Assembly: GCA_017962105.1 (NCBI GenBank)
Contig: JAGCVY010000026.1
Coordinates: forward strand, 1 to 38,393
Source of the DNA: Lachnospiraceae bacterium
Lineage (GTDB): Bacteria > Bacillota > Clostridia > Lachnospirales > Lachnospiraceae
Length of the DNA: 38,393 nucleotides
Direction of reading: 5' to 3'
Made by a program: the position numbers and the translations under genes. Below the pieces are notes generated by a model that worked only from the letters and a program-made list of their open reading frames with translations, had not been told where the DNA came from and searched no databases. Numbering within the stretch: position 1 is the first letter of the stretch; the number at the start of each line of letters is the position of its first letter. Shown piece after piece: positions 1 to 38,393 of this stretch.

Positions 1-476
1 AGCGCCTCGAAATACTTCTTGCCGACTTCCATAACGACGTCCGAGAACATCTGGATGAAACGGCGATACGAGTCATATACGAATCTCTCGAACTTCGGAT
101 CGGGGTTGCCGGCGATCATCGCTGCAACAACCTCGTCATTCAGACCGAGGTTCAGAATGGTATCCATCATACCGGGCATGGAAGCTCTCGCACCGGAACG
201 AACCGACACAAGCAACGGGTTCTTGAGATCGCCGAACTTCTTGCCGTTGATCTCCTCCATCTGCTTAACGCCCTCCATGGCCTGAGCCATGATCTCGTCG
301 TTAATCTTTCTTCCGTCTTCGTAGTACTGCGTGCAGGCTTCCGTCGTAATGGTAAAGCCCTGCGGCACCGGAAGACCGATGTTTGTCATCTCCGCGAGGT
401 TGGCACCCTTGCCGCCCAAGAGATTTCTCATGTCGGCATTGCCCTCGGTAAATGCATATACCCACTTTTTCGCCAT
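1..476 (-). CDS. ppdK: Pyruvate,phosphate dikinase, N-terminal part (cut by window start)
   Basis: PPDK interconverts pyruvate, ATP and phosphate with PEP, AMP and diphosphate in the cytoplasm; in anaerobes it often works in glycolysis with PPi saving. The visible 158 residues are the start of the nucleotide-binding domain. They begin MAKKWVYAF, carry the [10 protein letters not shown] motif near residues 21-30, and contain the conserved [16 protein letters not shown] stretch near residue 90, which is diagnostic of the family. The start ATG at 476 has a GAGGAGGT ribosome site about 8 bases upstream. The full protein is usually about 870-880 residues, so most of the gene lies left of the window. 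It is divergent from the esterase gene at 853. The family assignment is secure. Confidence 0.95.
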
Positions 477-852
477 ATAACTATGACCTCCTCTAAGTTA
501 ATCCGCTGCCCTCATGGTTTCGCTCTCATCTCTTCTTCCCTTCCCCGCTATAAAACACGCAAAAGAAAACGCCTGTGGACAGCCGCTGAAGAGATTTTAG
601 CACACCACCCCCTCATTCGCAACATTTTTCTAGTCTTCGCGCACATTTCGTAGGCTATTACGAAAACGTTGCCGCCGCTGTCATGATACTTGTCAATATC
701 GCACTGTTTTTTCCTTGCGCAACAGGCTTTTTCGGGGTACAATAGACTATGAGCCGCAGGTTTTGCCGCAGGCATCTTGTAATGCATTGTACACATACGA
801 CATGCACCGCCTGATACAAAACGCGGAAATGTAAATACAGGGGGTTTTACAC
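477..852. other. 376-base divergent intergenic region between ppdK and the esterase gene
   Basis: No credible gene is present here. The right half holds a good plus-strand promoter (715-743). A weak minus-strand candidate for ppdK is ATGACA (679-684) with an 18-base spacer and TAATAG (655-660). Bases 830-851 can fold into a 6-bp AT-rich hairpin (TGTAAA/TTTACA) whose loop carries the GGGGG ribosome site of the esterase gene. No riboswitch fold was recognised. Confidence 0.6.
715..743 (+). promoter_or_regulatory. Sigma-A promoter of the esterase gene
   Basis: TTGCGC (715-720), a 17-base spacer and TACAAT (738-743). It would start transcription near 750, giving a leader of about 100 bases. Confidence 0.65.
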
Positions 853-1938
853 ATGAAAAAAACTTGGCCGCTTGACACGGCGCTCTCGTTCGATCCGATC
901 TTCGGCGAACCCAACAGAGACGGAGACCAGGGCTTCGAGATTCTGCCCGACGGCAAGGTGCGCATGCGCGTGATCGCACCGAACGCAAAAGAGGTTCTGA
1001 TCGACCAATTCGGAAAGACACAGGCTTTTGAGAAGAAGGAGGACGGCTACTGGGAAGGCACCTTCGACATGGGCCGCGGCTTCCAGTATTTCTTCTTAAA
1101 GATTGACGGCGCGGATGTTCTCAATCCGTACCTTCCCATCGGCTACGGCTGCTGCCGCCCGATGAACTTCATGGACATTCCGGTGGAGGACATCACCTGG
1201 GACGGCCTTACCGACATTCCCCACGGCGGTGTTACCCGCCACTACGTAAAGTCTTCGGTAACCGGCAAATTCGAGATCTGCCTTGTCTACACGCCGCCGA
1301 AGTACGACGCGAACAAGAAGTATCCCGTGCTCTACCTGCAGCACGGCTACGGCGAGAATGAGATCGGCTGGACCTTCCAGGGGCATGTCGGCCGCATCGC
1401 CGACGAGCTTCTCAACAAGGGCGAGATGACCGAGATGATCATCGTTATGTGCTGCGGTATGACCCAGCTGATGGATCCCGCCGACAAGAGCCCGATGACC
1501 CGCATGGCGTTCCTCGATGTCCTTCTCAAGGATATCATTCCATTCATCGAGGGTCGCTACAACATCCTCACCGACAAATGGAACCGCGCTATGGCAGGCC
1601 TTTCCATGGGAAGCTTCCAGACCAGCATCACGACCCTCTCGAACCCTGACCTGTTCGGCTACGCCGGCCTCTTCAGCGGTTTCCTCCGCGCTCCTTGGGG
1701 CAACATGCCGCAGCCTTGGCTCGACATCCTCGATGACGCCGAGAAGTTCAAGGAAACCTACCGCGTCTTCTACCGCGCTATGGGAACGGAGGACCAGTAC
1801 TTCAACGCCTTCGACGCGGACGATGCGTTCCTTGCAGACAAGAATCTCAACATGATCCGCAGCACCTATCCGGGCGGCCACGATTGGACCGTGTGGAGAC
1901 GCTGCATCCACGAGTTCCTGCCGCTGATCTTTAAGTAA
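853..1938 (+). CDS. CE1-type esterase with N-terminal beta-sandwich domain, cytoplasmic
   Basis: This is an alpha/beta-hydrolase of the esterase D / feruloyl-esterase type (carbohydrate esterase family 1). Residues 1 to about 110 form a beta-sandwich resembling a CBM48/E-set domain (VRMRVIAPNAKEVLIDQF). The catalytic domain has the nucleophile elbow GLSMGS with Ser251, a candidate acid Asp314 (GTEDQY) and His343 (GGHDW). There is no signal peptide, so it should act inside the cell on imported acylated sugars; that substrate is an inference from relatives attached to xylan-degrading enzymes. The start is ATG 853 with GGGGG about 8 bases upstream. The gene is monocistronic, with a promoter upstream and a terminator at 1991. 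At 361 residues it has the usual length for this two-domain form. Acetyl- or feruloyl-esterase activity cannot be told apart from sequence. Confidence 0.85.
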   Translation: MKKTWPLDTALSFDPIFGEPNRDGDQGFEILPDGKVRMRVIAPNAKEVLIDQFGKTQAFEKKEDGYWEGTFDMGRGFQYFFLKIDGADVLNPYLPIGYGCCRPMNFMDIPVEDITWDGLTDIPHGGVTRHYVKSSVTGKFEICLVYTPPKYDANKKYPVLYLQHGYGENEIGWTFQGHVGRIADELLNKGEMTEMIIVMCCGMTQLMDPADKSPMTRMAFLDVLLKDIIPFIEGRYNILTDKWNRAMAGLSMGSFQTSITTLSNPDLFGYAGLFSGFLRAPWGNMPQPWLDILDDAEKFKETYRVFYRAMGTEDQYFNAFDADDAFLADKNLNMIRSTYPGGHDWTVWRRCIHEFLPLIFK

Positions 1939-1990
1939 CAGCTGTTTTGAATGGTTGCATTGATTGATTTTCTCAAAACTGTAAAAACCT

Positions 1991-2021
1991 GTGCCCCGCC
2001 TTCATTCGGCGGGGCACTTTT
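1991..2021. terminator. Bidirectional terminator between the esterase gene and glyS
   Basis: A perfect 10-bp stem GTGCCCCGCC/GGCGGGGCAC with a 7-base loop is followed by TTTT on the plus strand. It is preceded by AAAAA, so it also gives a T run on the minus strand. It lies between two convergent genes. Confidence 0.85.
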
Positions 2022-2126
2022 GGGCCTAACCCGACCTTTTTTAGTGTCGTCCCTAAGTGGAGAAAAACTGATTTTGTCCAAAAAGCAAACTTTTGCGCTC
2101 CTTCCGCAGAAAAGTCTGCTCTTCGT

Positions 2127-3515
2127 TTACCACTCAAACTTTTTCTCGAAGTAAGCCTTCAGATCCTCGATCTTCACACGCTCCTGCTCCATGGTGTCGC
2201 GGTCGCGAACCGTGACGCAGCCGTCGGTCTCGGAGTCGAAGTCGTAGGTAACGCAGAACGGCGTGCCGATCTCGTCCTGACGGCGATAGCGCTTGCCGAT
2301 GTTTCCGCGGTCGTCATACTCGCAGTTGTAGTACTTCGAAAGCTCGGCGTAAATCTTGTCTGCGCCGTCAGCCAGCTTCTTGGAAAGCGGAAGTACGCCG
2401 ATCTTCACAGGCGCAAGAGCCGGATGGAAGTGAAGGACGGTTCTCATATCGCCTTCGCCGAGATCCTCCTCGTCGTAAGCGGCGCACAGGAATGCAAGAA
2501 CCACGCGGTCGGCGCCGAGGGACGGCTCGACAACGTAAGGCGTGTAGCGCTGCTGCTTCTCATCGTCGAAGTAGGTGAGGTCCTCACCCGAGGTGTTGAT
2601 GTGCTGTGTAAGGTCGTAGTCGGTACGGTCTGCGATACCCCAAAGCTCGCCCCAGCCGAAGGGGAACAGGAACTCGATGTCGGTGGTTCCCTTTGAGTAG
2701 AAGCAAAGCTCCTCGGGATCGTGGTCGCGGAGACGCATCTCGTCCTCCTTGATGCCGAGGGAGAGAAGCCAGTCACGGCAGAATGCTCTCCAGTACTGGA
2801 ACCACTCAAGATCGGTGCCGGGCTCGCAGAAGAACTCCAACTCCATCTGCTCAAACTCTCTCGTGCGGAACGTGAAGTTACCGGGCGTGATCTCGTTTCG
2901 GAAGCTCTTGCCGATCTGGCCGATACCGAAGGGGATCTTCTTGCGGCTCGTACGCTGAACGTTTTTAAAGTTTACAAAGATACCCTGAGCAGTCTCGGGG
3001 CGAAGATAAACGGTGTTCTTCGCATCCTCGGTAACGCCCTGGAAGGTCTTGAACATCAGGTTGAACTGACGAATATCGGTGAAGTTGTGCTTGCCGCAGG
3101 ACGGGCAGGGGATGTTATTGTCCTCCACAAACGCCTTCATCTCGTCCTGGGAAAATGCGTCGATCGGCTTCGGAAGCGTGATGCCCTTCTCCGCCGCAAA
3201 ATCCTCGATCAGCTTGTCCGCGCGGAAGCGCTCGTGGCACTCCTTGCAGTCCATCAACGGATCGGAAAATCCGCCCAGATGGCCCGATGCAACCCAGGTC
3301 TGCGGGTTCATCAGGATGGCGCAGTCCACACCGACATTATAGGGGTTTTCCTGAATGAATTTCTTCCACCAGGCTTTCTTTACGTTGTTCTTCAGCTCAA
3401 CGCCGAGGTTGCCGTAATCCCAGGTGTTAGCCAGGCCGCCGTAAATCTCGGAGCCCGGATATACAAAGCCTCTTGCCTTCGCAAGTGCAACAATTTTGTC
3501 CATCGTTTTTTCCAT
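2127..3515 (-). CDS. glyS: Glycyl-tRNA synthetase, single-chain alpha2 type
   Basis: It charges tRNA-Gly with glycine in the cytoplasm. The 462 residues match the length of the Bacillus/Clostridium dimeric enzyme (often called GlyQS). Class II motif 2 is seen as [11 protein letters not shown] with following Arg/Glu residues, and motif 3 as [10 protein letters not shown]. Two Cys pairs ([15 protein letters not shown]) lie in the N-terminal half. The reading frame extends 18 codons further upstream. The start chosen is ATG 3515 because GAGGT lies about 8 bases before it and because relatives begin near [14 protein letters not shown] promoter sits at 3560-3588, leaving a leader of only about 40 bases, too short for a T-box. 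It ends at the bidirectional terminator at 1991. Confidence 0.95.
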
Positions 3516-3559
3516 AGTCGCTACCTCATTTCTTTCGCGTTGTGCTGTGATAATCGTTA

Positions 3560-3588
3560 TATATAGCACGCAAATGTGCTTCTGTCAA
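3560..3588 (-). promoter_or_regulatory. Sigma-A promoter of glyS
   Basis: On the minus strand, TTGACA (3588-3583), a 17-base spacer and TATATA (3565-3560). This is one of the best promoters in the window. It sets the transcript start only about 38 bases before the glyS ATG. Confidence 0.8.
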
Positions 3589-3674
3589 CCGAAATCGTGC
3601 TTGTTCGCGCAGTGTCGGTCGTTTCCGGCAGGGCCCGTACGGTTCACTCGTCTCCGAACTCTTACCTATCTCTC

Positions 3675-5462
3675 TTATTCGGGATCATGTCCCTTGCCTT
3701 CCTGCGATTTTCCGCGTCTTCTGACCTTTCCGGTCAGGATCGCAGCCCCCGCGCCCGCTGCCGCTGTCACGGCGCAGATCGGGATTGCATACAGGAGCGG
3801 ATCAACATCCTTATCCTTGTTTTTGACGGCGTCATCCCCGGCAGCCGCATTTTCCGTCGGCGTGGGAACCGGCGTATCTGTCGGAACCGGTGTCGGCGTG
3901 TCCGTCGGAGTGGGTGTCGGCGTATTCGTCGGAGTCGGTGTCGGTGTGTTGGTCGGGGTGGGCGTCGGCGTGTTGGTCGGCGTCGGTGTCGGTGTATTCG
4001 TCGGAGTCGGCGTCGGTGTTTTCGTCGGCTTCGGCGTATTGGTGGGCTTCGGAGTCGGCGTGTTGGTCGGCTTCGGAGTCGGTGTGTTTGTAGGCGTGCT
4101 TGTTGCCTCCGGCTCCCCGGTCACTTCCGGCGTAACCGTATCCTGCGGCTCCCCAGTCACTGCGGGCGTGGCCGTGTCCTTCGGCTCCTCCGTCGGTGTC
4201 GGCGTAGCCGTATTTTGCGCCTTCTCCCTCGACGCGTGCTCCATCATATTATTTCCGGTGTCCAAACCGACCGTCGTGCGGAACAGACCGAACTCCGCCG
4301 CGCTGTACTCATAGTCGTCGGAGACGTAGAACCAGCACCACTGCTGTGACTCGTGCTTGAGGTAGGCATTTTTCGCCACCTCGAGGGCCGTCTTGCCGCC
4401 GAACTCGGAAAGCGGCACGCGCATATTCAATTTCAGTTTGTTTTTCCCGTAGAGATGGAAGTATGTCTTCTGCACATCCCAGGTGCCGTATTTTTCGGCC
4501 GACTCCGGCAGGTAATCCGCCTCCATCGAGTGCTCGATCACTTCCTGCACCGCCGCGTTCAGGATCATGTGGCCGCCGTGGCCGTACTCGCCCTTGATGT
4601 CGTGAGTGACGATGACCAGCGGTTTGAATCGGCGGACCATCTCGCAGGTGCTTTTTATCAGCTTGTTGATATCGTACTTCTTCTTTGCGCCGTCAAGGGA
4701 TGTCGCATAATAGTCAACATAGTTCATACAGGCCGGGTAGTTGCGGATGCCGCTGGCCCACAGACCGTCCAGCTTCTCGTGCTCGCGCACGGGCTCCGTC
4801 GACCAGAACTCACACATATATACGACCTGCAGGCGGCGTTTCTCCTGTCCGCCGTACTGCGCAAGCACGCCGCCCATGAAGAGGATCTCATCATCCGCGT
4901 GAGTCGAGAAGACCACAATGTCCGCCTCCTTAAGGGCGGGCTTCCAGACTTGTACGTCCGCGGGAAGCTTGCCCTCGGAAAATGCCTCGATCTCACTCAC
5001 ATACATGTCCTTCTCCAGCCGGATCTCCACGCTGGTTGCCGGCTCCGCGAGCTCGACATAGTCGTGCAGGAATCCCTGCTGACCGTGCTTCTCCGTTTTT
5101 TCATTATAGTGAAGCGTGTACGGGGAAACCGTGGACCCCCAACGGATGTAGACGCCGTACATCGGTTTCTCCGACGTCACGGTGAGAACCTCGCCCTTCT
5201 TGTACTGCACGCGGGTTTTGTTGGAGTTGTCGCGCAGCTTGCTCTGCGCACTGCCCTTGGCGTTCTTCACGGTGATCTTCAGAGAGACTGCCTCTTTCGT
5301 CTCATCCTTCGAAGCCTTCGCCGTTTCCGCCCCAGCACCTTTTACGCACAGGGCAAGAAAAAGCGCAAGGGCTGCCATAAGCGCCAAACGCATCGCCGGA
5401 CCCGCAAGCATCCCAAGCCTTCTGCGAAGCCGGCCGGACCACCGTTCCACGGAATCGTTCAT
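3675..5462 (-). CDS. PIG-L family deacetylase, secreted and membrane-anchored, with long Thr-Pro linker
   Basis: The PIG-L/LmbE family are zinc de-N-acetylases acting on GlcNAc-type sugars. Residues 1-46 form a basic N-region plus hydrophobic signal segment ending AGAETAK. Residues 60-165 look like a beta-rich module. The PIG-L domain begins near 180 with the motif HADDE (188-192) and has a GHGGH motif at 294-298, whose His298 fits the third zinc ligand. Residues from about 418 to 550 are a Thr-Pro-Asn linker of repeated NTPTPTPT units. A hydrophobic helix near 555-578 and the basic tail KVRRRGK suggest membrane anchoring with the enzyme outside; no LPxTG motif is present. ATG 5462 overlaps the recO stop (ATGA), so it is translationally coupled to recO. 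The substrate is unknown; a surface polysaccharide or peptidoglycan sugar is likely. Confidence 0.85.
3860..4100 (-). repeat. 24-base tandem repeat encoding the NTPTPTPT linker
   Basis: About eight imperfect 24-base units (one shortened to 18) run through this stretch, for example gtgtcggcgtattcgtcgga on the plus strand. Each encodes eight residues of the type NTPTPTPT, or NTPTPKPT in the distal units. The length changes in multiples of three, so linker length can vary without breaking the frame. It is coding and is not a CRISPR array. Confidence 0.85.
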
Positions 5463-6268
5463 TCGGATACCTCCTCCACCGCCAGGAGCATCTCAAGGCT
5501 CCTGAAGTTATGATTTACATATTCCATATACCATGCCGCAGCAACCGCCCTCAGCTCCGCGAGCACTTCCTCGCTCACGGAAAATGAGAACAGCTTCGAC
5601 GGCTGTGTGGACGCGATCACACGCAGCGTATACCACGTCGAATCGTCAAGGTTGTAGTAGCCCGAGGCGACCGCCTGGGTCCGCAGCTCGTACGCCCTGC
5701 GTCCCTCCTCGTCGAACAGCTCACCCGCACATCGCCGGCACAGGCATCCGCCGGATGGCACATGCATAACGAACGGGCCTTCCTTCGTGTGACACCGCAC
5801 GCACTCGTTGACCTGCGGTCCCTCGCCCTCGGCGTAAAGGATCTTGATCTCATACGCCGCCCGCACCAGCCGCGGCGGAATGTCTCCCCGCGAGAGTGCC
5901 CGCAGTGCGCTGTACAGAAGGGCTAACGTCTCGTTCTCGTCGACATTTTCCCCCGTCAGAAACTCCGCGAGTTCACAAAAATACAACCCGCAGCAGGTCT
6001 TCTCCAGGTCGTTTCGAAGCTCCGTAAAATAATTGTTCACCTCAGCGCGGACCGCTGTGTAGGAATTGCGCCCCGCGATGACGAAAAATGTCCCCGTCAC
6101 AAAGGGCTGGGCCGCTGCCACCATCTCGGATTTCGGCTTCTGGGCATTTCTCGCAAAGGCGGAGATCCGCCCGTATTCCTTCGTCAGGATGGACAGCCGG
6201 CGGTCGTTCTCGCCGATGGGTATGGCGGACAGGACGATGCCGTGCAGTGTGATGAGATTGTCCGCCAT
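5459..6268 (-). CDS. recO: DNA repair protein RecO
   Basis: RecO helps load RecA onto SSB-coated single-stranded DNA in the RecFOR pathway. The 269 residues show the N-terminal OB-fold ([19 protein letters not shown], then [18 protein letters not shown]) and a helical C-terminal domain with a zinc site made by C156/C159 and C177/C180 (CVRC...CRRC). The frame also opens at a GTG six bases upstream (6274). ATG 6268 is preferred because GGAGG lies 5 bases before it, while for the GTG the same site would be directly adjacent. It sits 44 bases after era, a common clostridial arrangement, and its stop overlaps the start of the PIG-L gene. Confidence 0.93.
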
Positions 6269-6312
6269 ATGCACCTCCGTCCGTCATTTTCCGTCTGTCG
6301 TCCGCTTCGTTA

Positions 6313-7233
6313 TCAGTCCTCCTCGGGATCGCGGTAGCCGTAGTTGCGGATCAGCGTGTCACTGTCGCGCCAGTTCTCCTTCACCTTGACCCAGAGCTTT
6401 AAGTTGATCTTCGTGCCGGTCATCATCTCGATGTCGCGGCGTGCCTCCGTGCCGATCTTCTTGAGCATGGAGCCCTGCTTTCCGATGATGATCCCCTTGT
6501 GGGATTCCTTCTCGCAGATGATGGTGGCGTCGATGTCGATGAGAGTCCCGCCCTCGCGCTCCTTCATCCGGTCGATCAGAACCGCAACGCCGTGGGGAAT
6601 CTCCTCCGAAAGGTTGCGGAGCGCCTTCTCGCGGATCATCTCCGCCGCAATCTGCCGTTCCGGCTGGTCCGTCACGGTGTCCTCGTCGTAGTACTGCGGG
6701 CCCTCCGGAAGATAGGTAAAGATCGTGTCCGTAAGGTCGTTCGTATTTTCCCCCTTGAGGGCCGACACGGGTACGATCGCCGCAAAATCCAGCTCCTTGC
6801 GGTAGGTATCGATGATGTGGAGGAGGTCCTCCTTCTTCACCTTGTCAATCTTGTTGATGACAAGCATCACCGGCGTCTTCACGCCGCTGAGACGCTTGAT
6901 GATCTCCTGCTCTCCCGCGCCGATATAGTCGCTGGGCTCCACGAGCCACAGGATCAGATCAACGTCCTTTAGGGTGCTCTCCGTCACCTCGGCCATGTAC
7001 TGTCCGAGTTTATTTTTCGCCTTGTGAATCCCGGGCGTGTCCAGGAAAATGATCTGCCCGCGCTCATCGGTGTACACCGTCTGGATGCGGTTCCGCGTCG
7101 TCTGCGGCTTGCTCGAGGTGATGGCGATCTTCTGACCGATCAGCCGGTTCATCAGGGTGGATTTTCCGACGTTCGGGCGCCCGATCAGGGCGACAAATCC
7201 GGAGCGAAACGCCCCGCTATTGCTGTCTTTCAT
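6313..7233 (-). CDS. era: GTPase Era
   Basis: Era is an essential GTPase that binds the 3' end of 16S rRNA and assists 30S assembly. The 306 residues contain G1 GRPNVGKST (18-26), G3 DTPG, G4 NKID and G5 SAL, then a C-terminal KH domain with GIIIGKQGSMLKKIG. The frame opens 16 codons further upstream. ATG 7233 is chosen because GAGGGGGT precedes it by about 8 bases and the upstream extension overlaps the M16 peptidase gene. The start lies only 5 bases after the stop codon of that peptidase, so the two are tightly coupled. recO follows. Confidence 0.95.
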   Translation of the reverse strand: MKDSNSGAFRSGFVALIGRPNVGKSTLMNRLIGQKIAITSSKPQTTRNRIQTVYTDERGQIIFLDTPGIHKAKNKLGQYMAEVTESTLKDVDLILWLVEPSDYIGAGEQEIIKRLSGVKTPVMLVINKIDKVKKEDLLHIIDTYRKELDFAAIVPVSALKGENTNDLTDTIFTYLPEGPQYYDEDTVTDQPERQIAAEMIREKALRNLSEEIPHGVAVLIDRMKEREGGTLIDIDATIICEKESHKGIIIGKQGSMLKKIGTEARRDIEMMTGTKINLKLWVKVKENWRDSDTLIRNYGYRDPEED

Positions 7234-7238
7234 GCTTC

Positions 7239-10196
7239 TTACCCCCTCAGGCTCCGGCTTGCAAGGAACAGGTCGGCGCACTCCTTCGCCTGACGCTCCG
7301 TCGCAAGCGCCGCGCGGTAATCCTGCGCAAGCACCGCCTTAAGCATCGGCGCAAGGGCCGTCAGCTGCTCGTTCGTGACCGAGAGAACCTCGTCGCGAAC
7401 CTGCTGCCACTCTTCCTTCGTCAATCCCGTAAAATACCGTGACATCGCCGTACCCAGGATGGACGCCGGCGTAAACGGCGTGTCCATGCCGGCGATGGTG
7501 CCGATGACATACTTCGTAATCTCGTTCTCGCTGAGATTGAGGTTCGCCGTGTACTCCACCGCACCCTCAAATGCCTTGTAGGACTCGCGGCAGTTCGGAT
7601 CGCGGTAGGTCGCCATAAAGGTATCACCCGAGATCATGCCGAAGCCCTGCATCGCGCCGTACGCACCGCCGAGCACACGGATCTTGTTCCACAGATAATC
7701 GCGCGCAAGAAGCGTGTTGAGCACCGCGAAAGCACCGTTGTACTTCCATCCGGCCTCGATGAAATTGCCGGCGATCGCATTGTATTGAACGGCGCCCGCA
7801 TAGGTGAGCACCTCATTTTTCTTCGTAAGGGTGTAGCCGCCCTTCCACGGCAGGTCCTTCATCGCCGGAACGGGCGCCGCTGCCGGAAGCTCCGCGAACA
7901 GGCCCGGGATCACGGCAAAGTCATCCGCTGCCTTGGCATATCCCTCAGCGCCCGAGGAGATACCGATGGTCAGGTTCTCCTTGCGGAAAATGTGGGCACG
8001 GATCCTTATCAGGTGATCCACCAGCTCATCCTTCACCGCGTCGAAATCCGCAAGCCACTTCTTCACGCAGCCGTAGTACGCCTCCCCGCAGGAGAAGTGG
8101 GTAAACGCCGCCGACGGACTGAAGTAGGAGTACGCAAGACTGCGTGCCGTGCTGTGTCCCCTCGCCTCAAAGGAGGACGGAAGACGCACCGCCAGCTCCG
8201 CTAAGATCTCGCGGAGACGGTTTGTATCCGTAAACTGCAAACGTCCGATGCCTTCCCACGCAAGGTCGAGGCCCTTGGCAAGACCGCCGTCGAACACCTT
8301 GACGGCGATGGTGTACTGGCCGCGCATCGCGCCGAGCTCACCCTTCACGGGCGTGGACTCGAGATACCCGTTGATGCCGCCGGTGTAGAAGTTCACCTCG
8401 TCCTGCAACTCGCGGTATCCGTAGTTGGCCGTGTCCATATAGGCATAGACATCCGAGAGGAGTCCCAGATACGGCAGTTCCTCCTGTGGAATGTCCGTCG
8501 CGTCGAAACGAAGCTGTACATAGGTGATCCCGCTGGCGAAGTTTTCAATCTTCACAACCGGGATCCCGTCCGTCGTCTTCGTCACCTCGTAGGGCACCGG
8601 AAGCTGTTCCTTATCGATATCGTCGATGGAGAGCAGCGGGATGCAGGAGAGTTCCTCCTCCGTCTCCACACGGCTCTGGAATTCCTTCAGCGCCTTCGTC
8701 TTCGCCACGAGCTCATCGATCTCCTCGGGGCTCATGGCCGCCTTCTTCGCCGCAAGCTTCTCCGCGAGCGCCTTCTCCTCCTTGCCCGCAAGTCCGGGCT
8801 CGGGAGTCATCACCACGAGAGCCGCATGGTCGGTGTCTAAGAATTCCTGAAGAAGCCCCTCAAAGTATCCGTTCTCAAGCTCCCCGCGAAGCTCCTCGAA
8901 AAGGTATGCTTTGTCAAGTGCGTCAAATGTCGCATTTTCCGAATACAGGCACCCGGACAGCGACGCTGCCGCGAAGAGAATGCCCTTCGGATACCCGCCG
9001 AACTCCGCCTCACGGTATGCAAACTCGGCGCTGTTCAGTGCGCCCAGAACGCTTCGCTTGTTCACTCCCTCGCGGGCGGCCTTCGCCACCTCGTCGCGGA
9101 TGATGCGGAGGAATTCGTCCGCCTTCTTAGGCTCGGTCTCCCGGGCCGTCACCGCCAGAACCGGCTGCCGCATATCTGACACGACGTAGCTGCCCACGTC
9201 GTTGCCGATGCCGGCGTCCACAAGCGCCTTCTTCACGGGTGCGCCCGGCATGCTGAAGAGAATGCCGGACAGAACATCCCACGCCAGCGACTTCTTTAAG
9301 TCGGGACCGTCGAAGAGCTTCACACCGTATTGAAGATATGTCTTGTCCTTCGTGTCATCGCCCTCCTCCACGGAGTAGGGGATATCCACGCGGCGGAAAC
9401 CCGTGGGCTTCTGCACGCCGACCTCCGAATCCACGGGAATGATATCAAACTTGGACAGATACGACCGGTCGAGCTCGGTCAGCATATCCGCCATATCCAT
9501 GTCGCCGTACAGGTAGATGTAGCTGTTGGCCGGCGAATAGTAGGTGTGATGGAACTCCTTGAAGGCCTCATAGGTAAGCTCCGGGATCACCTTCGGGTCG
9601 CCGCCCGACTCCACGCCGTAAGTCACGTCCGGGTACATGGCCTGCATCATCGTCTGGTGCAAGCTGCTTTCCGGATCGGAGTAAACCCCCTTCATCTCGC
9701 TGTACACCACGCCGTTGATGGTGAGATCCGCCTCCGGGCTCTCCATCTCGTAGCGCCAGCCCTCCTGGCGGAAAATTTCCTCACGGCGGTAGATGAGCGG
9801 GTGCATCACCGCGTCCATGTACACGTCCACCAGGTTTTTGAAATCCTTATAGTTGCAGCTCGCCACCGGATACATGGTCATATCCGGGGCGGTAAATGCA
9901 TTCAGGAATGTCTTGAGCGACCCCTTCGCCATCTCGGTGAACGGGTCCTTCACCGGATACTTCTCCGAGCCTGCAAGCACCGAGTGCTCGATGATGTGCG
10001 GCACGCCCGTGCTGTCCATGGGCGTGGTGCGGAAGGCAATGGCGAACACCTTGTTCGGGTCGTCGTTCGCAAGAAGTACAACCTTCGCGCCGCTCTTTAC
10101 ATGCTTTAGCACAAGGCCGTCCGCATTGATGTCCGGAAGCGCCCGATGCTCCACACGCTCGTATCCGCTTACGGAAAATGTTTCCAAATCAGTCAT
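7239..10196 (-). CDS. M16C (presequence-protease-like) metallopeptidase
   Basis: The 985 residues fit the one-chain M16C subfamily (PreP/Cym1-like), zinc peptidases that digest short peptides inside a closed chamber. The inverted zinc motif HIIEH gives H67, E70 and H71. The third ligand is E167 in VYSEMKG; the spacing of 96 residues from the second His matches the PreP type. No signal peptide is present, so it is cytoplasmic and probably recycles peptides, which fits PepF and the peptide ABC transporter elsewhere in the window. ATG 10196 has AGGAG 8 bases upstream. It heads era-recO-PIG-L with only 5 bases to era. A weak internal promoter may lie at 10211-10239. Confidence 0.92.
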   Translation of the reverse strand: MTDLETFSVSGYERVEHRALPDINADGLVLKHVKSGAKVVLLANDDPNKVFAIAFRTTPMDSTGVPHIIEHSVLAGSEKYPVKDPFTEMAKGSLKTFLNAFTAPDMTMYPVASCNYKDFKNLVDVYMDAVMHPLIYRREEIFRQEGWRYEMESPEADLTINGVVYSEMKGVYSDPESSLHQTMMQAMYPDVTYGVESGGDPKVIPELTYEAFKEFHHTYYSPANSYIYLYGDMDMADMLTELDRSYLSKFDIIPVDSEVGVQKPTGFRRVDIPYSVEEGDDTKDKTYLQYGVKLFDGPDLKKSLAWDVLSGILFSMPGAPVKKALVDAGIGNDVGSYVVSDMRQPVLAVTARETEPKKADEFLRIIRDEVAKAAREGVNKRSVLGALNSAEFAYREAEFGGYPKGILFAAASLSGCLYSENATFDALDKAYLFEELRGELENGYFEGLLQEFLDTDHAALVVMTPEPGLAGKEEKALAEKLAAKKAAMSPEEIDELVAKTKALKEFQSRVETEEELSCIPLLSIDDIDKEQLPVPYEVTKTTDGIPVVKIENFASGITYVQLRFDATDIPQEELPYLGLLSDVYAYMDTANYGYRELQDEVNFYTGGINGYLESTPVKGELGAMRGQYTIAVKVFDGGLAKGLDLAWEGIGRLQFTDTNRLREILAELAVRLPSSFEARGHSTARSLAYSYFSPSAAFTHFSCGEAYYGCVKKWLADFDAVKDELVDHLIRIRAHIFRKENLTIGISSGAEGYAKAADDFAVIPGLFAELPAAAPVPAMKDLPWKGGYTLTKKNEVLTYAGAVQYNAIAGNFIEAGWKYNGAFAVLNTLLARDYLWNKIRVLGGAYGAMQGFGMISGDTFMATYRDPNCRESYKAFEGAVEYTANLNLSENEITKYVIGTIAGMDTPFTPASILGTAMSRYFTGLTKEEWQQVRDEVLSVTNEQLTALAPMLKAVLAQDYRAALATERQAKECADLFLASRSLRG

Positions 10197-10210
10197 GTCA
10201 GTTACTCCTA

Positions 10211-10239
10211 ATTCTGTACTTGCTTTATTTACTCAACAA
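10211..10239 (-). promoter_or_regulatory. Possible weak promoter for the M16C peptidase-era-recO group
   Basis: On the minus strand, TTGTTG (10239-10234), a 17-base spacer and CAGAAT (10216-10211), about 15 bases before the peptidase start. The match is modest and the very short leader makes it doubtful. Confidence 0.3.
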
Positions 10240-10292
10240 CCGACATTCGCATCCCCCTGCACGACACGCGGTGGTTGAGCTGTCACCTTATA

Positions 10293-12188
10293 TTACAGGT
10301 AATCTTCTTCGTCGTAATCATCCGGCTCCGGAGTCTTCTCCCTCACCTTCGCCTTGGGCTTATCCTCCACGGGCTTCACCGGTTTTCCGGACTTGGCCGA
10401 GGTCTTCGCAGCCTCGCCGGCCGCTGCCTTGGATGCCGTCTTCGGCTTCTTCCTGCCGGCTTCGAGCTCATCCATCGCACGCTTTGCCTCGTCCACGGAT
10501 TTCTTCGCCTTGCGCTCCGCCTGCTCGGCCGACTTCATGGCAGTCATGGCCTCGGCAACCTTGGCCTTGTGCTTGGCCGAATCCTCGCGAAGCAGCCTCG
10601 GATCGAAGGTTTCATCGGAGTCATCCTCCTCCGGTTCTTCCTCGGCGTCATACTCCTTCGCGTTCCGGTTGTGCGCGATCAACAGCAACACCAAAAGAAG
10701 GATGCACAGTCCGAACAATCCGGCGATGATCCCGGCTCCGATCCTCTCGCGCTTCGAAAGGCTCTCGATCAGTTTCCAGAATCCGCCCGGCGAGGTGGTT
10801 CTCGCGGGTGCGGGATTGACATCCCCGTTCTTGTCCGGGGTCTCCGGCGGTGTCGGCGTTTCCGGATCGTTACCGCCCTGCTGGCCGGCCTCTCCCGTCG
10901 GTTCCGGCGACGGTTCCGCGGAAAGCTCCGGCGTCGGCGTCACGGTCTCCGTGGGCTGGACCACGGTGTACAGCGCATCCGAATAGCGCTGAACGGTCTG
11001 TTCCTTCACATCAACAAGATACCATCCCTCGGTGCCCTCGGGGCTTCGCAGATACGCCAGAACCAGATCCGGCTCCGCCTCGGTGCGGTACACTATAAGT
11101 CGCTCGCCGAAGATGTCGGCTTCGTTCTCGGCAAACCCATCCGGGACCTCCACATTTTCCGGCTTCGGAAGATACCGGTACAGGCGCGCCGAGCCGGCTA
11201 CCGTCTGCAGCGGGTAACACTTCACTGCCCCGTCTTCTCCTGCGGAGAATACGTACAGCTTGCCGTCGCTGAGCTGGACCAGCTTCGTGTCCTCCTGATC
11301 CGAGGACGCCACGGCAACATGGTATCCGTTCACATCGGTCTCCGCGGCGGCAAATCCCTCCGGAAGCTGCGCGGTGATCTCATCCAAAAGCGTCAGATCC
11401 TGCTCGTCGACATGAACCGTAAGTCCCGGCGTCGGCGTTGCGGACGGACTCGGGGTCGGCGTGGGCGTGTTCGTCGGCGCAGGTCCGCGGTTTACCGTAA
11501 TCTTATATGTCTTCTTGGTCTTACCGTCCTCGGCCGTAACCGTGATCGAGACGGTGTTCTTGCCTTCCTTCAGATCCTTGTTGCCGGACACGGAAACCTT
11601 TGCTTTGCTGTCCTCGGCCTTCGCGGACACGGAGACGGAGCGCTTCTTTCCGTCAAGCTCCATGGAATACTCGTATGTGTCTTTGGAAAATGACGGTGAA
11701 ATCTTGCCTTCCTCCACGGAAAGGCTTTTCAGATAGGCGTTGGTAGATGCCACGTACGGCGGCTTTACGGTGACGGTTCCGTTGGAAACCTTCGTTCCGC
11801 CCGGGAAGGCGTCTCCGCAGTTCAGGGGAAGGATATCGACGCCGGAGGCCTTGATGGTCGCCGTGCCTTCCTTCTTTCCCTTGAAGGTGTATGTATAGGT
11901 TTTGCTCTTCTCGGAAATGTCTATGTCAAGCTCGTGGATTGAGCCGCTTTTCCCTTCACATTCCAAAAGAGAAGTGTCATAAGTCAGTGTAAATTCGACG
12001 ACACCGATTGCCTCCGGCGCGCTGACCTTCACGGTCACCTTTACGGTTCCTCCCACTTCGCAGCTGCCGCTTGACACCGTGAGAGTGGCCGGATCCGCGG
12101 CAAATGCCGTCTCCGCCATGCCGCCCATCACACCGGCCAGCAGACATATTGTCAACAGAATTCCCAGTAGTTTTCTTTGAAGTTTCAA
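10293..12188 (-). CDS. Cohesin-like, cadherin-like membrane-anchored surface protein
   Basis: This is a modular secreted protein. In order: a signal peptide (KLQRKLLGILLTICLLAG, cleaved near TAFA-AD); a cohesin-like beta-sandwich of about 110 residues (SSGSCEVGGTVKVTVKV, GVVEFTLTYDTSLLEC); a cadherin-like domain (YLKSLSVEEGKISPSFS to YKITVNRG); a Thr-Pro linker; a domain of about 140 residues that I cannot name; a second Pro-rich linker; one membrane helix (AGIIAGLFGLCILLLVLLLI); and a charged, Ala/Lys-rich cytoplasmic tail with coiled-coil character. The frame opens at ATG 12206, which lacks a ribosome site. TTG 12188 has AAGGGGGATC 7 bases upstream and starts directly at a normal signal peptide, so I chose it. 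The gene follows the dockerin-bearing glucosaminidase. Cohesins bind dockerins, so the neighbour is a candidate ligand (inference). Confidence 0.8.
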   Translation of the reverse strand: MKLQRKLLGILLTICLLAGVMGGMAETAFAADPATLTVSSGSCEVGGTVKVTVKVSAPEAIGVVEFTLTYDTSLLECEGKSGSIHELDIDISEKSKTYTYTFKGKKEGTATIKASGVDILPLNCGDAFPGGTKVSNGTVTVKPPYVASTNAYLKSLSVEEGKISPSFSKDTYEYSMELDGKKRSVSVSAKAEDSKAKVSVSGNKDLKEGKNTVSITVTAEDGKTKKTYKITVNRGPAPTNTPTPTPSPSATPTPGLTVHVDEQDLTLLDEITAQLPEGFAAAETDVNGYHVAVASSDQEDTKLVQLSDGKLYVFSAGEDGAVKCYPLQTVAGSARLYRYLPKPENVEVPDGFAENEADIFGERLIVYRTEAEPDLVLAYLRSPEGTEGWYLVDVKEQTVQRYSDALYTVVQPTETVTPTPELSAEPSPEPTGEAGQQGGNDPETPTPPETPDKNGDVNPAPARTTSPGGFWKLIESLSKRERIGAGIIAGLFGLCILLLVLLLIAHNRNAKEYDAEEEPEEDDSDETFDPRLLREDSAKHKAKVAEAMTAMKSAEQAERKAKKSVDEAKRAMDELEAGRKKPKTASKAAAGEAAKTSAKSGKPVKPVEDKPKAKVREKTPEPDDYDEEDYL

Positions 12189-12228
12189 ATTGCGATCCCC
12201 CTTCATGATTGTGCCGTTTTCGTGTTGA

Positions 12229-12252
12229 TTGCCCGGCTTCTACACCGGGCAA
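12229..12252. repeat. 8-bp inverted repeat between the glucosaminidase and cohesin genes
   Basis: TTGCCCGG and CCGGGCAA are separated by 8 bases. No T run follows on the minus strand, so it is not a normal terminator. It may be an attenuating or stabilising hairpin in a shared transcript. The perfect 12-base palindrome GCCTGCGCAGGC lies at 12308-12319 in the same 151-base gap. Confidence 0.5.
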
Positions 12253-12339
12253 CCATTGCTTCACTCCTGTTACTTTCCTAACGCGCTTTTTTCTCATAAC
12301 CGGCGGGGCCTGCGCAGGCTCTGCTCCTCCCGGATCCGA

Positions 12340-14664
12340 TTACCGCTTCTGCACGATCGCGGCAATTTCCAGAATATGGCGCTTGATATACAACAGATCC
12401 AGCGCCGTTATCCCGTCTCCGGTCTTCACATCTCCCGCGGTCAGGAACGTGCCGGAGAGGCTGTTGATCCCGAGGATGTGCCGCTTGACATACAGAAGAT
12501 CCAGCGCGGTGATCGCGCCGTCTCCGGTGACATCCCCGTAGATGATGATCGGGATGCTGTACTTCGCCGTCTTCAACGTCCATCCGGTTCCCACCGTGCC
12601 TTCCGTCACCTTCTCTCCCTTTGCGTTCAGAAGCGTTGCGGTGCCGCCGCTCACGGTAATTCCCTTCAGGAAATCCGCGGCGCTTGTTCCGGGTTCGACG
12701 GCGGAGATGGATTCCTCCGTCACCTGGTAGGTTGTCGACGTGATTTTTTCTTCCTCCGGCGTCGGTGTCGGCGTTGCCGGCTTGGTGGGCTCCGCAGTCG
12801 GTGTGGCGGTGGGAGTCGGTGTCACCCAATCGTCATCCACCGGAGTCGGCGTCACGCTCGGATTCACGCCGTCGCCCTTTCTCATGATCTTAAGCTGATA
12901 CCGGACGACCGTGCCATCCTGTGCCTTACACTTGATCGTGTACGTATTTTCCCCGTACAGGATCTTTATCTCTCCGGCTCCCGCAACCTGTGTGGTTCTC
13001 GCCAGCGGCGTTGCCGTGATATTTAACGTCTCCACATCCTCCTCAACGGTGAGGCTGTATTCCAGCGTCTTCCAGGAAAATGCCGTCGAAAGCTCATGTC
13101 CCTCGATCGTGAGGCTGGCCAGATACGGGTTCGGATTGCCGTCGCCGTTGGGGCGCTCGCAGGGCGTCTCCGGCATGTTTTTGTACACGGGGATGATGAA
13201 CACGAACGGCGTTTCGATCGCCGAGACAAGGGTATCGTCGCCGGTTGCCGAATCATCGAGCAATCCGGTGTAGTACATGCTGGATTCCTGATACAGGGCC
13301 GTTACCAGCGACATATACTGGTGGCCGTACCGCTCATAGAGTCTTCCGTTGTCCGGGTTTTTCTTCGGTGCGACATTGTATCTCTGATAGTACGGGGTGT
13401 TCTGTCCGGTCTTCACATACTCGTTGCCGAGACGGATCGCGCCGCCGATGATCGCCTTGGTGCGGGTGTTCCACGGCCGCAGATCGTCATACCCCTGACT
13501 CTCGATGGTGGACGCGCCGGGCGTCGAAGCGGCAAACCACAACCCGTGCTCGATAACGCCCATGCCGTCGGCCGCATAGGAGCCGAAGTTGTAGTAGTTA
13601 TAGATGCCTACGTATTTTACGACCTCCTCGCCGTTGACAGTCACCTTGACGCCGTTGCCCCGCATGATGTCGGAGTTGTTGACCTCATGGACGCTTCGGG
13701 TAGCGAGGAAGTACGGATTAACCCCCGACTGCTCCGCCGCCTGCATAAAGAGTGCAGCGTGGGTGGTCCCGTCCACCGGGTTGCCGAAGGTACCGCGGTT
13801 ATTGTTGGCAGGGTCGTATTTGCTGAGGATACGCTCCACGCCGGCCTGGGTTTGAACGTTCGGGTTGTAGTCCAGATCCTCGAACATGAAGATCGTGCTC
13901 TCGGCAAGGAAGTTCCGGGGATCCATGGCGTACGCAAGCATTCCTCTCGAAGCCCTTGCATACCGGCCGTCCTTCAGGATCCATCCGCCGTCCTTCAGGC
14001 CGCCGTTGCCGTCGTCAACCGCATACCGGTAATCCGCTTCGTCGTGGGATTTCCAGCTGCTTAAGTAGTCGCTGTTATTGTTTGTGATGGTCGGCCACTT
14101 GTTGTATTCCGCATTGACCGCCGTGCTCCAGTCCAGATCCAGAAGCTCCGCCTGGAACGTCCAGGTGGGATTCCACTGATGGATTGCCCGAAGGACCTCG
14201 CGATAGGATTCCGGGAAGCCCTGTTTGTCCAACTCCTCCTCAAACTCCGGATCGCGGGCCTTCTCGTCAAACTCCATCAGAAACTTCGTCATCGTGTACC
14301 CGGTGAGATTCTTCTCCCCGCAGTAATCGAACTGGATCTGTGACCACTCGGTGGTCTCGCTGCCGCTTTTATACGTCACGTTCTTCAGGATATGTACGAT
14401 CGTCGAAGGGGTGAGCTGCACGGGGTTCCCGTTCCGGTCCAGAAGCTGGTCGCTTCCCGTGCCGGGCGCAACTCTTACGTTTGCGCCGGTGGCATTGTTG
14501 ACGTATGCCGCCATCACCTCGCTGCCCGGCTCATCACCGGTCTCATCCGCACTTGCCCGCCGCCCTGCTGGGAACAAAACGCCGCACGGGATCAGCAGCG
14601 ATGCAATCATGACCGCTGTCAACAACCATGCCCAGACCCGTTTTTCCGTTCCTTTCTGTCTCAT
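12340..14664 (-). CDS. Secreted N-acetylglucosaminidase with SH3-like, cadherin-like and dockerin domains
   Basis: This is a cell-wall hydrolase of the GH73-like clostridial type that cleaves peptidoglycan after GlcNAc. The modules are: a signal peptide (WAWLLTAVMIASLLIPCG, cleaved near ASA-DE); an SH3-like stretch (ANVRVAPGTGS); a glucosaminidase region (FPESYREVLRAIHQWNPTWTF, AYAMDPRNFLAE, FLATRSVHEVNN with a probable catalytic Glu); a cadherin-like domain; a Thr-Pro linker; and a C-terminal type I dockerin with two calcium loops followed by helices (ALDLLYVKRHIL, ALDLLYIKRHIL). Loop 1 is regular (DVTGDGAITALD). Loop 2 is irregular (DVKTGDGITALD). The frame opens 37 codons upstream inside dapF. 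ATG 14664 is chosen because GGAGG lies 9 bases before it and it begins a typical signal peptide. It lies 76 bases after dapF and precedes the cohesin-like gene. Confidence 0.87.
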   Translation of the reverse strand: MRQKGTEKRVWAWLLTAVMIASLLIPCGVLFPAGRRASADETGDEPGSEVMAAYVNNATGANVRVAPGTGSDQLLDRNGNPVQLTPSTIVHILKNVTYKSGSETTEWSQIQFDYCGEKNLTGYTMTKFLMEFDEKARDPEFEEELDKQGFPESYREVLRAIHQWNPTWTFQAELLDLDWSTAVNAEYNKWPTITNNNSDYLSSWKSHDEADYRYAVDDGNGGLKDGGWILKDGRYARASRGMLAYAMDPRNFLAESTIFMFEDLDYNPNVQTQAGVERILSKYDPANNNRGTFGNPVDGTTHAALFMQAAEQSGVNPYFLATRSVHEVNNSDIMRGNGVKVTVNGEEVVKYVGIYNYYNFGSYAADGMGVIEHGLWFAASTPGASTIESQGYDDLRPWNTRTKAIIGGAIRLGNEYVKTGQNTPYYQRYNVAPKKNPDNGRLYERYGHQYMSLVTALYQESSMYYTGLLDDSATGDDTLVSAIETPFVFIIPVYKNMPETPCERPNGDGNPNPYLASLTIEGHELSTAFSWKTLEYSLTVEEDVETLNITATPLARTTQVAGAGEIKILYGENTYTIKCKAQDGTVVRYQLKIMRKGDGVNPSVTPTPVDDDWVTPTPTATPTAEPTKPATPTPTPEEEKITSTTYQVTEESISAVEPGTSAADFLKGITVSGGTATLLNAKGEKVTEGTVGTGWTLKTAKYSIPIIIYGDVTGDGAITALDLLYVKRHILGINSLSGTFLTAGDVKTGDGITALDLLYIKRHILEIAAIVQKR

Positions 14665-14740
14665 CAAAGGATTCCTCCGTCGTGCATCGCGAAGGCTCTG
14701 CACGTTCCCCTGCAGCCCGCCGAAACGCGGCCGATGCTTC

Positions 14741-15586
14741 CTACTGCTCCGTCGGCCAGTCGATCTCGCCTTCAAACACGGTCACCGCAGGACCGGTCAT
14801 GAAGACGGTGTCATTTTCCGCATCATAGACAATCCGCAGATCCCCGCCCAAAAGGTGAACGGTGACCGCATCGTCCGTCAATCCGAGGAGACGGCACGCG
14901 TAGGCCGTTGCGCAGGCGCCGGTCCCGCAGGCCTTCGTCTCGCCCGAACCGCGCTCCCAAACACGCATATTGACCTCGTTCCTGCCGAGCACCTCGACAA
15001 ATTCCGTATTCACGCCCTCCGGGAACAGCGGCGCATGCTCCAGCTGCCGCCCGAGTCCCTCCACATCCGTGTCCGCCGTGCTTTCCACAGGGATCACGGC
15101 GTGGGGATTTCCCATGGACACCGCGGTAAAGGAAAGGTTCCGCCCGTCGAGCACGATCGGCCGGGCGATCGCCGGCTCCTCCGCCGCAAGCGGAATATCC
15201 GCAGGTTGTACGGACGGATGTCCCATGTCCACCGTCACCTCATACACCTTCCCGTCCCGCACGAAAAGTTTCAGGTATTTGACGCCGGAGAGCGTCTCCA
15301 CCGTAATCTCGGTTTTGTCCGTCAGCCCCTTGTCGTAGACAAATTTGCCGACGCACCGGATGCCGTTTCCGCACATCCGCCCCTGGCTTCCGTCCAGGTT
15401 GTACATCTCCATGTAAAAATCGGCAATCGCACTCTTCTTAATCAGGATAATGCCGTCCCCGCCGATGCCGGTATTGCGGTCGCTCATGAACACCGCCGCA
15501 TCGGATGCCTTCGGAAGAGCCTCCTTCGTGCAGTCAAAATACACATAATCGTTGCCGCAGCCATGCATTTTCGTAAAATGCCACAT
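14741..15586 (-). CDS. dapF: Diaminopimelate epimerase
   Basis: It converts LL- to meso-diaminopimelate for lysine and peptidoglycan synthesis. The 281 residues contain both catalytic cysteines, C72 in MCGNGIRC and C220 in KACGTGACA, plus the N-terminal KMHGCGNDYVYFD motif. ATG 15586 has only a distant GAGGA about 14 bases upstream, but no better start is in frame. The promoter is at 15655-15683. Downstream genes on the same strand are cell-wall related (glucosaminidase, cohesin-like protein), which suits shared expression. asd at 33303 supplies the same pathway. Confidence 0.95.
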   Translation of the reverse strand: MWHFTKMHGCGNDYVYFDCTKEALPKASDAAVFMSDRNTGIGGDGIILIKKSAIADFYMEMYNLDGSQGRMCGNGIRCVGKFVYDKGLTDKTEITVETLSGVKYLKLFVRDGKVYEVTVDMGHPSVQPADIPLAAEEPAIARPIVLDGRNLSFTAVSMGNPHAVIPVESTADTDVEGLGRQLEHAPLFPEGVNTEFVEVLGRNEVNMRVWERGSGETKACGTGACATAYACRLLGLTDDAVTVHLLGGDLRIVYDAENDTVFMTGPAVTVFEGEIDWPTEQ

Positions 15587-15654
15587 GCCGATGTTACCGT
15601 CCTCTCTGACGCCCCCATATTAAGGGCATAATACTACATCATAAAAACATCTGT

Positions 15655-15683
15655 ATTTTAGCCGTAAAAATGGAAAATGTCAA
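15655..15683 (-). promoter_or_regulatory. Sigma-A promoter of dapF
   Basis: On the minus strand, TTGACA (15683-15678), a 17-base spacer and TAAAAT (15660-15655). It may drive the whole dapF-to-PIG-L block. Confidence 0.8.
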
Positions 15684-15731
15684 GTCAACGCGCGCGTACA
15701 CGCGAGTGCGCGCCCACGTACTTGTTGACTT
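15682..15731. repeat. Inverted repeat spanning the divergent dapF/lipoprotein promoters
   Basis: AAGTCAAC (15682-15689) and GTTGACTT (15724-15731) form an 8-bp dyad around 34 bases of alternating G/C-rich DNA (gcgcgcgtacacgcg...). Each arm overlaps or abuts the -35 box of one of the two divergent promoters. It could be a shared operator, or it may simply reflect two back-to-back TTGAC boxes. Confidence 0.45.
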
Positions 15732-15753
15732 TTCTCGTGGATAATGCTATTCT
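15725..15753 (+). promoter_or_regulatory. Promoter of the CBM-like lipoprotein gene
   Basis: TTGACT (15725-15730), a 17-base spacer and TATTCT (15748-15753), with an extended -10 TGc at 15745-15747. Confidence 0.7.
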
Positions 15754-15823
15754 TTGAGCAGTATGAACCTCTGCTCTTTCACGAGGTTTCATATTTGTTA
15801 TCAAGACAAGGAGGTATTTTTTC

Positions 15824-16636
15824 ATGAAGAAAATTGCGTTATTGCTGACGCTTGTTCTGATCGTCGGCATGTTGTCCGCTTGCGGCAGCGCGAACAATAC
15901 ACCTTCGGATTCGGGTTCCACGCCTACGACGGCTGCAACGCCGACCCCGGAAGGCCCTACGAACACACCGACACCTTCTCCGACTCCTACGCCGGATCCG
16001 AATTGCTTTTTCAAGTGTGACTTTGATTCCGCACCGGAAGGCCTTTTCCTGAAGGATGCCACAGAAGAAAACCAGGGGCTCGTTGAGCAGGATCCTTCTC
16101 TGGTCTACCTGCTTTTCGGCGGAATCGGTTCCGGTATGGCTGATTTCGGTAAGGGTCTTGGCGTAGACGGTTCCAATTGCCTGGTTTGTACCGGAAGAAC
16201 AAACAGCTGGAACGGTATCTCCATGGATATCGACCCGAAGTGGTACGGCAAGGGATTCAAGATCAGTTTCGATGCGAAATGCGTATCGATGAAGGAAGGC
16301 GTAACGGATATGTTAGTCTCCCTCACCACGCAGTTCCAGTACATCAAGGATAAAGAAGCCGGCACGGCTTCCAGCACGGTATATCCGGCTTACAACCGTA
16401 TTACCGGAACGTCGTCCGACGGCAAATGGATCCACTGCGAAGGTACAGTGTTCCTTCCTACCGACATTTCCGGAACTACCGGCCGCCTCTACTTCGAGTG
16501 TGCGGATGGCAAGGGCAAGGAGGATATCCTGATTGACAACCTGAACGTCACGGTTATTGACGGCGTAGGCGACTACGAAGCCTTCAATGCTTACTGGGAA
16601 GAGCACAAGCCTGCTGAGGAAGAGCCTACCGAATAA
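15824..16636 (+). CDS. Lipoprotein with carbohydrate-binding-like (CBM_4_9-type) domain
   Basis: This 270-residue lipoprotein has a signal peptide ending in the lipobox LSAC (Cys20), then a Thr-Pro linker (TPTPEGPTNTPTPSPTP). A single beta-sandwich follows, beginning CFFKCDFDSAPEG and ending DILIDNLNVTVID. The elements TGRTNSWNGISMDI and KISFDAKCVS resemble the CBM4/9/22 group, jelly-roll modules that usually bind beta-glucans or xylan. No catalytic domain is attached, so it is probably a surface sugar-binding protein (inference). ATG 15824 has AAGGAGG 9 bases upstream. The acidic C-terminus is KPAEEEPTE. A second, similar lipoprotein follows after a terminator. Confidence 0.75.
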   Translation: MKKIALLLTLVLIVGMLSACGSANNTPSDSGSTPTTAATPTPEGPTNTPTPSPTPTPDPNCFFKCDFDSAPEGLFLKDATEENQGLVEQDPSLVYLLFGGIGSGMADFGKGLGVDGSNCLVCTGRTNSWNGISMDIDPKWYGKGFKISFDAKCVSMKEGVTDMLVSLTTQFQYIKDKEAGTASSTVYPAYNRITGTSSDGKWIHCEGTVFLPTDISGTTGRLYFECADGKGKEDILIDNLNVTVIDGVGDYEAFNAYWEEHKPAEEEPTE

Positions 16637-16681
16637 TTCCCAAGAGACAGTATGTAGAACTCTTCAAGATTCAGAAAGGTC

Positions 16682-16713
16682 CGGGGAGTGGCACCAACCA
16701 CTCCCCGCTTTTT
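16682..16713 (+). terminator. Terminator after the first CBM-like lipoprotein gene
   Basis: A perfect 10-bp stem CGGGGAGTGG/CCACTCCCCG with a 6-base loop, followed by CTTTTT. Confidence 0.85.
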
Positions 16714-16784
16714 GGGGTAATTCCCCGGGGAACGGCAGCATGCCGGATATCCCGAAGTAAATACAGGAAAGGAGCGGGCGGCCG

Positions 16785-17891
16785 TTGGCGCATGCATCAC
16801 AGCGGTCCGGGAACAGGATGAACCATCAGCGTTTTCTTCGGAAAATAGTTCTCATGGCGCAGGCAGTCTGTCTGACGCTTTTGTTCTGCGCCTGCACGGG
16901 ACTTCCCGGCTCGGAAGATCTGCCGGCTCCGACTCCCGCCGTAACCTCCACGCCTGCCCCGTCTCCGACGGAAACACCGCTGTCTCCGTCACCCACACCG
17001 ATTGCAACGGTGACACCCACGCCGACGCCGTCGCGTCCTTCGCCGACGCCGACGCCTGTTATCGCCGATCTGAAAAACGGCTGGTACAACGCCATGGCGA
17101 CCTGGACTTCCGACGGCAAGCTTGTTCAGACAGCGTCCTCGGAACACGGCAGCATGATCTATGCCAACAACTTCGAGCGCGATGACGGCAACCGCGTTGC
17201 CCCGTCCAACACATGCAACAACGCGGAGATTTATACCACCGACCGCATCGCCTACTCCGGTTACTATTCCGTCAAGGTCTCCCGCCGCCGTCAGGAATAC
17301 CACGGCTTAAGCGGGTTCGGACTTCGGTTGAACATTGAGAACGGACTCACATTTAACGATCTGATCGACAAAGTCCTCTGCATCCGCTGTATGATCTATT
17401 TTGAGGACGAGGGCTTCGGTGTTCCGGACACGCTGTATTTTACGGCTTACGACGCATATCACACGGAGAAGGTTCTCGATTACGTCTACAACCGGAAAGA
17501 CGGCCTGCGCACCCTCGACAAGGACGGCAACCCCGTGATGAAGGAGCAGGAACGCTTCGTCAAATGCAACTCCGTGCGCGCCCTTCGCGGCTGCTGGAAT
17601 GAATGTGTTTTCTATGTCAAGGTGACAGATTCCGATGTCGCTTCCGGCAGCATCCTCATCGGTACCTCGGAGGAGCTCCCCAACAGCGTGGGTCTGTACT
17701 GCTCCTACTATATCGATGATCTGACGGTTTCGGTGCTTTCCCCGTATGAGTATCCCTACGTGGAAAGCCTTCGCACCGACCCGGTGAACAAGGATGCCTC
17801 TCCCCGCGATGACACGACGCATGTCCTCGACGATATCGCCCAGGGGCCTCCCGTAGAACCGGAGGAGGATCAGGAGAAGCCCGAGGAATAA
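16785..17891 (+). CDS. Second lipoprotein with carbohydrate-binding-like beta-sandwich
   Basis: A signal segment (IVLMAQAVCLTLLFCAC) ends in an atypical lipobox with Cys at -2. A Thr-Pro/Ser-Pro linker of about 50 residues follows, then a domain of about 210 residues beginning MIYANNFERDDG and ending CSYYIDDLTVSVL, a typical last strand of CBM_4_9-like folds. The tail is acidic (EPEEDQEKPEE). The start is uncertain. TTG 16785 has AAAGGAG about 10 bases upstream. ATG 16818 gives a neater signal peptide but lacks a good ribosome site. No promoter is clear in the gap after the preceding terminator, so expression may come from read-through. Ligand and role are unknown; pairing with the preceding lipoprotein suggests a shared surface function. 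Confidence 0.7.
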   Translation: MAHASQRSGNRMNHQRFLRKIVLMAQAVCLTLLFCACTGLPGSEDLPAPTPAVTSTPAPSPTETPLSPSPTPIATVTPTPTPSRPSPTPTPVIADLKNGWYNAMATWTSDGKLVQTASSEHGSMIYANNFERDDGNRVAPSNTCNNAEIYTTDRIAYSGYYSVKVSRRRQEYHGLSGFGLRLNIENGLTFNDLIDKVLCIRCMIYFEDEGFGVPDTLYFTAYDAYHTEKVLDYVYNRKDGLRTLDKDGNPVMKEQERFVKCNSVRALRGCWNECVFYVKVTDSDVASGSILIGTSEELPNSVGLYCSYYIDDLTVSVLSPYEYPYVESLRTDPVNKDASPRDDTTHVLDDIAQGPPVEPEEDQEKPEE

Positions 17892-17915
17892 CCGGAACAA
17901 CTTACAAAAACAAAG

Positions 17916-17949
17916 AAGCGGCACAGCCCTGAAAGGCTGCGCCGCTTTT
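17916..17949. terminator. Bidirectional terminator between the second lipoprotein gene and acpP
   Basis: The stem AAGCGGC-A-CAGCC / GGCTG-C-GCCGCTT has one mismatch and a 6-base loop. It is followed by TTTTG on plus, and by CTTTGTTTTTG on minus. Confidence 0.8.
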
Positions 17950-17991
17950 GTCTTCTTCTCAATTATCGCCGGCCACATTCCGGCTCACAGA

Positions 17992-18222
17992 TTACTCGAT
18001 CCCGCGCTTTGCAAGGAACTCCACAACATCACCGATGGTCGTGATCCCGTCAAGGTCTTCCGGCTGAATCTCGATACCGTACTCATCCTCAAGCGCTGTC
18101 ACTACTTCGTACAGATCCAGCGAGTCAATGCGAAGATCATCGCGGAAGGATGTATCCTCCGTAACACCCGTCACATCGATGGAAAGCTGGTTCTGCAGGA
18201 TCTCCAGAATCTTTTCGAACAT
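17992..18222 (-). CDS. acpP: Acyl carrier protein
   Basis: ACP carries growing fatty-acyl chains on a 4'-phosphopantetheine arm. The 76 residues are acidic and helical, with the attachment site Ser34 in IDSLDLYE. The frame opens two codons upstream at ATG 18228, but there AGGAG is only one base away. ATG 18222 has the same site at 7 bases and is preferred. The gene stands alone with its own promoter (18348-18376) and a leader of about 120 bases containing a CGGTGC/GCACCG hairpin. No fatty-acid-synthesis genes are near, so service to another acyl pathway cannot be excluded, though the sequence looks like a standard ACP. Confidence 0.9.
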   Translation of the reverse strand: MFEKILEILQNQLSIDVTGVTEDTSFRDDLRIDSLDLYEVVTALEDEYGIEIQPEDLDGITTIGDVVEFLAKRGIE

Positions 18223-18253
18223 GTTCATACTCCTTTGTATGCAAGATAAATGC

Positions 18254-18270
18254 CGGTGCTGTACGCACCG
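18254..18270 (-). repeat. Hairpin in the acpP leader
   Basis: CGGTGC and GCACCG are separated by 5 bases, about 30 bases before the acpP start. No T run follows, so it is not a terminator. It could affect translation or mRNA stability. Confidence 0.4.
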
Positions 18271-18347
18271 TTACCACGACTTCCTACAATCCCAAACCCG
18301 CGGGCTTTCCGCAGATCCGAAATTGAAAAATCATTGCCGCTGATTGC

Positions 18348-18376
18348 ATAATATGCCACGGTTTTCGGTTTGTCAA
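18348..18376 (-). promoter_or_regulatory. Sigma-A promoter of acpP
   Basis: On the minus strand, TTGACA (18376-18371), a 17-base spacer and TATTAT (18353-18348). Confidence 0.8.
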
Positions 18377-18412
18377 TAGGAAAATATCCCTCGTTTCCGA
18401 GACCGCACGGCG

Positions 18413-18874
18413 TCAGTGCATCGGGCCGTCATCCGGATCGCCGTCGCCGTCAAAATCAGGCATGTCGGGCATTCCGTCTCCGTCCAGATCCTGCATCGGC
18501 ATTCCGCCGCCCATCATGCCGTAGAACTCCTTGCCGACAACCTTCTTGTCGTTGCGGACCTGCTCCACAAGCTGGGAAATCAGTTTCTTGACCTGCTTCG
18601 GTTTCTTGATATTCTTCAGCTCGATCACTTTCTGTGTATCAACACGGCTGAACACCTGTACCGTTCCGGTGCCGAAAAGCTTCTGCCAGAAGGTGCGGAC
18701 CAGACGGACGTCGACAATACGGTACAAAAGCGTCTCATCATAGGTCGTCTTAAAGAATCCGACATCCAGGTTGAGGTGCTCTTTCGTCACCGAGTATCTG
18801 GTAAAGGAAAACGGGAACCACATCCAGTGCTTCCGGTCCTTCCATAAGATTTCTTCATTTTCCAGTTCAATCAT
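18413..18874 (-). CDS. Small PH-domain-like protein with Asp/Gly-rich DxDGDG tail
   Basis: The 153 residues carry a bacterial PH-like domain (roughly residues 1-110): a hydrophobic WMWFPFSFTRYSVTKEHLNL stretch, then VGFFKTTYDETLLYRIVDVRLV and a final helix KPKQVKKLISQLVEQV. Such domains are known from YdbS/YvbH-like proteins, but no transmembrane segment is obvious here. After a short Met/Gly-rich spacer (GMMGGGMPM) the last 25 residues hold repeated acidic loops (DLDGDGMPD, DFDGDGDPD) of the calcium-binding thrombospondin-3/EF-hand-like type. ATG 18874 has AAAGGGG about 9 bases upstream, and the promoter is at 18921-18949. Function is unknown. A second PH-domain protein is at 25275. Confidence 0.75.
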   Translation of the reverse strand: MIELENEEILWKDRKHWMWFPFSFTRYSVTKEHLNLDVGFFKTTYDETLLYRIVDVRLVRTFWQKLFGTGTVQVFSRVDTQKVIELKNIKKPKQVKKLISQLVEQVRNDKKVVGKEFYGMMGGGMPMQDLDGDGMPDMPDFDGDGDPDDGPMH

Positions 18875-18920
18875 GATGCAAACCCCTTTCTCTCACCGGC
18901 CGTCACTTCCGGCCAAAATT

Positions 18921-18949
18921 ATTATATAGTACCCCGCGGGAAATTACAA
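18921..18949 (-). promoter_or_regulatory. Sigma-A promoter of the PH-domain/DxDGDG gene
   Basis: On the minus strand, TTGTAA (18949-18944), a 17-base spacer and a perfect TATAAT (18926-18921). Confidence 0.8.
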
Positions 18950-18993
18950 CCTTTCGGGAAAATGTTTCCCCTCACCGTCAATACGAAAAGCCA

Positions 18994-19950
18994 TCAGATA
19001 TAGCCGCAGACGCGCAGGATGAATACCAATGCCGTGATGGTCAGCGGAGAGAGCACCGTTGCCGCAAGAACCGTTCCCGAGGCCAGCGCGGAGTCGTTTT
19101 TCATATTTTTCGCCATGATATAGCAGGCGACCGTGGTCGGCGACGCAAGCATGACGGCAATCGCCAGCAGCTGTTCGTTCCGGAACCCGAGCCACACGGC
19201 AGCCGGCACAAACACCGCCGGCAGCAGGACCAGTTTGATCAACGCCGCAGACAGCACCAGCCGGGCCTTGGCAACCGCCTCTTTATGCTCGAAGCCGGCT
19301 CCCAGGACCAGAAGGGCCAGCGGGGTAGCCATGTTGCCCACGCTTGTGAGGAATTTGAACGGGATTGTCATCCCCGGCAGTTCCGTCCAGTGGAACTGCG
19401 CCGCCGGCAGGGCCAGCAGCACCGCGAGGATCAACGGGTTCGTGACAACCTCAAAGGCCACCGAGCGCACGGAAAATTTTACATTGTCCTCCTTCCGGGC
19501 GCTGATTGCCAGCGCGAGCACGGAGAAGAGGTTGTAGAACGGGACCACCGCAACGATCATCAGCGGGGCAAACCCGACAGAGCCGTTGTAAATATTCGAC
19601 ACGAACGCGATCCCGAGCACCGCGGCGCTCCCGCGAAAGCTTACCATAGCATAGGTTCCGATGGTGTGTCTGTCCCGTAAAATGAGCCACGACAGACCGT
19701 AGATCAGCCCAAACGAAACACATGTCGCAACTACGCAAAAAAGGAAAAACCGGCCGTCAAAGCTCTCCGACCAGTCCACCGTGGAAAGCTGCGTGAACAA
19801 AAGGACCGGCAGCGTGACACGAAATGTCAGTTTATCGCCGACCCGGGCAAACTCCTCGTTCAGCAGCCCTATTTTGCGAAGCACGAACCCGAGCACGATC
19901 ACCAGAAACACCGGCACGGTCGCGTTCAAACTGAATATGAAATCTTCCAT
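18994..19950 (-). CDS. AEC-family (auxin efflux carrier type) transporter
   Basis: A polytopic membrane protein of 318 residues with about ten hydrophobic segments in the two-half AEC/MleP arrangement. It begins VPVFLVIVLGFVLRKIGLL and has the typical LTFRVTLPVLLFTQLS stretch. The second half has LLALPAAQFHW, NMATPLALLVLGAGF and ASPTTVACYIMAKNM. Bacterial members export or exchange organic acids such as malate, but the substrate cannot be predicted here. ATG 19950 has only a weak GGTGA nearby. It follows greA by 23 bases on the same strand, so it is probably cotranscribed with it. A 6-bp hairpin (18956-18970) after the stop is too weak to be called a terminator. Confidence 0.85.
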   Translation of the reverse strand: MEDFIFSLNATVPVFLVIVLGFVLRKIGLLNEEFARVGDKLTFRVTLPVLLFTQLSTVDWSESFDGRFFLFCVVATCVSFGLIYGLSWLILRDRHTIGTYAMVSFRGSAAVLGIAFVSNIYNGSVGFAPLMIVAVVPFYNLFSVLALAISARKEDNVKFSVRSVAFEVVTNPLILAVLLALPAAQFHWTELPGMTIPFKFLTSVGNMATPLALLVLGAGFEHKEAVAKARLVLSAALIKLVLLPAVFVPAAVWLGFRNEQLLAIAVMLASPTTVACYIMAKNMKNDSALASGTVLAATVLSPLTITALVFILRVCGYI

Positions 19951-19973
19951 CGCTCACCCGCTTCGCCGCAGAA

Positions 19974-20501
19974 TCAGTACGAATTGATCACGTCGTCATC
20001 TTCCGTCGTTGTCTTATCGATATCCAGAATGGTAATGTAGTACGTCTCGCCGCTGTCCAGCGTGACAAGCACGCGGTCGCCGACCTTCTGTCCGTAGGCC
20101 GCCTTCCCGACCGGCGAATTGATGCTCACCTTCCGCTGAAGCGGATCAACACGGATCCATGTCACGATCTTGATCGTCATGTCACGGTCGGTCTTCTCCG
20201 AATGCAGCCGGACCGTATTGTTCATCCCAGCCTCATCCGGACCCGCGGTCTCCTCAAACTTCGGATTGTTATCCAAAAGGTTGTTCAGGTAGCGCTCCCG
20301 GCCCTCCATCGCGCGGAGTTTCGCCTTCGATGCGGAATACTCGGCGTTCTCGCTCAGATCACCCTGTGCGCGCGCCTCATTTAACGCCTTCAAAACCGGC
20401 GGTTTCTTTTCGTTGTTGATATCCCACAACTCCTGCCGGATCTTTCGGAAATCGCCTTCCGTCAACCCTTTGAGCTGCGCTTCCGTCAGCTTTCCTTCCA
20501 T
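19974..20501 (-). CDS. greA: Transcription elongation factor GreA/GreB
   Basis: Gre factors insert a coiled coil into the RNA polymerase secondary channel and stimulate cleavage of backtracked RNA. The 175 residues contain the coiled-coil region with the family motif ARAQGDLSENAEYSASK (acidic tip Asp and Glu) and a C-terminal FKBP-like domain with SINSPVGKAAYGQKVGD. The frame opens 30 codons upstream. ATG 20501 is chosen by family alignment (MEGKLTEAQLKGL) and by AAGGAG about 11 bases before it, which is a little far. It is slightly longer than the common 158 residues. Promoter at 20541-20569; an AEC transporter follows. Confidence 0.93.
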   Translation of the reverse strand: MEGKLTEAQLKGLTEGDFRKIRQELWDINNEKKPPVLKALNEARAQGDLSENAEYSASKAKLRAMEGRERYLNNLLDNNPKFEETAGPDEAGMNNTVRLHSEKTDRDMTIKIVTWIRVDPLQRKVSINSPVGKAAYGQKVGDRVLVTLDSGETYYITILDIDKTTTEDDDVINSY

Positions 20502-20540
20502 AATTTCATACTCTCCTTTTTTCCTTGTTTCATTCTGCTT

Positions 20541-20569
20541 ATCGTACCATATTTTACGACCGGTGTCAA
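20541..20569 (-). promoter_or_regulatory. Promoter of greA
   Basis: On the minus strand, TTGACA (20569-20564), a 17-base spacer and TACGAT (20546-20541). Confidence 0.65.
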
Positions 20570-20602
20570 TGAAAGCGGCGTGCCGGGCCATGGCCTTTTC
20601 TC

Positions 20603-22255
20603 CTATTCGCTGTCACCCCAATACTCCCATTCATACCCTAATCTGCTTCCGGACACATTGGTACGTATATTTGCAACCATACGGCCTTTCTCATCGTATT
20701 CCGTGTATTCGGTGTAAAATGTTTCGGGCTTCTCAACCTTCTCCAGTCGGCCCTGCGAATCAAAAATGCCGTTCTTCTTTACGTTCGCTTCCTCCGGAGA
20801 ACCCGGTTCCGAATACTGAACTTCCTCCTCCCGATACACTTCCCACCGGTACTTACTTTTTACTTTTTCCGGCATGTACTCGAAATCCCAGTCCACCCCG
20901 TAAGCCAGCAAATCGGTAAAATAACTTCTGCGCTCGTGAGAAACCCTTCCGTTTTCATCATAGTACACATACTTCTGACATCTTACTTTCCCCGCAATTT
21001 CCGGATCTTCATAAAATTCGCAGGAAGTTTCCGAGGAGAGCATCGGTTCCCGACCATCCGACCCGGATCCCGGCTCCCGGTAATAACGTATCTGAATATT
21101 GCTGGCATCAGTTGATTCCGTAGTCTCCGCGCCCAGATAACACTCCCCGGTTCCCGGAGCAAACTCGTAGCGTTTCGTTCTCACTATTCTTTCCGCATCA
21201 TCGTATATAACCTCTGTGCGTGTCTTGTCGGCAACCGCTCCATCCGTTGTCACTTCTGTTTCCTGCCTGATCCGTCTCCCTTTCGTATCATACACCTGTG
21301 TCTCGATGTGTACGTATTCCTCTTTCGGTCCGTTGCCGTCCGTATCTGTATCCCGGGTTCTCAGATTTTTCGTTGTCTCCCTTACGGAAGTCCCGTCTTC
21401 TTCGTATTTCAGTGCAATTTCTACGGACTCATCCCCCTGTTGGGTAAAAAAGCGGACCAGTCTTCCCAGCCGGTCATACTGCTTTCTCCCCTCTACCGAC
21501 CGAATCTGCTTCGTCTCGGGATCCCGGGTCTGCCACTGAAGGAATCCCGTGTTCGTTGATCCGTCATAGGTTTCCTCATAATGGGATTCATCGGAGTTGC
21601 AGAAAGCCTTGAGGACAATGTCTCCGTCACCCCGCTCAAAATAACAGTTATAGTGTTCGTCATCCCAGGTTGTGACGATCGTCGCAACGACATTGGAATC
21701 TCCCCGGTACGTATATTCCTCTCTCATTTCCGAACAGTTGCCGCAGTCCCAGCAAACTTCCGGATCGGTGATACCCAGCTGCTGCCAGAGGTTGAAGCAA
21801 TCCCAGGAATAATGCTTACATGTCGTACTGAAGGGGCAATCAAGGAACTCCATCGGCAGGCTTATTTTGTCAGCCCACCGAGCTTCCTCCTCCCCCTCAA
21901 ATCTTCTGTTGATCACGCAAGCCACACGGCCTTCCGCATCGTATTGTTTTTCCGTGTATGTCCCGTACACATTGTTTTGCTCTGTCTCCTTTATCGGTGT
22001 CTCCCCGGTCTCGTCATAATACCGTACCGTTTCCTTCTTTACCTTGTCTCCGTAACACTCCTTCAACGTCCGGACATTACCTTCTACCGTAAATTCCGAC
22101 ATAAGCACCCGTTCTTCACCGTCCACATAGTACTTCCGGTATCCGTACGACTCTCCGGTGGCTCCCTTCGGTGCCGCCGGTTTTTCTTTCTCCTCACATG
22201 CCGCAGCAAGCAGGACCACAAGGCACAGCATCAGTAAAAACGCGATCTTCTTCAT
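20603..22255 (-). CDS. YD-repeat-like lipoprotein (downstream copy of a tandem pair)
   Basis: A 550-residue lipoprotein with signal peptide KKIAFLLMLCLVVLLAAAC and lipobox LAAAC. The mature part is made of repeated beta-hairpin units of the YD/RHS type: EKQYDAEGRVACV, RKQYDRLGRLVRF, QVYDTKGRRIRQ, EVIYDDAERIVRT, YVYYDENGRVSH, GIFDSQGRLEKV and TEYDEKGRMVAN. A Cys-rich insert lies near residues 130-190 (CPFSTTCKHYSWDC, CWDCGNCSEM). No RHS core cleavage motif or toxin tip is visible. ATG 22255 comes one base after the stop of the upstream paralogue (TGATATG), pointing to coupled translation. ATG 22267, overlapping that gene, is an alternative. Its N-terminal and C-terminal sequences match the upstream copy. 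Function is unknown; it is a surface protein by inference. Confidence 0.8.
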   Translation of the reverse strand: MKKIAFLLMLCLVVLLAAACEEKEKPAAPKGATGESYGYRKYYVDGEERVLMSEFTVEGNVRTLKECYGDKVKKETVRYYDETGETPIKETEQNNVYGTYTEKQYDAEGRVACVINRRFEGEEEARWADKISLPMEFLDCPFSTTCKHYSWDCFNLWQQLGITDPEVCWDCGNCSEMREEYTYRGDSNVVATIVTTWDDEHYNCYFERGDGDIVLKAFCNSDESHYEETYDGSTNTGFLQWQTRDPETKQIRSVEGRKQYDRLGRLVRFFTQQGDESVEIALKYEEDGTSVRETTKNLRTRDTDTDGNGPKEEYVHIETQVYDTKGRRIRQETEVTTDGAVADKTRTEVIYDDAERIVRTKRYEFAPGTGECYLGAETTESTDASNIQIRYYREPGSGSDGREPMLSSETSCEFYEDPEIAGKVRCQKYVYYDENGRVSHERRSYFTDLLAYGVDWDFEYMPEKVKSKYRWEVYREEEVQYSEPGSPEEANVKKNGIFDSQGRLEKVEKPETFYTEYTEYDEKGRMVANIRTNVSGSRLGYEWEYWGDSE

Positions 22256-22256
22256 A

Positions 22257-23205
22257 TCAATCTTCATTCTCCCAGTATTCCCAAATAATTCTGCCCTCGG
22301 CACTTCCTCCCGCGACCTGTCTGCCTTTCTCGTCATATTCCAGGATCTCCTTCGGAGTATAATACAGGTTTTCCACAGTGCGCAGTCTGCCCTCCGAATC
22401 GAAGGTTCCGCGGGTGTACACTTCGTCCCGTCCTCCCTCCGGACTCGGAAAATGTACCTCTCTCCGATACTCTTCCCAGACCAGGCCGTCTTCCGCCGCC
22501 CAGAGAGTGTCATCAACGTAGTATTCCGATTTCCAATCATGACCGTTCGTATCCATTTCCACGAAATTCCAGGTCTCTATGTATTCAATCTCTTCATTAA
22601 ATCCGTAACTTGTGGTTGTTCTGCAGAGGATCCTGCCGCGGATCTCCGGGTCTTCACAGATGGTTTCCGTATACTCCTCGGCTAATCTTCCCGGCATGGG
22701 ATCGTCTATTGCATATACCTGATGAAAAATCTCATTCCCGTCGGGATCGTATTGATAGACGCATTTTCTGATCCTCTCGCCGGTATACGCATTTACCCGG
22801 TATTTTTGCATTGTTTTTCCTGCTTCGTCGTACTCATATTCCGACTCATACCGGACTTCGGACACGTCAACATCCCACTGATCCTTCCCCCTTATCTGTT
22901 CCCTGATTTCCGTCTCCTCGGACCGGAGCAGCCGTTGCTCGGAATCATAAAAGAATATGTTTTGTTCCGTCACATTTGTCTTCCTGGGCGTCGGCAAACC
23001 GGAGGACAGTATACCTTCGGACTCATAGGTGTGGCGTTCCGTTTCCGTTTACCTCGAACTCCTCGATCAAAACGCGGTCATCACCGGTTTTGAAATATTG
23101 CCGGAACCCGTATTTCGAAGGCTTCTTCTCCTCCTGCTTGGCGCACGCCGATACCAGGATTGCCACAGCGCAGATCAGCACAAGGAAAATGCATTTTCTC
23201 CTCAT
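22257..23205 (-). pseudogene. YD-repeat-like lipoprotein broken by a frameshift (upstream copy)
   Basis: The N-terminal part starts at ATG 23205 with GAGGGGG about 8 bases upstream, a signal peptide ending in lipobox VSAC, and YGFRQYFKTGDDRVLIEEF. That matches YGYRKYYVDGEERVLMSEF of the downstream paralogue. This frame stops at 23023. The rest of the protein (TYESEGILSSG, then NIFFYDSEQRLLRS to IIWEYWENED) continues in another frame, which is closed upstream by TAA at 23049-23051. The shift therefore lies within 23026-23048, around the repeat AAACGGAAACGG; one base too many there explains it. Repaired, it would be about 315 residues. The separate downstream frame has only a TTG without a ribosome site. 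It may be a real mutation or a sequencing error. Promoter at 23244-23272. Confidence 0.8.
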
Positions 23206-23243
23206 AAACGTTCCCCCTCGCAGCGGTATTTTCCGCTCCGTAC

Positions 23244-23272
23244 ATGGTATCATACGGCAAATACCCCGTCAA
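23244..23272 (-). promoter_or_regulatory. Promoter of the tandem YD-repeat lipoprotein genes
   Basis: On the minus strand, TTGACG (23272-23267), a 17-base spacer and TACCAT (23249-23244). Confidence 0.55.
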
Positions 23273-23314
23273 GCGGAATCAGCCCGATGCCGCCCGCAAC
23301 AGTTCAGTTGAGTC

Positions 23315-23343
23315 TTGCCAAGAACCCTCCATCGTGGTAAGAT
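23315..23343 (+). promoter_or_regulatory. Promoter of pepF
   Basis: TTGCCA (23315-23320), a 17-base spacer and TAAGAT (23338-23343). Transcription would start near 23350. Confidence 0.6.
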
Positions 23344-23355
23344 TGTGGGAAAGAG

Positions 23356-23373
23356 CCGCGCGCACGCGCGCGG
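23356..23373. repeat. Perfect GC hairpin in the pepF leader
   Basis: CCGCGCGC and GCGCGCGG are separated by two bases, just after the predicted transcript start and directly before the ribosome site (about 23380). It is very stable as RNA. It could be an operator, a 5' stabiliser or a control hairpin. Confidence 0.55.
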
Positions 23374-23392
23374 TAGAACGGAGGAAGTTTTT

Positions 23393-25195
23393 ATGGCAGA
23401 ACAAGTAAAAGATAGAAAAGACATAGAGCGGGAATACCTGTGGGACCTGACGTCCTTATTTGTCGATGACGATGCGTGGGAAGCAGAGTTCGGCCGCTTA
23501 AGCGCCGATCTGGAGAAGATCGCATCCTTCCGCGGCAAGCTGGGCGACGGCGCTGCTGTTGTGGCGGAGGCTTACCGCACGGTATACGAGCTCGGCGCGC
23601 GGCTTGAGGCATTTCACGGCTACGCATTCCAGCGCCGCACGGAGGACGCCCGTGACACCAAATCCCAGAGCATGATGAACAAGGCGGATTCCCTGTACGT
23701 TCAGTTTATGGGCGCCGTCTCCTATATGGATCCCGAGATCCTGTCCCTTTCGGACGAGGTTCTGGAAAGCTACCGGAAGGCTCCGGAGGTTGCTCCGTAC
23801 CTTCATTTGTTTGAGGATTTGCTGCGCCAGAAGCCGCACACCCTGACCGCTGCCGAGGAAGCGATCGTGGCTGCCTTCGGCGAGATCAGCGGCGCCGGCG
23901 GCGATGTTGCGGACATGCTGATGGATGCGGACATGAAGTTTGACGATGTTCCCAATCCGGACGACCCGGAGCACCCGTTCCCGCTTACACAGGCGAACTA
24001 CATCTCGCTTCAGGAGAATCCGAACCGTGAGATCCGGAAGAAATCCTTTGAGAACTTCTACAAGGGCTTCCGCGCCCTCAACAACACCTTCGGCGCTACC
24101 TACCTAAACCGCCTGAAGGAAAGCTCCCTCAACACGAGACTCCGCCACTACAATTCAAACCGCGAGGCATCTCTTGCGAACAACAACATTCCCGAGTCCG
24201 TGTACGACAATCTGGTTTCCACCGTGCACGCATTCCTTCCGGAAATGTACCGCTATCTGCGCCTTCGCAAGCGCCTTCTGGAACTCGATGAGCTCCACTA
24301 CTACGACCTTTACACCCCGATCACGAAGGATGTGACCGTCTCCTACACCTACGATGAAGCCAAAGAGCTTCTGCTGGCTGCCGTGGCGCCTCTCGGGGAG
24401 CACTACGTGGAGACCGTCAAGAAGGGTCTTGCCTCCCGCTGGGTGGATGTCTTCCCCAACGCCGGCAAGAGAAGCGGCGCTTACTCCATCGGCTCCTGCA
24501 AGACAACCCCGCACATCTCCATGAATTTTACGGGGACGCTGGATTCGGTGTCCACACTCTGCCATGAGATGGGTCACTCGATGCACACCTATCTGACCCA
24601 TGAGAACCAGCCGCTGCAGTACGACGACTACGCTCTCTTCATCGCAGAGGTTGCGTCTACGGTCAACGAGAACCTCCTTGTGGAGCACCTGCTCTCCATC
24701 ACCGAGGACAAGACGATGAAGCTCTTCCTGATCAACCAGTATCTGGAAAACTTCCGCGGAACTGTCTTCCGCCAGACCATGTTTGCCGAGTTTGAGCAGC
24801 TTGCCCACACCCGCGTGCAGAACGGCGAGAGTGCAACTCCCGAGGATCTCAACAAGATTTATCTCGACCTGATCAAGCTCTATTTCGGAGACGATCTTGT
24901 CATCGACGATGAAGTGCAGTACGAATGGTCCCGCATCCCGCATTTCTACCGTCCGTTCTATGTATACCAGTACGCGACCGGCTACTCGTCCGCTGTCGCT
25001 CTCTCCGAAGGTATCCTTCGCGACGGCGAGCCTGCGGTAAAGAAGTACCTCGAATTCCTGTCCCTCGGCTGCTCCGTTTATCCGATGGATGCCCTCGCCC
25101 ACGGCGGCGTTGACCTCTCCACTCCGGAGCCTGTGGAGAAAGCACTGCAGAAGTTCAGCAAGCTTCTCGATGAGGCGGAAGCATTGGTCGGATGA
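23393..25195 (+). CDS. pepF: Oligoendopeptidase F (M3B zinc peptidase)
   Basis: PepF cleaves oligopeptides of about 7-17 residues in the cytoplasm. The 600 residues match the family length. The zinc motif CHEMGHSMH gives H391, E392 and H395, with the third ligand in FIAEVASTVNEN. The C-terminal IPHFYRPFYVYQYATG stretch is also typical of M3B. The frame opens 26 codons upstream; ATG 23393 is chosen because GGAGGAAG lies about 8 bases before it. It is divergent from the YD-repeat lipoproteins. With the peptide transporter (26167-31348) and the M16C peptidase it suggests active peptide use. A small PH-domain gene follows 79 bases later. Confidence 0.95.
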   Translation: MAEQVKDRKDIEREYLWDLTSLFVDDDAWEAEFGRLSADLEKIASFRGKLGDGAAVVAEAYRTVYELGARLEAFHGYAFQRRTEDARDTKSQSMMNKADSLYVQFMGAVSYMDPEILSLSDEVLESYRKAPEVAPYLHLFEDLLRQKPHTLTAAEEAIVAAFGEISGAGGDVADMLMDADMKFDDVPNPDDPEHPFPLTQANYISLQENPNREIRKKSFENFYKGFRALNNTFGATYLNRLKESSLNTRLRHYNSNREASLANNNIPESVYDNLVSTVHAFLPEMYRYLRLRKRLLELDELHYYDLYTPITKDVTVSYTYDEAKELLLAAVAPLGEHYVETVKKGLASRWVDVFPNAGKRSGAYSIGSCKTTPHISMNFTGTLDSVSTLCHEMGHSMHTYLTHENQPLQYDDYALFIAEVASTVNENLLVEHLLSITEDKTMKLFLINQYLENFRGTVFRQTMFAEFEQLAHTRVQNGESATPEDLNKIYLDLIKLYFGDDLVIDDEVQYEWSRIPHFYRPFYVYQYATGYSSAVALSEGILRDGEPAVKKYLEFLSLGCSVYPMDALAHGGVDLSTPEPVEKALQKFSKLLDEAEALVG

Positions 25196-25216
25196 CCGGT
25201 GTGAACAAATAAATAT

Positions 25217-25248
25217 TCTGCCCGCAAAGCATTGGCAATGCGGGCAGA
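25217..25248 (+). terminator. Hairpin after pepF, possibly a weak terminator
   Basis: The 10-bp stem TCTGCCCGCA/TGCGGGCAGA has a 12-base loop. It is followed by TTGCGTG, not a T run, so some read-through into the PH-domain gene is likely. Confidence 0.4.
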
Positions 25249-25274
25249 TTGCGTGAAAGTACGGAGGAAAAGCC

Positions 25275-25919
25275 ATGACTGATTTAGATGCGTATCTTGA
25301 CGGGGAACGCCCGCTGTGGCGGGGGCGTCCAACCGCCAAATGCTTTATTCTGGAATGCATCTTCAACCCGCTCCTCTTCTTCGCACTGATCTGGGGAGCA
25401 TTTGATCTGATGTTTATCCTGTTGCTCAAAAACACACCCGTCAACGGTATGACAAGTTCGGTGAAAGGCTTCATGGGTATCTTCTTTCTCATCCATCTGA
25501 TGCCGGTCTGGCTCTACCTCGGCGGCGTGATCCTCTCCGTCTTCCGGCAGAGAAATATTGAGTATGCCGTCACCGAGCGCGGCGTTTACGTCAGCCGCGG
25601 CGTATTCACGAAGGAGATTGTCTTCAAGCCCTTCACTGAGATTTCCAACGTCAACATGCACCGCGGCGTGATTGACCGCATGACAGACTGTGGAGACATT
25701 ACCATGACCTGCGGCGCTGTCGTGGGCGACGCCCGGCTGTCCACCGTCGGCCGCACCGAAGCCATCGCCATCCAGGACATCCCGGATTATCAGGAGGTAT
25801 TCAAGCTGATCCGGCGCCTCCAAACCGATATCTATTCGGACACCATGTACCCGAACGCACTGCGTCCCGAGAACAATCCCGGCTACCGGACAAAATACAA
25901 TCCGGAAGACCGGTACTGA
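25275..25919 (+). CDS. Membrane protein with bacterial PH domain
   Basis: The 214 residues contain two hydrophobic segments (ILECIFNPLLFFALIWGAFDLMFILLL, split here, and MGIFFLIHLMPVWLYLGGVILSV) followed by a bPH_2-type domain: RQRNIEYAVTERGVYVSRG, then TEISNVNMHRGVIDRMTDCGDI and IQDIPDYQEVFKLIRRL. This is the YdbS-like layout of a two-helix anchor with a cytoplasmic PH-like domain. ATG 25275 has GGAGG 7 bases upstream. It probably reads through from pepF, as no separate promoter is clear. The strong terminator at 25994 ends it. Function is unknown; the family is linked to membrane stress or to bacteriocin resistance in a few species. Confidence 0.8.
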   Translation: MTDLDAYLDGERPLWRGRPTAKCFILECIFNPLLFFALIWGAFDLMFILLLKNTPVNGMTSSVKGFMGIFFLIHLMPVWLYLGGVILSVFRQRNIEYAVTERGVYVSRGVFTKEIVFKPFTEISNVNMHRGVIDRMTDCGDITMTCGAVVGDARLSTVGRTEAIAIQDIPDYQEVFKLIRRLQTDIYSDTMYPNALRPENNPGYRTKYNPEDRY

Positions 25920-25993
25920 CTGTCCGCGCGGTGAATGGTCGCCAGTCGGATGTACATGGATCTTAAGCCGAACAGTTATTTCTCAAGAAATAG

Positions 25994-26033
25994 AAAAGCG
26001 ATTGTTTCAACAAGCTGAAACAATCGCTTTTTT
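25994..26033. terminator. Strong bidirectional terminator between the PH-domain gene and the peptide transporter
   Basis: A perfect 16-bp stem AAAAGCGATTGTTTCA/TGAAACAATCGCTTTT with a 6-base loop, then TT and a nearby TTTTTT. The A run on the left gives a T run on the opposite strand. It serves both convergent genes. Confidence 0.9.
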
Positions 26034-26047
26034 GTCTTTTTTGAGAT

Positions 26048-26089
26048 TGTACCATGCAATTTCCTGTTTCAACGTTTTTCCATGGTACA
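26048..26089. repeat. 9-bp inverted repeat in the convergent intergenic gap
   Basis: TGTACCATG (26048-26056) and CATGGTACA (26081-26089) are separated by 24 bases. It is distinct from the terminator next to it. No open frame or insertion-sequence hallmark accompanies it. Confidence 0.5.
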
Positions 26090-26166
26090 GGTTGGGAATT
26101 TCCTCAAAATTTCCCGGCTGAACTCATCATTGTAATGTTCTCAACCGGATCAGTCTTCCGAGTTTC

Positions 26167-28755
26167 TCATTCGAACTTCTCCGCCGGTTTCCCCTTCAGG
26201 TAGATTACCCGGTGGGCCATACGGTTCATTACCGCCTCGTCGTGGGTGATGAAGAGATAGGTCAGATTAAAGCGGTCGTGGAAATCCGCAAGAAGGGCGA
26301 GTACCTGCTCCTGCACGGTTGCGTCCAATGCCGACACCGGCTCATCCAAAATCAGGATGTCCGGCTTGCCGAGGATTGCCATACCGATGGCCACGCGCTG
26401 GCGCTGTCCACCGGAGAGTTCCGTGATCTTGCGTCCCGCAAACTCCTCCGAAAGCCCGACTGCCGTGAGCATCTCCCGTACCTGCTTCTCGCGCTCTCCG
26501 GCTTGCTCGCGGTACATACTCACGATATTCTTCTTTCTGTCCCTCTTATTTCCGCCGGCTTCCTTCGCCGATTCGGGATTGCCATGGATAATTCCCTTGC
26601 GAAGCGCCCTCAGCGCTTCCTTCAGTTCCTTCTTCTGCCGGTTTCGGATCGGCTCCTCCAGAAGCCACTGCACTGTCTTTACGCGGTTTAAGCTTCCGTA
26701 GGGATCCTGAAACACCATGCCGATCCGCGCCTTGGTTGTGATCGTGCCGGCCTGTCTCGGGATCAGTCCCGCAATGCACCGGGCAAGGGTTGACTTACCG
26801 CTGCCGCTTCGGCCGATGATCCCCAGGCACTCGCCCTCGCGAAGCTCCATGGCAAAATTCTCAAGAACCTTATTCTCATAATTCAACGGATTGCGGCCTC
26901 TGCGCTTACCGTAATATACGTGGAGATGCGAAACATCCAGAATAACCGGCCCTTCCGGATCGTAATGCATTCGATCCCGGAAATCGGTCCCGGCCAGAGA
27001 CTGCAATAACTGCTTGGTCTCCGCGGTCTTCGGGGCCTCAAAGATCTCCTCGACGGTTCCCTTCTCGACAATCTCGCCGGCGTTCATCACCATCACGCGG
27101 CTGCAGATGCGGCGCACCACCGCAAGTTCATGGGAGATAAACAGCACAGCCATTCCGTGCCGCTTCTGCAGTTCCATAAGAAGCGCAAGAATGCCTTCCC
27201 TTGTCTCGGCGTCAAGCGCCGTCGTCGGCTCGTCAAGGATTAACAATCTGGGCCGCAGAAGCATTGCAATGGCAATCATCACGCGCTGCCGCTGTCCGCC
27301 GGAGAGCTCCTTCGGACGGCTTCGCAGGATGCGCTCCGTCTCCGTCAGCTCAACCTCCAGCAGAGCGTCCGCGAGGCGTTTGTCCTGTTCTTCCTTCGTC
27401 AAATGAACACCGTTGTGCGTCAGCATTTCCCGCATCTGGCGACCGATCGGCATCGTGGGGTTCAGGGAAGTCATAGGCTCCTGGAAAACCATCGCCATCG
27501 AATCACCGCGGAGAACTGCAAGCTCCTTCTTCGTGCAAGCGGGCACATTGAACGGGCCGGCTTCCGTGTGAAGGATCACCTCGCCCACCACGCCTGCCGT
27601 GTCGGGCAGAAGCCCCATCACTGAGAGCGCCGTCATGCTCTTGCCGCTGCCGGACTCGCCGACAATACCGAGCCGCTCGCCCGCATGAAGCGTAAAATTC
27701 ACATCCTTCACCACCGGCTGCAGGGATCCGTCTGCGCTCTCAAAACCAACCGACAGGTTTCGCACCGTCAAAACGATGTTGCCATCAGACAACACTTCTC
27801 CGGTTCCGTTACTACCTTCGGAGCTGCGTTCTTCGACATTGTCCCCGTTGGTCTTATCTTCGTCGGTATTATTCCCATCAATCTTATTGACTCCGTACCC
27901 TGCCTCGGCAAGTTTTCTGCTGACCCGTGCGCGGATGCGGGCAGGGCTTCCGGTGTCGCCCTGATTGCCGGAGTAGGCGTCGCTAAGAAGCGCCACGCCG
28001 AGGACCGCAAGCACCAGAATAAGGCCCGGGAAGAGCACCATCCACGGCGCGCTCCCGAGGTACGACTGGCCCTCGGAGAGCATACGGCCTAAGCTTGCCT
28101 TGGGCGGCTGCACGCCGAGTCCCAAGTAGCTCATGCCGGCTTCCGCCAGGACCGCATTGTTAAAGCCGACCGCCATCGTCACCAGCAGGGTGGCGCGCAG
28201 ATTCGGCAGAATATGAACAAACAGGATCCGTGCGGGGGATGCTCCGAGCAGCTTCGCATTTACCACATAATCCGACTGCAGCTGCGTCCGCACATCGCTT
28301 CGCACCACACGGGCGATACTCGGCACAAAGAGTATGCCGAGGGCAATGACCACATTTTTCTCCGATGCACCGAACACGCCGACGAAAACAAGCGCAAGAA
28401 GAATGCTCGGGAACGCCAGAAGGCAGTCGTTGATGCGCATGATGATCGCGTCAAACAAGCCTCCGATATAGCCGGCAAGCGCTCCGATGAGGGTACCGAA
28501 GATTCCTCCGATGACCACAGTCATCGCGCCGATCAGCACCGAGGTGAGCGCTCCGTAAGCGACACGGGTATAGACATCGCGGCCGCGGTGGTCCGTGCCG
28601 AAGAGATGCTTAAGCGACGGGGCGAGGGTCTTCGAGGTGTAATCCATATCGTCCGGGCCGTAGGACGTCAGGAACAAGCCCCCTGCAATCAATATGATTG
28701 TCAGGAGGAGAAGCACGCATCCGCAGATGAAATTGAAGGAATGCTTCCGCTTCAC
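26167..28755 (-). CDS. Peptide ABC transporter: permease and two ATPases fused in one chain (DppC-DppD-DppF type)
   Basis: The 862 residues join three normally separate parts. Residues 1-262 are a DppC/OppC-type permease (GTDHRGRDVYTRVAYGAL, SDYVVNAKLLGASPARILF). Residues 263-325 are a hydrophilic linker rich in Asn, Asp and Glu. The first ATPase (326 to about 580) has Walker A GESGSGKS (366-373), signature LSGGQ (484-488) and Walker B LLILDE (504-509). The second (605-862) has GRSGSGKS (648-655), LSGGQ (780-784) and LILDE (801-805). Residues about 708-757, between Q-loop and signature of ATPase 2, are a highly charged stretch longer than usual. The start is GTG 28755 without a strong ribosome site. 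It is the last gene after the binding protein and first permease, and would supply one permease plus both ATPases per chain. Confidence 0.92.
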   Translation of the reverse strand: MKRKHSFNFICGCVLLLLTIILIAGGLFLTSYGPDDMDYTSKTLAPSLKHLFGTDHRGRDVYTRVAYGALTSVLIGAMTVVIGGIFGTLIGALAGYIGGLFDAIIMRINDCLLAFPSILLALVFVGVFGASEKNVVIALGILFVPSIARVVRSDVRTQLQSDYVVNAKLLGASPARILFVHILPNLRATLLVTMAVGFNNAVLAEAGMSYLGLGVQPPKASLGRMLSEGQSYLGSAPWMVLFPGLILVLAVLGVALLSDAYSGNQGDTGSPARIRARVSRKLAEAGYGVNKIDGNNTDEDKTNGDNVEERSSEGSNGTGEVLSDGNIVLTVRNLSVGFESADGSLQPVVKDVNFTLHAGERLGIVGESGSGKSMTALSVMGLLPDTAGVVGEVILHTEAGPFNVPACTKKELAVLRGDSMAMVFQEPMTSLNPTMPIGRQMREMLTHNGVHLTKEEQDKRLADALLEVELTETERILRSRPKELSGGQRQRVMIAIAMLLRPRLLILDEPTTALDAETREGILALLMELQKRHGMAVLFISHELAVVRRICSRVMVMNAGEIVEKGTVEEIFEAPKTAETKQLLQSLAGTDFRDRMHYDPEGPVILDVSHLHVYYGKRRGRNPLNYENKVLENFAMELREGECLGIIGRSGSGKSTLARCIAGLIPRQAGTITTKARIGMVFQDPYGSLNRVKTVQWLLEEPIRNRQKKELKEALRALRKGIIHGNPESAKEAGGNKRDRKKNIVSMYREQAGEREKQVREMLTAVGLSEEFAGRKITELSGGQRQRVAIGMAILGKPDILILDEPVSALDATVQEQVLALLADFHDRFNLTYLFITHDEAVMNRMAHRVIYLKGKPAEKFE

Positions 28756-28837
28756 CTTTCGTTTCCGTCCTTTCCTGTTCCGATCCCGCCGCTATCCGCC
28801 GGCAGTCTTTTCACCGTTACCCGCCGCAACCCGGCAG

Positions 28838-29743
28838 TTACTCCGATTCCATCCCGCTGTTGACCAGCAGGACAACAATTCCGATATACAAAACGATCGC
28901 CTGAACGACATTGTAATCCCGGTTCGAGATTGACCGCACCAGAAGCCGTCCGAGGCCGTTCACGCCGAACACCTGCTCCACCACGATACTGCCGGCGATG
29001 ATCTCCGATACGATGACGCCGATAAATGTCCGCACGCCGGGAAGGGCGTTTGGCAGCATGTGGAGGAGAAGCACCTTATTTTCCGAAAGGCCCTTGCTGC
29101 GGGCCGTCCGCACATAGTCCTTCGCACGCTCGGTAAGAAGGGCGCTGCGCAGGAAGCGAACCGTCATCGCCGCCTTGGGAAGCGCAATCGCAAGCGCCGG
29201 GAAGATCAGGTAAACGATGCACCCGGACAGGCTCTCGTCATAGGAGACAAACGCTCCCGGACTGAACATGCGAAGCCAAAGTCCCAGCACGACAGAGATC
29301 AGGAGACCCAGGAAAAATGCGGGAACCGCCATCATGGTCTGATTGAGCATCGCTCCCGTCCGATCCACCGCCGACCCGGGGAAGCGGGCGTACAGAAGCC
29401 CGAGCGGGAATGCGATCAGAAGGATCATTAAAATCGAGATTGCCGCCAGAAGCAGAGTGTTCGGAAGCACCTGCCACAGCAGCTCCGTGACGGGCATCTT
29501 GTAGTTCGAGGACTCGCCGAAATTACCGGTGAACACACCGCCGAGCCACCGCCCGTACCGAACGAGGAACGGGTCATTTAACCCCATCTCCTCGCGCAAA
29601 GCCTCCAGAGCCTCGGGCGTAGCGTTGGTCCCAAGCTTCAGCATTGCCTGGTCGCCCGGCAGGATCTGGAACGCCAAAAAGGTGACAAAGGAGAGCGCCA
29701 GTACTGCGATCAGCACGGCGACGCCTTTTCTGATCCACTTCAT
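28838..29743 (-). CDS. Peptide ABC transporter permease, DppB/OppB type
   Basis: The 301-residue inner permease begins with the family stretch VLALSFVTFLAFQILPGD and has an extracytoplasmic loop with LGLNDPFLVRYG-like sequence (MGLNDPFLVRYGRWLGG). The core domain shows the EAA-like loop DYVRTARSKGLSENKVLLLHMLPNAL, which contacts the ATPases, and VVEQVFGVNGLGRLLVRSI. About six membrane helices are visible. ATG 29743 has GGAGG 8 bases upstream. It lies between the binding protein gene (69 bases upstream) and the fused gene (82 bases downstream). Confidence 0.93.
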   Translation of the reverse strand: MKWIRKGVAVLIAVLALSFVTFLAFQILPGDQAMLKLGTNATPEALEALREEMGLNDPFLVRYGRWLGGVFTGNFGESSNYKMPVTELLWQVLPNTLLLAAISILMILLIAFPLGLLYARFPGSAVDRTGAMLNQTMMAVPAFFLGLLISVVLGLWLRMFSPGAFVSYDESLSGCIVYLIFPALAIALPKAAMTVRFLRSALLTERAKDYVRTARSKGLSENKVLLLHMLPNALPGVRTFIGVIVSEIIAGSIVVEQVFGVNGLGRLLVRSISNRDYNVVQAIVLYIGIVVLLVNSGMESE

Positions 29744-29812
29744 ACGGGTGCCCTCCTTTCATTTTTCATTTCAATTTTCGGGTCGGCCGTACCGCCCCGA
29801 GGGTCCGAACGA

Positions 29813-31348
29813 TTACTTCGTCGCCCATTCCACCGAAGCCATATCCTGCACGTACACCGGATAGAAGGTGTAGCCGGTCAGGCCCTTTGCGACCGCCACC
29901 ATCAGGGACGGGCTCTGCAGGAACACGGATGCTGCATCGTCGCTTAAGCACTTCTGCAGCTCGTGGTACAAAGCAACCTTCCGGTCGGTGTCAACCGTTG
30001 CCATAGCCTCGTTGTATTTGGCGTCGAAATCATCACTCTTATAGTTGATGAAGTTCTTCGTCGAACCGCCGATGTAATACTTCAGGATGTCGCTGGGTGC
30101 AAGCTGCGAATCCAGACCGATGATGGTCGCGTCGCAGTTGTGGCCCTTGTAGACGTCCGAAAGCCAGGTCGCCCACTCGATCAGCTCGATCTTCATGGTG
30201 ATGCCGACCTTCTTCAGCTGGTTTGCCAGAACCTCCGCCGTCTGCACGTGATATGTGTAGTTCGAAGGAACCTTCACGGTAAATGTGAATCCGTCCGCGT
30301 AACCGGCCTCCTGAAGCAGCTGCTTTGCCTTTGCCTCGTCGTGCGGGTACGCATTTTCCAGCGAGCTGTCATAATACAGGCCGAAGGTCGAGTACATGCC
30401 GCTGCCGATCGCGGTTCCGTAGCCGCCGTTGAGCATTTGCAGGATCTCGTTCTTGTCAACCGCGTAATTCACAGCCTGACGAACGCGGACATCGTCGAAG
30501 GGCTTCACCGCGTTGTTCAGGAACAGCCCCTGAACAAGGCTCATGCTGCCGACTTCGATGTTAAATTTGTCCTTGAGCTGCTCCGCCTGATCGACGGTCA
30601 GATACGGGAAAATGTCGATATTTCCCGCCTGCAGCTTCAGGAATGCGGCGTCGGTGCTCTCCGAGATGGAAAATGTCACCTTCTGGAGATGCGCCTTGGT
30701 TCCGTAGTAATCGTCGTACCGCTCCATCACCAGACTGTCCATGGGCTTGTAGGATACGAACTTGAACGGACCTGTACCAACCGGGCTCTTCGCCTGGTTG
30801 TCATAATTTTTCGGAATGATGTTGCAGGTAAAATACCCGATCAATTCCGTGTTGGGCGTCGAGAGCGTGACCGTGATCACGTCCTTGCCGTCGCTTCCTT
30901 TGGAAGCTGTAATGTCGGAAATAACAGAAAACGCAGCAACGACTTGTACTTCCGGATCCGGAGTCTCCAAGCGTCCTGCGCATCGATTCAACGAATATAC
31001 CACATCATCCGCCGTAACGGTCTCTCCGTTGTGGAACTTTACGCCGCTGCGCAACACAAATGTGTATTTCGTTCCATCCGCCGAGATCTCGTAGCTTTCC
31101 GCTACCGCGGGTACCAGTTTGCCGTCTTTGTCAGACTTTACCAAGCCTTCAAAGATGTTGTACAAGACTTCTCTGGTTCCTGCCGCTACCGCTTTGTGTG
31201 GGTCAAGACTGTCCAAATCCTGTGTTATTCCTACCACCACAGCTCCACCTTTCGTGTTGTCTTCCGGATCCTTTGTACCGCCTTCGCATGCGCAAAGTGC
31301 AGTCATTGCGGACACCAGAAGCAGAAAACAAGCAAAATACTTCTTCAT
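29813..31348 (-). CDS. Peptide ABC transporter substrate-binding lipoprotein (SBP family 5)
   Basis: The 511 residues begin with a lipoprotein signal peptide (YFACFLLLVSAMTALCAC, lipobox LCAC). The mature protein has the family 5 hallmarks: QDLDSLDPHKA, VLYNIFEGLVKSDKDG, GTKYTFVLRSGVKFHNGE, and VRQAVNYAVDKNEIL. Family members capture oligopeptides, nickel or sugars; the linked PepF and M16C genes favour peptides. ATG 31348 has AGGAG 5 bases upstream. It is the first gene of the transporter operon with a promoter at 31399-31427, divergent from the DUF2927-like lipoprotein. Confidence 0.93.
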   Translation of the reverse strand: MKKYFACFLLLVSAMTALCACEGGTKDPEDNTKGGAVVVGITQDLDSLDPHKAVAAGTREVLYNIFEGLVKSDKDGKLVPAVAESYEISADGTKYTFVLRSGVKFHNGETVTADDVVYSLNRCAGRLETPDPEVQVVAAFSVISDITASKGSDGKDVITVTLSTPNTELIGYFTCNIIPKNYDNQAKSPVGTGPFKFVSYKPMDSLVMERYDDYYGTKAHLQKVTFSISESTDAAFLKLQAGNIDIFPYLTVDQAEQLKDKFNIEVGSMSLVQGLFLNNAVKPFDDVRVRQAVNYAVDKNEILQMLNGGYGTAIGSGMYSTFGLYYDSSLENAYPHDEAKAKQLLQEAGYADGFTFTVKVPSNYTYHVQTAEVLANQLKKVGITMKIELIEWATWLSDVYKGHNCDATIIGLDSQLAPSDILKYYIGGSTKNFINYKSDDFDAKYNEAMATVDTDRKVALYHELQKCLSDDAASVFLQSPSLMVAVAKGLTGYTFYPVYVQDMASVEWATK

Positions 31349-31398
31349 CTTTGCTCCTTCCCCACTATCCAGTGGAACTTATGTAATTTTGCACCCCC

Positions 31399-31427
31399 AT
31401 ATTACACCGCGCCCTCGGAAAATGCAA
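31399..31427 (-). promoter_or_regulatory. Promoter of the peptide transporter operon
   Basis: On the minus strand, TTGCAT (31427-31422), a 17-base spacer and TAATAT (31404-31399). Confidence 0.7.
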
Positions 31428-31464
31428 GCACTTTCGCCGCGGGGGGCTGCCCCTTCCCCCTGCC

Positions 31465-31493
31465 TTGCATATCCTATAAGGTTATGGTATACT
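31465..31493 (+). promoter_or_regulatory. Promoter of the DUF2927-like lipoprotein gene
   Basis: TTGCAT (31465-31470), a 17-base spacer and TATACT (31488-31493). It is back to back with the transporter promoter, with the two -35 boxes about 38 bases apart. Confidence 0.75.
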
Positions 31494-31578
31494 TGCGGTG
31501 TTGTCGGCAAATCGGTGTGACAAGGCATGTTGTTACGCGGTTTTGCCGCTGTGAATGTCTGAAAGGGGGGACCGACAT

Positions 31579-32412
31579 TTGCGTTCCGTACGTACCATAA
31601 AAATCTTGCTTGTTCTACTGGTTTTCGCCGCGATTATGTTCACCGCTGCCTGCACCACCGGGGGAAACAACAGCCCTTCGCCGTCGCACGAGGCGACGCC
31701 CACGGAGTTTCCGATCCCGACGGATCTGGACCCGGAGATCCGGAAATATTTTCTGACTCCGTCGGTCACGCCGTCCGACACCGACGTGGTGGAGTTCCAG
31801 ATCAGCTGCAAGGGCTATTCCTTCGAGGATATCGCCAACTATTTTGACGAGGTTGTGCTCCGCACGGAGTACGGCGACAACGACAACCGCATACACAAGT
31901 GGACCTCGCCCATCATCATGTACGTGGACGGAAGCCCGACGAGCAAAGACCGCCAGGTGATCAACACGATCATGCAGCGGATGAACGCTGTCAGGGGATT
32001 TCCCGGAATTCAGGAGACCCTGATGGAATCCAATGCGAATCTTGTGATCCATTTTGCGGATGATTCCACATATGATAGGATCCTGCCGTCCAACATCGAC
32101 GACGAGACGGACGGATTTGCCTCCTGCAACTGGACTAACTCCGTCATCACCAACGCGGACATCGGGATCCGTACCAGCATCTCGCAAAATGAGCGAAACT
32201 CCGTCATCTGGGAGGAAATCGTACAGTGTACCGGTCTGCAGAATGACTCCTACCTCTATCCGGACAGCCTGTTCTATCAGGGCTACAACGAGGTTCAGGA
32301 GCCGACGGTTCTCGACTGGCTTCTCTTTGAGCTCCTGTATCATCCCGATATGAAGCCCAACCTGACACGCGAGGAGTGCGCGATCGTGCTCATCGCGGTA
32401 TTGAAGGAATAG
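31579..32412 (+). CDS. DUF2927-like lipoprotein
   Basis: The 277 residues begin with a signal peptide (IKILLVLLVFAAIMFTAAC, lipobox TAAC) and a short low-complexity linker. The body has the pattern of DUF2927, proteins possibly related to metalloproteases: VHKWTSP-like start (IHKWTSPIIMYVDG), NANLVIHFADDS, then WEEIVQCTGLQNDSYLYPDSLF and LLFELLYHPDMKPNLTREE. The frame opens at ATG 31555 without a ribosome site. TTG 31579 has AAAGGGGGG 8 bases upstream and starts at the signal peptide, so it is preferred. The next gene follows after 40 bases. The biological role is unknown. Confidence 0.75.
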   Translation: MRSVRTIKILLVLLVFAAIMFTAACTTGGNNSPSPSHEATPTEFPIPTDLDPEIRKYFLTPSVTPSDTDVVEFQISCKGYSFEDIANYFDEVVLRTEYGDNDNRIHKWTSPIIMYVDGSPTSKDRQVINTIMQRMNAVRGFPGIQETLMESNANLVIHFADDSTYDRILPSNIDDETDGFASCNWTNSVITNADIGIRTSISQNERNSVIWEEIVQCTGLQNDSYLYPDSLFYQGYNEVQEPTVLDWLLFELLYHPDMKPNLTREECAIVLIAVLKE

Positions 32413-32452
32413 TACAACACCGGAAGGATCAACATTTTCCGAAAGGACTGCC

Positions 32453-33178
32453 ATGGATATCAAAAACAAACCGACCGCATTGGACGACGATGCGGAAATC
32501 TATCAGCGCCGTGAGGAGGAATCGTCCTCCAAGACGGAGCGGGAGAAGCTCGCCGAGCTCTCTTTCAAAGGGAAGGTTCAGTATCTCTGGGATTATTACG
32601 CCCTGAAGGCTTTTTTTGTGCTTGTGGGCGTCGGTCTTCTGGTTTCCCTCCTTGTTTTTATGCTTCGCCCCAAGCCGGACCGGGTGGCCGATATCACGAT
32701 CCTGGATTCGCCCTGGTACCCGCAGGCTGTACAGGATTATTCCGACATTCTCCTGAAGCATCTTGAACTGGACAAGGAAGCCAACGAAGTCCTTATTTCC
32801 GATGGGCTTCGGTTCGGCGGCGGCTCCGACCTGATGGCCGTCACGACGCACATGGCCGGGGGCGACCTCGACATTTTGATCGGAACCCGGGAGGCGATAG
32901 TCCAGTATTCGGAAAATGGTGCTCTCGTTCCGCTCGACACACTTCCCGCTGACATTCTCGCCCTGATCCCCGAGGAGGACCGGATCAGTTCGGACAAGAT
33001 TGAGGACGAAGGTCTCCGCGATTACGCCTTTAACCTGAAGGGCACGGCGTTTGCAAAATACGTGGACCCCAAAGGCATGGTGCCCACCGATATGTATCTC
33101 GGCGTGTGCCGCAACACCAGACCGGAGCGAAGCGACAATATCGCGGCGATCGTCCGCATCATGATCACGGGAAAGTAG
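32453..33178 (+). CDS. Single-span membrane protein of unknown function
   Basis: The 241 residues start with a charged cytoplasmic region (DDDAEIYQRREEESSSKTE). Then comes LSFKGKVQYLWDYYALKAFFV, here interrupted, leading into one membrane helix (VLVGVGLLVSLLVFML), and an extracytoplasmic domain of about 165 residues. The F-K-x-K-xx-Y-xWDYY motif before the helix is one I associate with uncharacterised clostridial membrane proteins. The outer part (VADITILDSPWYP, GGDLDILIGTREAIVQYSENG) vaguely recalls a solute-binding fold; this is weak. ATG 32453 has AAAGGA about 5 bases upstream. It lies 40 bases after the DUF2927-like gene, probably the same transcript. Confidence 0.65.
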   Translation: MDIKNKPTALDDDAEIYQRREEESSSKTEREKLAELSFKGKVQYLWDYYALKAFFVLVGVGLLVSLLVFMLRPKPDRVADITILDSPWYPQAVQDYSDILLKHLELDKEANEVLISDGLRFGGGSDLMAVTTHMAGGDLDILIGTREAIVQYSENGALVPLDTLPADILALIPEEDRISSDKIEDEGLRDYAFNLKGTAFAKYVDPKGMVPTDMYLGVCRNTRPERSDNIAAIVRIMITGK

Positions 33179-33217
33179 GCCGCAGGCAAAAAACTTGCAA
33201 ATTTGCGAAAAAAACAC

Positions 33218-33246
33218 TTGCAAAATCATTTTCCGTGGAGTAGAAT
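33218..33246 (+). promoter_or_regulatory. Sigma-A promoter of asd
   Basis: TTGCAA (33218-33223), a 17-base spacer and TAGAAT (33241-33246). The spacer contains one copy of the CATTTTCC octamer (33227-33234). Confidence 0.8.
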
Positions 33247-33302
33247 AGCGCATATCCGCGGACAAATGTCCGTCACAGAAATACAAAACGAGGTTTTCAG
33301 AC

Positions 33303-34403
33303 ATGAGTAAATTCAATTTGGACAAGAAACTGCGCGTCGGCGTGATCGGTGCTACCGGCATGGTCGGCCAGCGCTTCATCTCTCTTTTGGAAAATCACCC
33401 CTGGTTTGAGGTCGTGACCGTTGCCGCTTCCCCGAGGAGCGCCGGCAAGCGTTACGAGGACGCCGTGGGTGACCGTTGGAAAATGCCTACCCCGATGCCC
33501 GAGGCGGTCAAGGATCTGATCGTTTACGACGCCAGCGAGGTGGAGAAGGTTGCCGCAACCTGTGATTTCGTATTTTCCGCTGTGGATCTCAAGAAGGACG
33601 AGATCCGCGCCATCGAGGAGGCGTACGCCAAGACGGAGACGCCCGTTGTGTCCAACAACAGCGCACACCGCTGGACGCCCGACGTTCCGATGGTTGTGCC
33701 GGAACTCAACCCCGAGCACTATGAGATCATCCCCGCACAGAGAAAGCGCCTCGGCACGAAGCGCGGTTTCATCGCGGTAAAGCCGAACTGCTCCATCCAG
33801 AGCTACACGCCTATGCTTCACGCCCTCAAGGAGTTTGAGCCCACGGTTGTGGTCGCAACGACCTACCAGGCAATCTCCGGCGCCGGCAAGAACTTCAAGG
33901 ATTGGCCGGAAATGATCGACAACGTCATTCCGTACATCGGCGGCGAGGAGGAGAAGAGCGAGCAGGAGCCTCTCCGCATCTGGGGACACATCGAGAACGG
34001 CGAGATTGTCAAGGCAAGCTCCCCGATCATCACGACGCAGTGTATCCGCGTGCCCGTTACCGACGGACATACCGCAGCGGTGTTCGTGAATTTTGCGAAG
34101 AAGCCCACGAAGGAGCAGATCCTCGAGGCATGGAAGAACTTCAAGGGACTTCCGCAGGAGCTTGAGCTTCCCAGCGCTCCGAAGCAGTTCATCACCTACT
34201 TCGAGGAGGACAACCGTCCGCAGTGCAAGCTCGACCGCGAGACCGAGAACGGTATGGGCGTCTGCGCCGGCCGTCTCCGCGAAGACGCTGTCTACGACTG
34301 GAAGTTCGTCGGCCTGTCCCACAACACCAAGCGCGGCGCCGCAGGCGGAGCCATCCTTTCCGCAGAGCTTTTGGTTGCCCAGGGCTACATCACGGCGAAG
34401 TAA
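33303..34403 (+). CDS. asd: Aspartate-semialdehyde dehydrogenase, archaeal/fungal-type
   Basis: It reduces aspartyl phosphate to aspartate semialdehyde with NADPH, feeding lysine/DAP, threonine and methionine synthesis. The 366 residues show the nucleotide-binding motif GATGMVGQ near the N-terminus, the catalytic Cys163 in KPNCSIQS and the acid/base His256 in DGHTAAV. Length and motifs fit the archaeal/fungal branch, also common in Clostridia. ATG 33303 has only a weak AGG nearby. It has its own promoter and terminator (34427). It acts in the same pathway as dapF at 14741. Confidence 0.93.
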   Translation: MSKFNLDKKLRVGVIGATGMVGQRFISLLENHPWFEVVTVAASPRSAGKRYEDAVGDRWKMPTPMPEAVKDLIVYDASEVEKVAATCDFVFSAVDLKKDEIRAIEEAYAKTETPVVSNNSAHRWTPDVPMVVPELNPEHYEIIPAQRKRLGTKRGFIAVKPNCSIQSYTPMLHALKEFEPTVVVATTYQAISGAGKNFKDWPEMIDNVIPYIGGEEEKSEQEPLRIWGHIENGEIVKASSPIITTQCIRVPVTDGHTAAVFVNFAKKPTKEQILEAWKNFKGLPQELELPSAPKQFITYFEEDNRPQCKLDRETENGMGVCAGRLREDAVYDWKFVGLSHNTKRGAAGGAILSAELLVAQGYITAK

Positions 34404-34426
34404 TCAGCCGTACTGATAAGAAAATC

Positions 34427-34458
34427 AAGGCACCTTCCCGAGGGAGGGTGCCTTTTTT
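34427..34458. terminator. Terminator between asd and the LysR gene
   Basis: The stem AAGGCACC plus inner TTCCC/GGGAG pairs with GGTGCCTT and is followed by TTTTTT. The opposite strand reads CCTTGATTTTCTT, so it may serve both convergent genes. Confidence 0.85.
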
Positions 34459-34503
34459 GTCGGAAAATGAATTCATCTACCGCCGAACTCTGCGGACTGC
34501 CGG

Positions 34504-35352
34504 TCACAGGAAAATCTCCCGGCAGATCTCTTCCGCCGCTTTCCGGCATATGATGTAGCTGTTGATGACCGGCGTGTTGAAGTCCTTTAGCGGGATCGCG
34601 AGAAGCCTCCCCTCCTCGATGTAGGGTCTGGCCATATCCTGCGGAAGGAACGTGTAGGTGTCACGGTTTAAGAGGTAGGGGACGATTTTCATACAGTCGT
34701 CGATCTCGAACGCAAAATGATGATATTTCGGGAACAGCTTGCGGATGTACTGCCCCACGTCCTGAAGGGCGAAGTTGCACATCAGGTAGCGCTCCGGGGA
34801 GAGTTCATTTTCCGAGATACCGTCCCGGTACTTTGTGTTGGCGCTGTCGGTGACCAGGACCAGCTCATCCTGCTTGTAGATGGTGCACACCAGCGAAGTC
34901 TTCTTGATGGGCCGGTACGTGAATACCACATCGAGAAGATCGTCCTGGATCTGCTCCAGAAGATGGTCGGTGAGGCCGATGGTTATCTTCAGCGAATCCT
35001 TCGGGTGCGTGTTCCGGTGCTTTAAGATGATCGGCGCGAGGTGGCCCTCGTAGATGGAGTCGGTGCTGCCGATGCGGAGGTACCGCTCATACCGCGGGAT
35101 CGCGGACATCTCGGCGAGGGATGCGTCCGTGAGCTCCACAACCTTCTCCGCGTACACCGCAAAGCGCTCTCCCTCCGCCGTGAGGCTTACCCGGCGGTTC
35201 GTGCGCTCAAACAGCCGGAAGCCGAGCTCCCGCTCGAGCTCGTTGATGCGGTTTGTCACCGTCGACTGCGCGACGAACAGCTGGTCCGCCGTCTTCGTAT
35301 AGTTCTTATTTTCCGCCAAAGCTAGGAACGTCCGGATGGATTCGATGTCCAT
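34504..35352 (-). CDS. LysR-family transcriptional regulator
   Basis: The 282 residues have an N-terminal winged helix-turn-helix (MDIESIRTFLALAENKNYTK, TADQLFVAQSTVTNRINELE, RLFERTNRRVSLTAEGE). The C-terminal effector domain is of the periplasmic-binding-protein type (YLRIGSTDSIYEGHLAP onward). ATG 35352 has GGGAGG 8 bases upstream. It is divergent from the Re-citrate-synthase-like gene across a 122-base gap containing two T-N11-A dyads, the usual LysR layout for control of the neighbouring gene. The effector is unknown; a metabolite of that enzyme would be the simple guess. Confidence 0.93.
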   Translation of the reverse strand: MDIESIRTFLALAENKNYTKTADQLFVAQSTVTNRINELERELGFRLFERTNRRVSLTAEGERFAVYAEKVVELTDASLAEMSAIPRYERYLRIGSTDSIYEGHLAPIILKHRNTHPKDSLKITIGLTDHLLEQIQDDLLDVVFTYRPIKKTSLVCTIYKQDELVLVTDSANTKYRDGISENELSPERYLMCNFALQDVGQYIRKLFPKYHHFAFEIDDCMKIVPYLLNRDTYTFLPQDMARPYIEEGRLLAIPLKDFNTPVINSYIICRKAAEEICREIFL

Positions 35353-35371
35353 AGCGCTGCCCTCCCAAACG

Positions 35372-35386
35372 ATTCAGAATTCGAAT
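35372..35386. promoter_or_regulatory. Candidate LysR-type operator, near the regulator gene
   Basis: The dyad ATTC-N7-GAAT contains a T-N11-A core. It lies about 20 bases before the LysR start codon, suited to autoregulation. Confidence 0.45.
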
Positions 35387-35430
35387 AGTTGCTATTTGGA
35401 TTATTCATTTTACAAATTATAGCGGGTGTG

Positions 35431-35443
35431 TTACAACTTGTAA
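35431..35443. promoter_or_regulatory. Candidate LysR-type operator, near the synthase gene
   Basis: The palindrome TTACAACTTGTAA is an exact T-N11-A box. It lies just downstream of a weak promoter-like pair (TTGGAT at 35396, a 16-base spacer, TATAGC at 35418), 31 bases before the start codon of the plus-strand synthase gene. Confidence 0.5.
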
Positions 35444-35474
35444 AGTACATTTTGAAACCACGGAGGATTGTACC

Positions 35475-36857
35475 ATGCGGGATTTGGCGCTCAGCAACAA
35501 GACTTTCAAACTCGAACAGGATCCGTATATCTATCAGCTGCAGGATACGGCGGAACCCGAGCTGTTCCGGGAAATGTTCCCCTACACGGAGACGCCCAAG
35601 ATTGCGTTCAACTATCGACGTGTGCCGGAAAATATGCCCGAGGACATTTTCATCACCGACACCTCGTTCCGCGACGGTCAGCAGTCCCGCACGCCCTACA
35701 CCACCGAGCAGATGGTGCATATCTACAAGCTCCTGCACAAGCTCGGCGGGCCCAACGGCATGATCCGCCAGACCGAGTTCTTCGTGTACTCGGAGAAGGA
35801 CCGCAGGGCGTTGGAAGAATGCATGGCTTTAGGGTATGCTTTTCCGGAGATCACGACGTGGATCCGCGCAAACAAGAAGGATTTCGAGCTTGTGCGCTCG
35901 GTGGGGATCAAGGAGACCGGCATCCTCGTGAGCTGCTCGGATTACCACATTTTCCATAAGATGGGCCTAAACCGCCGCGAGGCGCTGGACCGGTACCTCG
36001 GGATTGTGAAGGACTGCATTGACGCCGGCCTTCGGCCGCGCTGCCACTTCGAGGACATCACCAGGGCCGATTTCTACGGCTTCGTGGTGCCCTTTGCAAA
36101 CAGCCTGATGGACCTCTCCCGCGAGAGCGGCGTTCCGATCAAGATCCGGGCCTGCGACACCATGGGCTACGGGGTTCCGTACCCCGGCGCAACCATGCCC
36201 CGAAGTGTGTCGGGCATCATTTACGGCCTGATGCACTACTCCGAGGTTCCCTCGGAAATGCTGGAGTGGCACGGCCACAACGACTTCTACAAGGGCGTCG
36301 TCAATGCCACAACCGCGTGGATGTACGGGGCAAGCGCCGTCAACTGCTCGCTTCTGGGGATCGGCGAGCGTACCGGCAACGTGCCTCTCGAGGCCATGGT
36401 CTTTGAGTACGCATCGCTTCGCGGCCACTTAAACGGCATGGACACCCGCGCCATCACGGAGATCGCGGAGTACATCCAGAACGAGACCGGCTACGAGATT
36501 CCGCCCATGACGCCTTTCGTTGGCGCCAACTTCAACCTGACCCGCGCGGGCATCCACGCGGACGGCATGATGAAGAATCCTGAGATTTACAACATTTTCG
36601 ATACCGAGACCATCCTGAACCGCCCGCCGAAGGTATCCGTTTCCAACACCTCCGGTCTCGCCGGGGTTGGCTACTGGGTCAACGACTACCGGAAGAAATT
36701 CGGTCTTCCCGAGCTGACGAAAAATGATTCCCTGATCAAGGCTATCTACGACTGGGTCTGCAACGAGTATGACGCCGGCCGGATCACCATCATCAGCGAC
36801 GGCGAGCTCGAGGCCAAATACCGCGAGCTCACGGAGGACGGCGCGGAGGACAAGTAA
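35475..36857 (+). CDS. HMG-lyase-family (DRE-TIM) acyltransferase, probably Re-citrate synthase
   Basis: The 460-residue enzyme belongs to the isopropylmalate/homocitrate/citramalate synthase superfamily. The start of the barrel shows TDTSFRDGQQ (61-70) with the family R-D-G, and the metal site appears as HGH (H266, H268) in EWHGHND. LEGERTGN-like sequence is seen as LGIGERTGNVPLEAMVFEY. An N-terminal extension of about 55 residues (PYIYQLQDTAEPELFREMF) and the stretch VSCSDYHIFHKMG set it apart from LeuA. They recall the anaerobic Re-citrate synthases that condense acetyl-CoA and oxaloacetate. There is no LeuA regulatory domain. ATG 35475 has GGAGG 8 bases upstream. It is divergent from a LysR gene. 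Homocitrate synthase is the main alternative. Confidence 0.8.
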   Translation: MRDLALSNKTFKLEQDPYIYQLQDTAEPELFREMFPYTETPKIAFNYRRVPENMPEDIFITDTSFRDGQQSRTPYTTEQMVHIYKLLHKLGGPNGMIRQTEFFVYSEKDRRALEECMALGYAFPEITTWIRANKKDFELVRSVGIKETGILVSCSDYHIFHKMGLNRREALDRYLGIVKDCIDAGLRPRCHFEDITRADFYGFVVPFANSLMDLSRESGVPIKIRACDTMGYGVPYPGATMPRSVSGIIYGLMHYSEVPSEMLEWHGHNDFYKGVVNATTAWMYGASAVNCSLLGIGERTGNVPLEAMVFEYASLRGHLNGMDTRAITEIAEYIQNETGYEIPPMTPFVGANFNLTRAGIHADGMMKNPEIYNIFDTETILNRPPKVSVSNTSGLAGVGYWVNDYRKKFGLPELTKNDSLIKAIYDWVCNEYDAGRITIISDGELEAKYRELTEDGAEDK

Positions 36858-36867
36858 AACACAAAGG

Positions 36868-36900
36868 AAGAGGCCGCCAACAGACGGCCTCTTATTTGTT
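36868..36900. terminator. Terminator between the synthase gene and clpB
   Basis: The perfect 9-bp stem AAGAGGCCG/CGGCCTCTT with an 8-base loop is followed by ATTTGTT on plus. The minus strand continues CCTTTGTGTTTTA. It is probably shared by both convergent genes. Confidence 0.75.
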
Positions 36901-36929
36901 ATTGTGTATATACGAAAGTCAACCCGTGG

Positions 36930-38393
36930 TTACTCCACGTACGCTGTCAGCACGCCGTCCACAACGTCGATGACGATGGTGTCTCCGGCATGCACCTGAT
37001 CCTCCAGGATCATGCGGGCGCTCATGGTCTCCGCGTTGGTCTGCAGATAGCGCTTCAGAGGTCTTGCACCGTACACCGGATCATATGCCTTCTCGCAGGC
37101 AAGGTCGATGGCCGCGTCGGTGAAGCGCACGCTCACCTGACGCTCGTGCAGTCTCTCGTTCAGGCGGCCCGTAAGCAGCGAGATGATATTGCGGATGTTG
37201 TCCTTCGTAAGCGGCCTAAAGAGGATCGTCTCATCCAGACGGTTCAGAAACTCCGGCCGGAAATGAGCACGAAGATCCCGCATGACGCTCTCCTCCGCAG
37301 ACGGGGAGATCGTGCCGTCCTCACGGACGCCCGTCAGAAGGTACTCCGAGCCGATGTTCGATGTCATGATGAGGATCGTGTTCTTGAAGTCCACAGTACG
37401 GCCCTGGGAATCCGTAATCCGGCCGTCGTCAAGAACCTGCAGACGCACGTTGAACACATCTGGATGTGCCTTCTCCACCTCGTCGAAGAGAACCACGCTG
37501 TACGGCTTGCGGCGAACCGCCTCCGTCAGCTGGCCGCCCTCGTCGTAACCCACATATCCGGGCGGCGCTCCGATCAGACGGGACACGGAATACTTCTCCA
37601 TGTACTCACTCATATCGATACGGACCATGTTGGCTTCATTGTCGAACAGAGCCTCCGCCAAAGCCTTGGCAAGCTCGGTCTTGCCGACGCCGGTAGGTCC
37701 TAGGAACAGGAACGAGCCGATCGGGCGGTTCGGATCCTTGATGCCCGCCTTCGACCGCATGATGGCCTCCGTCACCCGCGCCACAGCCTCGTCCTGACCG
37801 ATGACACGGCGGTGCAGTTCATCCGCCAGATGGAGCGTTTTGTTCCGCTCACTCTCGTTGAGCTTTGCCACCGGAATGCCCGTCCACTTGGAGACGATCT
37901 TTGCAATCTCCTCCTCGTCCACAGTCTCGTGAACCATGGTGTGGCCCTTCGCGCGGATATCCTCCTCCGCATCCGCAAGCGCCTGCTTAAGCTGCGGAAG
38001 ACGGCCGTAGGTAAGCTCCGCCGCCCTGTCGAGATTGTAGGTGCGCTGCGCATCCGAAATCTGGCGGTTCACGTCCTCAATCTCTTCCTTCAGTTTTCGA
38101 ACGCTCTCCAGCTCCGCCTTCTCGGCGTCCCACTGCGCCTTCGCGGCCTCGAAGTCCTCCCGGGCCTTCGCAAGCTCCTTCTGCAGCGCCTCAAGACGCT
38201 CCTTACTCAGGGCGTCCTCCTCTTTCTTAAGGGCAGCCTCCTCGATCTCCAGCTGCATCATCGAGCGCTTCGCCTCGTCAAGCTCCGTCGGCATGGAATC
38301 CAGCTCTGTCTTGATCAGGGCACAGGCCTCATCCACCAGATCGATGGCTTTATCCGGCAGGAAACGGTCGGAGATATAACGGTTGGATAATAC
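36930..38393 (-). CDS. clpB: ATP-dependent chaperone ClpB, C-terminal part (cut by window end)
   Basis: ClpB disaggregates proteins together with DnaK. The visible 488 residues begin inside the first AAA+ domain ([21 protein letters not shown]). They continue through the long coiled-coil middle domain (rich in Glu, Lys and Ala, which separates ClpB from ClpC), and include the whole second AAA+ domain: Walker A GPTGVGKT, Walker [12 protein letters not shown], pore loop GYVGYDEGG and sensor MTSNIGSEY. The C-terminus ends [12 protein letters not shown]. The open frame runs off the right edge, so the start and any CIRCE or CtsR site are not visible. Confidence 0.95.

Follow-up and report, generated by a model that had tools for sequence, protein, structure and literature searches.

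A dense, non-polar octamer motif with clade-specific variants as a candidate DNA uptake sequence in a rumen Lachnospiraceae genus

The window, i.e. the whole 38,393-nt stretch of DNA analysed here (contig JAGCVY010000026.1), comes from a rumen Lachnospiraceae lineage, has a G+C content of 56.3 per cent, and includes genes for glycyl-tRNA ligase, recO, era, an SBP_bac_5 protein, and a LysR-family protein. Its own genome is denoted G000, and all other G numbers denote comparison genomes. The window carries 30 exact copies of the octamer GGAAAATG (18 on the plus and 12 on the minus strand), spanning positions 3150..35955:

3150..3157, plus: GGAAAATGC copy, antisense in ORF 2127-3569 (glycyl-tRNA ligase); same in G002
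3848..3855, minus: CGGAAAATG copy, sense in ORF 3675-5462
4977..4984, plus: CGGAAAATG copy, antisense in ORF 3675-5462
5579..5586, plus: CGGAAAATG copy, antisense in recO ORF 5459-6274
5944..5951, minus: GGAAAATG copy, sense in recO ORF; aligned place in G002 is GGAAAATC
6285..6292, minus: CGGAAAATG copy, intergenic
7044..7051, plus: GGAAAATG copy, antisense within the era ORF (6313-7281); G002 has GGAAAATA
7985..7992, plus: CGGAAAATG copy, antisense in ORF 7239-10196
8933..8940, minus: CGGAAAATGC copy, sense in ORF 7239-10196
10173..10180, plus: CGGAAAATG copy, antisense at 5' end of ORF 7239-10196
11153..11160, minus: CGGAAAATG copy, sense in ORF 10293-12206
11685..11692, plus: GGAAAATG copy, antisense in ORF 10293-12206
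13075..13082, plus: GGAAAATG copy, antisense in ORF 12340-14775
14812..14819, minus: CGGAAAATG copy, in ORF 14741-15586, an uncertain gene call (perhaps intergenic)
15672..15679, plus: GGAAAATG copy, intergenic
18856..18863, minus: GGAAAATG copy, sense in ORF 18413-18874
18957..18964, plus: GGAAAATG copy, intergenic
22447..22454, plus: CGGAAAATG copy, antisense in ORF 20603-22540
23184..23191, plus: GGAAAATGC copy, intergenic
30352..30359, minus: GGAAAATGC copy, sense in SBP_bac_5 ORF 29813-31348; same in G002
30607..30614, plus: GGAAAATG copy, antisense in SBP_bac_5 ORF 29813-31348; same in G014, G005, G010
30668..30675, plus: GGAAAATG copy, antisense in SBP_bac_5 ORF 29813-31348; same in G014, G002, G005, G010
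31417..31424, plus: CGGAAAATGC copy, upstream of SBP_bac_5 ORF
32433..32440, minus: CGGAAAATG copy, at end of ORF 32429-33379
32911..32918, plus: CGGAAAATG copy, antisense in ORF 32429-33379
33227..33234, minus: CGGAAAATG copy, in ORF 32429-33379; not retained in G007 or G010
33478..33485, plus: GGAAAATGC copy, strongly conserved stretch, ORF 33303-34403 (plus) or 33297-34322 (minus); same in G014, G010; changed in G002, G005, G007
34462..34469, plus: CGGAAAATG copy, intergenic
34806..34813, minus: CGGAAAATG copy, sense in LysR-family ORF 34504-35352
35948..35955, minus: GGAAAATG copy, in ORF 35475-36857

An earlier, sequence-only reading of this DNA had judged the 30 copies to be far in excess of chance, and shuffling bears this out: about 1.7 copies are expected (mean 1.66, maximum 6, in 100 dinucleotide shuffles of the window). 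A third-order Markov model predicts 2.85 copies, and GGAAAATG ranks first among the octamers of the window. The copies occupy five of the six sense/antisense codon phases, in agreement with the at least five phasings noted before. Five of the 30 fall outside longest-ORF calls; because these calls are crude (they chose 29963-31600 on the plus strand over the Pfam-supported gene 29813-31348 on the minus strand), the copy at 31417 is probably a sixth intergenic one and that at 14812 perhaps a seventh. The seven intergenic copies originally counted are thus plausible, with only five given by the crude calls. The reported preference for a preceding C was also recovered (16 of the 30 window copies and 65 per cent of 214 copies in a genome sample). 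An origin of the motif in an RNA family or tRNA was rejected, as the window has no Rfam match at the gathering threshold and no tRNA.

Enrichment extends beyond the window. The 2.59-Mb genome holds 789 forward and 789 reverse copies (1578 octamers, or approximately 1,600), and the reversed word is found 34 times (19 + 15). A 531-kb sample, 20.5 per cent of this genome, has GGAAAATG as its top octamer, with 308 copies against 40.1 expected under a third-order Markov model; in species of the genus that are motif-poor or carry a dialect, it does not rank first. The octamer is enriched in intergenic DNA, and the genes predicted in a 351-kb subset contain 182 copies (90 sense and 92 antisense), compared to 23.4 after within-gene synonymous codon shuffling (60 runs; maximum 32). 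Shuffling of G010, G002, and G004 gave the same outcome. We therefore reject a codon or protein origin; genome-wide counts, codon shuffling, and the Markov model agree on a DNA-level motif, as had been proposed.

The position matrix and one-off neighbour table show that the full motif is asymmetric, 9–10 bp long, and approximately CGGAAAATGC, with GGAAAATG as its core. Its centre, AAAT, is intolerant of change, and the tolerated positions are 1, 3, and 9. The matrix fit was loose for G008 and G004 and drifted to codon-period patterns for G006, G017, and an arbitrary seed. Over-representation in G000 drops gradually with mismatch load (57-, 12-, 2.6-, and 1.5-fold), a gradient that is partly background, because words with one to three mismatches are over-represented in motif-poor G006 and G017 too (5.6-fold at one mismatch).

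Gaps between 309 copies in the joined stretches match an exponential distribution (KS P-value = 0.41), with no clustering or regular spacing. The 7.2-kb gap in the window is therefore ordinary, and the uneven distribution claimed by the sequence-only reading is not significant. The wider motif family is spaced slightly more evenly than random in G000 (KS P-value = 0.047, sd/mean 0.93) and does not depart from random in G010 (P-value = 0.86). Inverted-pair terminators were rejected, as close-pair counts equal the random expectation in both genomes, with no excess of inverted pairs; in G000, 15 wider-family pairs lie no more than 20 bp apart (14.9 expected), 10 of them facing away from each other.

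A check on conservation came out in favour of the motif, which is retained between species at twice the rate of matched octamers. Set against a tree of 12 genomes, its variants are clade-specific: GGAAAATG is the favoured form in G000 and G010, GGCAAATGC forms are enriched in G007 and G008, CGGCAAATGC counts are high in G007, G012, and G016, and the two-species clade of G006 and G017 has almost no motif copies or none. Copy numbers of GGAAAATG vary eightfold across the genus (221–1763). Counts alone place the same motif in two or more further genera (G118 and G253), and G134, from another genus, has a milder excess (102 of 1616 copies lie within the flanked 10-mer). Samples of 25–80 kb from five other genera (that of G029 partly masked) contain no comparable octamer.

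The competence genes that were to be looked for are present in the genus. G000 encodes a ComEC frame of 780 aa, ComEA, and PilB-PilT. Among the 22 genomes of the genus, all have ComEA matches at E ≤ 0.001 (21 over the cut-off), all have ComEC matches (14 over the cut-off, long frames in 19), and all have T2SSE matches (long PilB-type frames in 17). ComEC is represented by short C-terminal-domain matches only in G020 and G021, and its frame is interrupted in G016. PilB is fragmentary in G003 and G009, and no PilB is recognisable in G012, G020, and G021, which are 79–82 per cent complete. The pilus operon is present at all 12 loci read. Across species, the motif does not track this machinery: G006 and G017 retain the pilus operon, ComEA, and ComEC with hardly any motif, and the receptor, rather than the uptake machine, may decide where the motif is present.

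With regard to such a receptor, one pilin scores 21.7 bits against ComP_DUS (PF16732), below the cut-off of 27.3, and none of the 10 pilus-locus proteins scanned matches ComP_DUS over the Pfam cut-off. Another minor pilin has a GspH/FimU-like fold, with EpsH and FimU as best fold-search matches; ComP is not among the fold matches listed, which excludes nothing, and a sequence search with this pilin gave matches confined to pilin N-termini. We rejected pilin charge as a receptor marker, as pI values of the GspH-like pilin are mixed across motif-bearing and motif-free species: 8.7 in G000, 9.5 in G008 (cut at the stretch end), 9.3 in G018, 7.9 in G014, 6.1 in G005, 6.5 in motif-free G017, and 5.0–5.5 in the more strongly cut copies of G004, G010, and G016. 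Among genomes from other genera, PilM scores above the cut-off in 4 of the 8 that are rich in the motif and in 16 of the 20 that are poor in it, so PilM appears unlinked to the motif at the family level; it is absent from G253, G134, and G223.

Because the motif is asymmetric, non-polar, dense, dialect-forming, and conserved, and because the genus carries genes for ComEC, ComEA, and a type IV pilus, an uptake function is the best fit. Judging from the genomes, we consider with moderate confidence that the GGAAAATG/CGGAAAATGC motif most likely serves natural transformation in this rumen genus as a DNA uptake sequence. The type IV pilus, probably via a minor pilin, would bind the motif on free DNA, PilT would then retract the pilus, and ComEA and ComEC would take up a single DNA strand. 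As kin DNA would be imported by preference, its recombination would let the motif build up, in either orientation, at any place that genes can tolerate, and a change of receptor would make it drift into dialects. What we infer here are binding of the motif, preferential uptake, the receptor, and competence as such; we know of no competence experiments in this bacterial group. Several observations speak against uptake, namely the machinery kept without the motif in G006 and G017, the interrupted ComEC of motif-rich G016 (807 copies in a genome 98 per cent complete), the retention of 0 of 10 sites in G007, the lack of an inverted-pair excess, the unlinked PilM, and the mostly ordinary genes in the 14-kb GGAAAATG-free stretch of G000.

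Some of these features would also suit a former uptake sequence, now decaying, whose competence system was active in an ancestor and has been lost or is changing in the living species. The eightfold copy-number range, the nearly motif-free clade, and the G016 frame are in line with such decay, but retention in motif-rich species is well above that of matched octamers and points to recent upkeep there; we regard decay as very unlikely. A site bound, irrespective of orientation, by a chromosome-organising or other housekeeping protein would account for the sharp specificity profile, the conservation, and the presence in whatever gene context. Nevertheless, octamer spacing is random, a change of dialect inside one genus would be odd, and matS, parS, Noc, and SlmA sites are palindromic and/or far rarer than this motif, so that we regard such a site as unlikely. 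A by-product of composition, codons, or ribosome-binding sites has next to no probability in view of the codon shuffling, the equal sense and antisense use, and the Markov expectation. GGAGGAAAATG ends in GGAAAATG, and this overlap may account for some of the milder excess elsewhere (e.g. in G134) and may inflate octamer counts in other genera, but only 7 of 308 copies are SD-like in G000, for which we rejected this origin; in G010, 14 of 158 are, three of them opening a frame.

The sequence-only reading had named uptake and HIP1-like signals together; the uptake part is the best fit, and the HIP1 part fits poorly because the motif is no palindrome. HIP1 of cyanobacteria, a palindromic octamer (GCGATCGC) of debated function, is very abundant in and between genes, as is the present motif, but CGGAAAATGC is asymmetric with degenerate positions, and we rejected HIP1 by shape. 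As HIP1 illustrates, a very high copy number can be connected with methylation; still, an iterated motif upheld by a DNA methyltransferase or by mutation or repair bias is decidedly unlikely here, given that tolerance at positions 1, 3, and 9 is unusual for a methyltransferase and that restriction usually lowers the number of its sites. A Chi-like AddAB recombination site or a polarised site of the KOPS type would likewise be octamer-sized, asymmetric, and over-represented. However, in stretches oriented by GC skew, without a mapped origin, GGAAAATG has 318 leading and 305 lagging copies, whereas permuted octamers of the same composition are 66.5 per cent leading (6436 versus 3245). E. coli Chi lies almost exclusively on the leading strand, according to PMC8022716, which leaves room for non-polar Chi-like sites elsewhere. 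The lack of strand polarity, already suspected from the window, led us to reject Chi and KOPS as highly improbable, and a dialect-forming uptake sequence fits better than Chi, KOPS, HIP1, or a ribosome-binding site.

The USS of Pasteurellaceae is asymmetric and found on both strands, in genic and intergenic DNA. The present motif shares these traits, together with an over-representation that declines gradually with mismatch load (for the USS, compare Bakkali 2007, PMC1939737), but the word differs and the gradient is partly background. The DUS of Neisseriaceae numbers approximately 1900 copies per 2.2–2.3 Mb (PMC3630211), a density similar to that found here. It is likewise the most abundant genomic repeat word of a type IV pilus organism, with an intolerant core, tolerated flanks, and dialects that follow phylogeny, again as here. 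Unlike the DUS, the motif is unrelated in sequence, shows in G000 and G010 no excess of the inverted pairs that are frequent at terminators in Neisseriaceae, has no stop codon in any frame of the 10-mer, and lacks an above-cut-off ComP_DUS counterpart among the 10 pilus-locus proteins scanned, and its uptake is presumed. Its Lachnospiraceae host is, moreover, monoderm.

To our knowledge, the only uptake tags recognised to date belong to a few Gram-negative groups. According to PMC12040237, sequence-specific uptake makes Neisseria and Haemophilus outliers, nearly all other competent species being indifferent to sequence. In the literature searched, we found no uptake sequence described for Lachnospiraceae or any other Firmicutes; one of three motif strings occurs somewhere in 721 papers, in one of them as part of primers. 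Tentatively, and with slightly more doubt than belief, we propose that sequence-specific uptake with dialects evolved independently in monoderm gut Lachnospiraceae (one rumen genus and, by counts, G118 and G253 of at least two further genera) and is read by a GspH/FimT-like minor pilin. If true, kin-preferring transformation would have arisen a further time, among common rumen bacteria and with another type of cell envelope. The motif would then predict competence of these uncultured organisms, allow foreign DNA in their genomes to be picked out, provide a starting point for genetic tools, and make the drivers of uptake sequences testable through independent replication.

As to depletion in mobile elements, a trait expected of an uptake sequence, G000 has no portal or TraG-type match, and two 4-kb portal loci of G005, which are short, contain one motif copy in all. 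The 14-kb GGAAAATG-free stretch of G000 (C55) consists mostly of ordinary genes: the ORFs scanned are Obg, RNase E/G (at the edge), PP-loop, AAA, and transglutaminase genes, one ORF without a match, and one phage-integrase-family gene.

The octamer GGAAAATG occurs in the window in exactly the 30 copies (18 on the plus strand and 12 on the minus strand) that had been counted by eye, against a mean of 1.66 and a maximum of 6 in 100 dinucleotide shuffles of the same DNA. In the window it also exceeds the expectation of a third-order Markov model, the type of model proposed for genome-wide counts in the sequence-only reading, with 30 copies versus 2.85, and ranks top among octamers. The enrichment extends beyond the window: the whole assembly of its genome (G000; 2,587,466 bases in 105 contigs, 95.9 per cent complete) contains 789 forward and 789 reverse copies, versus 19 and 15 of the backwards word. 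The window's second-strongest octamer is GCTTAAGC.

The window carries ordinary chromosomal genes, including those for glycyl-tRNA ligase, recO, era, an oligopeptidase F-type peptidase, GreA/GreB, oligopeptide transporters, a LysR regulator, and a ClpB-type AAA protein. Among 80 fetched loci, the five nearest to its solute-binding protein (86–89 per cent identity) are from metagenome-assembled genomes labelled Lachnospiraceae or Lachnoclostridium, two of them titled water-buffalo reticulum and rumen. Two segments have features of their own:

26167–28755: a single 862-aa ORF, in which a permease and two oligopeptide-transporter ABC ATPase domains appear to be fused (by eye, from the translation)
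33207–34405: two long ORFs overlapping on opposite strands; DNA identity across the genus is 85–91 per cent in motif-rich species and mostly 76–81 per cent in the remaining species (one 234-bp piece, 93 per cent), and is lower in the neighbouring DNA (about 80–85 and 65–75 per cent, respectively)

A codon origin of the excess is ruled out, as claimed earlier: in 260 predicted genes of a 351-kb subset of G000, 182 copies were seen (90 sense, 92 antisense), versus 23.4 after within-gene synonymous shuffling (maximum 32 in 60 runs). The intergenic excess is likewise borne out, with 33 of 214 copies not entirely within ORFs, though such DNA makes up 8.5 per cent of bases. An origin in ribosome-binding sites is ruled out by the presence of an SD-like stretch at just 7 of 308 copies (531 kb), 2 of these 7 standing at the opening of a frame of at least 60 codons.

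The octamer is the core of a longer motif. The 9-mer CGGAAAATG was found 201 times versus 15.8 expected in a 531-kb sample of G000. Its one-base variants at positions 1, 3, and 9 are still in excess (2.8–9.7×), those at position 4 mildly so (1.8–3.0×), and none of the 12 one-base changes in the AAAT centre rises above 1.8×. Among the variants at positions 1, 3, and 9 are:

CGTAAAATG, 9.7×
CGAAAAATG, 8.6×
TGGAAAATG, 7.3×
CGGAAAATA, 5.5×

Because transitions in the centre stand at 0.2–0.5×, the motif's shape indicates recognition by a protein rather than decay. Expectation-maximisation yields the matrix C.78 G.96 G.62 A.81 A.95 A.98 A.97 T.99 G.60 C.52, with a site density in G000 of about 1.65 per kb. 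Relative to the mean of 60 shuffled 10-mers, exact 10-mers are raised 57× in G000, and those with one, two, and three mismatches 12×, 2.6×, and 1.5×. The three mismatch classes are raised too (5.6×, about 2.5×, and about 1.9×) in two motif-poor relatives of the genus, G006 and G017; therefore, the exact class alone is a clean signal.

Other words are also in excess in G000: the palindrome CTTAAG (126 strand-counts versus 47 expected in a sample; scarce in G017, at 3.6 per 100 kb versus 11–49 in seven other species), CCTCATAG/CTATGAGG (34 versus 6.5 in 531 kb), and GTCGGCGT/ACGCCGAC (68 versus 19.5 in 351 kb). Numerous overlapping 9-mers in excess in stretches of G033, from another genus (L252–L255), and of G004 (L128–L134) suggest longer dispersed repeats, unlike the short GGAAAATG motif.

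In 1.16 Mb from nine motif-rich genomes, oriented by GC skew (stretches with skew <0.03 dropped), the leading strand carries 318 copies of GGAAAATG and the lagging strand 305 (binomial P-value = 0.63), whereas permuted octamers of the same composition number 6436 and 3245. The motif thus escapes the strand bias that its own composition would impose. Such symmetry argues against the polar sites Chi and KOPS (for Chi in Escherichia coli, polarity is stated in PMC8022716), and agrees with the contrast to both drawn earlier. The supposedly uneven spread did not hold up: random placement fits the spacing of GGAAAATG (KS P-value = 0.41 in G000 and 0.88 in its congener G010), and the 7.2-kb gap is ordinary. 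In G000, spacing within the wider motif family is a little more even than random (P-value = 0.047), and no excess of inverted pairs was found among motif copies. On contig C55 of G000, a phage-integrase-family gene (L192, 8345–9403) lies in 14 kb of DNA that lack GGAAAATG and in which G+C drops to 0.44–0.52.

Conservation in relatives, another proposed check, was observed. G000 was aligned pairwise with eight motif-rich relatives, and only gapless parts of at least 70 per cent identity and 250 bp were used, leaving out gapped sites. Its copies were retained exactly in 57 of 111 comparisons, and permuted octamers in 601 of 2293 (Fisher P-value = 4.5e-8, with comparisons sharing sites). Per unique site, retention is 0.516 (51 sites) versus 0.248 (925), and the excess is present in every flank-identity bin. 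G010 alone keeps 24/34 versus 160/660, and all 16 relatives together 58/124 versus 729/2897; G007 retains 0/10.

GGAAAATG exceeds its reversed control in all 22 genomes of the genus, from 221 versus 82 (G006) to 1763 versus 35 (G010), the control being lenient, as other genera of the family also reach about 2–4 times it. G007 and G008 prefer GGCAAATGC (42 versus 3.4 and 25 versus 2.2) alongside GGAAAATG forms. Counts of CGGCAAATGC are:

G007, 336
G012, 231
G016, 187
G000, 65
G017, 24 (control 34)
G006, 23 (control 15)

G006 and G017 are sisters (support 1.0; four pilus proteins, 12 genomes, midpoint rooted). In their genes, GGAAAATG stays within the codon-shuffle range (18 versus 11.3 and 16 versus 9.9 expected). 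The 9-mer CGGAAAATG leaves a faint trace in G006 (12 versus 5.7) and numbers 3 versus 7.7 in G017. Across 250 genomes of 249 genera of the family, the 10-mer CGGAAAATGC occurs 354 times in G000 and 324 in G002, followed by G118 (188), G253 (112), G194 (103, in 5.7 Mb), and G134 (102); in most of the rest the count is a few tens at most. Octamer counts for 12 of these genomes, G194 not among them, include 783 in G118 (control 41), 714 in G253 (15), and 1616 in G134 (82). The share of octamers within the 10-mer is 22 per cent in G000, 24 per cent in G118, 16 per cent in G253, 6 per cent in G134, and about 11 per cent in genera with a mild excess, G085 for example. Judging from these shares, G118 looks like a carrier of the same motif as G000, G253 probably is one, and the excess in G134 may have another cause.

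Among known dense genomic words, Chi and KOPS are asymmetric and polar, HIP1 and protein-dimer sites are orientation-free palindromes, and uptake sequences are asymmetric yet orientation-free; the GGAAAATG motif belongs in the last class. It also has dialects, as do the DNA uptake sequences of Neisseriaceae, which number about 1900 per 2.2–2.3 Mb and track phylogeny (PMC3630211). Because of this class and these dialects, we place first the reading of the motif as a DNA uptake sequence, giving it a slightly better than even chance. Against it, the motif-free clade still has the machinery, the ComEC frame is interrupted in G016, a motif-rich genome, and in other genera PilM is above cut-off in 4/8 motif-rich versus 16/20 motif-poor genomes. 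The PilM search model (PF11104) picks up other actin-like proteins too, and competence pili of Gram-positives are not known to include PilM. A further point against is that competence is not known in this host group. Nearly all other competent species import DNA regardless of sequence, as stated in PMC12040237, and an uptake-sequence case here, if confirmed, would therefore be new.

In the pilus-operon stretch L176, a pilin adjoining pilC (11208–11720) has a weak match to the ComP_DUS receptor family, which at 21.7 bits (E = 3.8e-4) falls short of the cut-off of 27.3.
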